DNA from: Liolophura sinensis
Lineage: Eukaryota; Mollusca; Polyplacophora; Chitonida; Chitonidae
NCBI RefSeq assembly: GCF_032854445.1
Contig: NC_088305.1
Coordinates: forward strand, 5,087,606-5,151,605
DNA: 64,000 nt
Direction of reading: 5' to 3'
Shown: positions 1 through 64,000 of the stretch, one piece after another
Layout of the letters: every line of letters starts with the position of its first letter
Numbering within the stretch: position 1 is the stretch's first letter
Translations under genes and position numbers: made by a program
The notes under the pieces: model-generated
What the model saw: the letters and a program-made list of their open reading frames with translations, nothing else
What the model was told of the DNA's origin: nothing
Database searches by the model: none

Positions 1-291
1 CTTTCGCATACATTTTCACACTTCTTTCTTGTGCTCTAAACTAGTGCATACGCGATTTTCCCCAATATTAAGGCCAACAAAGTTAGCCTTCTTGCGATAA
101 TTTAAGGTGTGATGTTGGTTTAAAGTTGCCCTTTCTTAATTTTCAAGAAAAAAAAAACCAGTTCAATAATTACAAATTTTCATAGAGGTTACACGGGGTA
201 ATTACTGTAATGTGTTGATTTTTCACGTATTTTTCTAGCGAAAAAATCATGCTGACATTTCACAGCTCTAATGAACCTCTCACTGTTTAGG

Positions 292-564
292 AGGGGCCTC
301 CGTGGCTCAGTCGGTTAGCGCGTTAGCGCAGCGTAATGACCAGAAGTCTCTCACCAATGCGGTCGCTGTGAATTCAAGCCCAGCTCAAGCTGGCTTCCTC
401 TCCGGCCGTACGTGGGAAGGTCCTACAGCAACCTGCGGATGGTCAGGGGTTTCCCCCGGACTCTGCCCGGTTTCCTCCCACCATAATGCTGGCCGCCGTT
501 GTATAAGTGAAATATTCTTGAGTACGGCTTAAAACACCAATCAAATAAATAAATAAATAAATAA
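292..564 (+). mobile_element. SINE family A, near full length
   Basis: The head GTGGCTCAGTCGGTTAGCG resembles a tRNA A box, and a GTTCAAG-type B box follows about 70 bases on. The body has the conserved block around GGCCGTACGTGGGAAGG. The 3' end reads GAAATATTCTTGAGTACGGC, then an ATAA-repeat tail. This copy is the reference for the family in this window. Confidence 0.85.
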
Positions 565-1544
565 CTCACTGTTTAGGCTGGGGCTTTAAGTCCGGATGTC
601 TGTCATGTACCTATCCATGGGGTGGAATTGGGGGGAGGGTGTTTTTCCGGTCAGTTAGGTTTCCTCAACCCCGAAAAATGCTGGAGCAGTGTAAAACACT
701 GATGACAATTACCGTTATACAAATTAGTTTGAATATCTTTTCATTATTTGCTTCTTTCCGCTTCACGTGACACCAGAAATGGCCAACCAAACAAACAACT
801 TTATGGTATAAACTTCAATATATGTCACGAAGACCATGCAGCTGATATAGATACAATGGCACAAGAAAAACAGCAACAAACAAAGTTATGTCTTTTCGTG
901 AGATACATGTAATTCAAAAATATGTTACGCTAGCTCAGAAATATATAAGTAAAATTTTTATTACCTTAAATGAATAAAGTTTTCGTGCACTTGGACACCA
1001 TGCATCTAGCTATAACATACAAAATGTAAAAGATTAGTGCCGTTAACGCCGGATTCCAGACGGTGTTTTCAGAGATATAAGAATTTCACCAGGCATAGTT
1101 CCCCTGATTTATAACGAGTAATACAAACAAATAACGCAGACAGGGACAAGCCCATTTAATCATCCAGTGGTTTGACGGATGACACCTTTCAGTGCAGAGT
1201 TCACCTTACCACAGTCCCGAAAAAATTAGCTTAATTTCTTGAAGCTCAAGCTCGTGGGTTTACATGCCACGCTAAAAAAGAAGTCTTCTTTCAAAAAACC
1301 AAACAGTGTCAGTCTTTCCCTTTATGCGCACCTGAAGGGCGATCAGTGATTTGAAAATTCTGTGCCGTTGTCCACTGCATGGTGTCTTCGGTTACTCAAG
1401 CCTGCTTAAGTCATGGTGCTAAGGCCGAGGCGTGTAATTTGCTACTATTTAAGCAATGTATGTACATGTACGTGAATAGTTAGAATATAACCGTAACTGT
1501 GGTAAATAAACAAGACGCCGGATTTCACCGGTGACCTGTGAGCG

Positions 1545-1848
1545 TTTGCCAGTTATCACACCGCCGTCGTCTCTCTGGTTCTACTCTCTGTGCTGTAGTC
1601 TTTCATATAAAGACATTGTGACGTCAGAGTTATTGATCATAACATGGATGGCTTGCTTCTCAGGCGTTCGTTGTGGAAAAACTTGATCAATATATAACTA
1701 TGTGTGTTTTAGGTGTCATTGATATCCAAGCGGACTGATTCGAACAATATCAGCATGCGCTATCTGTATATTGGGAAACTGTAACAAAAATCTATATATT
1801 TTCGTGCCACAGGTCAAAACGTGGTATTCAAGGCGTGGGTATATTCGC
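1545..1848 (+). repeat. Segmental duplication, copy 1 (partner 5243-5646)
   Basis: About 230 bases starting at TTTGCCAGTTATCACACCGC match 5243-5490 with scattered changes. After a 100-bp gap relative to copy 2, a further stretch (TGTAACAAAAATCTA onward to GGCGTGGGTATAT) also matches. Both copies are in the same orientation. Confidence 0.85.
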
Positions 1849-3081
1849 TTAAGGTACTAAGCCCAAATCACGAATCCAGTTTTGACTTATGCTGGGGTGT
1901 GTTTTAAATCAAAACACTTCCATTAACAGCCTAAAGGGTTTAAATGGGACAACTCATTTAACAATTTTTCTGACAAACTGCTTACAATTTGAATGTTTGG
2001 GGTCCTATGAAGGTCAAAATTTGCTCTGGGAAATTGTCCCCCGACTTGGGTCCCTTAGTCTAAGTTCTATACTAAGATTATAATGTAAAAATAGGTAACA
2101 CCAGGGAATCATCTACGCTCATAAGTTCAGCGAGTATATCTAACCATAATTCATCGGCTTTCTCTCTTAGGCCCACATATAGGGAACGCGGGCTTCCGGA
2201 AAATCTAGAAGCTGCGTCAAACAATGAATCGGGCTACAGTAGGCTACACAGTGTCTTAACTTTGGACGAAGAATGTTTACCTGGGAAGTGGCAGCCACTT
2301 CTCTGACTAAATTCCCTGCCACGCTCACGGACGGAAATCCATTATGTTTATTTCTCCACTGGCATGTTTATAAAGCTGACAACTTACACGGGGATACCTT
2401 GTAACGGTGCCGGCTTCGTACCTTATGGATGAACTGGTTTGATAGGCTGTTGTTGTTGCTTGACTTTGGGTCAATTTTAGATCAACACTGCTTCAAGGCA
2501 CATTTACTTTCCTCTGTCATTCGTCGAACACATAAGGCTATCTTTTTCAGTATTGTCATATTACTGAAAGGAGTTTGGTCCTCTATATTATTTTAATAAT
2601 ATTTTGGTCAGTCATGTTCTTCGAGTTTAAAATGGAATCACATGACTAAAGTATCCCATAATATTTTGTGTAAGGATCTTCCTTGCCTAGAAGCCATTTA
2701 ACCCATTCCATTGGCTCTCTTGTAACAGCATCACCAAGCTGCTTTAAAGGAGAATGTCGCTACACTAAAAAAATAATAATCTGTTAATCTTAACAGCATG
2801 ACGCTATAGAACGTATTCTGTTATTATGACATAGTACCGTGCTAAACATATTATCCTGTTATGTAATCTTTATGTTAAGTTACTGGGATATGTATGGGCT
2901 GTTTTTAACACACTAATCTGCCACAATAAAGGGATACATTTTATAGGATCACCCAAACAACAGACTTTCTAATAAACCTAACAGGTTATTTGTTGAGAGT
3001 ATATTCAGCGCCGGGAAGAATAAATAAGTACGATCGTCAACATATTCCCACTGATATTTAGAGCGCTACCGGTGCAAGGTC

Positions 3082-3818
3082 CTACAGGGTAGACGAGTGT
3101 GTATGAATATCCCTGCCTGACTGCGTAGAGCCGTCCTCATCTGCACTGCACCGACAAAACAGGCGCGCAAAACCCTCCCGAAAATTAGCGGACATCGCGA
3201 AGTATACAACAGGATTCACCGCATGATTGACGTATAGCAGGAGGCGGAAGGACCAAGAGGTGATAAAGCTGATCCTTCCGTCCAGCTGCACGTACGCTTC
3301 GTAACTGTAAAAGTAGATCAGAACCTGGATTTTAAACGGCAGATTGCAAACCACAAAAATGACCACGACTACGATGAGCATAACGACGACTTGAGATCGG
3401 ACCCTGCGAGCCTCACGAACCCCTGTCCCCTGGGTGTCGCTTTCGGGCACCTGAGAGTTCAGAGTTATGACCATTCGCGCATAGAGGAACGTCAGAGGGG
3501 GCACGGGCAAGAAAAACGCCACGGCAATAAGAATGGTGTCGTAAGACATGATCCATGGTTGTTGTCGCCAATGTATGTAGCAGTATGTACGATTTCTGAC
3601 TGGGAAATGCCTGTAGGAAACGTAGTAACCGTATGGAATGGAAACTCCAACAGAAATAGCCCAGATGAGCATCAGAAGCAGGCAGACTTTACCGGGGGTC
3701 CACATTCCGAGAGTCTTCAAAGGATAACACAAGACCGTGTAGCGCTCCACAGCAATTAACATGAAGATCAAAGCAGAGCACAGAAGTGCCCCTCGGTCTA
3801 TGGACATCACGAAGACAC
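3082..3818 (-). CDS. GPCR exon 2 (TM3 to C terminus)
   Basis: The acceptor is TTTCAG at 3824-3819. The exon completes the split TGT codon for the conserved TM3 cysteine, then encodes ERY, TM4-TM7, NPVVYFAMSANFR and a C-terminal tail rich in Ser/Thr/His. It ends at TAG 3084-3082. It has 244 complete codons before the stop. Confidence 0.92.
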
Positions 3819-6800
3819 CTGAAACAATATAAGATTAATGTATATGGCTTGGATACGGCCTTGGTGGCCTAATGGTTAGAGCGTCCGCTTCGAAGTTGGG
3901 AGTTCTGGAGTCAAACACGGGCTTGTTTTTCTGTTTTTCTTGTTTTTGCTGCTTCGCTTGGCGCTTAGATGTTACAGGCTAAAGCAAGGAAACCAGTCCT
4001 CACTGGCCCGGTGCCAGTGTATAATGTGATTTGGTCAGGTGTCTTGTCTGATGTCTTTAGTATGATACACGTAGACATACTTCATTGTCGACAGCACTTA
4101 AACGGTACACGCCCTGTCACAGAGTATGTGTACACACACCTGATTACTTCTCGTCGTCATATGACTGAAAGATTGATAAGTACGACGTAAAATTCCAAGC
4201 CTGTATATACAAATATGGCTTGGCAAGAAATTGAAAAGAGGTGGAGTATTTTAGGGTACGTAGGCCTATCACCATTTGCAAACTGCAGTCGCCGCTCTGG
4301 TTTTACTAGATGTGATAGGCCCCCTATATTCTTGTATTGTCTTCCTGCATAGACCAGGGTTCTGCTGCTGGACTACTAGCCTCCAATGCCTAAACATTTC
4401 CCTTTGTATCACGCTGTGATGACAACACAACATTCTGAGTAATTCTAGAACATTGACGTCTAATAAATTGTTGAGTATACAGCGTAAAACTCCAAGCATG
4501 GTTAAAGGAGAAGAAAATTTAAATATCAATCAAATATCATTGAAAAGAGTATGTTTTTTCTCGCAGGTGCATGCCATAAAAAGTTCTACTATGTACCTCA
4601 AGTTGACAAATTATAAATAAAGTCAGCGCCAAAATCCGCTTTGGGCGACTCCATTTTGCCTAAGAACTAGTCCTGAAGTCTTCTGTGTTAGGAGGAGAAT
4701 TGCCGTCGGAAACCGCCGAAGTGCAGTTCGTACATTTCCGGTAGAACTCTTGTTCCCAGAAGGTAGCGAACAGTACAGTTCGTTTTCTGCTTGACGATCG
4801 GGTAAACGGAATGTTGGACGTAGGTTCCGAATTTACACGAACAAGCCGGCAGTTTTAACGACTCTCATTGGCTGAGAGGCAACACACCCCCAGCATAAAT
4901 TACAGGGTGTTAAAGACGGAGGACGCGATGGGCTTGGCGATTTATGCCAGCTTTGCCGTTTTCAGACTTTACGTGTATGGCGAGGAAAAATGGCAAAATC
5001 ATCCAGGAAGCAACACCAGATAGAAAAAATGTGCTCTTTTCAACCTATATCGTCATGTTTTTAGGTTTTCTTCTCCTTTAATAATCGCAAAATTAATTAC
5101 CAAAGCAAAGCTTAACACACACCATCAAAGAACTAAGTACATAAAGTACGAAATTAAGATGAATTCATGCAAGGAGATGCAGTCAGCGGTTTTTTTAAGG
5201 ATAATGGAAAGACGCGAGAAATGCTCGAGGAGAATGAAAGAATTTGCCAGTTATCACACCGCCGTCGTCTCTCTGGTTTTACTCAATATGCTGTAGTCTT
5301 TCATATAAAGACATTGCGACATTTTAGACCGTGACGTCAGAGTTATTGATCATAACGCAGATGACCTGCTCCTCAGGTGTTCGTTGTGGAAAAACTTGAG
5401 CAAGATATAACTATGTGTGTTTAGGTGCCATTAATATCCTCGTGGACTGATTCGAACAATATCAGCATGCGCTATCTGTATATTGGGAAAGTGTGGCCTA
5501 TGGACATTCTATGTCACCTGTCTGACGTTAGCCACAGCAGTCAAAACATCCTCAAAGAGAATAAAGTAACACTCACACACAAAAGCAAATGTAACAAAAA
5601 TCTAGATATTTTTGTGCAACGGGTATTAAAGGCGTGGGTATATCAGTATCCAGATCGTGTACCATCCTACACATAGTTTAAAAGTTGTCGACAATCAAAA
5701 GATGTATCTTATTTCCGCTTGGATTGCAATTGTTCATATATCCAACGTGGCGATCTAATTCTACAGGGCGAAATGCTTCAATGTCGCACAAGGAATTACA
5801 CTTGCCTACTTAATGGTTAAGCTCAAACGCTTGAGAACACATGCCCGAGACACATTGCGTGCAATGATAAACACTACTTAGTTATGGCCCATTATCAAGA
5901 ACGGCACAACGCCATCTACATTTTCTCTAAGGAGAGGCAATTCAGTGAAATTGCCTATAACTTAGTGATTTATCCTGTTGGGGTTTTTACGGCTGAGTTA
6001 TCCTCCCATGGATAACATATAAATGGCGCTTTGCTTATCTTGATCATGGGCAATACCTGAGTATTGTTCCCTTTGGAATGTGGAGTGACGCGGTATCATT
6101 GTCAGAGAACACAACAACATGTACGAATATAAGTATGTTTGCTTGGTGGTTTTACATCATACTTAACAATGTTTCAGTCGTATGACCACGAGGAAATAGC
6201 ACAAATAGTGTGTCTTCTTGTGGTAGGGCGAGTCCATGTCAAAAAAAAAATGCCGCCGGCACTGAAGTATCATGCCGAAAACACCAGACCACACCCCACT
6301 CGGTCACATTATGCCAACCAGTCCTGTTTCCTTGCTCTATAATCTCTCAGTGTTGAGCAATCGAGGCAACAACAAGTACCATTTAAAAAATCGTTGGTAT
6401 AACCCCACTGATCCCTGGCCTCCCGACTTCGAAGCGTACACTCTAAAGCGGTCCAGGCGGTGTAGTATAATATATACTACTATATAATGAAAAACATCGT
6501 ATAGAGCATTTAGACATTGTAGGGTTAATTAAGTGTCTGTTACCAAACCCAGGAAAGTACCGGTTCCGCTATCAGAGGAACAGAGAATTTGCAGGGTTAA
6601 CTGGTTTGTACCAAACCCAGGAAAGCTCCGGTTCCGCTGTCAGAGAGCACACAGACCTTTTACGGTGAAGTGGTTGTTACCAAACTCAATACTACATCGG
6701 TTCCGCGATCAGAGTACACAGAATTTGCAGGGTTAACTGGTTTGTACCAAACCCAGGAAAGCTCCGGTTCCGCTGTCAGAGAGCACACAGACCTTTTACG

Positions 6801-7969
6801 GTGAAGTGGTTGTTACCAAACTCAATACTACATCGGTTCCGCGATCAGAGTACACAGAATTTGCAGGGTTAACTGGTTTGTACCAAACCCAGGAAAGCGC
6901 CGGTTCCGCTGTCAGAGAGCACACAGACCTTTTACGGTGAAGTGGTTGTTACCAAACTCAATACTACATCGGTTCCGCGATCAGAGTACACAGAATTTGC
7001 AGGGTTAACTGGTTTGTACCAAACCCAGGAAAGCGTTGGTTCAGCTGTCAGAGAGCACACAGACCTTTTACGGTGAAGTGGTTGTTACCAAACTCAATAC
7101 TACATCGGATCCGCGATCAGAATACACAGAATTTGCAGGGTTAACTGTTTTGTACCAAACCCAGGAAAGCGCCGGTTCCGCTGTCAGAGAGCACACAGAC
7201 CTTTTACGGTGAAGTGGTTGTTACCAAACTCAATACTACATCGGCTCCGCGATCAGAGTACACAGAATTTGCAGGGTTAACTGGTTTGTACCAAACCCAG
7301 GAAAGCGTTGGTTCAGCTGTCAGAGAGCACATAGACCTTGTAGGAAAGCGCTGAACTTGTAGAGGACTTGTAGCGTTAAATGGGTTAATAACATAAAGCA
7401 CAAATTCACAAATAAACGCGTAAGACCCAATATGTAAATAATAAAAAGGAAATAAGGCCAGTAACATGTAAAAGAGCAGTCAACAGTTTTCAATGATCCA
7501 TGTTTCAAATTTCGTATAGATCGTGGATAATTTTCAATTCGAATACAAACATAGATATCTCAGATGTGCTTTGATTTCAGTTGTTTATAAAAGCACCGTG
7601 TTAATGTAATAAATGGGTGCTTACACCCCTTTACATAAAAGATGTTCAAACGCAAGTAAATGTTTATGGCACTGCACAGTGTCTGGTATACTTACAAAAG
7701 TATTTTCCTAGTGATGACGCATCAAGTTGATGCAGACTCAATAGTGGAATAGTTGGAAGGAACACCAAGACGATCAAATCCGCCAGAGCGAGCGAGGCCA
7801 GGCACAGGTTAACGGCTGACCGCATCGTCTTCACCAGGACAATGACTGCGATGACCAAAAGGTTGCCGACGATTCCTATGAGGAGGATAACCGCGAATAT
7901 AGCAGTTAAGGCAATTTGGCCGGACTGACTAACCTGCCACAACGCCGGTGACGAAGAGTTGTTGCTCAT
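3082..7969 (-). CDS. Rhodopsin-class (class A) peptide-type GPCR, two exons, complete
   Basis: The gene encodes a seven-transmembrane receptor expected at the plasma membrane, signalling through a heterotrimeric G protein. Exons are 7969-7696 and 3818-3082, joined in phase 1 (GTAAGT donor, TTTCAG acceptor), giving 336 aa. The ATG at 7969 is preceded in frame by a TAG at 8000-8002, so the start is firm. Residues 3-6 carry N-glycosylation sequons (NNSS). TM1 has GNLL, TM2 has LALADL, and TM3 has the Cys at residue 92, exactly 25 before the Arg of the ERY motif (residue 117), pairing with a Cys in ECL2. TM6 reads CNLPF and TM7 NPVVY, followed by a short tail with a CRC palmitoylation-like site. 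The layout resembles neuropeptide receptors (TRH, ghrelin or FMRFamide-like groups), but I cannot name the ligand. The TM6 Trp of CWxP is replaced by Asn. Confidence 0.9.
3858..4206 (+). mobile_element. SINE family B, near full length (GPCR intron)
   Basis: The tRNA-like head GGTGGCCTAATGGTTAGAGC is followed by a B-box-like GGAGTCAAAC. The body has the ACTGGCCCGGTGCCAGTGTA block, and the 3' part has CGTCGTCATATGACTGAAAG and a GTACGACGTAAAA block. It shares this order with copies near 16.5 kb and 55.6 kb and inverted copies near 6.3 kb and 33.4 kb. Confidence 0.8.
4502..5081. mobile_element. Non-autonomous DNA transposon with 16-bp perfect terminal inverted repeats
   Basis: The left end TTAAAGGAGAAGAAAA (4502-4517) is the exact reverse complement of 5066-5081. 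The outermost four bases on each side are TTAA. This fits a TTAA target duplication around shorter TIRs, as in piggyBac-like elements, but could equally be part of the TIR. The 580-bp interior has no open frame of note. It lies in the GPCR intron. Confidence 0.7.
5243..5646 (+). repeat. Segmental duplication, copy 2 (partner 1545-1848)
   Basis: This matches copy 1 except for about 100 extra bases (5491-5590) inside copy 2 and some small indels. It lies within the GPCR intron, while copy 1 lies beyond the 3' end of that gene. Confidence 0.85.
6135..6455 (-). mobile_element. SINE family B, inverted copy (GPCR intron)
   Basis: Read on the minus strand, the head around AGAGTGTACGCTTCGAAGTCG and the 3' block around CATACGACTGAAACATTG recapitulate family B. 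An A-run splits the body near 6241-6250. Boundaries are approximate. Confidence 0.75.
6511..7380. repeat. Higher-order minisatellite, 136-bp unit made of two diverged 68-bp halves
   Basis: The anchor GAATTTGCAGGGTTAACTGG recurs at 6721, 6857, 6993, 7129 and 7265, exactly 136 bases apart each time. Each unit splits into two related halves that both begin CCAAAC and share a GGTTCCGC core (CAGGAAAGC type and CAATACTACATC type). It lies in the GPCR intron about 300 bases downstream of the donor. Confidence 0.92.
7696..7969 (-). CDS. GPCR exon 1 (N terminus, TM1, TM2)
   Basis: It encodes 91 residues plus one base, ending LDASSLGKYF. The donor is GTAAGT at 7695-7690. An in-frame TAG 33 bases upstream of the ATG argues against an N-terminal extension in this exon, though an upstream non-coding exon is possible. 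Confidence 0.92.
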
Positions 7970-8805
7970 GACGAGTTCTTGGTGTAATAAAATATATTGC
8001 TAATTTAATCGCCGATTATTCAAGACGTAAACCTCTGATATGATGGTCACCGAACCGGGAATGTGTAATGATGAAGATTATTCCGAGCAAATAGCGGCCC
8101 AGACAACGCGACCGGGCTGATTCACCATTATCTCAACACCGAAGAATCGGTAGTAATGCCTATAGTTCTTTGAGCGTCATTTTTTACACAGCATCTCCAG
8201 AACATATATTAGAGCTTATTATATTATATATCGGTATTACATTGAAAACGAATGGCATTGATCCATTCCACGAAAACCGTCCTTAATGACTTGGTTGAAA
8301 TTATCCGTAAAAAGGCTTTCTGTGTAATGATGTTTACGAACAATTACACATGACAGTAGGAGTTATTATTCAAAAGCACAAAATAGTGCGTTGTAAATGG
8401 CTTTCTAGCTAGTACAGATTGTGTGGAGGTTTGTCTAATAACCACAGGCTTCCCCCCGAGGACCTTAAGAACGCTTTATCTTGAGTGGAAATTAAGCTGA
8501 CAATCGATGCAAATCAGAAAGGATCATTAATAATCATTTTATTTACAGAAGCATACATACGCTTGACATTTAAAATTTTAATACACCAGTAAAAAAAATG
8601 ATTGTATTTGTCTGATGTTTGGGGTACAAACCAGAAATCGCATGGATCATGCCATGCGAAGACGATTAATCCAGCTAATTGCCTGTTAGAATCTTTGAAA
8701 TGAGGATCACGTAATTGGTGAGTGGGTTCATTGTTACATTGATTGGTTTCATTTGGGTTTGTGATAATCGATTGTTTTGCCCTCGCTTTGTCTCGCGAAA
8801 CCATT

Positions 8806-8945
8806 CGCTTGATTTATTTGATTTGATTAGTGTTTTACGCTCAAGAATTATGGTGGGACCATCCGCAGATTGCTGTCAGACGTTCCCACGTACGGCCGGA
8901 GAGGAAAGAGCTGTCAGCAGCCTGTGGATGGTTGAAGGTTTCTCT
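8806..8945 (-). mobile_element. SINE family A fragment, inverted
   Basis: The plus strand shows TTATTTGATTTGATTAGTG, GTTTTACGCTCAAGAATTA and the CGTTCCCACGTACGGCCGGA block, which is the reverse complement of the family A 3' half. The middle is deleted. Confidence 0.7.
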
Positions 8946-9174
8946 TGGATGAGATCGCCCTTTGCTCGTCAGTGAACGAGTGACACATAGGCAATTTTCC
9001 AGCCTGGCCGTGTCGAAAACATGTTCAAAACAAGAGCCAGTATATTGTTTTCGATAGGATGAGAACACCAAAAATGAAACAGAAATGAACGAACATGTCC
9101 TAACAGTTAACAAAGAAGTTAGCCCTAGTTAAAAATCGATAACCACAATATTCTTGTTGAAAATCGTTTGTATA

Positions 9175-9225
9175 TATTGTGTGTGTGTGTGCGTGCGAGC
9201 GTGCGCGCATGCGTATGTGTATATA
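9175..9225. repeat. TG/CG-rich microsatellite
   Basis: Alternating purine-pyrimidine tract (TGTGTG..., GCGTGCGAGCGTGCGCGC, then TATGTGTATATA). It directly follows the 3' end of the minus-strand LINE. Confidence 0.8.
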
Positions 9226-9231
9226 AAAGAT

Positions 9232-11205
9232 CTATATTTTATGATATAGGCAAATGGCCTTTAAACTCTTAGCGACAGCATCGCCAGCTATGCTATCAAA
9301 CAAATAATATATAGTGTTGACTGTGTAGAATCTTTGGCGGATATGAGCAAAGTCCACACAGTCAACCAGGATATGTTTGATACCGATTTGAGCGTCACAT
9401 CCAACACACTTGGGAGCACAGCCCCCATCAAAATACGTCAGTTATATAAAGAAGGTTCGTTAGCCTCTACGTACAGACTCTCTACTGGAGAGGTTCTAAA
9501 AGCAACATGGCTGAGCCTCAGACCTTTGTGATGGACAGGATCCAACATTTTCATACACGACTTCCTTGTGGAACCGTAAATCATGGACCGATAGTCCAAT
9601 TTAGACCTCACCAGAGAACGATACAAATTTAATAAATTAGATCGGCCTGCACCCAGTCGGTGCTAGCCACGACCTTGATTATATCGAGTGCCTTTGTAAA
9701 TTTAGCTTTAGGCATTTTTATATGGGGTATAAAATATAATTTATTATCGAATATTATACCCCAAAATTTAGTGTCACCAACAAGTTTAATCTGTTTACCA
9801 CAAAATTTTAGATCAGGTTCAAGCTGAAATGTACGTTTATTACAAAAATGTATACCAACGGTCTTAGATGTTGAAAATCTAAATCCATTCTCAGTTCCCT
9901 ATTTCTCGATCTCATTGAGAAAGCTGCAGCTGATGTTCGATGTTACTCACATTTTTAGCCCCGAGTGAAGGTTTCAGATCACACAAGGTGATCTAAAGTT
10001 GATCGACTTTGCCGAAAATTACACTGTATATTAGAAAGTAACTTGTTGGTTTCAAAGAAGCAAACAAGTCTATCATTTATCATCCGTTCCATAGTCTTAC
10101 AGACACAGCCGGTAAGAGCTATTGAACGGTAATTAGATAGATCAGTATGACCCTTACCTGATTTGGGGACCGGGATCTTACACGGGGTTGGAAAATTAGC
10201 AGTTATCCAAATACCATTAAACAAGTCCCACAGGGTCTCAAGTGGCTCAGGCGGTAAATGGTTCAGAAAATTATAATATATGTTATCAGGACCACGTGCA
10301 GTATTGTGTGCCTTTTAAAATGCAGTTTTAAGTTCATCAATGTTGAAAAGACGATTACAATCTTCTAAATGTTTAAAGAAAACAGGACGAATATAACCTT
10401 CTAAGTTTTTAGAAGAAAAGGGCAATTTAATTTTCTCCGTCTGACTTTTAACATGTTGAAATTCCGCAGAGTAACTGCCAAAAGAAGGTTTCTTAGAAAT
10501 CTTTTCACCTAGTTTGTTTGCTATAGCAAGTGGAGAAGTTAATATATTATCTCCATCTTTCAAGTGCTGAACGTTCGCTTTATTATTTTTGCCCTTAGGT
10601 TTCTGAACCATGTTCCCTACCTTGTACGTATATGTGTTTTTGACGTAATGCCTGAAACAAAGTTCCGTCATCAAGATTATCTCTTAGACTTCAGTAATCG
10701 AGTCTTGGGCCTTAGCTCTAAAAACAAGAAACTAGTTTAAGTTATTATCAGTAGGACATATATTAAAACCTCGCTCGTCCCTTTGGCGGTCCTTAATGGC
10801 TTTGCGACAGTCCTTATCATATCAGGGTTTACTTTTGGTTTTTAGGATTTGGCAAGATCTTAGGTATGGCTCTATCCACAGCTGTGAGAACAAGTTCATT
10901 AAACTTTAGTACTGGATCGTCTGCAGCCTTAAGAGTTTCTGCATGGGGTTATGTCAACCTCACAGAACATCTCAAACGCGACCCAATCTGCTTCATCAAA
11001 CTTCCACCGAGCTACAGTTCTAAACAATTAGAAGTGAGATGCTCCACGATAATAGGAAAATGGTCATTGCCACAAAGATTATCATGTACCTTTCGGGAAG
11101 AAAAATCCGGAGTAAGTGACGGATCTGTGATTAACAGGCGAGTAAGCTGCATTCCTGGATGTAAACAGGTATTAGAATCATCATTAAAATGGTAGAGTCG
11201 ATCAG
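9232..11205 (-). pseudogene. Decayed non-LTR retrotransposon (Jockey-like LINE), ORF2 remnants
   Basis: On the minus strand the order from 11.2 kb down is the end of an endonuclease-like domain, a linker (10674-10315), then RT core (10224-9979) with IPVPKSGKG, SNYRSIALTG, KTMERMINDRL and FRQSRSTLDH. Next come the RT thumb region (9626-9438) with LVRSKLDYRSMIYGS and TSPVESLYVEANEPSL, and a C-terminal zinc-knuckle-like tail PKCVGCDAQIGIKHILVDC ending at a TAG at 9234-9232. Frames are broken by stops and shifts, so it is inactive. The RT motifs place it in the Jockey-type group; exact clade is uncertain. Confidence 0.88.
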
Positions 11206-11460
11206 AAGATTTATTATTTATTTAATTTATTTATTTCACTGATGTTTTACACCGTACAAAAGAATATTTCACTTTTACGACAGCGGCCAGCATTATGGTG
11301 GGTGGAAACCGGCCAGGGCCCGGGGGAAACCCACGACCGTCCGCAGGTTACTGCCAGACCTTCCCACGTGCGGTCGGAGAGGAAGTCAGCATGAGCTGGA
11401 CTTGAACTCATAGCAACCGCATTGGTGAGAGACTGCTGGGTCATTACGCTGCGCTAGTTA
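11206..11460 (-). mobile_element. SINE family A, inverted, near full length
   Basis: It runs from a TTATTTATTT tail complement at 11208 through ACACCGTACAAAAGAATATT to the head complement TCATTACGCTGCGCTAG. It abuts the LINE fragment. The B-box region reads AGTTCAAGTCCAGCTCATG on the minus strand. Confidence 0.85.
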
Positions 11461-11723
11461 ATGGCGAACCGTTTAACATTCATTACGCCCTGGGGGTCAT
11501 CTGTTATGTCATTTCATTCAGGACCTGATTTCTGTGACGGATAATACCCTGAGAGCAGTTTACGGTATTATGTGGAGTAACAGAGACAGCCTTTTCTCCA
11601 ATTTTATGAATATTCATTAAATTAATATACTGACGTTTTTTAAAGCATTCTAACAAAATACTACCCGGCTTCATGTTTTTGACCTGCGTAATTTTCTAGA
11701 GTATTTCCTTTTTTTTCGTATTT

Positions 11724-11872
11724 GTTTGATTGGTTGATATTTTACGCCGTACTCAAGAATATTTCATTTTAATCACGGCAGCCACCATTGTGGTGGTATA
11801 AAACCGGAGAGATGAAACCCACGACCATCCGCAAGTTACGGTGCAGACGTTCCCACGAACGGTCGTGCCACT
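11724..11872 (-). mobile_element. SINE family A 3' fragment, inverted
   Basis: ATATTTTACGCCGTACTCAAG and GACGTTCCCACGAACGGTCG are reverse complements of the family A 3' block and central block. The head is missing. Confidence 0.75.
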
Positions 11873-12008
11873 TTATATTGGCCCATATATTATGTATGGT
11901 TTACGAGTGCACATGTACGAATGTTTAGATTTATTGAATGCATCAGGATATACAGGTGCACGAGACAGTAGACAGTTCCACACACTGGATTTGTGACTAT
12001 CACCCAAA

Positions 12009-12140
12009 GGTCCTCGAAACCAGCCCGTAAACCTATACGGTATATTCCATATACCAGCCACCTACATATATACAAGAACTACTATGTAGGTGGCTGGTAT
12101 GTGGCATATATAGGGTTTACCGGCTGGTTTCAAGCCCCTG
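12009..12140. repeat. Imperfect long palindrome (hairpin element)
   Basis: The left arm (12009-12066, ending ATACCAGCCACCTACA) pairs with the right arm (12085-12140, beginning TGTAGGTGGCTGGTAT). Arms of about 55 bases match at most positions around an 18-base loop. This looks like a foldback element or a MITE. Confidence 0.75.
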
Positions 12141-12463
12141 TGCTCTCACCTGACAGGTGATTATTATGCCAGACAGCAGATTGCGAAACGTTCTCCTGCT
12201 GGCCATTACAGTGTAAGGTGCATTTGTGCCTTTCCCAGCGGTTACCATGAGAACTACGCAAGAATTATTTTTATCATTTCATATGACCACACCTGTTAAT
12301 GAAAGCCTTCAATTTGACTTATTTAAATATTATTTACTGCACACAGAAAAAGCTGACACAGATTAATTTTTGCTGCACAACGTTGCGATTTTGAGCTTTT
12401 GCCGAGGGGGGAATCTCCTGGAGCGAGTTGATGGAACGGCGGCATGTGGCCAGTTGTTTACAA

Positions 12464-12505
12464 ATGGCGGAGAACGTGAAGGTAGCGGTACGGGTGCGCC
12501 CATTT
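12464..12505 (+). CDS. KIF28: KIF28 exon 1 ([14 protein letters not shown])
   Basis: It has 14 codons, phase 0, ending at the Phe of the first motor strand. It is followed directly by ATATCCTTT, the U12-type 5' splice site. The ATG at 12464 gives the usual short kinesin leader; an in-frame ATG at 12431 is the alternative. Confidence 0.88.
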
Positions 12506-15500
12506 ATATCCTTTCTGACAGCACTTCAGGAGTGGGTTAGCACTGTTTACAATTGTGTTGTAGCGAAACTGAACTTGTTTTGTTTGATTTGTGCTAATTT
12601 GTTAAGTAGTTCCGGCCTCATTGTGTTTTTTATCCCGAATTATTCGTCGGTTGGTAAGAGCGTGTATTTGTTAACAACAACGACACGCTTGGCTGACCAG
12701 TGTGATTGAATGAAGTGGTATACATTCACGCAGCGCAGCAGAAGATTAAGGAATTACCTAGTTGTCCAAATAATCCTTTTGTACAAATTAGGCCTACAGC
12801 AGTACTCTTTTTTGCACGCTTACAGTACTTTCGTCTCTGGCAGTAAGTGGGAAGGGTAGGCAAAAACCTGCGGATGGTCATGAGTTTCCCTCGAGCTCAG
12901 TTTCTTCCTGCCATAATGCTGGCCCCAGTCGTATAAGTGAAATATGCTTGAGTACGGCTTAAAACACCGATCAAAAAAATAAATAAATCAATCATCTAAA
13001 ATACTACAAATATTTGGACAACTGTAAATGCAAATTGGAATACACATTTGACCACTGGTACTGTAAGGTACCCTCTTGTATTTGCTAAATTGATCAGGTT
13101 AATGTTGGTGTTGTAATTTGGTCACAGATTGAGTTTTATCAAATGAATATTTGCTACAGTAAAACCAGAATCATTTTTAAGAATTTTTCTGTTGTTTTTT
13201 TTACCTTTTTTTACAAAACATTGTTAATCACGAGCTTCTGTACTGCTCTGACTTACCGAAATTAGTCTCAGCGTGACACGTGTGCTCTCATCAGAAAATC
13301 CATTTTCACCCAGCTTATTTGTATCAGAACATATACTGAATGTACCTTTACCAATGCAGGCTTTGATGACCTAACAATAGCATTTTTTGTGTAGAAATTT
13401 TGGGAACGGGGTGTCTGTGATGTTTGTGTTCATTCATATATAAATGTAAAGGTTAAAGGGAGATAACTCCAAGTTCCCTTGCCCTTGGAAAGTAAAGCTG
13501 ATGTTGTAATCGTCCTAGTGCACGAAAATGACGCCTTTTGCATGCGATTCTCAACTCACGTTAACATAACAGTGACAATTTATAGCTGATGGAGTGTATT
13601 AATAGTTGAGCTGTATTGATATGCCAGTTGAAACCACGCCCAGCTCTGGGTATAACCTTTACAGTTCTAGCATAGTTTGTATAACCCATCAGTCATATAG
13701 CAGGTTCCTGATCCTAAAGCCTGTTGTTATGGTGATGGTCTTGAATTCTTCCCGTGGTTAATAGATCAAGTGTTGTGAACATCCTTATAATACACCTACC
13801 GGTACATAACTGTACGATGGCTTTACTCAAATGGTTTAGTAACAGGGTCAAGCTCAAAGTCCCTTTACTGTGCATTTTCCTGCTGTTTTATGAGAACATT
13901 AATTTATGTATGTCAGCATTCAGTTCTCATTCTTTTTATGCTATAAATTTATCTGCTGAGGGACAGTAAGGCAAATGCTTTTCAGATCATGTAAACTTTA
14001 AGATGTTCAAGTTTGTTTCTGGACTGGTACTGCAAATTGATACTCCCTGAGGCTGACAGATGCATGTTGCAATCAGAGACAAGTAGCAGATTGACTACTT
14101 CAAAACACCGGCTTGTCATTTTGGCCTGATGGCAGAAATTTATGATGGTTTGGACGATACCCTGAGTGTATGCAGTTGCTGTTGAGAGGCATGAGGGGTG
14201 GGTAATTTTTGCCGAGAAAGAAAACATGGAGATGTTGTTCTGTGTCAAGTTAGGTCTCTAACACAGAGTTATAATGCTATAGGATTACATTACTCATGGA
14301 ATTGATCTGCTTCTGTTCAGTTTGTGTCGGTTCTAGAACAGGGTTCTACCCATGAGGCCATAATTAAAAAAAGTTTGTCAATCGAAACCTTACTGAACCT
14401 CCAAGGGAAGCCCCCACTGTTCAGTTTTCATTAGAACTTTCGGAGGAGTTTTCTTTTTTATTGTTTTCTCATTTTTAATTTCCTGTAAAATCCCTATCCT
14501 TTTTCATGAGCAAGAAGTAAGCTCACACCGAATCCTACTTGTTGGTGACCTTGACCTTTTTGTACAACTCCCGAGAAATATCCAGAAATGCCAGCCTCAT
14601 TGTGTCAATGGACGGGGCCCAGACCTGCCTGAAGGACCCCGACAACCCAACAGCAGAACCCCGCAAATTCGCGTTTGATTATTCATACTGGTCTCATGAT
14701 CAATACACAGAGAATAGCAATGGTTATTTGGAGCCATCCGGGAAAAAATACGCTGACCAGGTTTGTTTAAATTGTCATTTTGTTGTGGTAGTTTGATGTT
14801 CATACTTCTAATGCTTGCCCTTCATCTTATCGCTTTATACAAGTCTGCTTGTCACACATGGGAAAGCTTGTCTGGACTGCGACAAAGGTTAATAGGTTGC
14901 TCTGCAGCACTTTTGTAATTGAAAATTATTAAGCTCAACAACCCTGAAAAGCCATCTATGTGGTCTTACAGGAAATCCATTGCTTAGTTCCACCAATGTT
15001 CATTCCCTTCTGTGAAATAAAAATGTATGTACTGCAGGTGGGAAAGTTAGTCAGTGTCCCACTGAAGGCCAGTGGTTTAATCTACTCATTAAACTGGCGT
15101 CCAATGTGTAAGTGGAAAAACCTTGAATACATCATCAAACACCAGGTTAATATCAAAACAGAAAAAAAAAGAAGAGTTGAAAAAATTAGATGATTATGGT
15201 AGCTTTAGAGCTTAAATGTAAGTTAATTAAATACATGCGCATATGTAATGGTCAGCATTCAAGTTTTGACAACATATGTGTATTTCAGAAAAAAGTATTT
15301 GATGATTTGGGGCGTGGTGTTCTGGAAAATGCCTGGAAAGGTTACAATTGTTCCCTGTTTGCTTACGGCCAGACCGGGAGTGGGAAGTCTTACTCAATGG
15401 TGGGGTATGGTAACAACAAGGGTAAGTGTACTCCCTCTATGACAGACCTAGAGAACCTAACTCTCATACAGGGGACCCCACAGCCTAGACGATAGCGTGC

Positions 15501-18500
15501 TAGCCCAGAAGAACAACTCAGCAGCCTCTCACCAATGTCATTACCATGGGTTCAAGTTTAGCCTGTGCTGGCTTCCTCTGCAGTTGTACATGGGAAGGTC
15601 TGCCATACTGGTCATAGTTGTATAAGTGAAATATTCTCGACAATGACATAAAACACCAGTCAACTAAATAAATACACACAAATTGAATGACACATGAGTT
15701 TAGATACAAGTGAACAGTGATGGTATGTAACTAACACGTTAATGTTAGCCAATACAGTGTACGAGTCAGAGAAAAACCTTTCCTGAAAAATCTTCATGGT
15801 TGAAGTGAGCAGGATGTGTGTTTTGGTTATTAATATTCATGAATAACACAGAGCAGAGCGCCTTCCACCATACAGTTGACCTTATATTTTGTGAGAAATT
15901 GAGGTCAAACTGGCTGTATATTAAAATATAAAATATAAAAAACATTCTTGAGTGGGTTGTTAAACTCAAAAATAAATAAATAGATAAAATTAATGAATAT
16001 CTACTGCTGAGAAGACCATGTGTTGAGAGACCAAAGTCATGTATGAGGATGGAGGCAAACTGCATGGCCGGCCTTGGATTAGAACTCTCATCCATCAGTC
16101 ACTTGATACTAACTGTGGTTATTTATAGCTATTTACCTGTATTTACACATTAGGGGACCTCTCTGGTTCATCTGGTTAAAGCACTGATGTACTTCATCTA
16201 TCAGAACTTGACCAGTGAGGTTACGAGCATGAATCCAGCTTATGCTGATTTTGCTGCAGCTCTTAGCTAGGAGGTATGTCGGGTTAGCGGCAAAGAATGG
16301 TGGTGTACTCCAGCCACTCTGAACCCTCCACTTATAAAGCCAATGTCGGTTGCATATGTAAGCCCAAAATTATTTAGCACAATGTTTTAAGACCTATCAA
16401 ATAAGTGAATAAATACTTAGTCATTGACCCATGTTTAAGGTACTTTATTGTTCATATCTGACGTTGAAGTTGGTAGACCTCGGGATCAAACCTGGGTTGG
16501 GTCATACCAAAGACTTTAAAAACGGTACTTGCTGACACCTCTCTTTGCACTCAGGACTGAGAGGTTAGAGCAAGGAAACATGACTGGTTGGCCCGGTGTA
16601 ATTGTAATGTGACTGGGCAGGGTGTCATGTCTGGTGTCTTCAGCATGATACTTCAGCGGCAGCAGCATTTTGGCGGCATGGACTCGCCCAGCCACAAGAA
16701 AACACAATATAGGTTCACACACCTAATGACTCCTCGTCGTCACATGACGGAAAAATTGTTAAGTACAACTTTAAACCCCAAGCATACATACATACAGTGT
16801 ACAAACATCTGGAGTGATCTGTTATCAGGAATTGTCCCCCTTGCTTGTGAAGAGCTGTTTAATGTGATTGAGAAGAAGAGAAGTACGGCAGGTAAGGATG
16901 AGGAATATCAGGTGAGACCCAGCTGACTTTAAATTATTAATTCATTATTTATACATCTGTAAATTTAAGTGTTTGTGTGGACAGATATGCAAAGTTCATT
17001 GGCCTTCCTCTCCAGCTGTACGTGGGAAGGTCCATCAACAACTTGCTGAAATATTCTGGAGTAGACCGTAAACACCAATCAAATAAAATATAAAAAAAGT
17101 TTACTGTGGTCTGTATATTTATCAGATCTGTGAACGATCAATGTAAAACAGTCAGTGGTGCATATATGTATTTTACATGTGTATGTCAGTTAATGTTGAT
17201 CATTTTTCAGACAAGTAGTCAGGTAAGCCTTTGCTATATGGCAGTGATAACATTTCACTGGTCATTACAGGTGGAAAACATAAAAACGATGAAAGAATGT
17301 AAAAAGTTAATTGTAAATGTGATCTTCATTATTTGCTCAATTTTTCTTTAAACAAGAAAAAGACCCTTGAAAAAAATTTGTATGGTGGGTATTTGGGACC
17401 ACCTTTTGTTATACAATTACATGTATATTGTCTTTGTGTAATAATGTTATAAATGAGCATGTTACAAATGTCTAATAAATATGTTTGATGTAGAATTTAG
17501 TCTGTTCTGCTAACAATATCATAATTCAGATTTAATGCATATGTTTGGATATGCATAGTAAATTTACAATCAGATAAATTTATTACACATGCATCACATG
17601 TAGCTTTATTTACAACATTATTATGCAAAGACGATATGCAGGAATGCTAAGAGGTGGTCCCAATTACCCACTGCAGATAAACATTATCGAATACCCTGAA
17701 AAAAAATCAAATTTATGTTTTCTTTATGGCTGTGTGCTGCATTACACATTCACTGTCATCATTTGTCGTTTCACAAGTTGTTTCACAGGTCGCCAATGTG
17801 TGAGTCACCTACTAGTCATTATGCATGTTCACTTGCAAAAGAAAAAAAAAGAGGAAACAAATTTTGGAATCAAATGTTTGGTTGGTTTTTAATTGAGGGT
17901 ATATCTTCGGTTAAACAGAAAAATGAATAATTACCAGGATTTTTCGGAATGTAACAAATAATGTACAGGTGTGTGATGACCCTTCTGTCAGGCTTGGTGA
18001 CCATTGAGGTTGTGGGTTCAAATCCAGCTCCTGCTACATGTTCAGTCACTGCAGCTTTACTGCGGCTGTTTGCCAGTGGCAGAAATGTGAAATCTCCCAG
18101 ACTTCCAGTAGTGAGTTTCCTCCATCTAAACCTGCCATTACTTATCTGATTGTTTGCTGAAATTTGTGTGAAACACCAGAACAGTGGTTTGAGGTCTTTC
18201 CATCAGTAATTTATTTATCTGACATTTGAATACTTGGATATTTTAATGCCACTCTGTTGGGCAATGGCACACAGACCACATTTCAGTTGGGGAGTTTCAA
18301 GTTAGAACTTTTTAACGATAGTAAAAAAAAAAGTGATAAAAAATGTAAAAAAAAAGTTCAACTGATCGCGTGACCTGTTGAAAATGTTATGCAACTGTCT
18401 TTGATCACATTTACCATAACGTAGGCGCCTGACAAAAGTTTGACAAATAGTAATGTAGAGTTAGACAGAAGAATGGAGAAATTCCAGAAGATGAATGTTT

Positions 18501-21500
18501 GTGAACTTGAGAAATTCCCCAGGAAGTGGAAAGAAGTTTCATTGGATCCTCTGGAACAGGGTGAGACTGACATCGGTAAATTAATGTCAACAAAGGTAGC
18601 CTAATATATTTCTTAAGTCACAAGATACAGTAGAACTGTTTAACAACAAAAGTTCAAACCGGAAACTCCCCCATTCTCACTTCACCTGCCTCTTCTACCC
18701 ACAATACACTTACATGTCCAAGTACACTTGCCATACATGTACACTTGCCATACATGTACACTTGCCATACATGTACACTTGCCATATGTGTACACTTGCC
18801 ATACATGTACACTTGCATGTATGTGTACACTTGCCATACATGTACACTGGCCATACATGTACACTTGCCATACATGTACATTTGCCATACATGTACACTT
18901 GCCATGCATGTACACTTGCCATACATGTACACTGGCCATACATGTACACTGGCCATACATGTACAGTTGTCATACATGTACATTTGCCATGCATGTACAC
19001 ATGCCATACATGTACACTTGCCATGCATGTACACTTGCATGTACGTGTACACTTACCATACATGTACACTGGCCATACATGTACACTTGCCATACATGTG
19101 CATTTTCCATACATGTACACTAGCCTTACATGTACACTTGCCTTACATGTACACTGGCCATACATGTGCACTTGCCATACATGTACACTTGCCTTACATG
19201 TACACTTGCCATACATGTACACTTGCCATACATGTACACTTGCAATACATGTACACTTGCCATACATATACACTTGCATGTACGTGTACACTTGCCATGC
19301 AAGCATGTATCTATGTACAATGTTTGTGTGAGGATTATTTTTTTTTAGCACAGACATGTACTTATTTTTCCTGGTATGAGTATCTTCTGAGCTCTTTAGT
19401 AGTATGAAGTTGTGGTGTTCCTCACATGTTGCCAGGTTGTAAGGCGTTGGACCCAGACATTCCTTACGTCTGCTGGGTTATGCCAATCCCAGGGTCATGA
19501 ATATGTAATCTTGAATGCATGAATACGGAAGACATGGATTTCAAAACAAAAGAAAAAAATTCAAAAGCCTAGAAAAAAAAAAAAATTCAAAAAGTTGAGA
19601 ACTTTGTCTTACTCTGAGAATCTTCATATGTAAATGTTTGCACTAATATAGTCGTGCCTTGGAGGGGTTTTCTCTGGGCTTTGCTCCGTTTCCTCCCGCC
19701 ATAATGCTGGCTGTCGTCGTATAAGTCTAAGTATTCTTGAGTACGGCATAAAAACACCAATCAAATCAAATCACATCACACATATTTATGGTGTGAAGGA
19801 CCTGACCTTGGTAGATTTTGATGTCTTCGTTATACCAGTCTGATGGGGAAATAACTTAGCTGCTTTGTTTTATGGTGTAATACATGTAGTTGTTTTTAGC
19901 AGATGAGGTGGAACGTAATTTTATTGTAAGCCACATATACCCTATGACACTGCAACCTAAAAAATGTCATTTATTAAAAAAAGTACTTTGTATATAATTT
20001 ACGACAGTTTTGCGACAGTTGCCCCTCGGGCATAAAGCGATCATGCTGTAAAATGTGTATGGCAGCAAGGTACCCCGCTTTTAGCTGACCTGTACCTTTC
20101 CTGGTATAAATACTACTGTATGCAGAATCTATTAAGGAGTAATCCTCAACAGGCTCTATCTGTCGCATTCACTAAGTAGTATATTGATGATCTGCTAGCT
20201 TTAAAGAACTCATATACAGCAAAAGCTTTGAGTGGTATATATCCACCTTTGCTAGATTTTAATAAAAGAAACCACAGACTCTCCAGACGGTACATCTTAT
20301 CGGGACATATATTTGCGATACAAAGATCAAAACGGTTTCCTCTCTTGAAGACTGTACAACAAGAAATATAGTTGGACAGCAATAATAATGGGAAATCTTC
20401 CAGCTATTCATATTATCAAAAGAGTTACAGTGTTACTTACCTGGCAGTTTTGTCCCTGTACGAAACAGTTGGCCCGGATAAAATACTGTGTCGTAATGGT
20501 GATGCAGAACATTGTCATTGTCTTGCTACCTTGATATTTCCAGGATTCAGGTGTATGTTTGCCTGTGGGCTCTGACTCCAATAATGTGTCAAATCATACC
20601 ATAATTTTAGCATTTAGTTGTTAAATACATCAGGATGGGACAGCTTGTTTTGATCTCTTAACATCACACATATTTCATGGTATTTCATGGACTTGAACAG
20701 GTCTGGGCTCAGTTTCACAAAGTGGCGTGCAACATTTTTTTATTGTACTTTTGTCATACAATATTTTGTACATCACTATTACTGTACCATCGTCCTGTAT
20801 GTGTGATTATCATACATGTATGACATCTTTGTGAAACTGGGCCCTAGTTAAAAAAAAAACCTCAGAAAATTTGTATGCATGTATTGTTTGCCTTATCTTG
20901 AAGCACCCACAGTGAGCTGCCTTTGGGAAAATGTCTGGATTTGGCTCTGAAATCGTCTTCAGTGATACCATTGCATTTTATTTGCTCACATAGTGGTATT
21001 TCTAACCTCATCTTTTGACCTATCTTTTTGACCTTGTGTAGGTGACATTGAGCATGCTTGAGATCTACAATGAGCAGGTGAGAGACTTGCTCAACCTCAA
21101 AAAGGTTCCTAAAGGTGGACTCAAGGTCAGACAACATCCAACCAAGGGATTTTATGGTAAGTGTGCATGTAGAACATCCCCTAGCCTGCTTCTGACTCCC
21201 TTACCAATGACACTTTCACTTTTTTTGACATATCCCTTCTTGACCCGCCTACTCCTCAAAGCTGTTGAGTCTTGCATTTGCTGTGACAAAATTTTAAGGA
21301 CATTTCGATTTTATCCATCGACAGAGCAGATTATTTATTTATTTATTTATTTATTTGATTATTTTTGTAACATCATACTCAGGAAATGTTTCACTGACAT
21401 GATGGTGGTCAGTTTAATGGGTACAGGAAACCTGGGTGCCTGGCTTAAACCACCGACATTAGGCAAGCTTCTGATGAACTTTTCTACAAGTGATGTACAG

Positions 21501-21502
21501 AC

Positions 21503-21560
<58 letters not shown>

Positions 21561-24500
21561 AGACAAGTGGCCAGCAGCATTCATGATACGGTGCAAACGA
21601 CCACACACGTCCACTGCTTATTGTGTATCACCAAGGCTTAATTCAGAAGCAGCGAGAGCCAGCACGTCTGCCCGAATACTGGTCAGACATACCTGTGCAC
21701 GTACAGATGGGGCAATTGCAGAATAAAGGGAACTGTATTGGTTATAAAGTTCTTCACTATTCCCTTAACTGTGGTGGTAATACTGTAATTCTTTTGCAAG
21801 AATTTCTTTTTGCAAGCTTGCAAGATGTTGATTCAAGAATATTCTGATGGCATTACTCTGTGTTGACTGATAAAATTATGTTCTTTTGTGAAGCCATGAA
21901 ACTGGTCAATCCAACCAATGTAGTTTGGTCTCCAAAATCAAATTATAATAGGGTGTATATATATCGCATTCAAAGTTGCTCTTCATATGTGAAAGTTGAA
22001 GAATTAGAGTAAGTTCAGCATCTCTTGTTCATGTAAATTCATGTGATCTTACATGAAGTTTGTGGGAAGTCTATTCACCAGCACTGGTGAAATAATTAAA
22101 AACATGAACTCCAAAACTTGCCATTAGCGATTTTCTGTGCTCCAAGCTAATTGCTCCTAAAAATGTACATTTTAAATGGGAGAGTGACTTGAAGGGAGGT
22201 AATTCGGTGCGGGCCATGTACATGATTTCTTCAGCTTTGATTATGTCTGTTGTCCTATTACAGTTGAGTCTTTGACCTCTTGCCCTGTGAACAGCTACAG
22301 GGACATTGATGCTAAGATTGCCCAGGGTACTCACAACAGGACTGTGGCATCTACCAACATGAACGCCACCAGCAGGTACCGTATTTTACCTCAAAGTTTG
22401 ACCGACACTGCTTGTAGATTCAGTTTGCCAGATTCTCAGAGATTTATTCATGACAAAGGAATGGTTTTAAGTTCCTTTGTATGGTAGGATGACATCTGAC
22501 TAGCAAAAATATGCAATTCAGTATGGTAACAAAAATATTTTTTGACCTTTACTTGTCTGTAAAAATTCATTGTAAATAAAAATATAAAGAAATGTCTTCA
22601 GTTTGAAATAATAACAGCCTGCGTTAATTGTTCGTTTTAGCACATGACCTGAAGTATAATTTGCTACTTTGCCTTTGAACATGTTGTAATTTCCAGTCGT
22701 GCTCACACTATTGTGGCTGTGACCTTCACACAGAAGACGGCCAATGAGGCAGGAGAAAACATGACGCGTACCTCCATCATCAACTTGGTGGATTTGGCTG
22801 GCAGGTAGGTGTATGGCATTCTTAAGCTAGATACACACTAGGGCTGGTAGTGAAGCGCAAAATTACTCAAGACCCAGTGTTCAGCAGATGTCCCTCATGT
22901 GTGCACAAGTTTAGGGGTGATTTTAGGCATGAGAAGCTCTCTTTTGTTTGTTATCTCAAAATTTCACTATGTGCTTTGGGGCTGTGAAAAATGCTATGCG
23001 CAAAGAAGTTTCTATCCAAGCAGAGATCACCACAGCTTCTCTTGATTGGAAAGCATGGTGACATTGAAAACAAATGAAGCAGCGTTAGAGGACTGAGCAT
23101 ATGGCCCTCCGTGTGGTTCGTGAAGGCTTATCCCAGCCAAAATTTCAAATCACTTCAAAATTGTCGTTTCTTACATATCAAGGTCACAGTACTACTTGAC
23201 AACATATATTCAGGGTAAGTTATAGTAAAGCAAAATTCAGCTAAGATAATGGAAAGGTACGGTACATACTAAGTTTGATAACTTTGACTTACTTCTTAGA
23301 TCGCTTCATGATCTTGGGGCCAGATACATTACTGTTAGGCCTTATTTCCCTGACAAGATGCGGTATTTGTGGGAATGTGTGTCAGCAACCTGCGGATAAT
23401 ATTGGGTTTCCCCTCTGCTCTGCCCAGTTTCCTCCCACAATAATGCTGGCCGTTGTCTTATAAGTGAGATATTCTTGAGTATGGCGTAAAGCACTCATCA
23501 AATAAATAAATACATAAAAACATGCATATAAAGCTAAATGAGGATGGGGCTACTCCATCGCTGATGCTTTGTGTGTATATTAATTACTGTAAATTATCAA
23601 ATTCATAACTTTAGCCTGTACTGAGCAGAAGTTTTGCATTAAAATACCTCCTACAGGAGGGTCCTTTGCTAGCAAATCTAAGTTTCTGATAGGGTTGGAT
23701 TACCCCCAACAAAGTTGAGTTGTTAATGATGGCCCAAGGGTATAATGGTAGCTACAGCAAAACATATGTAAGTGTAATATATAAAACTTTTAGTATGTGG
23801 TCTGAATAACATTGATCTGGACCCTAAATACTCTGGAAATAAATTATGTCTGGTCACTGTTCATTACTTCTTCAAGTTTCATAATTTTGTAATATCATAG
23901 TATACAGTTTATTTAAATGGTTGTTTGACTGGATGAGTAAAAACCATTTGAATCTTTGTGTGCAGCGAACGAGCCGCATCTACTGGAGCAACTGGAGACC
24001 GACTGAAGGAAGGCTCATCCATTAACCAATCACTGAGCACCCTTGGTAATGTCATCAAAGCCCTGGCAGATATCTCGGGCGGGAAGAAGAAAGTTATCGG
24101 TATGTGTAAATGTTTTCCTTAAGAGTTAGTGGTTACGTGACAGGGTACCCTGTTGGGGTTTGAATCCTCGACCTTTGGGTTTTGAGTCCATGCTTCTACC
24201 ACTAGAAATTCCCTCCCGGTGGGAGGTACAACTGTAGATAACACATACATTTCTTCCTATTACAGTAATGTTCACCTACATTTATTTATTTGTTTGACTG
24301 TTTTTTTACGCCATACTCAAGAATATTTCACTTATACGACGGTGGCCAGCATTATGGTGGGAGGACAAGTGGCCAGAGCCCGGTGGAAACCTACGAGCAT
24401 CCGCAGGTTGCTGATCAACCTTGCCATGTACAGCCGAAGGAAAACCAGCATGAGCTGGACTTGAACTCACAGCGACCACATTGGTGAGAGGTTCCTGGGT

Positions 24501-27500
24501 CAATATGCTGCACTAGTGTGCTAACCAGCAGAGCCACAGAAGTCCCCTGTTCACCTACATGTACGCACACGAGGCTGTAATTATGTAGGCTGAAATTATA
24601 TGACTATGTCCTTGTTATTCCAAAACTGTGAAGAACATCATGTGTACTGGTATAAGTGTAGCCTATATGTATTAAGGGTTGATAAAGTATAAAATTAGCA
24701 AGAGCAGAGACATTCTGCACAGAGTTGATGTCGTCTTGCACTTAAACCCATGTTAAGTGAATGGCCCTTGGTAAAATGTAGGGCGTGAACAATTTGCGTC
24801 GACAAATCGAGGGACCGACTGGGTTGTCTGATAGAGCTGCCTGTTGCAGCTAAAATAAAAGGAAATGTGATGTTTGGATATGTTGTCATGGTTAATTTGT
24901 CTTTAAAATGACTTTCTTCTTAACTATGTTAAGCTTTGAAAATGAGATTCATCAGGGAACAGCAACAGTTTGCGTGTGTGTCTCATTTGTTTTTGTTCAT
25001 TCATTTTCAGGGCATTACAGAAACTGAAATGTCTGACATTATAATAAAATCTGATTCTCTTTTCCATGTATGTCCAATTTTCAGAGCAGTACAGAAAGTG
25101 AAATGTCTATTATAGTTTTGAGGTAGTGAACTCTCGTTTTCATATCTGTCCATTTTCAGTGCCGTATCGAAACTCGGTTTTGACTCGTCTATTACAGAAC
25201 GCTCTTGGGGGTAACAGTAAGACAATTATGGTATGAATAAGCTTGCGTACTTTTCAGGTCCCAGGATCATGAAACGATCTTGTTATACACTTAAGTCAAA
25301 ATCCCAAATCACTGTAAAATTGTTATTTCTTATGTAACAATGTCAAAATATGTCTTGACAACGTAAATTCTGGGTAAGCTATTGCAAAACAGATTTCAGT
25401 TAAAGTAACGTTTAAGAAAATACCATTTTTGATTGTGGTTTAAAGACTTGTGCCCACTTCCATGAAGTCCTCATGGCTAAGAGCACATAACTACCTTGGT
25501 AGCGTAATGCCTACGGTGCTGGTTGCCATGGTAGATACATGCTCGTAATGTTAAGTAGGGCTTTGTGCAAGTGGGCACTGAACTGTATCTTAAAGTTGCT
25601 TTTCTGTGTCTTGCCATTTTATCATCCATGACCAAGATCGTTTCAGATCAACTGACAAAAAGTGCCGTGACAAGGACTAATCATTCTTGTCTGTGTGTCA
25701 CGCTGTGGCTTCTGTTTAAGAACTGCTCCAAATATTGTGCAATGCTGAAGTTCCAAAAGCAGCTGAATCGGTCCATTGCATATTTAATCATTTATTTCCT
25801 GTATTCTGATTAATACTTTCTTCAGTAACTCATTCATGTCTTGTGTCTCACAGATCAAGTTCTAAAAGCAGTTTAATTCGCGGACGAGTTTTGAATAGTT
25901 AGGAGTGAAGCGCAAGTTGTCTGAATTATCTTACATGTTTTATTTATTTTGTGGAAAATTGGCATCTTGAGTATGTTGTACTTTTTATCTGACCCCTTGT
26001 TAAGGATTCTCCTGTCTTCTCAGATTGCTGCCTTAAGTCCGGCTGATATTAACTATGAGGAGACTCTGTCCACTCTGAGGTTTGGTGAGTACTCAGTAGA
26101 AGTTGTCAAAATTGTCCTGAAGTTTTGCAAGTACTTAACAAGTATTACCTAAAGTGTCCTAAGATTTGGTGAGTACTCAGCAAGTATTGTCCTGAGGTTT
26201 GGTGAGCACTCAGCAAATGTGGTCAGAAGTGTCTTGAGGTTTGGTGAGTACTCAGCAAATGTGGCCAAAAGTGTCTTGAGGTTTGGTGAGTATTCAGCAA
26301 ATGTGGCCAAAAGTTTCTTGAGGTTTGGTGAGTATTCAGCAAATGTTGTCATAACTTTCTGGAGGTTTGGTGAGTAATCTGATGTTGCCACAATTGTCCT
26401 GATGTTTGGTGAGTACTCAGCAAATGTTGCCAAAATTCTCCCGAGGTTTCGTGAATACTGAACAAATGTTGCCAAAATTGTCCTGAGGTTTGGTGAGTGC
26501 TTGGCAAATGTTTGCTAAATTGCCTTGAAATATAACATAGGTGATATTATCTGATGGAGTAAACAGAAAAGAAAGGCATCATGTCCAGATAAGTCATTAA
26601 TCCATGTGCTGATGTTTGATGAATTCTGTCGACTTCGTGGATATTTTTGACAAATTCCTTGCTGTGTGACACTCGCAGGACACCATGAAGTGCAAATGAG
26701 TATAAAATGAACAGAAAAATGCTTTATATCTAAATTCATCTTTCTTTATATATAAAGGACACATATGGTATTATGACCGGGCCTGTAAGAATCATTACGA
26801 GTGTCTGCATGACAGCTATGCACACGTATGCTACAAATACCTCATCACTTTTGAGTGATTAGTTTTGCAGCAATAGATATCAGCTTCCATGCACATCAGT
26901 GCAGATAAAAATATCTCCTGTAGTTTGAGTTTATTCCGCCGTGAGTTGTGAGGAGACTATTTCCATACCATAGCTGCCATTTTGGCTAATAAAATTGCCT
27001 AAAATTTTGGAAAAATGGTCAAAAGGCAGATTGAATTGATTAAAAATCAGATGTGGTGACTGCAGCCTATACGTGTATCTCCACTAATTACGATGAAAAC
27101 AGCCATAGAGAAATTTCTGTCTGTTTGTGACTGCAAATGGTCAGCATCATGGCACTTTTATTGATCAGTATGGGCGTACTTTGTGTGTGTATAATTTTGT
27201 AGCTTTGGGAAATCTCTCTACCGTTCTGATACTGTTGTCTCCTAACAGCCGACAGGGCTAAGGCCATAAAGACAACGGCCGTGGTGAATGAAAGTCCAAC
27301 AGACAAGCTGATACGGGAACTCAAGGAGGAAAACGCACGGCTGCTGAACATGCTCAAGTCAGGGGGCGGGGCTGCGATCATGAACGACCAATCACAGGGA
27401 GGCTACACTAAAGAAGGTATGTGCCCTAATTCCCTTAACCTTTTTCCATACAAAAAAGCAACTTTCAGTGCAATTTATGAAGATTTTTAGTTTGATATTG

Positions 27501-30500
27501 GAGACAAAACTACATTGGTTTCAGGGCTTCATAAAAAGTCTAATTTTATGCTTATGAATGCAGCACATGAGATACAGCGTGTTCTGTTGACGTTCGACTG
27601 GTTGAATTTGCCAAATTGCGCTGAGGAACCTCAGAGGTTTCTTGTAGAACCCAAGGACTCTCTTATAGAACACCTGGAGTGTGTTGTGTAACCTGCGGGT
27701 TGTCCTGTAGAACTCCAGGGCGGTTGTATGGAACCTCAGGGCTGTCCTATAGAATTTCAAGGCTGTCCTATAGAACCCCACGGCTGTCCTATAGAACACC
27801 AGAGTTGGGGTTGTTCTGTAGGACTCTGGGGTTGCCCTATAGAACTCCAGGGATGTCCTTTAGAATGCCAGGGTTGTCCTATAGAATGCCAAGGCTTCCT
27901 ATAGAACTTCAGGACTATCCTATAGAACCCCAAGGCTGGCCTTTAAAACTCTACGGCTGTCCTATAGAACATAGTTGGGGTTCTGTAGAACTCCAGGGTT
28001 GTCCTATAGAAATGCACGGCTGTCCTATAGAAATGCACGGCTGTCCTATAGAATGCCAGGGTTGTCCTACAGAATGCCAGGGTTGTCCTATAGGACGCCA
28101 GGGTTGATCTGTAGAACTCCAGGGTTGTCCTATAGATTTCCAACGCTGTCCTTTAGAATTTTAGGGCTCTCATATAGAACCCGGGCTGCCCTATAGAAGC
28201 ATGTGACAGTCCTAAAGAATTGCAAACCTGTCCTATACAGGCCATGAAATTTGGATTGTTGAGGTAAGTGGAAAATCTAGTTTTAAGCTTGAATGACTGA
28301 TCGTTCGGTTTCGCCACAACATGAAAACAGTCCAGTCGTTCACACAAATTGGTTACGTGAACATGTGTGTCTACACTTATTTACAGTACTTCCCAGCAGA
28401 TTTTTTCATTTTAATTACAGTAACTTCAGCAAAGCCTATTAGTTTGCATATGAAGTTGGTTGTATTGCAGCACAGTCCGCCATCATGCATGCCCAACGGA
28501 ATCCCCAGATAGCACAATGGCTACATGTGGTGAGGGCTACAGCATGAACAGTGATCAGCATAGATCAGGGTGGATCAGAAAGCCATTATAAAACATATTT
28601 GTCATACACCTTGAGCTTCACATGGCTTTGAAGGCCAGACCAGCATGTGTTATATTGATGAGTAGTTTGATTTTTGTTTGATGTTTAGTAAGTACATGCA
28701 TTGTCCTATACAATGTGCTTGGCCACAGGAGGGTTCTTTCAGAGTTGAAAGGCACAGCGGGTGTGTCTGGCTGTGCTGAAATAGAATTTCAGGCTGTCCT
28801 ATAGAACCCCAAGTCTGTTCTTTAGAACTTCAGGGCTGTCCGATAGAACCCCAAGTCTGTTCTATAGAACTCCAGGGCTGTCCTATAGAACCCCAAGTCT
28901 GTTCTATAGAACTTCAGGGCTGTCCTATAGAATTTCAGGGCTGTTCTATAGAACTTCAGGACTGTCCTATAGAACCCCAAGTCTGTTCTATAGAACTTCA
29001 GGGCTGTCCTATAGAACCCCAAGTCTGTTCTATAGAACTTCAGGGCTGTCCTATAGAACCCCAAGGCTGGCCTTTAGAACTCTACGGCTGTCCTATAGAA
29101 CCCCAAGTCTGTTCTGTAGAACTTCAGGGCTGTCCTATAGAATTTCAGGGCTGTTCTATAGAACTTCAGGGCTGTCCTATAGAACCTCAAGTCTGTTCTA
29201 TAGAACTTCAGGGCTGTCCTGTAGAACCCCCAAGTCTGTTCTATAGAACTTCAGGGCTGTTCTGTAGAACCCCAAAGTCTGTTCTGTAGAACTTCAGGGC
29301 TGTCCTATAGAATTTCAGGGCTGTTCTATAGAACTTCAGGGCTGTCCTATAAAACTTCAAGTCTGGCCTATAAAATTTCAGAGCTGTCCTTTAGAACTCC
29401 AGGCCTGTCATATAGAATTTAAGGGCTGTCGTATAGAACTCTGCGGTTGTCTTGGAGAGGCAATAGAACTTTAGGCCTGTCCTATAGAACTCCAGGCCTG
29501 TCCTATAGAACTTCAGGGCTGTCCTATAGAACTCCAGGCCTGTTGTACAGAATTTAAGGGCTGTCGTATAGAACTCTGCAGTTGTCTTGGAGAGGCAATA
29601 GAACTTTAGGGCTGTCCTACAGAGCCCCAGGACTGTAGACCCGTAGCCAGTTTTATAGAACTGTGAAAGGGCTTTGAATAAGACTGCACTTTGTCTCACT
29701 GTTAATGTGCTCTTTACATGTGATTTATATGGTATTTTGTCACAGAGGTTGAGGAGATGAAACGAACACTGGAAGAAGAGATGAGAAAAAGTCAACAGGA
29801 AGTGGAAGAGATGAAGAAAACATGGCAACAGAGGCTGGCAGAGGCAGAAGCTGATACTCTGGTAAGTTGGCCGTGGGCCACCAGCCACACAAGTATGCCC
29901 CAGAACTGTCTTAAAGGAATTGGCCGTGGGCCACCAGCCAGACAAATACGCCCCAGAATTGTCTTAATGGAATTGGCCATGGACCACCAGCAAGACTTTT
30001 TTATCTGTGCCTTTTTTATCTGAGTGCTGCTTCACTGAGATGCTTTACTGAAGGCAAGTAAGGCGCTCCACCATTATACTGATACCAGTCATTGCACTAC
30101 CCACTTCATGCTGAATGCCAAGCGAGGAAGTTCCAACTTCCTCTTTTAAGGTCTTAAGTGTGACTCGACCCAGGATTGACCCTGGATCTACCGCTCAAAT
30201 ACATGTACCAGTGTGTGGATAGAAGTACAGTAGGATAGTGGAGAAATATTGGATATGGCTAAAATTTTCTGATTCAGAGCTTTGTTTTGTGTGCAGTCAC
30301 TGGCATTCAGACATTAATTAAATGATATACCAGTATTCTTTTTGATTGAAGAAAGACATAATAGCACTTTAAATATGAAAACTGTGGTAAATGATGTTAA
30401 ATTTCACTCCCAAAATAGCAGTTTTAGAGGCAGATAAATGTCATGAACACATTACTTGTGATTCTGAAACTTACATTTTACCAGTAGGATTTCATCTTCC

Positions 30501-33500
30501 TCTCTGGCCAAAGATTAAAATGCCTTTTTAAGATGAAGAGGACTCTTTTAAGAATCAGGCAAATGGATGAATTTTTAGGTTATTTACCATATTAAAATGT
30601 TTTTTTTTTTATCCCAAAACAGAATATATTGACTATTTTGAAAATGTAGGTGTGTAACAGTCAACGTTGTTTGAAGATAAAAAATGAAGTGACCATTCAG
30701 TAATGGAAGTTTCTGCAGGCATGCCTTTTCACTGCTCTTTTCTACCATGTGTGCTCACTTGTATGTTAGAAAAGAGGTTTGGGTTCAATTTAAACAGCTT
30801 CTTTGCTTATAAATCTACTGCTGTCTTGTATTTCACATTGAATTTCTCCTTTTGCCTCTGTGGCCTTGTGGTTAGCACACCAGCGTGGCACAATAACGCA
30901 GGAACCTCTCACCAATATGGGTAATGTGAGTTCAAGTCCAGCTGGCTTCCTCTGCAGTCGTACATAGTAAGGTCTTGCAGCAACCTGAGGATGGTTGTAT
31001 GTTCCCCCGGGCTCTGTCTGGTTTCTTCCCACCATAAAATAAATGAAATATTCATGGGTACGGCGTTAAATTAACTCCACTCAAATTAACTCGATGATAT
31101 TCTTGATGCTTCAGGCCAAGGTGGAAGAGGAGCGTAAGGTGATGGAGCAGAGGAAGGTGACCCCTCACCTGTGGAACCTTAACGAGGACCCCTCCCTCAC
31201 AGCCATGGTCATCCACTTCTGTCAGCCAGGTAAGGCCAGCCCCACGCTGTCAAGTAGTCTTCAGGGAGCTTTGCTTAAGTGCTGGGTACTCCCGGTAATC
31301 TCTCGTGAAATCTGCTACGTGGCATACTCTTGTGTTTTATTATAGAGTACAGAAAAGAAAGCCATAGTAACAACTGTGCCTGAATTAAAAGTACTTGGAC
31401 ATATAATGTGGGCGATGTCTACAAGCCCAAACAAATGAATAGGACACTGTTGTGTTGTATTATAGAGTATAAAAAAAAAAAACATGGTAACAACTGCGCC
31501 TGAAAGAAAATATTTGAGCCCAAACAAAAGAAATGTCAGAAGCATTATGTTATAAAATGCTGTCAACTTCTCAGTCATGGAAAGTTGTAGGAGGAGCCAA
31601 GTTGACGGTGGGTTTATTTGCTCATTTTCCTGGGCTCATAATAAACTGGGTAAATCAAAGTACGAAAAACAGGAATTGGCCGACTCAAGTCATCGGTTTT
31701 TTTTTTGGTTTTTTTTTTTTTTTTTGATTAGTGTTTTACGCCGTACTCAAGAATATTTCACTTATACGACAAGTCATCGTCTGGAAGATTGCAAATTGAG
31801 ACAGTATTGAAGATTGGTCAGAAATAAGACATCAACTGAGATGAGTTTTCCAGACAGTTCATTGTACTGAATCAAAACTTGTTATCTAGCTTCACTGTAG
31901 CGAGTCTGTTCAAGTTTCGTCATTCTTCAACAGAATTATGGCCGTATTCGGCGTTGAACTGGGAGGCCAAATAAATTTTATTGGTAGATAAATATTTCAT
32001 GTTTTGCATCCATATGTCTCCCACTGGCGATCTGTTTTGTTTTGTCGTGGACTTTGACGTATAGCTACATGCATTATACTGATGATTTGGAAAGGTAGGG
32101 GGCGTACAAGTATATAGCTGCAATACTTGTTTAATGTCTGTTCAGTGGGTAGTTCGCCACAGTATGGCAGTAAGTGTTGCCTATGTGACGTTAAGCCATA
32201 ATCATTCATTTGTTGGGTTTCCTTATAATGACAGCTTTGATGCCAACACTTACATATTTCTGTTAAGAAATTAATCAGACATCACCAAAAAAACCCTGTT
32301 AAGTGGTCCCAAGAGGGGCTTGAATCAAGGTGTATTTGCCACTTGAAAAATGCTAAACTTTAGGTGAAATAAAGTATATAGAAAATGCCGACTACCATTT
32401 ATGTGGTGGTATATTTACATTTGTGTTTGTGTCATTGATCAGGTGTGTCCACAGTAGGGAACGGTAACTCCAGCACTCCGCCAGAGATTCTGATGAAAGG
32501 ATTAAGGTAGTAGAGAATACCAGATAGAGGCTTTGAGCAAAAACCTAAATATCATTTCTTGTTTTTATTTTATTGAAGTTTTTACCAGAATTATAGCAAA
32601 ATACCATAAAGCTTGAGACCAAAAGGATTGCAATTCAACAGTGTTAAATTTTTTATGCCATAATAGATTGTCTGTAGATGTACTCATGGTTGTGATAGGT
32701 TATTGGTAGATCACTGTTTCATGTTAATTCCGTATGTCGTCTGACATTTCGACTCATCTACTTGTTTTGCCTTTCATTGTATTGAGGGTTATTTGAAAAA
32801 TAAGATGACCTGCTTTTTATACACCAAAATAATATTTTATGACATAATTGCCCCAAAAAAAAAACCTATTTGGGGTTGAGTGAATGTTTGGAGCAAATGC
32901 AGTATTCATGCAAACTAGATTTCCGTCAGAATACAATAAAACCAACTTGATTTAAAAATTGTTTTACAAAGTTGGTGTTTTATGCCTTATTCAAAAAGGT
33001 ATTACTTATACATTTACATGCGAAATGGCAGTCAAACTTTGGCCTGGAGGAAATGGCAGGTAAACGCATGAAGTAAACCACCACATGCCCATCATTAGGT
33101 ACTTGACAAAGCTCAGAGTTTTAAAGCCTACAGGACATGGGTTTGAACTCATGACCTTATATAGGACTGAGTCTACATGGTCAGCTTAACTTGCAAGGAC
33201 GTTTTATAGGTCAGTTAGGTGTTCTTTCTTAGGGTTCACATTGTACTTAACAAGTTTCCAACCGTATGATGGCCGCGAGTCATTAGGTGTGTATTTAGTG
33301 TGTCTTCTTGTGGCAGGGTGAGTCCGTACCACCAGAGTTTCATGGAAGATGCCAGACTTGCCACCCCACTCAGTCTTATTATACTGATAGCGGGCCCACC
33401 AGTCCTGTTTTCTTTCTCTGTCCTGTCAGTGCTGAGTGCCAAGTGAGGCAAAGTACTAATTTTTTAATGTCTTTGGTATGACCTGACTCCAATCTGATCC

Positions 33501-36500
33501 CAGCTAAATCTCCCGCCCCTGAGCGGATGCTCTGTCCATTAGGCTACTGAAGAGGTTGATTCACATTGTATCAGATTTAATAACATAAATAAATTGTATA
33601 TGTTCTCAATTCTTTAATGTCAGTTCTTCACCATTTTTGTCTGTTTAGCATACAACCAAACCACGCCACCCTGACAAATAAGGATGGAGTGATCACTCTC
33701 AACCCCTCCCCAGGGGCCAAAGTCCTCGTTAACGGGGCTGTGCTGAAGCAGGATACCATTCTACATCATAATGACAGGTCTGTGCTATCTGAGTGTCTGT
33801 TTGTTTGCCCAACATGTGCCTGCTGATCTGTTGGTACGCGAGTCGGTAAGTCTGTCAAAAGTTACCACAATTCATTGTGCAGTATGGACCGTTTAGGTGC
33901 CTACATAGTGGCCTAAGTGCAAGATGATGTTAGATATAGTAAATTCACGCACTTTTGGGCAGATTTTCTTCCGACGCATTCATATTAGGAGTATGCTAGA
34001 GGAGTGGTATTAGTTGACATCAAGGGAGATCACTCTCAGTGATTCCAGGAAAGTATATAGTAACTATTTAATCAGCATGCATCAATAAGATTGTTTCTGG
34101 TGTTGGTTAAAATCATACTGTACATTACTTCAGATGAACAGGAAGCATGTATATAAAGTATTATTACAGAGAAACGATGAGACACAGTTTTTGTGTTTTC
34201 TGACATCACTTCCTGCCACATCACCCGTGAACCCAGTGACATAGACCTTGTTTAAAATTTCTGCACAAAAATTTACTATTGGTGGCAGTGATGTAAAGCA
34301 AATTTAGAGGGCGGCGCATCCACTGTAAGGAGTATAAAAAAATGAGTTTGTTTTTGATTGTCATGTTCATATATAAAAGCGAAAGGAAGGTCAACTTTTA
34401 GTCAGATGTACTTGCCTGGAAATTATACGTTTGCTGAAGGACATATCTGCAAATCTTCTCTCTGTTCACACAATTAGAGAAGGTTACATTGTTGTTTACA
34501 TGGCATTTCTGTCCTGTACCAACAACGGATGACCTCTGTCAAAATGCTGTGTATGCAGGACATTTCCAGGCTTGGTGTATGACTTCTTCCCTTGTGTTTC
34601 AGGGTGATGTTCGGCTCCAATCACCTGTACGTGTTCCACCACCCTGCGGATGAGGCGCAAAAATTGAAGGCGGGGCAGAAGGTTGACACGCCCACTTTTG
34701 ATTTGGCCCAGGAAGAAATCGCTGAGAGTGCTGGGTTTGCTAATCTGTTGGGCCATGAGGGCGGTAAATCCAAAGGTACGTGGCTGTGTTAACCAACTTA
34801 CAGAATTTTAAGACTTTCACCTCTGACTGCACGCATGGGTATCAGTTTAGCATCCACGAATGATATGGAATGCACCCAATGGGAGACTCATTGACAGGCT
34901 ACACAAAAAGGTCCAGATCATGGTAGAACACGTTGTTTTCTTCTGGTAGGTTGCAGTGTTTGTGTACTCGTGTTTTAAAAGCATACATACTCTGATAATT
35001 GTGACGTAATAGAGGAAAGAACAAAACAGTTGGACCATTATGTTACACACAGAAAGGAGTGTTATGAGTTCTCTTTTGTCAGGAATATGGAAGTGTGGCC
35101 CAAAATTCAAGTACGTGAATCCTTGGTAGTTGCTGAAAGCGGGACAAGCAAACCAAATGGGAAGAGATAGAAAAGAAAATGAGAGAAAAAAAAATAACTT
35201 TTGGGTAGTTGTTGAGATGTGTACTGTGAGGGGCATGGAAGTATGTATATATAATGAAAGATCTGAGTTGTTGATCCCCAAACTCACCCGGTTCCGGGCA
35301 GAACCTAGGAAACACACGACCATTTGCAGATTGCTGGCAAACCTTCCCACGTACAGCTGGACATGTAGCCAGCACGAGCTGGACTTGCTCTCACAGCGAT
35401 ATTGGTGAGAGGCTCCTGGGTTTCTGCACCTCGATGGCATGTTAACCTCCTCGGCCATGGAGACCCCTCTCCCCCATCCCCCCCCCCCCCCCCACCACCA
35501 ATACTATAGGTCTGTGATCAGCATACATGGGTATCTGATCTTGTCACTTTCTGTCTGCGGCCACAGCTGACATGCTTCTGATGGATGACCTTGTGCAGAC
35601 ATTACCCATGGTGAATGAAGCAAACGCGATGTCGGAGGAGCTGAACAAGAAAGTGAAGTTTGAAGTGGCCCTGGTGTCTCCCCAGTCCCGAGGGCTCACA
35701 GATGGACGGACTGAGGTAAGTGTAGTCTCATCTGAGGACCTGGGAACAAGGGTTAACTGTAAAAATAGGTGTTGTGCAGGCTCTGGCTATACCAGAGTCA
35801 AATATTTGTGCTGTAATGCTGTTTTTATGGACTTTATGGTATGTTATCTGGTCTCAAAATCACACCAGCATTTTAGTTTTCCTGTTTGTTTTCATGTTTA
35901 TTACTTCATATGAACAGAAGTTTGTTTTGCTCAGAGATACTTTAAAAACGCATGTTTGAATGAATGAATGAAATTGTTGCAGCATATTATACTTATTTCA
36001 TTGGTCCCTTACTGATACCCTGGGGGAACCAATAAGTTTGCACAGCATTAAAACTTTTTGTAGGGAAAATTGAAAAAAGTTCTGCAACCTGCGGTTGGTC
36101 ATGGGTTACTGCAGGGTCCTCCCACCATAATGCTGGCCACAGTCGTATAAGTGAAATATTGTTGAGTGTGGCGTAAAACACCAATCAAATAAATAAATAA
36201 ATAAATAAATAATGCTGGCTGCTATTGTATAAGTGAAATATTCCTAAGTATGGGGTAAAACACTAATCAAATAAATTTGGTGACTGGTGTCTGTGTTTGT
36301 GTTGCTTAATCCAATGTACTGTTTATATTTACCTGGCCAGGTTATGGTGACGATGAAACAGTTAACAACAGGTAACTCTTGGATGTGGGACCGGAACAAG
36401 TTCATCAACCGGAAGTACCTGATGCAGGAAATGTACCAGAATTATGTGGAAGGAGACGCAGACTGGGATTTACCAAAGGTAAGTATTCCTATACTGTTTG

Positions 36501-39500
36501 AAATTTTCCTGATAACAAAAAGAAAAACATTAATTACTGCATATCTATATTGATAGTGTTCCTGTTTAAAAGAAAGGCAGGCTAAAGCAATCCAAAACAA
36601 ACACATAATCTGTTTGTCCGTCTGTTCATCTGCCATTCTGTTTGTTTGTCAGTCTTTTATTACATCTACATGTATATATCTGTTTGTCCGTCTGTTCATC
36701 TGTCATTCTGTTTGTTTGTCAGTCATTCATCACATCTACATGTGTAAATCTGTTTGTCTGTCTGTTCATCTATCATTCTGTTTGTCCATCTGTTCATCTG
36801 TCTTTCTTTTTGTATGTCAGTCATTCATCACATCTACATGTATATATCTGTTTGTCTGTTCATCTGTCAGCTACAGCTACATGTATAATTCTGTCCATCT
36901 GTTCATCTGTCATTCTGTTTGTTTGTCAGTCATTCATCACATCTACATGTATAAATCTGTTTGTCTGTCTGTGTATCTGTCTTTCCTGTTTGTTTGTCAG
37001 TCATTCATCACATCTACATGTATAAATCTGGTTGTCTGTCTGTGTATCTGTCTTTCCTGTTTGTTTGTCAGTCATTCATCACATCTACATGTATAAATCT
37101 GGTTGTCTGTCTGTGTATCTGTCTTTCCTGTTTGTTTGTCAGTCATTCATCACATCTACATGTATAAATCTGGTTGTCTGTCTGTTTATCTGTCCTTCCA
37201 GCTGCTTGTCTTTTAATTATTTCTGATTCTATCTGTATGTCACAGGAGAAGGATCCTTTCTGGGAGCCGGCTGACGCAGAGATCCTCATTGGAACGGTTC
37301 ACCTGTACCTCCAGTCCCTGGCTTACCTCATAGAGCTGGAGGATAACCTGGTCATCTCTGACTACAAGGGCAACGAGAAAGGTGAGTATAAAAGAGGTAT
37401 AGAACTGTTCATGTCCATGTACTGCCAGTCCCTGGCTTAGCTCATAGAACTGGAAAATAACCTGGGGATCTCTGACTACAAAGTCAACGAGAAAGATGGG
37501 TATAGCAGAGGTCCTGATACAGCTGAAAGATAACCTGACCATCTCTGACTTCAAGGGCAACAGGAAAGATAGGTATAGCAGAGGCACAGAACTGCTTACG
37601 TCCTGATACAGCTGAAAGATAACCTGGCCATCTTTGACTACAGGGGCAACGAGAAAGGTGTGTATAGCAGAGGTGTGGAATTGCTCATGCCCAGATAGAG
37701 CTGGAAGATAACCTGGTATCTCTGACGACAAGGGCTGTGAGAAGGGTGGGTATAACAGGTATGGAACTGCTCACCTCAAGGGAGACAACTCCTTTCTGAT
37801 ATATGTTACATGAGCCATATGAAAGGCGTGTATAGGAGAGGTATGGAACTGCTCACCTCAAGGGAGACAACTCCTTTCTGATATATGTTACATGGGCAAT
37901 ATGAAAGGCGTGTATAGCACAGGTGTAGAACTGCTCATGCAGAGATAGAGCTGGAAGATAACCTGGTATCTCTGACGACAAGGGCCGCGAGAAGGGCGGG
38001 TATAACAGGTATAGAACTGCTCACATCAAGGGAGACAACTTCTTTCTGATATATGTTACATGAGCCATATGAAAGGCGTGTATAGCAGAGGTGTAGAACT
38101 GCTCATGCAGAGATAGAGCTGGAAGATAACCTCGCATCTCTGACTACAAAGGCTGAGAGAAGGGTGGGCATAACAGGTATAGAATTGCTGATATCAAGGG
38201 AGACAACTTCTTTCTTAAATGTGTTACATGAACAATATGAAAGGTGTGTGGGAGAGGTATAGAACTGCTCATGCAGAGATAGAGCAGGAAGATAACCTGG
38301 TATCTCTGACTACAAGGGCCGCGAGAAGGGTGGGTATAACAGGTATAGAACTGCTCACTTCAAGGGAGACAACTCCTTTCGGATATATGTTACATGAGCA
38401 ATATGAAAGGTGTGTGTAGGAGAGGTATGGAACTGCTTATGCAGAGATAGAGCTGACCGATAACCTGGTATCTCTGACTACAAAGGCTGCGAGAAGGGTG
38501 GGTATAACAGGTATAGAACTGCTTACATCAAGGGAGACAACTCCTTTCTTAAATGTGTTACATGAGCAGTATGACAGGTGTGTATATCAGAGGTATAAAA
38601 CTGTCCATCATGCCATCCCTAGGGTAAAGAAAGACAAATTGTGCCAATTCATTGTCTGTTTCAAGAGAAACTGGAAGCGTGGGTGGAAGAGGTGTAGAAC
38701 TGCATAGCATGCAGTTGCCAAAACTAAGGGAGAACACTCCTGTCAAATGTCAGTTGCATAACTGGTAAGGAAATTGTTGTAGTCAAGGGCTAAGAAAAAA
38801 AAAATAATTAAGGAAATGGGCCGTTGGAGATGTGATTTCTCCTTTGTTAAAGAACAGCAGATGAATAAGTATGTACAAGTATGGATGTTTTTGCATGTTT
38901 CCAGGCCGCCTCATGGTAGCTGCAATTCCGTGCACCCCAAAATGGCAAGAGATTAAAGATGACTTTGTGGAGGATCCCAAAGAACTGGTATTGTGTTTAC
39001 AGCTCAGCTAGCTATTTGCTACAGTAAAGTTAGGATAAATGTAAGGTTTTCTGAAACAAAATTATATGATGTAGCAATGTCACTTCATTAAAACGCAAAT
39101 AATGTGTGAGTATACAAATGATGAGATAGTTGCATGTGTTCATCCACTAATGATGCAGGTGTTGTCAGAGAAAACAGATAACGTTATGCCACTAACACAA
39201 AGGAATTGTGAAATGATCTTGATTGTTCGCTACATTTGACTCGTACATAAGGATGCTCTTTGTAAATGGAAATGGAAATTGTACAGGTCAGTAATGTTTT
39301 CTTGCCTTAATTTTTTATACAGCTATACATCATTAATAATACAGCTGCTGACAACAATAAGATGTGATGACAACAATAAGATGTGATGACAACAATAACA
39401 TGTGATGACAACAATAACATGTGATGACAACAATAAGATGTGATAAAATACATCTTTTTTGAGACAGTTAAATTGCACATCTTTAGAAACTGAAAGCTCA

Positions 39501-42500
39501 GTTGAATTTTAGGAGAGGCTTGGTTTTCTGTTTCAGTTAAAAATGAAGCAGCTGAACATCCTGCTGAAGATTCAGGCTGCCAAAGGACTTCCTGCCAATA
39601 TCAGCTCCGTGAGTAGCGGGAAATTCGCTGTCATTTTGAACATGGCAAGCTGAGAATATGAATATATTGTACAATGGCACCAATCGTAAATATAAAACTT
39701 AATTTTATACTTCAAATAAACGTGGTCTGGCAGCAACCTGCAGATGGTCGTGGGTTTCCCCTCGGTTTCCACCCACCATAATGCTGGCCGCCGCCGTATA
39801 AGTGAAATATTCCTGAGTACAGCATAAAACACCAATCAGATAAATAAATAAATGAAATAAACATGACACCAGTTCATTTGACAGCTGTCCAATTATAAAC
39901 CACACTGGCTTTTCAGATGGACACTATTTCTTTTTAGTCAAAATGTCTCTAAGATCCAAGATTTTGGAATACATGGGAGCTGTGTGCTAATTTTCACACT
40001 GGGCCCTGTAGTTTATACTAGCGACGACATGCTTACTACTTTAAATAAATTTAAATATTTAAATATAGTTTCACTGGAATTTTATATTTCAATGCAACAA
40101 AAACACTCATCATAACAGAAGTTCAGTGCACGAAATCATTGCCAGAATATTACCAAATATAAATAAGAAGAATACTTGACAGTGAAAGTTGAATACCGTA
40201 AATATTGCCCTTGAGTAAGGTGGAAATGATAGCCCACTCATTTCTACCTCTCACTTGAACATTATTTGTGGTATTCAACCTTTACTGTAATATCCTCTCT
40301 ATATAAAATTACAACCTGTGTGTTGTAGGGTTTCTGTCAGTTCAAGTTTTACATGGATAAAGATTTCACCAAGACATCTGAGGTAAAAGGAACCATCAAC
40401 CAGGACTACAACTACAGCGGCAAATTTACCTTCAAACCAGTCACTAAACAGGTAAGAAAAGAAATAGAAGAATTAGAAGGGATTACTGTCTGTGTAATAA
40501 TGATAATAGGTACATCTGGTGCTTAACACAACTAAGACTATCTATTCTGAAACACTTTGAAAAAGCATAACCGATGTACGACCAGTTGAACTGAAAGGTG
40601 CACGGGTGTTATTACAAACAGGTTTATCAGTCGACAAACCGCAGAAGAATATTGCCCTGATCCTGCTGACTATATACCACTCACAAATGTTATATTTGTC
40701 ACAGTACGTTTTTTTTTGCCTGTATTATGTTAAAACTTAACCACCTTCTATAGTATGCATTTTCAAGGTATACAAATGTATAATTGAGGGAATCTCTGTC
40801 TTTGTATGTCTGTCCTTCGATTTGCTGAAAAACATTTCATTCTATCAAGATCATACTTTGACGGGATGCTGCTAGGGACTTACGGGAGCTTGGTGTCAAT
40901 TAGTGAAAACTGTTTGCTTTAGCCAAGTGTTGGAAAAAGTTAGCATTTTTCAGGATAGCACTGTTTGATTTTAGCCCACAACTGACAAAGACCAATATCA
41001 GAGTTGAAACGAGAAAACAAGAAACAAAACTGTATCTGCTGAATCAGTGTGATAAATCACACGTGTGGCAGCGGCCGTCACATATTATGAAAAGTGAAAT
41101 ATTTATTGAAAATAAATAAAACAAACCAGAAGTCTAACACCTGACCCTATGACTTCCTGCAGGCAGTAGACTACCTGGACCAATCAGCCCTCCACCTGGA
41201 GGTTTGGGGACGACAGAAAGAGACAGGCTTCGGGCTGGGCAAGGACGTGGCTAAGCTGACCACCAAGGAGCTGATGACCAGGGACAAGTCCTCTCCAGTC
41301 AGCCACAAGAGCCCTGCTAAGGTCAAGCAGGTAGGTGCGAGGGGCGCTGATGCAGGTGTGAAGTAGTGCAGGGTTGGGGTGTAGTGTAGCTTAGTTTAGG
41401 TTTAACATAAGTTGTGATGGGTAGCACATAAAGATAGCTGTAGTAACCAGCACTGTAGATGTACTTCTGATATAAGGTCCACATTTGTTCGGATTAATTA
41501 TTGCTCAACCCAAATTTAACCCAATTTAACCCAATTTCTCTGGTCAGAGTTTGTGTTAATCATCTTAGCCGTATTTAATGTCATATCTGCCTTACCCAAA
41601 TTCCATGTCACATGGGGAATATATTATTGTGTCACATATGGAAAATTTTACAGAAACTGACAAAGCATTTGTTTTTAAGGTTACCCGTTATTTATATTTG
41701 TTCCAAGGGATATTCTTCATATCTTTCCAATATTTCCACCTAGTTTCACCTGGAACTTGCTTTGACTGTTTTGACTATCTTGATATTCTTCATATCTTTC
41801 CAATATTTCCACCTAGTTTCACCTGGAACTTGCTTTGACTGTTTTGACTATCTTGATATTCTTCATATCTTTCCAATATTTCCACCTAGTTTCACCTGGA
41901 ACTTGCTTTGACTGTTTTGACTATCTTGATATTCTTCATATCTTTCCAATATTTCCACCTAGTTTCACCTGGAACTTGCTTTGACTATTTTGACTATCTT
42001 ATCCAGCATGCTAACAATTCTATAAATGTTCACATTCCTTTATCTAACTTTGGACTGAAAATCCAACTCAGAGGTAGAAAAAACTTCAGATTTAGTCTGA
42101 GGGAGGATGGAAAATTTAGAATCCATTTAACATTTTTTAAATGAAGAACACGATGTAAATGAAGTTTAATAGTTTGATATTTGAGAGGAGTGCTTTATGC
42201 TGCATGTTACTACATGTTATATTAAAAGTATGAAAGTGCCATCACAAATTATTTTTATAATCTTTATTAATTGTGGAGATTTTTTATGATGAAATATTTA
42301 TTTATTCTATTTATTACATTTGTGTTTTACGCTGTACTCAAGAACTTTTTAACTTACATGACAGTGGTCAGCATTATTGTGGGAGGAAACTGGGCAGTGC
42401 CTGGGTGGGTTGCTGAGGGGTGTTACCACAACCCACAGTTCACACACATCCGCAGGCTGCAGGACGACCTTCCCACGTAGAGGTTTATGATGAATAACTC

Positions 42501-45500
42501 TTTTGCATATCTGAGAAAACAAAACATGAATAATATTCTGCTAATGTGAAAAAAAAAAAATTAAAAAGTGCCCAGTCATGCTTTGATTTCTAACACTAAC
42601 CAAAACCTGCCTTGGAGATAAAAGCTTCAACTGTTTTCATTGTGCTGAGGCCACACCAGTTGAAATTTTTGTTTTACTGTGCTGAGGCCACACCAGTTAG
42701 AATTCTTGTTTTACTGTGCTGAGGCCACACCAGTTAGAATTCTTGTTTTACTGTGCTGAGGCCATACCAGGTAGAATTCTTATTTTACCTTGCTGAGGCC
42801 ACACCAGTTAGAATTCTTGTTTTACTGTGTCGAGGCCACACCAGGTAGAATTCTTGTTTTACTGTGCTGAGGCCACACATTTGATTTTTGTTTTACTGTG
42901 CTGAGGCCATACCAGGTAGAATTATTCTTATACTGTGCTGAGGCCATACCAGTTAGAATTTTTGTTTTACTGTGCTGAGGCCACACAAGTTAGAATTCTT
43001 GTTTACTGTGCTGAGGCCAGACCAGTTAGAATTCTTGTTTTACTGTGCTGAGACCGCACCAGTTAGAATTCTTGTTTTACTGGCAGAATGAATCTATTTC
43101 CAACATTACAGGAGAAGAGTATGAAAATGAAGTTGAAAAATCATCTAATATTTGGGAAATTTGGGCTCTCCCAGCAGTAGTTCATGTTAAAAACATATAA
43201 GGTGATTGGAAAACTTTATAAAATGGTGAAATTGAAAGAAAAAAACATTAGAGTCAGGCAAACTTAACAGATGTATTTTCATTTTTATTATGTTTTGATT
43301 TTTTGATGTGTTAGTGTTGGCTTGCTTGTAAAACACAAAATAAAATTGGTGTCGCGCGAGAGTTAAAGAACAGTCAGTTTAAGTTTTCAGTAATCTAGTT
43401 GTCATATGGGTGAAGAGAGAAGAGGGTTTTTTTTTTGTCCCTCATCCGCTTGGGAGGCGGTAGGTCCAGGGTCAATCCTAGCTCGAGTCACACCTAAGAC
43501 TTTAAAAGAGGAAAATTGTTAAGTACGATGTTAACCCTGAGCACGCACGCACTCACTCTTTTGTCACTTTGCCACCTCAGATCTAATGCAAATAGTTACA
43601 TGTAGGTATATGTAATTGGCATAGAGAAGTTCGGGACAAAGAAGTTCACGCCATAGTAGCAGTGTAATTACTAGATCTTCACATAGTTTTAACTTCTAAC
43701 CAACTTTCAGGACTCTGCTGATGGACAAGAGGAAGAAGCTGCGGTAAGGAAGATAGTCGGCATGCTTACCTGTGTGTGACTATGAACCATCTCTGTATAA
43801 TCAAGTCCATGTAGTGTCTTGGTGATCCGGCTGTATTGATGCAGTACTTCAACCTTTCTACGGCTGTTTTTGACACACCGTATACCCTAATGCTTCAACT
43901 TTTTCAACTGCCTCCGTGACCAATATTTTGAAACATTCTGAGGTAACTACAGAATTTACACAGTTTTAGGAAGCGTGCATCTATAGTCACACAGACAAAT
44001 TGTATTTGGGATCATTTTTATCACAATTCTACGCATAAATTCCACTGAAAAAACTACTTTAGAGGTTGAAAAAGTTGAAAGTTCATGGTGTATTTAAACG
44101 TTTCATGAAAAAGTTTACCGAAAACCAGGAATCCTGAGTTCTGCCTGTGGTTTGACTACATTACCTCTTTGATTGATTATATGTTGAGTAATACTCACTA
44201 ATGCAGTAGAATGAACATCAGATTGTATTGAACCAACGTTTGCATTTAAATAATTCATATGTGAAAAGGTTGGAGTGTGTGTATCTGGGTGTATATAATT
44301 GTGCATGTTTGTTATTCTGGTGTGCAGCATTTGGTTTTGTTGATATGCTATATCTGTATTACTATGACCACTTGAAAGTTTCATCCATGATTATACATGA
44401 AAGTTTCATCCATGATTATACCTGGAAGTTTCATCCATGATCATTTTTGGAAGTTTCATCCATGATTATACATGAAAGTTTCATCCATTATCATACTTGG
44501 AAGTTTCATCCATGATCATACTTGGAAGTTTCATCCATGATTATACTTGGAAGTTTCATCCTTGATCATACTTGGAAGTTTCATCCATGATTATACTTGG
44601 AAGTTTCATCCATGATCATACTTGGAAGTTTCATCCATGATTATACTTTGGAAGTTTCATCCATGATTATACTTGGAAGTTTCATTCATGATTATACATG
44701 AAAGTTTCTCATTTTGCCTGATTCTGAGAGTCCTGTTGATATATTGATTCTATATTCAGTTTGATACTCTGGTTTTCTCCATGGCAATTTGGGCTGCATC
44801 ATTACAGAGTCGTCTTATTTATACATTTATTTATTATTTATTTGATTGGAGTTTTATGTCGTACTCACTTTCATATTTCACTGTACGACAAACAGCCAGC
44901 ATTCATTATGGCAGGAGGAAACCAGGCAGGATTATGTTTCCTCCACTCATGTATTTACAGTGAAAAAAAAAATGTAAAAGAAAGCATCAGTAGAAAGTCT
45001 CTTAAAAGCTGTATCTGAAAATATAATTTCAAATCAGACATTAAACTTATTACATGTGCAATGTAACTTTTCGTTCTTGAATTTAGGTTCCAAAATCAGA
45101 AGGGAAAACAGTAATATTATTTAAAATTTTACATATCACAGATGATGTGATCATGTGTTTTAATATACATGTATAACATTAGCAGAGTTTTTTTACCTTG
45201 TCAGAGGCCTCCAGGGTGGAGGTGGTTAGCATACCAGCCTTCCACCAATGCAGTCGCTGTGAGGTCAAGTCCAGATGCTGGCCTCCTCTCCGGCCCTATG
45301 TGTGAAAATCTTTCAGCAACCTGACGATGTCCATGGTTTCCCACTAGGCTCTGCCTGGTTTCCTCCCACCATAATGCTGGCTCACGTTGTATAAGTGAAA
45401 TATTCTTGAGTACGGCATAAAACACCAATCAAATAAATGAAATAAATCTTTCCTTGTCTGGTAGGAGGAGAGTCATATCGTATTTCGGCTGAAATTAACA

Positions 45501-48500
45501 CATACAGGAAGAGAGCGGAGAGGGCAGAAACCAAACTGGTAAGATCAGTATGTTACACAAAACCTGGTAAAATCTGTATGTCACACAAAACTGGCAAAGT
45601 CTGTATGTCAGACAAAGCTGGTAAGGTCTGTATGTCACACAAAACTGGTAAAATCTGTATGTCACACAAAACTGGTAAGGTCTGTATGTCACACAAAGCT
45701 GGTAAATCTGTATGTCACACAAAACTGGTAAGGTCTGTATGTTACACAAAGCTGGTAAAATGTGTATGTCACACAAAGCTGGTAAAATGTGTATGTCACA
45801 CAAAACTGGTAAGGTCTGTATGTCACACAAAACTGGTAAGGTCTGTATGTCAGACAAAGCTGGTAAAATCTGTATGTCACACAAAACTGGTAAAATCTGT
45901 ATGTCACACAAAACTGGCAAGGTCTGTATGTCACACAAAGCTGGTAAAATCTGTATGTCACACAAAACTGGTAAGGTCTGTATGTCACACAAAGCTGGTA
46001 AAATCTGTATGTCACACAAAACTGTTAAGGTCTGTATGTAACACAAAGCTGGTAAAATGTGTATGTCACACAAAACTGGTAAAATGTGTATGTCACACAA
46101 AACTAGTAAGGTCTGTATGTCACACAAAACTGGTAAGGTCTGTAGTCACACAAAGCTGGTAAAATCTGTATGTTACACAAAACTGGTATAATCTGTATGT
46201 CACACAAAACTGGTAAGGTCTGTATGTCACACAAAGCGTTAAGGTCTGTATGTCACACAAAACTGGTAAAATCTGTGTGTCACACAAAACTGGTACAGTC
46301 TGTATGTCACACAAAACTGGTAAAATCTGTTTGTTACACAAAGCTGGTAAGGTCTGCATGTCACACAAAGCTGGTAAAATCTGCATGTCACACAAAACTG
46401 GTAAATGTGTACGTCACACAAAACTGGTAAAATCTGCATGTCACACAAAACTGGTAAGGTCTGTATGTCACACAAAGCTGGTAAAATCTGTGTGTCACAC
46501 AAAACTGGTAAAATCTGTATATTCACACAAAACTGGTAAGGTCTGTATGTCACACAAAACTGGTAAATCTGCATGTCACACAAAACTGGTAAAATGTGTA
46601 CGTCACACAAAATTGGTAAGGTCTGTATGTCACACAAAGCTGGTAAAATCTGTGTGTCACACAAAACTGGTAAAATCTGTATATTCACTCAAAACTGGTA
46701 AGGTCTGTATGTCACACAAAGCTGGTATAATATGTATGTCACACAAAACTGGTAAAATGTGTACGTCACACAAAATTGGTAAGGTCTGTATGTCACACAA
46801 AATTGGTAAGGTCTGTATGTCACACAAAGCTGGTAAAATCTGTGTGTCACACAAAACTGGTAAAATCTGTATATTCACACAAAACTGGTAAGGCCTGTAT
46901 GTCACACAAAGCTGGTATAATGTGTATGTCACACAAAACTGGTAAGGCCTGTATGTCACACAAAGCTGGTATAATATGTATGTCACACAAAACTGGTAAA
47001 ATCTGTGTGTCACACAAAACTGGTAAAATCTGTATATTCACTCAAAAACTGGTAAGGTCTGTATGTCACACAAAGCTGGTATAATCTGTATGTTACACAA
47101 AGCTGGTAAGGTCTGCATGTCACACAAAGCTGGTAAAATCTGCATGTCACACAAAACTGGTAAAATCTGTGTGTCACACAAAACTGGTACAGTCTGTATG
47201 TCACACAAAACTGGTAAAATCTGTATGTTACACAAAGCTGGTAAGGTCTGCATGTCACACAAAGCTGGTAAAATCTGCATGTCACACAAAACTTGTAAAA
47301 TGTGTACGTCACACAAAACTGGTAAGGTCTGTATGTCACACAAAGCTGGTATAATATGTATGTCACACAAAACTGGTAGGGGCCTCTGTGGCTGGCTCAG
47401 TCGGTTAAAGTGCTAGCGCAGCGTAATGACCCAGGAGTCTCTCACCAATGCGGTCACTGTGAGTTCAAGTCCAGCTCATGCTGGCGGCCATACGTGAGAA
47501 GGTCTGCCAGCAACCTGCGGATGGTCGTGGGTTTCCCCCGGGCTCTGCCCGGTTTTCACCCACCATAATGCTGGCCGCCGTCGTATAAGTGAAATATTCT
47601 TGAGTACGGCGTAAAACACCAATCAAAAAAAAAAAAAAAATCAAAACTGGTAAAATGTGTATGTCACACAAAACTGGTAAGGCCTGTATGTATGGTGCAA
47701 AAAAAGATTAATTCCTTGAGGTACAAGTTTCTTCACCGTTGGCAAATTCTTCAGTTACTTGCCCAAGGTTGGTGGTTTATGACGCACGTAATGGTACATG
47801 GATATGTAGCAAATTTAAGCCTGGCTCTCTTCTGTTTTCAGTCCAAGTTTCAGAAGATGATTGAGGAAGCTCAGGACAAAAATGAGACTACACTACAGGT
47901 GAGCTTACAATGTGTGACACTTTTGTAACACAAAACACAACACCACACTACAGGTGAGCTTACAGTGTGTGACACTTTTGTAACACAAAACACAACACCA
48001 TACTACAGGTGAGTTTGCATTCTGTGACACCTTTGCAACACAAAACACAACACCATACTACAGGTGAGTTTGCATTCTGTGACACTTTTGTAACACAAAA
48101 CACAACACCATACTACAGGTGAGTTTGCAGTGTGTGGCACTTTTGTAACACAAAACACAACACCATACTACAGGTGAGATCGCGCTCTGTGACACTTTTG
48201 TAACATAAAACACAACACCATACTACAGGTGAGTTTGCATTCTGTGACACTTTTGTAACACAAAACACAACACCATACTACAGGTGAGATCGCATTCTGT
48301 GACACTTTTGTAACACAAAACACAACACCACATTTCAGGTGAGCTTGCAGTGTGTGGCACTTTTTTAACACAACACCACACTACAGGTGAGTTTGCATTC
48401 TGTGACACTTGATAACTCAAAAAACAATACCACACTACAGCTGAGCTCGCATTCTGCTGCACTTTTGTTACACAAAACACAAGACTGCAGGAGCTCAGAC

Positions 48501-49428
48501 AAATTCTGTGGAATGTTGTAACACAAAACACAAGACTGCATGTGAGTTCAGACAAATTCTGTGGAATGTTGTAACACAAAACACAAGACTGCAGGAGCTC
48601 AGACAAATTCTGTGGAATGTTGTAACACAAAACACAAGACTGCATGTGAGTTCAGACAAATTCTGTGGAATGTTGTAACACAAAACACAAGACTGCAGGA
48701 GCTCAGACAAATTCTGTGGAATGTTGTAACACAAAACACAAGACTGCATGTGAGTTCAGACAAATTTTGTGGCATTTTTTAACACAAAACACAAGACTTC
48801 ATGTGAGTTCATACAAATTTTGTGGCACTTTGTAACACATACATGTAACACAAGACTCACTACGGGTGAGCTCAAACAGATTCTGTGGTACATGTACTTT
48901 GTAACATGAAACCATAACATACTGAAGGTGAGCTCAAATTCTGTTGCACTTTGTATCACAAAACACAAAACTGCTTGTTATCTCAGACAGACTATTGTGT
49001 GACATTTTGCTGCATAAATGCAAGGCCACATTATAGGTGAGTTCAAATTTTGTGGTACTTTGTAACACAAAACACAACATTTCGTCAAAGTTTCACAGAG
49101 ATCACCACAATAATAGTTAATAGTTATATATAATATAATATATTATAATATATAAATTTAATAATTAAAGATATCTGCAAAATCTTGCAAATTCATCTAA
49201 ATTATAATCTGATTTTTTAAATTTTCTAAAAATTGGAATATGTGCTTAATATTGGCCTTTTGGCATAATTGTTCTTGTTTTTTTTTTTGTTACCAGGTGT
49301 CAAAGTTACTGGAAATTCTGTCCAGTAGTCACAGGTTTAGAGCTGTGGCAGATGTGGTCGTAGGAGTGGAGGCCAAGAAGCAAGAAAGCCTTGGACAGAA
49401 AACTTCACAGGCCTGTAGTATCCAGTAA
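12464..49428 (+). CDS. KIF28: Kinesin-3 family motor KIF28 / KLP-6-like, 27 exons, complete
   Basis: The gene encodes a plus-end microtubule motor ATPase of 991 aa, cytoplasmic or ciliary. C. elegans KLP-6 acts in cilia, and human KIF28P is annotated as a pseudogene. The exon coordinates listed separately join in frame throughout. The motor domain (about residues 1-365) begins [10 protein letters not shown], with P-loop GQTGSGKS (106-113), switch I NATSSRAH (223-230) and switch II DLAGSE (259-264). The neck reads LSTLRFADRAKAI and [16 protein letters not shown], followed by a Glu/Lys coiled coil (exons 12-13) and an FHA-like domain (exons 13-16, [14 protein letters not shown]). A KIF28-type tail with a C2-like segment (exons 21-23) and a C-terminal coiled coil follow. 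[19 protein letters not shown] and [16 protein letters not shown] point to KIF28 rather than KIF1. An in-frame ATG at 12431 would add 11 residues. Intron 1 is U12 type. Introns 10, 19, 25 and 26 start with donor-copying arrays. Confidence 0.93.
12506..14565 (+). other. KIF28: U12-type AT-AC intron (KIF28 intron 1)
   Basis: The donor ATATCCTTT at 12506-12514 is a perfect match to the U12 AT-AC consensus. The intron ends TTTTTGTAC at 14565 with no usable AG. A branch-site-like CCTTGAC (14549-14555) has its A at 14554, 11 bases from the end, the short spacing typical of U12 introns. The junction is RPF-NSRE, which matches kinesin-3 proteins. Confidence 0.93.
12845..12992 (+). mobile_element. SINE family A 3' fragment (KIF28 intron 1)
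   Basis: It reads AACCTGCGGATGGTCATGAG, GCCATAATGCTGGCC and GTATAAGTGAAATATGCTTG, then an AATAAATAAATC tail. The head is lost. Confidence 0.75.
14566..14760 (+). CDS. KIF28: KIF28 exon 2
   Basis: 65 codons, phase 0/0, [17 protein letters not shown] to [13 protein letters not shown]. Includes [10 protein letters not shown], the kinesin-3 FDxSYWS motif. AC acceptor (U12); donor GTTTGT. Confidence 0.93.
15289..15421 (+). CDS. KIF28: KIF28 exon 3 (P-loop)
   Basis: Encodes [18 protein letters not shown] and then the nucleotide-binding loop [10 protein letters not shown]. Acceptor TTTCAG, donor GTAAGT; ends phase 1. Confidence 0.95.
15500..15678 (+). mobile_element. SINE family A, diverged (KIF28 intron 3)
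   Basis: Contains CTCTCACCAATG, GGTTCAAGTTTAGCC (B box), TGTACATGGGAAGGTCTGCC and TTGTATAAGTGAAATATTCT in family order. Part of the centre is deleted. Confidence 0.7.
16455..16800 (+). mobile_element. SINE family B (KIF28 intron 3)
   Basis: TTGGCCCGGTG, GTGACTGGGCAGGGTGTCAT, TTTGGCGGCATGGACTCGCC and GACTCCTCGTCGTCACATGA lie in family order. It ends AAACCCCAAGCATACATACA, 29 bases before exon 4, so it may supply part of that exon's upstream splicing context. Confidence 0.8.
16829..16911 (+). CDS. KIF28: KIF28 exon 4
   Basis: Encodes [20 protein letters not shown] and AGKDEEYQ. Acceptor TATCAG, donor GTGAGA; phase 1 to 0. A second donor-like CAGGTAAGG lies inside the exon at about 16889-16897. 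Confidence 0.93.
17005..17092 (+). mobile_element. SINE family A fragment (KIF28 intron 4)
   Basis: CTCTCCAGCTGTACGTGGGA joins by a deletion to the 3' block and a CAATCAAATAAAATA tail. Confidence 0.6.
17985..18185 (+). mobile_element. Possible third SINE-like repeat (KIF28 intron 4)
   Basis: A B-box-like GGTTCAAATCC at about 18016 and a 3' end GTGTGAAACACCAGAACAGT resemble a tRNA-derived element outside families A and B. Only one clear copy is visible, so this is tentative. Confidence 0.4.
18425..18595 (+). pseudogene. Coding-like 57-codon segment with splice-site borders in KIF28 intron 4
   Basis: It lies between ACGTAG and GTAGCC and is an open phase-0 segment with protein-like composition, for example [17 protein letters not shown] and [20 protein letters not shown] second donor GTGAGA sits at 18561. 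Its length is a multiple of three, and its phase equals that of the exon 4/5 junction. KIF28 homology runs straight from exon 4 to exon 5, so it is not a normal motor exon. I do not recognise the protein. It could be an alternative exon, a captured exon or a gene fragment. Confidence 0.4.
18712..19310. repeat. KIF28: 17-bp minisatellite with TACATGTA palindrome (KIF28 intron 4)
   Basis: The unit TACACTTGCCATACATG repeats about 35 times with variants (TGGCC, TGCATGTA). The 17-base length is not a multiple of three, yet both strands stay open in several frames, producing long artefactual ORFs. Confidence 0.95.
19657..19785 (+). mobile_element. SINE family A 3' fragment (KIF28 intron 4)
   Basis: Reads GTTTCCTCCCGCCATAATGC, CGTCGTATAAGTCTAAGTAT and TTGAGTACGGCATAAAAACA followed by a CAAAT-rich tail. 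Confidence 0.75.
20705..20844. mobile_element. MITE-like element, 140 bp, 18-bp inverted termini (KIF28 intron 4)
   Basis: GGGCTCAGTTTCACAAAG (20705-20722) and CTTTGTGAAACTGGGCCC (20827-20844) are reverse complements with one mismatch. The interior has no coding potential. A similar element lies at 49719-49855. Confidence 0.7.
21042..21156 (+). CDS. KIF28: KIF28 exon 5
   Basis: Encodes [18 protein letters not shown] and [14 protein letters not shown], the kinesin EIYNE-VRDLL and LxVRExP region. Acceptor TGTGTAG, donor GTAAGT; phase 0 to 1. Confidence 0.95.
21314..21360. repeat. TTTA microsatellite (KIF28 intron 5)
   Basis: Short TTATTTATTTATTTATTTAT run. Confidence 0.7.
21506..21555. repeat. 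AT dinucleotide microsatellite (KIF28 intron 5)
   Basis: An uninterrupted TA/AT run of about 48 bases. Confidence 0.95.
22264..22375 (+). CDS. KIF28: KIF28 exon 6 (switch I, first half)
   Basis: Encodes [19 protein letters not shown] and [11 protein letters not shown]. Ends in phase 2, splitting a Ser codon of the switch I motif. Acceptor TTACAG, donor GTACCG. Confidence 0.94.
22697..22804 (+). CDS. KIF28: KIF28 exon 7 (switch I end, switch II start)
   Basis: Completes [17 protein letters not shown] and runs to NLVDLAGS, with the last Ser split. Acceptor TTCCAG, donor GTAGGT. Confidence 0.95.
23098..23320. mobile_element. Diverged MITE-like repeat (KIF28 intron 7), relative of 25264-25649
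   Basis: Shares AAATCACT, AAATTGT, CTTGACAAC and GGGTAAG blocks in the same order with the element in intron 9. The right end is GATCGCTTCATGATCTTGG, like that element's terminus. The left end is poorly preserved. Confidence 0.5.
23365..23516 (+). mobile_element. SINE family A 3' fragment (KIF28 intron 7)
   Basis: Reads GTCAGCAACCTGCGGATAAT, CCCACAATAATGCTGGCC and TATAAGTGAGATATTCTTGA with an AAATAAATAAATAC tail. Confidence 0.8.
23966..24099 (+). CDS. KIF28: KIF28 exon 8 (switch II end)
   Basis: Completes [20 protein letters not shown], then [18 protein letters not shown] and GGKKKVI. Acceptor GTGCAG, donor GTATGT; ends phase 1. Confidence 0.95.
24277..24546 (-). mobile_element. SINE family A, full length, inverted (KIF28 intron 8)
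   Basis: Runs from the tail complement TTATTTATTTGTTTGACTG through the 3' block, B box (GAGTTCAAGTCC on minus) and head complement ending CCACAGAAGTCCCC. Confidence 0.85.
25160..25230 (+). CDS. KIF28: KIF28 exon 9
   Basis: Encodes [18 protein letters not shown] and NSKTIM, the kinesin microtubule-binding PYRxSxLTxLLxxxLGGNSKT segment. Acceptor TTTCAG, donor GTATGA; phase 1 to 0. Confidence 0.95.
25264..25649. mobile_element. MITE-like element with inverted ends (KIF28 intron 9)
   Basis: GATCATGAAACGATCTTG at 25265-25282 pairs with CAAGATCGTTTCAGATC at 25633-25649. A second, smaller element (25450-25578) lies inside it. Confidence 0.65.
25450..25578. mobile_element. Nested MITE-like element, 129 bp (KIF28 intron 9)
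   Basis: GTGCCCACTT (25450-25459) and AAGTGGGCAC (25569-25578) are perfect 10-bp inverted ends. It sits inside the larger element. Confidence 0.55.
26024..26084 (+). CDS. KIF28: KIF28 exon 10
   Basis: Encodes [20 protein letters not shown]. Acceptor CTCAG, donor GTGAGT; phase 0 to 1. The exon end CTGAGGTTTG and its donor are the seed of the tandem array that follows. Confidence 0.95.
26066..26505 (+). repeat. KIF28: Donor-anchored minisatellite, 42-bp unit (exon 10 / intron 10)
   Basis: Units repeat the sequence CTTGAGGTTTGGTGAGTACT, i.e. the end of exon 10 plus its GTGAGT donor plus intron start. The two clearest neighbours are 26236 and 26278, 42 bases apart. About 9-10 units follow, with several intact TTTG-GTGAGT decoy donors. 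Confidence 0.93.
27249..27416 (+). CDS. KIF28: KIF28 exon 11 (neck)
   Basis: Encodes [16 protein letters not shown] and [18 protein letters not shown], the end of the motor and neck helix. Acceptor AACAG, donor GTATGT; phase 1 to 1. Confidence 0.95.
27421..27560 (+). repeat. Dispersed repeat shared with 52225-52380
   Basis: AACTTTCAGTGCAATTTAT, then ACAAAACTACA and TTTCAGGGCTTCA occur in the same order and spacing in both places. The family is unrecognised. Confidence 0.65.
27600..28235. repeat. KIF28: 21-bp minisatellite, block 1 (KIF28 intron 11)
   Basis: Units of the type CAGGGCTGTCCTATAGAACTC repeat, more degenerate than block 2. 21 bases is seven codons, so frames stay open on both strands. 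Confidence 0.9.
28785..29640. repeat. KIF28: 21-bp minisatellite, block 2 (KIF28 intron 11)
   Basis: Highly regular CAGGGCTGTCCTATAGAACTT units, with a CCCCAAGTCTGTTCTATAGAA variant that alternates with it as a 42-bp higher-order form. Minus-strand frames read a seven-residue FYRTALK repeat with no sign of being a gene. Confidence 0.93.
29746..29861 (+). CDS. KIF28: KIF28 exon 12 (coiled coil)
   Basis: Encodes [20 protein letters not shown] and [16 protein letters not shown], a charged heptad-like helix. Acceptor TCACAG, donor GTAAGT; phase 1 to 0. Confidence 0.94.
29862..29995 (+). repeat. KIF28: Short tandem repeat starting at the exon 12 donor
   Basis: Three units of TTGGCCGTGGGCCACCAGCC type, about 54-60 bases apart, begin within six bases of the donor. 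Unlike the other donor arrays the unit does not copy the GT donor itself. Confidence 0.8.
30060..30200 (-). mobile_element. SINE family B fragment, inverted (KIF28 intron 12)
   Basis: TGAATGCCAAGCGAGGAAG, AAGGTCTTAAGTGTGACTCG and CAGGATTGACCCTGGATCTA are complements of the family B head and body. Confidence 0.6.
30857..31087 (+). mobile_element. SINE family A, near full length (KIF28 intron 12)
   Basis: Carries the head GCCTCTGTGGCCTTGTGGTT, B box GAGTTCAAGTCCAGC, and the 3' block ending TACGGCGTTAAATTAACTCC. It stops about 27 bases before exon 13. Confidence 0.8.
31115..31229 (+). CDS. KIF28: KIF28 exon 13
   Basis: Encodes [20 protein letters not shown] and [19 protein letters not shown], the linker into the FHA domain (L-NxDP motif of kinesin-3). 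Acceptor TTCAG, donor GTAAGG; ends phase 1. Confidence 0.95.
31328..31535 (+). repeat. Direct duplication of about 110 bp (KIF28 intron 13)
   Basis: Two copies start TTATTATAGAGTA (31337 and about 31459) and share GGTAACAACTG, CGCCTGAA and AGCCCAAACAAA blocks. Confidence 0.75.
31690..31770 (-). mobile_element. SINE family A 3' stub, inverted (KIF28 intron 13)
   Basis: A long T run followed by GATTAGTGTTTTACGCCGTA and CAAGAATATTTCACTTATAC: the family tail and 3' block only. Confidence 0.7.
32443..32506 (+). CDS. KIF28: KIF28 exon 14 (FHA, first strand)
   Basis: Encodes [20 protein letters not shown]. The usual FHA Gly-Arg pair reads Gly-Asn here. Acceptor ATCAG, donor GTAGTA; phase 1 to 2. 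Confidence 0.9.
32968..33200 (-). mobile_element. SINE-like repeat, inverted, family unassigned (KIF28 intron 14)
   Basis: GTTGGTGTTTTATGCC at the left resembles the family A 3' end, and GGGTTTGAACTCATGACCTT at the right is a B-box complement. The middle does not match family A closely. Confidence 0.5.
33222..33553 (-). mobile_element. SINE family B, inverted (KIF28 intron 14)
   Basis: TTGTACTTAACAAGTTTCCA through GGGCCCACCAGTCCTGTTTT to GCTCTGTCCATTAGGCTACT is the reverse complement of the whole family B element. Confidence 0.8.
33649..33777 (+). CDS. KIF28: KIF28 exon 15 (FHA core)
   Basis: Encodes [20 protein letters not shown] and [19 protein letters not shown], with the FHA His (NHATL) and VNG turn. 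Acceptor TTTAG, donor GTCTGT (weak); phase 2 to 2. Confidence 0.93.
34603..34775 (+). CDS. KIF28: KIF28 exon 16 (FHA end and linker)
   Basis: Encodes [20 protein letters not shown] (FHA FGxNHxYxFxxP motif) and [17 protein letters not shown]. Acceptor TTTCAG, donor GTACGT; phase 2 to 1. Confidence 0.95.
35296..35466 (-). mobile_element. SINE family A 5' part, inverted (KIF28 intron 16)
   Basis: GCTGGCAAACCTTCCCACGT and GATATTGGTGAGAGGCTCCT are complements of the centre and head. It ends GGCCATGGAGACCCC. Confidence 0.75.
35474..35502. repeat. Poly-C tract (KIF28 intron 16)
   Basis: Near-continuous C run (CCCCCATC then 17 or so C), a possible sequencing or assembly weak point. Confidence 0.8.
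35567..35715 (+). CDS. KIF28: KIF28 exon 17
   Basis: Encodes [20 protein letters not shown] and [16 protein letters not shown], a KIF28/KIF1-type post-FHA segment. Acceptor CACAG, donor GTAAGT; phase 1 to 0. Confidence 0.95.
36083..36275 (+). mobile_element. SINE family A 3' fragment with a second 3' stub (KIF28 intron 17)
   Basis: The first copy ends in an AAATAAATAAATAAATAA tail; then AATGCTGGCTGCTATTGTAT begins a second truncated copy ending ACACTAATCAAATAAA. Confidence 0.75.
36341..36478 (+). CDS. KIF28: KIF28 exon 18
   Basis: Encodes [20 protein letters not shown] and [18 protein letters not shown]. 46 codons, phase 0/0; acceptor GCCAG, donor GTAAGT. Confidence 0.95.
36600..37205. repeat. 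KIF28: 71-bp minisatellite, CTGT-rich (KIF28 intron 18)
   Basis: The unit contains TCAGTCATTCATCACATCTA and runs of CTGTTTGTCTGTCTGT. Clear starts lie at about 37021, 37092 and 37163. It runs to within about 40 bases of exon 19 and may supply its pyrimidine tract. Confidence 0.92.
37246..37381 (+). CDS. KIF28: KIF28 exon 19
   Basis: Encodes [20 protein letters not shown] and [19 protein letters not shown]. Acceptor TCACAG, donor GTGAGT; phase 0 to 1. Its 3' half is the source of the array downstream. Confidence 0.95.
37382..38720 (+). repeat. KIF28: Donor-anchored array of exon 19 partial copies (KIF28 intron 19)
   Basis: The first copy (about 37420-37495) repeats CCAGTCCCTGGCTTA, CTCATAGAACTGGA, AACCTGG and ATCTCTGACTACAAAG from exon 19, then the intron start TATAGCAGAGG. 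Later units (roughly 100-190 bases apart) keep GAGCTGGAAGATAACCTGG and TATCTCTGAC plus GGGAGACAACTCCTTTCTGA. They are pseudo-exon copies, most with degraded donors and early stops. Confidence 0.9.
38905..38987 (+). CDS. KIF28: KIF28 exon 20
   Basis: Encodes [20 protein letters not shown] and FVEDPKEL. Acceptor TTCCAG, donor GTATTG (weak); phase 1 to 0. Confidence 0.92.
39335..39446 (+). repeat. 19-bp tandem repeat (KIF28 intron 20)
   Basis: GATGTGATGACAACAATAA repeats about five times. Confidence 0.9.
39537..39608 (+). CDS. KIF28: KIF28 exon 21
   Basis: Encodes [20 protein letters not shown] and NISS, the start of a C2-like strand (LLKIxxAKGLP). 24 codons, phase 0/0; acceptor TTTCAG, donor GTGAGT. 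Confidence 0.95.
39722..39853 (+). mobile_element. SINE family A 3' fragment (KIF28 intron 21)
   Basis: GGCAGCAACCTGCAGATGGT, CCCACCATAATGCTGGCCGC, GTATAAGTGAAATATTCCTG and an AAATAAATAAATG tail. Confidence 0.85.
40329..40451 (+). CDS. KIF28: KIF28 exon 22 (C2-like)
   Basis: Encodes [20 protein letters not shown] and [14 protein letters not shown]. 41 codons, phase 0/0; acceptor TTGTAG, donor GTAAGA. Confidence 0.95.
41163..41330 (+). CDS. KIF28: KIF28 exon 23 (C2-like end and linker)
   Basis: Encodes [20 protein letters not shown] and [18 protein letters not shown]. 56 codons, phase 0/0; acceptor CTGCAG, donor GTAGGT. Confidence 0.95.
41711..42003 (+). repeat. 73-bp tandem repeat, four copies (KIF28 intron 23)
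   Basis: TATTCTTCATATCTTTCCAA recurs at 41711, 41784, 41857 and about 41930, nearly identical, so recently amplified. Confidence 0.95.
42289..42480 (-). mobile_element. SINE family A, diverged, inverted (KIF28 intron 23)
   Basis: GTGTTTTACGCTGTACTCAA, CATTATTGTGGGAGGAAAC and CATCCGCAGGCTGC, then GACCTTCCCACGTAG. Confidence 0.7.
42638..43085 (+). repeat. 37-bp minisatellite (KIF28 intron 23)
   Basis: GTGCTGAGGCCACACCAGTT plus AGAATTCTTGTTTTACT repeats about 12 times (e.g. 42681 and 42718). Confidence 0.95.
43438..43555 (+). mobile_element. SINE family B, internally deleted (KIF28 intron 23)
   Basis: Head-like AGGTCCAGGGTCAATCCTAG joins to TAAGACTTTAAAAGAGG and AAATTGTTAAGTACGATGTT, with the body missing. 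Confidence 0.6.
43711..43743 (+). CDS. KIF28: KIF28 exon 24 (33-nt exon)
   Basis: Encodes [11 protein letters not shown], 11 codons, phase 0/0. Acceptor TTTCAG, donor GTAAGG. Small and low-complexity, supported by frame and splice sites rather than by homology. Confidence 0.7.
44378..44712 (+). repeat. 25-bp minisatellite (KIF28 intron 24)
   Basis: GGAAGTTTCATCCATGATTA plus TACTT repeats about 13 times, with GATCATA alternating with GATTATA. Confidence 0.95.
44830..44943 (-). mobile_element. SINE family A 3' fragment, inverted (KIF28 intron 24)
   Basis: TTTATTTGATTGGAGTTTTA, GTCGTACTCACTTTCATATT and a CATTATGGCAGGAGGAAACC block. Confidence 0.7.
45205..45448 (+). mobile_element. SINE family A, near full length, just upstream of exon 25
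   Basis: GAGGCCTCCAGGGTGGAGG head variant, B box GAGGTCAAGTCCAG, and the 3' block CTTGAGTACGGCATAAAACA with an AAATAAATGAAATAAA tail. The tail ends about 24 bases before exon 25. Confidence 0.85.
45473..45538 (+). CDS. KIF28: KIF28 exon 25 (C-terminal coiled coil)
   Basis: Encodes [20 protein letters not shown] and KL, phase 0 to 0. Four AG dinucleotides crowd the acceptor (45463-45472). Only AG at 45471-45472 keeps frame with exon 24, and the frame is fixed by exon 26. Donor GTAAGA; the exon end AAACTG seeds the array that follows. Confidence 0.85.
45527..47376 (+). repeat. KIF28: Donor-anchored minisatellite, 27-bp unit (exon 25 / intron 25)
   Basis: The unit AAACTGGTAAGGTCTGTATG plus TCACACA copies the last six bases of exon 25 and its GTAAG donor. 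Roughly 65-70 units run for 1.85 kb, a large share still reading CTG-GTAAGG. The first spacing is 28 bases, later ones mostly 27 with occasional 26, so downstream donors are mostly out of frame with the real one. Long ORFs on both strands here are artefacts of the 27-base period. Confidence 0.97.
47379..47640 (+). mobile_element. SINE family A, full length, inserted into the 27-bp array
   Basis: GGGGCCTCTGTGGC head, TTCAAGTCCAGCTCATGCTG B box region, canonical 3' block and an A-rich tail. Array sequence ending AAAACTGGTA lies on the left and starts again with AAAACTGGTA on the right, a likely 10-bp target duplication. Confidence 0.9.
47842..47898 (+). CDS. KIF28: KIF28 exon 26
   Basis: Encodes [19 protein letters not shown], 19 codons, phase 0/0. 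Acceptor TTTCAG, donor GTGAGC. Its end ACTACACTACAG seeds the next array. Confidence 0.94.
47887..49080 (+). repeat. KIF28: Donor-anchored minisatellite, 55-bp unit (exon 26 / intron 26)
   Basis: CTACAGGTGAG, the exon 26 end plus donor, recurs at 47893, 47948, 48003, 48058 and 48113, exactly 55 bases apart, then on to about 48430. Beyond that, units carry CTGCAGGAGCTCAGAC or CTGCATGTGAGTTCAGAC variants and the array decays toward 49080. Confidence 0.97.
49297..49428 (+). CDS. KIF28: KIF28 exon 27 (terminal)
   Basis: Encodes [20 protein letters not shown] and ends KTSQACSIQ with TAA at 49426-49428. Acceptor ACCAG after a T-rich tract. 43 codons plus stop. Confidence 0.94.
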   Translation: MSKLLEILSSSHRFRAVADVVVGVEAKKQESLGQKTSQACSIQ

Positions 49429-49718
49429 CAGTGCATCACACAGAGGGGGTGGGGAGGGGTAGGCAGAGAGCCCCAAAGGTCTATGTTTTTAAACCGTGTT
49501 AGTAAGATAAATTTGTGATATCAACTGGTAACATTTGACACGTGGAGTGAAAATTGGACAATCTTATGTTATGGCCTTGCTCAATGTGATGAGTTGACTA
49601 CTACAAAATTACACCGAGTACACATGTCCTAACTTCATTTGACTAATCTAATTCAGCAGGTAAACTCAACAGTGGCATTCACTGTGAACGCTTAAGGAAA
49701 ATATTATGGTTATCAACC

Positions 49719-49855
49719 TGGCCCCACTTTCACAAAACTTCAGTTTTTTGTAACTTTTCTAGTGAATGACGTCACCTTGTGGCACTGTAATGTAGACATC
49801 TTTTCATGAAAAATGTTACAAGAAATATGACTTAAAGTTTTGTAAGAGTGGGCCA
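49719..49855. mobile_element. MITE-like element, 137 bp
   Basis: TGGCCCCACTTTCACAAAAC (49719 on) pairs with the end AAGTTTTGTAAGAGTGGGCC at 49835-49855, allowing one indel and two mismatches. The termini resemble those of 20705-20844. Confidence 0.65.
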
Positions 49856-52224
49856 GACTTTCTTTCTTTGACAGCTACTCAACAGGGCCTCGATCTACAA
49901 AGCTGTTACTACTGGCAACATTTGTCTTGAACTTCAGTTGCTATCATGCTTACAACTGACAACCACATCTTCAAATTATTTTTAATTTGTCATCAGTCAT
50001 GATAAAAATGCCTCAGAAATGTTAATTATTTTACTAGGGACAAATTTCTGAAGAAAAAAAATGTTAAAAAATGTAATGAAGGAGAAACATTGCTGACAGG
50101 AGAATACACATTACCATTACTGTCACTGTTCAGTCAGCCATTAGCCGGTGGATTATCATGTGTTAGAATCCTGTTACACAGTTGAGGTGTGGAAAGGTAC
50201 ATAAAACAAATCTGATTAGGTTGGCGTCTTGGGGCCAAGTGTTAAAAGTGTAGTAAAAACTAAACCAGACATTAGCCTTGATTAAACCTTTGTGTTAGTC
50301 TAGGCCTGATCCATTACTAATGGTACTTGGGTCCACACTTTTGTTACATACCAGGCTTAACTTTTGAACAACTCTATCCTGATCACAATTTCAATGTTAA
50401 CATCTTGAAGGAGCTGTGAAAAAATAAACACTGGTTTGTTTGTTCTAAAGTATGTATTAGATTAATTCTCTTGCAGATTTCAAATTAAAATTTGGGCAGG
50501 GAACTGAACTGCTCCTAATCCCCAATCACACCTATACTTCCAACCAATTAGTGACAACACGCAACAACATTTAACCCATCACCAGCATTTCGTGCGGCAG
50601 TCGGAATCTTGCAGTTTCATCAATAGCAATATGGTGTAGGTTGCTCAGCCATTTGTTACTGTGTAAATTGTGAAGAAATTCAGAAGAGCTCTAAGAGATA
50701 TAACTCTGATTGAAAAAGTTGGTTACAGAAATTGGCAGAGAGGACTATGGGAGTAGAAGTAGATTACAGATTACACAAGCGCATTTATTTTTCCTTACTG
50801 TTTATGTAGTAAATTTGTCAAGTTCAACCTCAAAAATATATTTTCCCTAACATTCGCGTGTTACAATGCCATAACACCACAAGCAGCTTGCACTTTTTTC
50901 TTCATCATATCAAAAAACCAACCTGGCATGATCACCATTTTTTTGAGCCATGGATGCTGAAAGTGAAGTCATAGCATTTGTTACCTTGGTAACCTTGAGA
51001 GGGGTGGGACGTAACACTGGCTAAATAAAGGACTGACATTGCAGAAATTAATAGCACAGCAACATGTCTGTGTGGCAGTAGTATCCAATCAGTGCTCCTT
51101 CACTCTTCAGTACGGAGGCAAATCTTGGACCCAGTTGCCTGAATTGCACCTGTAACCTCTAGAATGGCCAGGCGCACTAGGGGAGATAACTTAGGGTGAC
51201 CCTGGGAGCCATTTTTCTGCATTTATTTGTCATTATAAAATCAGTAGTGGAAAATTAATTACTTACACTGAAAAGCCAAATTCATATTGAGGTGAAATTG
51301 ATTTTTCAGATTAACTGCTCCCTTGTTATGGGTGTATTAGGTATTTTCAATGGAAAAAAAAAATCACTCATCAGATCAGAAAAGTTTTTTTTTTTGCAGA
51401 TTTGGAAAGGCTATGATGCGGTGCAAATGGTATTAGTACCTGGACTTGATGGTATTAGTGATCAGCTTCTTCTGAATTGAATATATTGCATAACTTCCAC
51501 ATACATGTAACTTGATTTGTGTGTATAAAAAAGGAAGTAGGGCATTCCATTCTATTTTATAAACATTTCTGAACATATATATTTTTTTTTTACATATAAA
51601 ATGCCTTGACTCATCTCATTGCATAACTATACAGGCATGGCATTATTATTCTAATCTAAAGAGTGTACAGTTGCCTAACCACTTTCGTTGAAATGACGAT
51701 AAAGTAAAGTAATGATAAACCATCCATCATGGCCAATCAACAAAGAGGACCATTCCTACCTCCATGTCAGAAAAGTTCTTTGGATCCCTTATTTATATGT
51801 GCTGTTTTAAATTTACAAATTTTGACGCCTTTTAATTTTGAATGCGTAAAGAAAAAAAAATTCAATACACTGTTATGTTGTGGAGTAAGTGTGAACACGT
51901 TGAAAAATTATTCACTGTTAGTTGACATTAATATGAAGTCCTGTTGCTTGTACCATAGTACATATATGTACAGCATATGGTGTATGTGCTTTATGAGTCA
52001 CAAACGGTTTTTTTTCTTTAAAAAGATAATTATCTTTTGCTGTTTTTGTGGGGTTGTCATTTTTCATGGTGACAGTATTGGTATCATTCAATTTTTTTAC
52101 AGTATCGGTTACTGCTGTAAGCAGGTGTACAGGGATGTGATTTTTCAATTATGCACAAATCCACTGTTTCATATTTGGAACATAAACAAAGCCACATGGT
52201 GTTGCGTGACATTGGCATAGCCAA

Positions 52225-52380
52225 ATTCTGCCTCCCCAAATTACTCAACCTTTTCTCACATAAAAGAGAAACTTTCAGTGCAATTTATAGACATTTAAAG
52301 TTGATTTTGGAAAACAAAACTACAACAGTTAGATTGGCCAATTTCAGGGCTTCAAAAAAAGTGTATTTTTATCAGTCTGC
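52225..52380 (+). repeat. Dispersed repeat shared with 27421-27560
   Basis: AACTTTCAGTGCAATTTATA, AAAACAAAACTACAA and TTTCAGGGCTTCA match the copy in KIF28 intron 11 in the same order. Confidence 0.65.
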
Positions 52381-53224
52381 ACAGGGTAATGCCTTCAGAA
52401 TAAGCTTGAAGAAACATTTAGCCAACATGTGAAAAGGTTGAAGAATTACAGTGCAATGTATTTTCAGCTTGCTGGGAGTTCACGTTCCAAAGAGTGACCT
52501 GCATAGGGTGGTACTGTAATTAGCCAAGAATCTGAACACGGTTTGTATTTGTTGAAATATCATAATAACTACTGTAAACAATGGTTTCAGTCATTTTCTG
52601 ATGATCATTCAGTTGTTATCAGTAATTTGTACCGACATTGTCACCATTCTCACATTCCTGCAGTGGTAATATAAACTGTGCCATGCGTAGCCAATGGCTG
52701 TGCTGTTTATGTACATGCATCGGAATGAATATCATTCCACTTGTTTTAATGATGTATCTGTCTACACTTCTGAAGCAAAACACTATAACTTTTGAACAAA
52801 GTCATTATATTTTCCTGGACTGTATTTCTCTGTGCTGATATTTATGTACCTGCCGGAGTTGTTGTATTTGACCAGGGTACTAGCTTAATCCCGGTATTGC
52901 TCTCTTAGGATTCCATGCATGGTTATGCACTGGAATAGTTTCACGGGAGTAGTTGTCTTACATGTATGTGTGCAGATGTACAACAAGGGTGTTGTAAAAA
53001 TAACGATCTTGCCAAAGGTCTATGGGGTACCGCATGCCATGCATTCACCCCGTATTTCTGCATCCATGAAACTTGCCATTATGCAAGTGAAATGAAAGCC
53101 AGCGAACATAAGGTTTCCAAAATACTGTCTGGAGTGAGACACGAACTCAAGCCCCACTTCTCTACCAACTGAGCTCCCAATGCAAGGCCTTACTACTACA
53201 AGGTACTATTTTGAATTTTATTTT

Positions 53225-53375
53225 ATTTACTTATTTGACTGGTGGTGTACGCTGTACTCAAGAGTATTTCACTTTTATGACGGCAGCCTGCATTATGGTG
53301 GGAGGAAACTGGATAGTGCCCAGAGGAAACCCACGACTATCAATCCGCAGGTTGGTGCCAGACTTCAAATTTTAG
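53225..53375 (-). mobile_element. SINE family A 3' fragment, inverted
   Basis: GTACGCTGTACTCAAGAGTA, TTATGACGGCAGCCTGCATT and GGTGGGAGGAAACTGG are complements of the 3' block. Confidence 0.75.
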
Positions 53376-53596
53376 CCCAGCTAGTGTTTCAAACAGCTCA
53401 ACAGTGTTTCAGCAGTGTTTCTGTGTTGGAAATTCAATATACATGTATATTGATTTATTCCCTAATGATGATGGCTTAGAAGTGAAGTTTTTTAGAAGTT
53501 ATAGAAGTTTTTTAGTGTAAAGTTAAGCAACAGTCAAATATCAAACTCCTTTTCTTGTGAGAATGATTATGCAGTAGACTTTTTCAGATACTATGA

Positions 53597-53720
53597 TTTA
53601 TTTGATTGGTGTTTTATGTCAAAATCAAGAATATTTCACTTATACAACAGCAACCAGCATTATGGTGGAAGGAAACAAGTCATAACCTGGTGGAAATCCA
53701 CGACCATCCGCACGTTGCTT
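53597..53720 (-). mobile_element. SINE family A 3' fragment, inverted
   Basis: TTTATTTGATTGGTGTTTTA, AAGAATATTTCACTTATAC and CCAGCATTATGGTGG, ending near CACGACCATCCGCACGTTGC. Confidence 0.75.
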
Positions 53721-54293
53721 TCTGGTATTAAAGAGAATGTGGCTGCATCAAGAAGTAATTAACAAAGGTGACTAATTTACATAGTTGTTTTTTCAATTTA
53801 CATGTACCTACGTGTACCTCAAGTGGTAATTTCAGTTGATGAATTTGCCTATACCTTTGCATGCATGATTGATTTGGGGCATGTCTGAGGGAATGCGGAA
53901 TGGAATCTTGATAGGAGACTGTTCAAGGGGGCTTCTTGCATGCAATTTCACTTAACAGACACAATTTTTTGTTTTTAAATCCTGATAAAATTAAGATCCC
54001 CCTTTTAAATCGGGTTTTTGATGAATCGTGTATTTTTGAAAACCTTACATATTTACATATACAATATTGCTGGTGTGTGATACCTATATATTTTACACAT
54101 AATATATATTCATGTATATTGTACATGTTTTACTCACATAATTATATTCATGTGTACATGTATATTCAGTTGTTGTTTGTGGTGTATGTGTAATGTTCAC
54201 ATATTCAAATTTTTACACATACCAATACTGTCTGTGATTTATATTGTTTTATATTGCCACTACATTTACACAGCTAGGTTTAATCTGCTGTCC

Positions 54294-54299
<6 letters not shown>

Positions 54300-54331
<32 letters not shown>
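54300..54331. repeat. AT dinucleotide microsatellite
   Basis: Uninterrupted AT run of about 30 bases. Confidence 0.95.
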
Positions 54332-54334
<3 letters not shown>

Positions 54335-54669
54335 CACACAATTATGCTGATGCTGTCTGTGATGAATATTGGTTTATATTGCCGCTCTACGCAATCAGTT
54401 TTGATCTGCTGTCCTGTTTACATGTATGTCTGTTGTGAGTACTTGTACGTCTGTTAGGAGTACATGTGTGTCTGTGATGAGTAGATCCACAGGGTACATG
54501 CACACACCTGGTTGTAGTTCGACATAGCCTGTGCTTTTGCCCAGATGTGCATGGTTCGTTATATTGTACGTTACAAAGTTGACTGCTTGAATAAAGGGAA
54601 GCACGAAAAGTCCTTAAATTGTTGTTCTTCAAAATATCCTTAATGCTATTCTTTTCTCACGCTGTGGTT

Positions 54670-54960
54670 GAGAGCAGGCATTGGCTGAGTGGTTAGGGCC
54701 ACTTTCCTTTCAGTCGGTAGAACACAAAAGGTGTGGGTTCAAACCAGGCATTGGTCAGAGAATGAAGTCCAACGTTCATTCAAGACCACTTGTTCAACCG
54801 ATAAGATGTACATATATTTGTGTCATTGTATATATGTGGGAAAGCTTGTCATTACGTTGCCAAAGGTCGGTGGCTCACTCCAGGTTTCATCTACCTATGA
54901 AGCTGACTGCCACAGTATAAGTGAACAATTTTTGAATACAGATATGGCTTTAAGTAAAAA
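54670..54960 (+). mobile_element. Possible tRNA-derived SINE, unassigned
   Basis: TGGCTGAGTGGTTAGGGCC looks like an A box, and GTGTGGGTTCAAACC like a B box 50 bases on. The 3' part (GTATAAGTGAACAATTTTTG) is weakly like family A. It would be a chimeric or old copy. Confidence 0.5.
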
Positions 54961-55484
54961 TCAAATACAAATACAATGAAACAAAAGTTAATAAAATATA
55001 GAAATAAGTTTAACCAATTAGAGTAAGCATTAAAGCATTTTTATTTATAAATCACCAGTATCTTTTTCAAATAAACAGGAGAAGTAGCATGTCATGTACA
55101 TTTATGTATGGTCATTACATGCTTATTTTTAGTTTGACTTAAACATGCACCTAATCCTTTGGGACAGATATTAGTAGCGTTGAAAATGGAATATTACATT
55201 TCTTTACCAGCCTTTTGGAATAGTTAAGATATGAGCATGTTGTTCATTAGATGGTCCATCCACGTGAGAAGAAAGAAAACTCAATATTCCTGCTAGAATT
55301 ACATATATACTGGCTAAAATGAGCAAGCCAGGTGTCCCAAATTTTAAAAGAAATGTAGTTCATTAGAACGCCTCTTTATTATGGGAAAGATTCTGAATCT
55401 GTGAACCTGACCACACTGATGATAGGCCATGACCTTCATGTACACTGACACAAATGAAGAAATAGTTCCATCCTTTAAGCAGCA

Positions 55485-55815
55485 ATACATGGTAGAACGT
55501 CAGCCTTAGACTCGAGGAAACCTGGGATCAAAGCGAGTGAAGTCATACCACAGACTAGGCGCTCAGCACTGAGAGGTTAAGAGCATGGAAACAGGACTGG
55601 TTGGCCAGGTGTCAGTATAATGTGACTGGGTGGGGACATCTTTATGATCTGATTGGGTGGGGTGTCGTGTCTGGTCTCTTCAGCACGGTACTTTTGTGGC
55701 AGCAGCACTTTGGCGGCATGGACTCACAAGACAATACATACCTAACGAATCCTCGTTATATGACTGAAAAATTGTTAAGTACGACGTAAAGCCCCAAGCT
55801 TACATACATACATAT
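55485..55815 (+). mobile_element. SINE family B
   Basis: GAGGTTAAGAGCATGGAAAC, GTCAGTATAATGTGACTGGG, TTTGGCGGCATGGACTCAC and TTGTTAAGTACGACGTAAAG in family order, with a TACATA-repeat tail. A short internal duplication of GTGACTGGGTGGG is present. Confidence 0.8.
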
Positions 55816-56158
55816 ACATATATTAGAAGCTCTACTCTGTATGTTCATGCATGACCATATATTATGAACAACAATTACTGTTTGATGAACAGCACTTTTA
55901 TGACCAGTTATACAAGATATCTACAGTACATGAGCACTTATCACAGGCCATGTCTCAAAAATTAAGCCTTTTATATCACCACATTGATTCCTCATTTCAC
56001 AGTTAATAAAAATTCTCCTTTTTGACCAAATTGTAGATAAACTTGATTTCAGTTTGATGACTAAAACATTTAGACAGCATATCTGTAAGCCCTATCACTG
56101 CATCACCCTTCATTCTCCTCCAAACACCCATCTAAAACTCCAACTCTCTCAGGACTGA

Positions 56159-56206
56159 TTACGACTTTCTGAGTTTAGACAGCAGGATTTCATTCTTTCG
56201 ACACTC
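56159..56206 (-). CDS. CCDC93: CCDC93 terminal exon i
   Basis: Encodes [15 protein letters not shown] then TAA (56161-56159). Acceptor TTTCAG. Too short to show as a standalone ORF; identified from family C-terminal similarity and phase 0 joining. Confidence 0.93.
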   Translation of the reverse strand, partial: ECRKNEILLSKLRKS

Positions 56207-59200
56207 CTGAAAGCAGAAATAAAGGGTTATTCTGAAACTGACACTTCTCATATCATGCATTATGGATCTGATTTGTGTGGTTAATGAGACCTGATGGATG
56301 AAGATGAAATCTGGTGAAACTTCAGATGTAGGAATAATCAGTGTTGAAGCTGAATTTAACGTTTAAGGCCACAAGCATCATCAAGAAAACACAGCTTGTT
56401 TTTGGGATCAAACTAACTGAAATGGTGACCAAGCCCATTTATTTATTTGATTGGTGTTTTACGCCATACTCAAGGATATTTCACTTAAACGACAGCGGCC
56501 AGCATTATGACAGGAGGAAACCGGGCAGAGCCTGGGGAAAACCCACGACCATCTGCAGGTTGCTGGCAGACCTTCCCACTTACGGCTGGAAAGGAAGCCA
56601 GCTTGAGTTAGACCAACCTCATAGATGATGTCTAAGATAAATGTGTGAAACACTAAAGCATTGTGAAGAAGTTTTAAATTTAGGCCTAAGTCAGAAATGG
56701 CTTTGTGGAGTTGATCCAGGATTGTGGAACCCTGTAATACCTCTTTGAAATCCTTGACAGTTTTGAAGTAAAGCCTTTGTTTCTCAATCAGGTCCAGGTA
56801 CTGGTCGTTAAATCCATCTCTCTTCATCTTCTCTTCCTGTTTCTTCTTCTCAACCTGATCAGTAGACAAGAACAAAACATTCAGAGAATACAGGTAGCTC
56901 GCCTGATGGAGCACTTTGTAAAACTGCATAATGTTTAAATCATGTGATACATTCAAATTTTGACCTTTAAATCAAAATAAGGTAGAATGATTGACATTGT
57001 CACACCTACACACATATTGTTCTCTAATTTTATACATATAGGACAAAATTTACAAGAGCCCAGAGGAAACCATCAAACATTACATCTGATGTCAGGTGGT
57101 ACTTACCTTAGCTCTGTTCTGCTTGACGCCCTCAACAATCTGCTCAAATTGTTTAAGGAACTGTTCTTTATTAGCCGCTGATGACATTGCCCTGTGGAGA
57201 AGCAATAAGCCTTAGCACAGGTACATCATGGACTCTCCCTGGATAAGGGTCTACAAATCATCTAAAAACTTCATAAATTCAAGTATTTGGGGCATGCATG
57301 TTGCCTGATCAGGTAAAATGCAAAATTATGGCATGACATTTTTTTTTCAAGAAAACATTAGAAAAGCTAGAACAATAATGCTAAGACTAGGTAGATTTCT
57401 TATGGATGACAACTTCTTGTTTATTAAGCACATGCCGTTTCAATGCCGATACTAGCATCATTTTCAAGTTGAAACGTTGTGTGCTTAATAAACAAGAAGT
57501 TGTTATCCATAAGAAATCTACCTTGTCTTTGCTCAACTTCTAAATGCCACTGAAAGAAGTAATACAATAATTATACTTTAAGAAGTTTTCTCTATTCATG
57601 TCAAAGTCAAATGCTCCATGTGGTTGAATTTGGTTGAACCCTTGCAATAGGATTCCTAAAATTATGAGAACTATAAATTCTTGCAATAGGAGTCCTGAAA
57701 TCATGAGAAACTACAAATCCTTCCAGTAAGATTCATAAAATAATGACCATGCAACTACGAATCCTTGCATGAGAAACTTTGAACCCTTGTACTAGTATTC
57801 CTAAACTAATGACAAACGATGAATCCTTGCCATAGGTAGATACCTAAAGACTCCTAAAATCATGAAAAACAATGAGTCATTGTAGTAAGATGCCTAAAGA
57901 CTCCTAAAATTGTGAGCAACTACAAATCCTTGCAACAAGATGTTTAAAGACTCCTAAAATGATGAGCACTATGAATCCTTGTATTAAGATGCCTAAAGAC
58001 TCCTAAAATTGTGAGCAACTACAAATCCTTGAAAAAATTCAATCCCATTGCTTGTCGGGCAGTTCTTGGTCATCGCATACAGCATGTAGGTATTACAACT
58101 GGTCAGATTACTTACTGCGTGAAGTTGTCGTAAATGGAGTTCAGTAGATTCACCTGAAAGAACAAAGCTTTTACTTACTGATATGTATCTCATTAGGGAC
58201 TCATAGGTTTCTTCACTGGTGTAGGAGGAAATAAATAAAATCTGTACAGAAACAAGCAGGTGAGATATCGATCAGTTTATAAAGGTACAAATGAAACTCA
58301 AACAAACTGTAATATTCTACAAATATCTTTAACTGCTGACACAGTAATAAATACATTTAAATGTTCGTATTTCTACTATACAGAGAAGTGTGATGTAGTT
58401 TTTTTCCATATCATAGGTATGAATTTTGAGCATTAGCGACTCAAGGCTGACAATCCACAGACACTGACATATCCACTCAGTTCTGTAGACCAAAAGCTGG
58501 CTTCAAGCACCTGCCACCACTGACTGACGCTGTCAAGAATGGCACTGTAGTCAAAGGAACACATGCTATAGCCACAGGTTAAGGGGAATTAGATGCAGTT
58601 ATGAAGCAGGTTCTGTGCACTCTCTCCATATTCACTAACAACAGAATTTAAGGCTTGTGGGTAACAGTGACTCACCTCTTTGTTCAGGTAGAGTTTCTTG
58701 TCATCCAAAGTGTTGTAGAGGGTGTAGAACTGCTTGGTCTCTTTGTGAGTAGCTGCCACTGTGAAAAATCAACAGACATCACTTCATCAGACTTTTGTGC
58801 TAATTACACCATACAACAGATGCATTTCTACCTAATAGTAATGACTCATACTGTCCATTTTCATGCTACAGAAAAAGACATACTATATAATAACAGTAAT
58901 ACAATGTAGAGAGAAAAACCAGAGCAGCGATGACTGTGTGATAATTGGCATGGTCTAGAATTACTCAAAATGCTGAGCTGTCATCACAACTACATTACAA
59001 ACAATAGCATTGAAACAACATGAAGGGGTCTATATCCATTGCTTGGATGATGTAAGGTACGATATTCACTTGCAGTTTTTAACAAGATACGTGATGCTAC
59101 AGCAGTGATGCTACAATAATGATGCTACAGCAGTGATGCTACAGCAGCGATGCTACAGCAGTGATGCTACAGTAATGATGCTACAGCAGTGATGCTACAG

Positions 59201-62200
59201 CAGCGATGCTACAGCAGTGATGCTACAGTAATGGTGCTACAGCAGTGATGCTACAGTAATGATGCTACAGTAATTATGCTACAGCAGTGATGAAGTAACT
59301 GAAGTAGCATTATCACACAATTCATAGGCTGTATTCATAGCCTATTGCTTTGGTTATGACTGTGACTCGTTAGCAGTCAGCGATGAAACCCACAGACATA
59401 GCACAGTATACACGTACCATCTTTGCTGACTAAGCTCAGCGCTCCTTACCTTGGTGGTACAGTGCTCAAATTTCCTTATCTTTGTTGTACAGCACTCAGA
59501 ATTCCATGCCTTAGTGGTACAGTATATACTTTGGCTGTATGGCGCTCAGAGTTTCTTACACTGGTTGCAGTGCTTAGAGTTCCTTATATTGGTAGTGTAG
59601 TGCTCAAACTTCATTATCTTTGTTGTACAGCACCCAGAGTTCCTTACCTTTGTTGTATAGTACTGTAAGTTCCTTATCTTGGTTGCACAGTGCTCAAATT
59701 TCCGTATCTTGGTTGTACAGCACTCAAACTTCCTTATCTTGGTTGTACAGTGCTCACAGTTTCTTATCTTGGTTGTAAAGTGCTCACAGTTTCTTATCTT
59801 GGTTGTACAGTGCTCAGAGTTCCTATCTTGGCTGTACAATGCTCAGAGTTCCTTACCTTGGTTGTACAGTGCTTAACGTTTCTTATCTTGGTTGTACAGT
59901 GCTCACAGTTTCTTATCTTGGTTGTACAGTGCTCACAGTTTCTTATCTTGGTTGTACAGTGCTCAGAGTTCCTATCTTAGCTGCACAATGCTCAGAGTTC
60001 CTTACCTTGGTTGTACAGTGCTTAACATTTCTTATCTTGGTTGTACAGTGCTCACAGTTTCTTATCTTGGTTGTACAGTGCTCACAGTTTCTTATCTTGG
60101 TTGTACAGTGCTCATTGTTCCCTACCTTGGTTGCACAGTGCTCAAAGTCCCTTACCTTGGTTGTACAGTGCTCAAAGTTCCCTCCCTTGGTTGCACAGTG
60201 CTCAAAGTTCCCTACCTTGGTTGTACAGTGCTCAGAGTTCCTTACCTTGGTTGTACAGTGCTCAAATTTGCCTACCTTGGTTGCAGAGTGCTCAAAGTCC
60301 CTTACCTTGGTTGTACAGCTCCACAAATCTTCCTGGTCTTGGTTGTACAGTGCTCACAGTTTCTTATCTTGGTTGTACAATGCTCAGAGTTCCTTACCTT
60401 GGTTGTACAGTGCTCAAAGTTCCTTACCTTGGTTGCAGAGTGCTTAAAGTCCCTTACCTTGGTTGTACAGCTCCACAAATCTTCTTTGGTACTGACTGAG
60501 CTCTGCACGTGATGGCACTTCGTCAATCTTTCTCTGAAGTCCTGCAATTTCTCTGTTCTTCCTCGCCTGTTGGCAAACCATACCCTTGAGCAGTTCCAAT
60601 TTTGGTGATGCATTGTGTTTTACAATTTACAACAAATTTTTTCACCTATAACGAGGGAAGAATTTTGCTTTCTCATTAGGGAGGGTAGCAGGGTGCCAAG
60701 GGAAATAATTTGACAGCAACAGTGAAAAATCTTATGATGTGTGGACATTATGAGATGTGAGAGCCTTTGTGCTCAAAAATGATTGAATTTATTTATTTGA
60801 TTGGTGCTTAATAAAACACCGAACTCAAGAATATTGCCCTTTATATACGATAGCGGCCAGAATTATGGTGGGAAGAAACTGGGCCTTGCCCGCAGGAAAC
60901 CCACGAACATTCGGTTGCTTGCAGACGTTCCCAATGACATTAAAGTCAAGAGATCATATAAAGGGCTTAAATCTCAAGCAGTGAGCATACACACATCTGC
61001 ATACTTTACGGGTCAACTCAAATCCTTTCATAGTCTGTCCCCCAGAAGTTAAATTATCAGTAAAAGAAAGTTAAAATATGAAGTAAGGTTCATCATACAG
61101 ACAACTGAAAACTATGCGTAAAAATAATTTCATTTATTTTTTAAATGCATGCAAATTTTTTAAAAGGATGGTGGGCTTGATGGTATCTAAGAACTCTGAT
61201 TCTTTCCTGATGTTCACCAGAAGGCAGGAATTTTTGGGAACATTACTTCATTAATCTTTCAAACATGGTTAAACGGAGCTATTCAAACATTCAGTGATTA
61301 GAGTTGGACAATCTTCCTGTGACGTCTCTGACGTCCATAAAGCCCACCTAAGAATTCAAATGCCTTTATCTTTTTTTTTACAAAAATCTAAAACAAATAA
61401 ATGAAAGGACATTTATGCATTTTTTAAAGTGGTCTATTTAGTGATGCCTACTTCAATATGTAGAGGTCTTTTCCTTATTTAATACCATTCACGATGACTC
61501 TTCGGTAATTCCCACATACCATACACCTGGGAATTATCTGAGTGAAGTAAAGAGAGAAAGGACAAGCTCACCAGTAGAAGTTTGATCTTGTGCAGTTTTT
61601 CTTTGTCTGCTTCAAATTGTTTCTCTATCATTTTTGCTCTTTCCTGGAAAATAAAAGCAGGACAAAATATGATTGTTGATTGACTGGGGTCACGTGCAGA
61701 AAGGATTTGTAAGTTTTAAGGTGACGGTAATTCACTAAGATCAGGATCATAGCTTTAGCTTACGATCAACACAAAACAGACGTAACTTACAATCAGAAAT
61801 TACAGTCGGGTAAACCATGTTGTAAATATTCACAATCACCACAAAATCACTCTTAAGTACAAATACCTGCCTCAGGTAGACTGTAAGTAAGTTTGTGCAA
61901 TTTAAGTGTGTCAAAAGCATGTATTGAGAATTGTTTCACATGTTGTTGTTGTTAGCTGCTGAATCATTATGATGCAGAACTCTTTTTAAAATGAAATAAA
62001 AAAAAATCACATATTGACTGGTACATTTTCCATTTATACAGACCACCATTATGTATGCGTCAGATCTGATGCACGATCACGATCATAATTCTGAAACATT
62101 AAATCCATTTGCAATTCCTTTGAACAAGTGACGTAACTTATTTTTACAAACTGATTTTAAAGTTAATTGTACGGTTTACAATCTATTGTAGCTACAACCT

Positions 62201-64000
62201 CTTTATGCAAATGGGAAAAGGTTTTTAAAGCTGTGCTCAGAAGTTTTCCACTTACATAATCGTGGGCAGGAAAACAAAAAATTACAGATTGTTTGTACAT
62301 TAAACAATGATTACTGACACAAACTAACAGAACATTATAGAAATAGAAAAAAGAAGTATTGTAAAAAAAAAAAAACTATGCAGTGAAGTTATTTGAATTT
62401 TATTAAATGCACAGTGTAGAATTACCTCAAAATGTTGTTTTTGCCATCACACTGAACATCCAAACCCACAAACACAAAGGAAGGGATAAGTCCTTGGGCA
62501 CGCTTAATCCATTAACGGAGACACTCTCCATTTATACAGTAATGTTAATAAAGACACACTGAATTTTCTCCCTTGAGGTCACTCTCCTGCTTAAAAGGTG
62601 TGATTATAGTAGTAAGCTGTGATGAGGTGGGACCTCCGGTAAAATGGCAAGATTCTGAGTTAAAACAACATAAGCCAGTTGAAGACCTAACTTTAAGGCA
62701 AATTTGATTTTGTAAACTTATTTGGAGAGCCGTGGGATAAATGTTATGTATTTTCTAAATTTGGAAGTAATTTAAAACCTCTCGACAAAACACAATATAG
62801 ACAGCTTCCACGATTTAGGCAAACATAAATATACTGAAGTTGAAAAACAAAGTCTGCATTTAAGATCTCTCAGGATTTCGAGGAGTCTGAAGTGTGATAT
62901 CATGTGTTTTTACATTCTGTTGCCTAGAAAATATTTGTTACTCTCATGATATCGCCTACATACTACATGTTTCATGCCTCAAAAACTAATCTCGCGTTAT
63001 GTCATCGATGTCATGTGACATTACCGTTTGTCTTGTAAGACGAGAGGTAATTCTGAAAAGGCCTATTGCCATTTATTAGATGTCACTAGTCTAGAATTAC
63101 TCAAAACTGTGCTGGCTATCACATTTAACATGGAAACACATTTAAAACAAAACAAAACCATTAAGGCCCAAGGCTTTGGAGATGTTTAGTTTACCAACAG
63201 AGACACTCTCCATTTGTACACTCTTACCTGATCCTCTGACAGAATACCAGACTCTTCTGACTTTAGTCTGTCAATATTACCCTTCAGCCGTACCATTTCC
63301 TCCTGTGGGACAGATGAAGTATCCAAATTACAACAATCCCACACAACAATGCCACATGTGTAAGACAAACATACATGTAGTAATGGCTAAATTTCCATAC
63401 ATCTTTCAAACTATTTTTAGCTGCGTTGTAGTTGTTGTGGATTGGAGTCCACACAATGAACCTTGTGACTAGCAACATATTTATTTGTCTTGTAAAATGT
63501 AAATGCATTCTTTCCTGTCCAAGTTCACAGAGTTTCAACTGGGAAATATAATTAGGTGCAATATCATACCCCAGATCACTAAAGGCCTACACTTTGTTTT
63601 GTGTACAGTACCATAATACAGCACAACATAAGTGAATGCATCCGACACTGATAGCCTTTAAAGTGGACAAAAGCGACAAAATATTTTGGGCAAAAACATT
63701 GCTGACTTTCGACACAGCTAAGGATTTTTTCAAATTTTTATCCACATAACTGTTTGTAAGTTTCCGACTTAAAACTATGCCATAGTCCATGAAAAGTTCA
63801 CAAACTGTAACGGATTCACATAACTATGAAATTTGCTGAACAGTTAATGTGAGTGTCAAGGGTTACATGGTTTTCTAGTACTGTTGTGCTGTACAGAGAA
63901 TTCTAAGTGTTTATACCATGGTTACCGTACCTTACAATGTGCCTTAAACTCTTTCTCCTGTCGTTTCAGGTTTTCATTCAGGGCCACCAGTGAGCGAAGT
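56159..64000 (-). CDS. CCDC93: CCDC93, C-terminal 230 residues in nine exons (5' part outside the window)
   Basis: CCDC93 is a coiled-coil subunit of the CCC complex (COMMD proteins, CCDC22, CCDC93), which works with WASH and retriever in endosome-to-surface recycling. Exons on the minus strand are 64000-63931 (partial), 63302-63228, 61643-61572, 60566-60458, 58758-58676, 58153-58116, 57191-57107, 56854-56741 and 56206-56159; all junctions are GT-AG and in frame. Family signatures are [95 protein letters not shown] and the terminal LLSKLRKS. The whole part shown is predicted coiled coil. Human CCDC93 is about 630 aa, so roughly the last third is here. It is convergent with KIF28. Confidence 0.95.
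56435..56625 (-). mobile_element. SINE family A, inverted (CCDC93 last intron)
   Basis: TTTATTTGATTGGTGTTTTA through ACGGCTGGAAAGGAAGCCAG: 3' and central blocks on the minus strand. An open frame from exon h runs into it. Confidence 0.85.
56741..56854 (-). CDS. CCDC93: CCDC93 exon h
   Basis: Encodes [20 protein letters not shown] and [15 protein letters not shown], 38 codons, phase 0/0. Acceptor ATCAG, donor GTATTA (weak). Without splicing the frame stays open to 56459. Confidence 0.95.
57107..57191 (-). CDS. CCDC93: CCDC93 exon g
   Basis: Encodes [20 protein letters not shown] and GVKQNRAK after completing a split Gln codon. Acceptor CCACAG, donor GTAAGT; phase 2 to 0. Confidence 0.95.
57389..57523. 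repeat. Near-perfect 55-bp inverted repeat with 25-bp loop (CCDC93 intron)
   Basis: The left arm (57389-57443, starting AGGTAGATTTCTTATGGAT) and right arm (57469-57523, ending AAATCTACCT) differ at only a few positions. A hairpin or foldback MITE lying between exons g and f. Confidence 0.92.
57640..58035. repeat. Degenerate tandem repeat, about 55-60 bp unit (CCDC93 intron)
   Basis: ACTCCTAAAATTGTGAGCAA, CTACAAATCCTTG and AAGATGCCTAAAG recur with drift, five to seven times. Confidence 0.85.
58116..58153 (-). CDS. CCDC93: CCDC93 exon f (38 nt)
   Basis: Encodes [12 protein letters not shown] plus two bases of Gln. Acceptor TTTCAG, donor GTAAGT; phase 0 to 2. Confidence 0.92.
58676..58758 (-). 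CDS. CCDC93: CCDC93 exon e
   Basis: Encodes [20 protein letters not shown] and KKLYLNKE. Acceptor TCACAG, donor GTGAGT; phase 1 to 0. Confidence 0.95.
59090..59295. repeat. 15-bp tandem repeat (CCDC93 intron after exon d)
   Basis: GTGATGCTACAGCA and AATGATGCTACAGT units repeat about 13 times, in a local CAG/TAA higher-order pattern. Confidence 0.92.
59430..60470 (-). repeat. CCDC93: Donor-anchored minisatellite, 30-bp unit (CCDC93 exon d / intron)
   Basis: Read in gene direction the unit is CTGTACAACCAAGGTAAGGA plus ACTTTGAGCA: the last bases of exon d (CTGTACAACCAAG) and its GTAAGG donor. About 34 units run downstream of 60458 with 30-base spacing (e.g. 60371 and 60401). Units near the exon mostly keep GTAAG; many distal ones read CCAAG-ATAAG, destroying the donor. 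Confidence 0.97.
60458..60566 (-). CDS. CCDC93: CCDC93 exon d
   Basis: Encodes [20 protein letters not shown] and [16 protein letters not shown]. Acceptor CAACAG, donor GTAAGG; phase 0 to 1. The true end is fixed by the phase of exon e. The frame hits TAA within the first repeat unit if this donor is skipped. Confidence 0.95.
60783..60940 (-). mobile_element. SINE family A 3' fragment, inverted (CCDC93 intron)
   Basis: TTTATTTATTTGATTGGTGC, CTCAAGAATATTGCCCTTTA, GCGGCCAGAATTATGGTGGG and CAGACGTTCCC. Confidence 0.75.
61572..61643 (-). CDS. CCDC93: CCDC93 exon c
   Basis: Encodes [20 protein letters not shown] and KLLL, 24 codons, phase 0/0. Acceptor TTCCAG, donor GTGAGC. Confidence 0.94.
61644..63227. 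other. CCDC93: CCDC93 intron between exons b and c
   Basis: A 1.6-kb AT-rich intron. I see no tandem array, SINE A or SINE B copy, or exon-like segment in it. Confidence 0.6.
63228..63302 (-). CDS. CCDC93: CCDC93 exon b
   Basis: Encodes [20 protein letters not shown] and LSEDQ, 25 codons, phase 0/0. Acceptor CCACAG, donor GTAAGA. Confidence 0.95.
63931..64000 (-). CDS. CCDC93: CCDC93 exon a (cut by the window edge)
   Basis: Encodes [18 protein letters not shown] and KAHCK, ending phase 0 at donor GTACGG. The exon continues beyond 64000. An alternative donor GTAAGG five bases earlier would break the frame. Confidence 0.9.

Follow-up and report, generated by a model that had tools for sequence, protein, structure and literature searches.

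Mirage-type minisatellites at exon–intron junctions of a chiton genome, and whether splice sites seed them

Why should introns of two different genes begin with a tandem repeat whose unit carries the end of the upstream exon? In the 64,000-nucleotide stretch of Liolophura sinensis DNA analysed here (the window), this arrangement is seen five times: a KIF28-type kinesin gene has four such introns and CCDC93 has one. The initial annotation proposed a mechanism that targets exon-intron boundaries or AGGT-like motifs, with selection tolerating arrays that keep the first donor listed as a third option. The genome is a HiFi assembly originally published as Liolophura japonica, the name having since been corrected, and short tandem repeats are abundant in it.

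TRF detected all five arrays, and reading of the sequence confirmed that each starts within the upstream exon and continues, in the transcriptional orientation, into the intron, with a unit that contains the final 6 to ~78 nt of the exon together with the GT donor. The extents given here come from TRF, sequence reading and an anchored copy search, which also supplied the later copies. Array 1 (26075–26512, + strand) repeats a 42-bp unit with the final ~10 nt of a kinesin exon placed by eye only at ~26024–26084, and the donor GT at 26085 is followed by 10 later copies spaced mostly at 42. Array 2 (37304–38603, + strand) is compound and begins ~78 nt before the end of the exon at 37246–37381; its donor at 37382 is followed by 14 later copies, which hold less exon sequence and are spaced at 114 and then 73–89, and TRF also reports a period of 168. 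In array 3 (45533–47690, + strand) the 27-bp unit holds the final ~6 nt of an exon whose end at 45538 was placed by eye only, and 66 later copies, mostly 27 apart, follow the donor at 45539. A SINE-like insert at ~47380–47642 splits this array, with ~2 units beyond it. Array 4 (47892–49060, + strand; TRF follows it to 48839) has a 55-bp unit with the final ~9 nt of the exon at 47842–47898, and the 20 later copies after its donor at 47899 are spaced at 55 and then mostly at 50–54, the far copies being decayed. Array 5 (59443–60470, − strand), in CCDC93, has a 30-bp unit with the final ~13 nt of the exon at 60458–60566, and 32 later copies, mostly 30 apart, follow the donor at 60457. The spacing in array 2 is thus not the steady "about 150" bp first proposed. 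A codon-and-splice-signal scan recovered three of the five exons, those of arrays 2, 4 and 5. The kinesin assignment draws on the exon at 37246, which matches 7wrg as its sole match (E 8.8e-7), and the other gene matches human CCDC93 (8f2u, E 1.5e-12). By eye the five unit sequences are unrelated, in keeping with the earlier view that they are independent events.

Misassembly of these arrays is unlikely, because HiFi coverage is 14x with a mean read of 8,347 bp (PMC11068029) and the arrays measure ~0.4–2.2 kb; heterozygosity is 1.2%. The window was chosen because of its donor-array pattern, so its 5:0 ratio of donors to acceptors is a biased count; acceptor copying was not seen among its five arrays. 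How do the two boundaries compare where exons are picked without regard to arrays? The sample, drawn from elsewhere in the genome, consisted of 305 exon-level Pfam matches from three gene families (dynein, kinesin and myosin), some of which overlap or cross a short intron and so are not all clean single exons. Splice sites were assigned by weight matrices and not from RNA, giving 294 donors and 295 acceptors, and the flanks of 380–500 nt cut long arrays, many of which reach the end of the fetched stretch with their far ends outside it. Arrays straddle 14 donors, about 1 donor in 20, and 6 acceptors (L012, L017, L096, L103, L125 and L148), and for this reason the statement that no array copies an acceptor does not stand as a general rule. 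The count includes L101, which was added by hand, and takes the first of two donors at L106; it excludes L072, which straddles by script and has its true donor upstream, L029, in which the exon of L028 is present a second time, arrays that stop 1–26 nt before an acceptor (the second exon of L017, L135, L159, L020 and L002), and a pairing of donors with acceptors by reading frame (119 introns, 102 good).

Do these numbers indicate that a process at the 5' splice site, such as an R-loop, transcription-coupled repair or slippage at AGGT-like words, seeds duplications of exon ends? Such donor-targeted birth is suggested by the five window arrays, all at donors, and by the sample, in which, with the L072 exon removed, the donor junction is the first copy of a tandem repeat 2.08 times as often as nearby intron, with a confidence interval barely over 1 (1.05–3.63), and the acceptor junction is at intron level (0.73, CI 0.20–1.35). 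A cruder estimate, TRF edge density multiplied by the mean unit, gives 2.8 straddling arrays expected per side, a number that the 14 donors exceed by far (P about 1e-6) and the 6 acceptors somewhat (P = 0.06). Donors outnumber acceptors 14:6 within the sample (p = 0.12), and the ratio becomes 19:6 when the selected window is included (p = 0.015). However, the six acceptors argue against donor-targeted birth, as does the behavior of the donor word itself. Genome-wide, the consensus donor word is tandem at 8.4 loci per 1000 versus 8.5 for two control words; on contig C1, with tandem loci counted by hand among the matches listed and words assumed to be evenly spread over contigs, there are 13 tandem loci for 9,807 donor words and 13 for 9,624 words of the two controls. 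The pair count of the donor word, 37.5 per 1000 words, likewise lies within those of three controls (46.1, 16.4 and 36.6). Supposing that donor words in excess of controls are true donors, C1 should have 26.6 tandem loci at a 3-fold donor enrichment, against the 13 observed (P = 0.003), and 19.9 at a 2-fold enrichment (P = 0.07). Moreover, the position of the junction within the unit fits a uniform distribution (exon share 0.08–0.93, KS p = 0.58, with L028 entered at its TRF value of 17/73, which by eye is closer to 50), which argues that the breakpoints are set by no fixed motif. At L042 the duplication ends look alike by eye, as with a short repeat at the breakpoint; since its later copies blur these ends, we make no claim on breakpoint short repeats.

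Strong targeting of donors was set aside, the exon sample lending it slight support and the word test none, and we consider birth directed to donors quite unlikely. Because the 2.08-fold excess persists in the exon sample, a milder donor bias may exist, such that donors gain or retain arrays at about twice the rate of other places, with acceptors showing no such effect and about 1 intron in 20 carrying a tandem series of similar 5' splice sites; we hold this to be doubtful. If it were true, thousands of introns would each require the cell to choose the foremost of several, at most dozens of, similar donors, and a genome-wide imprint would have been left by mutation linked to the 5' splice site or else by a strict first-donor rule.

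Are the repeated donors instead kept because they work, with selection maintaining them as decoys or as alternative donors in the control of splicing? In favor of this, GT is kept in 200 of 238 later donor copies across 19 arrays, and some later copies score as high as the first. An apparent excess of GT conservation over its flanks was gone once each array's own consensus served as the reference for its copies, and the comparison with the rest of the unit gave 0.935 versus 0.910 across 15 arrays, which is not a significant excess (p = 0.17). Array 5 keeps GT in only 13 of its 32 copies, and unit lengths show no preference for frame, with 7 of 19 being multiples of three (p = 0.81). Taken together, these observations make functional decoys very improbable.

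An equally improbable explanation treats the arrays as what is left of intron gain: tandem duplication of a piece of exon containing AG|GT would have given two copies, and the DNA separating them would have become an intron. The arrays do contain stretches of exon along with GT or AG signals, PMC3087553 proposes such an origin for amphioxus globin introns, and the unit of L118 holds a donor together with the acceptor-like TTTCCTAG, although the start of the next exon was not located there. Against this, 12 of 20 array introns match a paralogue in exact codon and phase, where chance gives 2.1; at least those 12 are thus older than their arrays, and intron gain is rejected for them, whereas the other 8, at positions with no such match, may be of either age. 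A looser match (within 1.3 residues, some hand-typed sites being a few nt off) gave 16 of 20, and the exact figure replaces it because the chance level at that width is high.

The explanation that we favor, at a probability of about 0.75, is that minisatellites are born blind to position, purged within exons and tolerated across junctions since the exon-side site still functions. Slippage or repair would tandemly duplicate a stretch of tens of bp without regard to gene structure, and the duplicated stretch would occasionally straddle an exon-intron junction. Within coding exons selection would then remove the arrays: at a TRF score of at least 80, none of 81 arrays lies 90% or more inside an exon match, and the profile of first copies on the donor side and last copies on the acceptor side declines into the exon (its 13 of 293 junctions differ from the 14 above, with L072 and L138 in and L022, L101 and L106 out). 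A weak exon-internal repeat, 21 bp x 2.2 with a score of 62 and so under the threshold, occurs at L006. An array across a junction would survive because its exon-side copy supplies both splice site and reading frame, the other copies being intronic. Unequal exchange would subsequently expand the array and turn over its copies, and one copy inside array 5 (60290–60345, − strand, donor 60305) carries ~27 nt of exon where 13 is usual, which likely records a past unequal exchange with the exon-side unit, or a template switch to it. The extra splice sites would drift neutrally, with the first donor presumably used. Position-blind birth by itself predicts no donor excess, and the ~2-fold excess counts against it; a mild excess of donors over acceptors would arise if spare downstream donors are better tolerated than spare upstream acceptors. 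Strong splice-site targeting is not needed to explain the arrays, and of the options first put forward the best fit is that arrays are tolerated if their first donor stays intact.

What do such arrays offer? If 14 donors and 6 acceptors per 305 exon matches, a rate from three families only, were typical, the chiton genome would contain thousands of them, and they would reveal both how often tandem duplication occurs in genes and what part of it selection removes. Each donor array is also a natural competition among similar 5' splice sites at varied distance from one exon, so existing RNA-seq from this species, whose accessions are given in PMC11068029, could measure the choice made by the spliceosome.

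Similar repeats have been described elsewhere. Among the titles and abstract beginnings listed, none reports minisatellites at such boundaries in a chiton or any other mollusc, and two papers on chiton genomes (PMC12005716, PMC7850002) do not use the words 'minisatellite', 'tandem repeat' or 'tandem' in their main text. In human genes that arose by segmental duplication, PMC2812944 describes internal tandem repeats at exon-intron boundaries, which are likewise minisatellites with ~30-bp units; those are tied to the appearance of introns and to alternative splicing among recent paralogues, whereas the chiton arrays lie in gene families that are conserved, and many of the introns concerned are shared. 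Intron gain by tandem genomic duplication (PMC4974935) also involves a duplicated segment that includes exon sequence, but there an intron is created, whereas in at least 12 of 20 chiton cases an existing intron is enlarged. The closest likeness, as the initial annotation had suspected, is to the mirages of amphioxus, now in another phylum. Mirages are exon-intron-boundary minisatellites reported from a handful of amphioxus genes (Adh3, the globins BflGb6 and BflGb9, troponin C and PGBD5; PMC3087553 and PMC3902484); they are described as leaving regular splicing undisturbed and as showing haplotype length polymorphism and somatic instability (PMC3087553). In both animals the tandem units span the junction, 5' and 3' boundaries are duplicated (in the chiton, acceptors in the sample and not in the window's five arrays), the AG or GT signal survives in many copies though not in every one, and unit lengths overlap (10–160 bp in amphioxus, 27–140 bp in the chiton). 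The chiton differs in being a mollusc, in having been counted across 305 exon matches and not in single genes, and in that at least 12 of 20 introns, common to paralogues, give no sign of intron gain. On these sequence features, read from the one haplotype in the assembly, the chiton arrays are mirage-type minisatellites, for which use of the first copy and length polymorphism would be expected.

TRF on the window returned 50 rows, grouped by eye into ~20 distinct arrays, and the combination of TRF, sequence reading and a copy search confirms that five arrays begin within an exon and carry the donor GT into the adjoining intron, as the initial annotation had described. On the plus strand, the exon end carried along with the GT amounts to ~10 nt in array 1 (donor 26085), up to 78 nt in array 2 (donor 37382), ~6 nt in array 3 (donor 45539) and ~9 nt in array 4 (donor 47899), while array 5 in CCDC93 (donor 60457, minus strand) carries ~13 nt. 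Inspection by eye reveals no kinship between the five units, in agreement with that description. Array 2, for which a unit of ~150 bp had been proposed, is present but less regular than claimed, with a spacing of 114 and then 73–89 bp and a further TRF period of 168. The exon at 37246–37380 has a kinesin chain, 7wrg, as its sole match (E 8.8e-7), which we take to be C. elegans KLP-6, of KIF28 type, and the match of the minus-strand exon to human CCDC93 (E 1.5e-12) extends to the final complete codon ahead of the junction. A presumably SINE-like stretch with a terminal A run (47380–47642) lies within array 3 and must have inserted after array growth, since array units flank it on both sides. 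Another long minisatellite of the kinesin gene, with a 21-bp unit, is split into two blocks (27697–29636), and no exon is predicted inside it.

How frequent are such arrays, and are they confined to donors? A sample chosen by Pfam family comprised 305 exon matches in 285,104 bases (loci L002–L171, with 380–500 nt of flank on each side), made up of 91 dynein DHC_N2 matches, 133 of 136 kinesin motor matches (the other three lie in the window) and 81 of 83 myosin head matches. TRF and inspection identified 14 donor-straddling arrays (L003, L022, L028, L030, L042, L085, L101, L106, L118, L145, L146, L151, L155 and L167) and six that straddle acceptors (L012, L017, L096, L103, L125 and L148). At L155, 115 nt of a 124-bp unit are exon and copies match at 97%; at L125, ~48 nt of exon plus the acceptor are repeated upstream of the true acceptor. 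Across these three gene families, which are presumably representative of the genome, 4.6% of sampled donors (CI 2.5–7.7%) and 2.0% of acceptors (CI 0.7–4.3%) are affected. With both types present, a restriction to donors is not a general rule in this genome. The donor-to-acceptor ratio of 14:6 gives p=0.12; adding the window, which had been picked for the pattern, makes it 19:6 (p=0.015).

The initial annotation further proposed a mechanism that targets exon-intron boundaries and suggested testing for enrichment at donors over acceptors and intron. When each position was scored for whether a tandem repeat has the 14-mer there as its first copy, against a baseline 30–200 nt into the intron, donors reached 4.24% versus 2.04% (ratio 2.08, bootstrap CI 1.05–3.63, 292 donors), and the mirror test gave 1.80% versus 2.48% for acceptors (ratio 0.73, CI 0.20–1.35, 295 acceptors). 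A second test, based on TRF edge density and mean unit, predicted 2.8 straddling arrays per side, versus 14 seen at donors (P about 1e-6) and six at acceptors (P=0.06), which speaks against pure position-blindness. We regard this expectation as an underestimate, since locus ends truncate arrays and weak ones fall under the score, and place more trust in the first-copy test. In a third test, the donor word CAGGTAAGT occurs 9,807 times genome-wide and in tandem pairs at 13 loci on contig C1, versus 4,854 and 4,770 occurrences with nine and four such loci for the control words TGAATGGAC and CAGATGAGT. Assuming an even word spread, this corresponds to 8.4 versus 8.5 tandem loci per 1000 words; per 1000 words, the donor word yields 37.5 pair rows, versus 46.1, 16.4 and 36.6 in three controls. 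On the premise that donor words in excess mark true donors, three-fold enrichment would give 26.6 loci (13 or fewer, P=0.003) and two-fold enrichment 19.9 (P=0.07). Taken together, the three tests reveal no strong targeting, and what survives of the proposal is a possible donor bias of ~2-fold. The donor word also repeats over 1–2 kb at C1:1413360–1415608 (mostly 82-bp steps) and 1291132–1292274 (84–96 bp), arrays whose units exceed the range of the pair search.

In the 14 sampled donor arrays, exon sequence makes up between 0.08 and 0.93 of the unit (KS versus uniform p=0.58; p=0.73 with the five window arrays), the even spread expected if a duplicated stretch lands randomly across the junction, and duplication presumably underlies the arrays. 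Of 81 arrays with a TRF score of at least 80, none has 90% or more of its length inside an exon match, as expected if exon-internal arrays are purged; L006 is a weaker one of this type with a score of 62. In 7 of 19 arrays the unit length is divisible by three.

Comparison of intron positions as codon plus phase on the Pfam model places 12 of 20 array-bearing introns in exact coincidence with a paralogue intron, versus 2.1 expected from shifted positions (highest 7 in 300 trials). Shared codon and phase indicate that these introns precede their arrays, so that at least these 12 arrays occupy introns not of their own making. The first donor is presumably the one used in splicing. Among 238 later copies in 19 donor arrays, 200 keep the GT (13 of 32 in CCDC93), and GT columns show no significant gain over others against their own consensus (0.935 versus 0.910, permutation p=0.17, 15 arrays); the extra donors thus look neutral. 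The inner copy of array 5 with donor 60305 includes ~27 nt of exon, compared with the usual 13, and at L028/L029 (C11:27412483–27415330), two separately read loci lying 557 bp apart, much of a kinesin exon recurs with its donor ~1.7 kb downstream amid the same 73-bp units. Exchange with an exon-side unit may lie behind both.

The genome searched comprises 632 contigs and 609,464,459 bases; the excerpted description of the published assembly, as the chiton Liolophura japonica, gives 632 scaffolds and 609,495,693 bases (~31 kb more), from PacBio HiFi reads at 14x with a mean length of 8,347 bp (PMC11068029). The species name was later corrected to L. sinensis (PMC12441733). By these read statistics, HiFi reads should span the window arrays of ~0.4–2.2 kb. 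COX1 has seven matches on contig C99 at ~15.5-kb steps and one on C632, and the mitochondrial genome appears to have been assembled as a concatemer. Eight consecutive matches to the end-domain of a molluscan haemocyanin family share a strand at C8:37880506–37891931.

A literature search, mostly at title level, found no boundary minisatellites in chitons or other molluscs, and such arrays are known from amphioxus and human; the chiton arrays are therefore filed as a known kind, to which the frequency estimate for donors and acceptors is added. In the excerpted accounts, the boundary minisatellites of amphioxus, termed mirages, have units of 10–160 bp that evolve in concert and are unstable in length, while splicing is regular (PMC3087553), and boundary minisatellites are likewise known from duplicated genes of human (PMC2812944). 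The likeness to mirages that the initial annotation suggested holds to the extent of these sources: the anatomy is the same, and both boundaries are affected in amphioxus and chiton alike (PMC3087553, PMC3902484).
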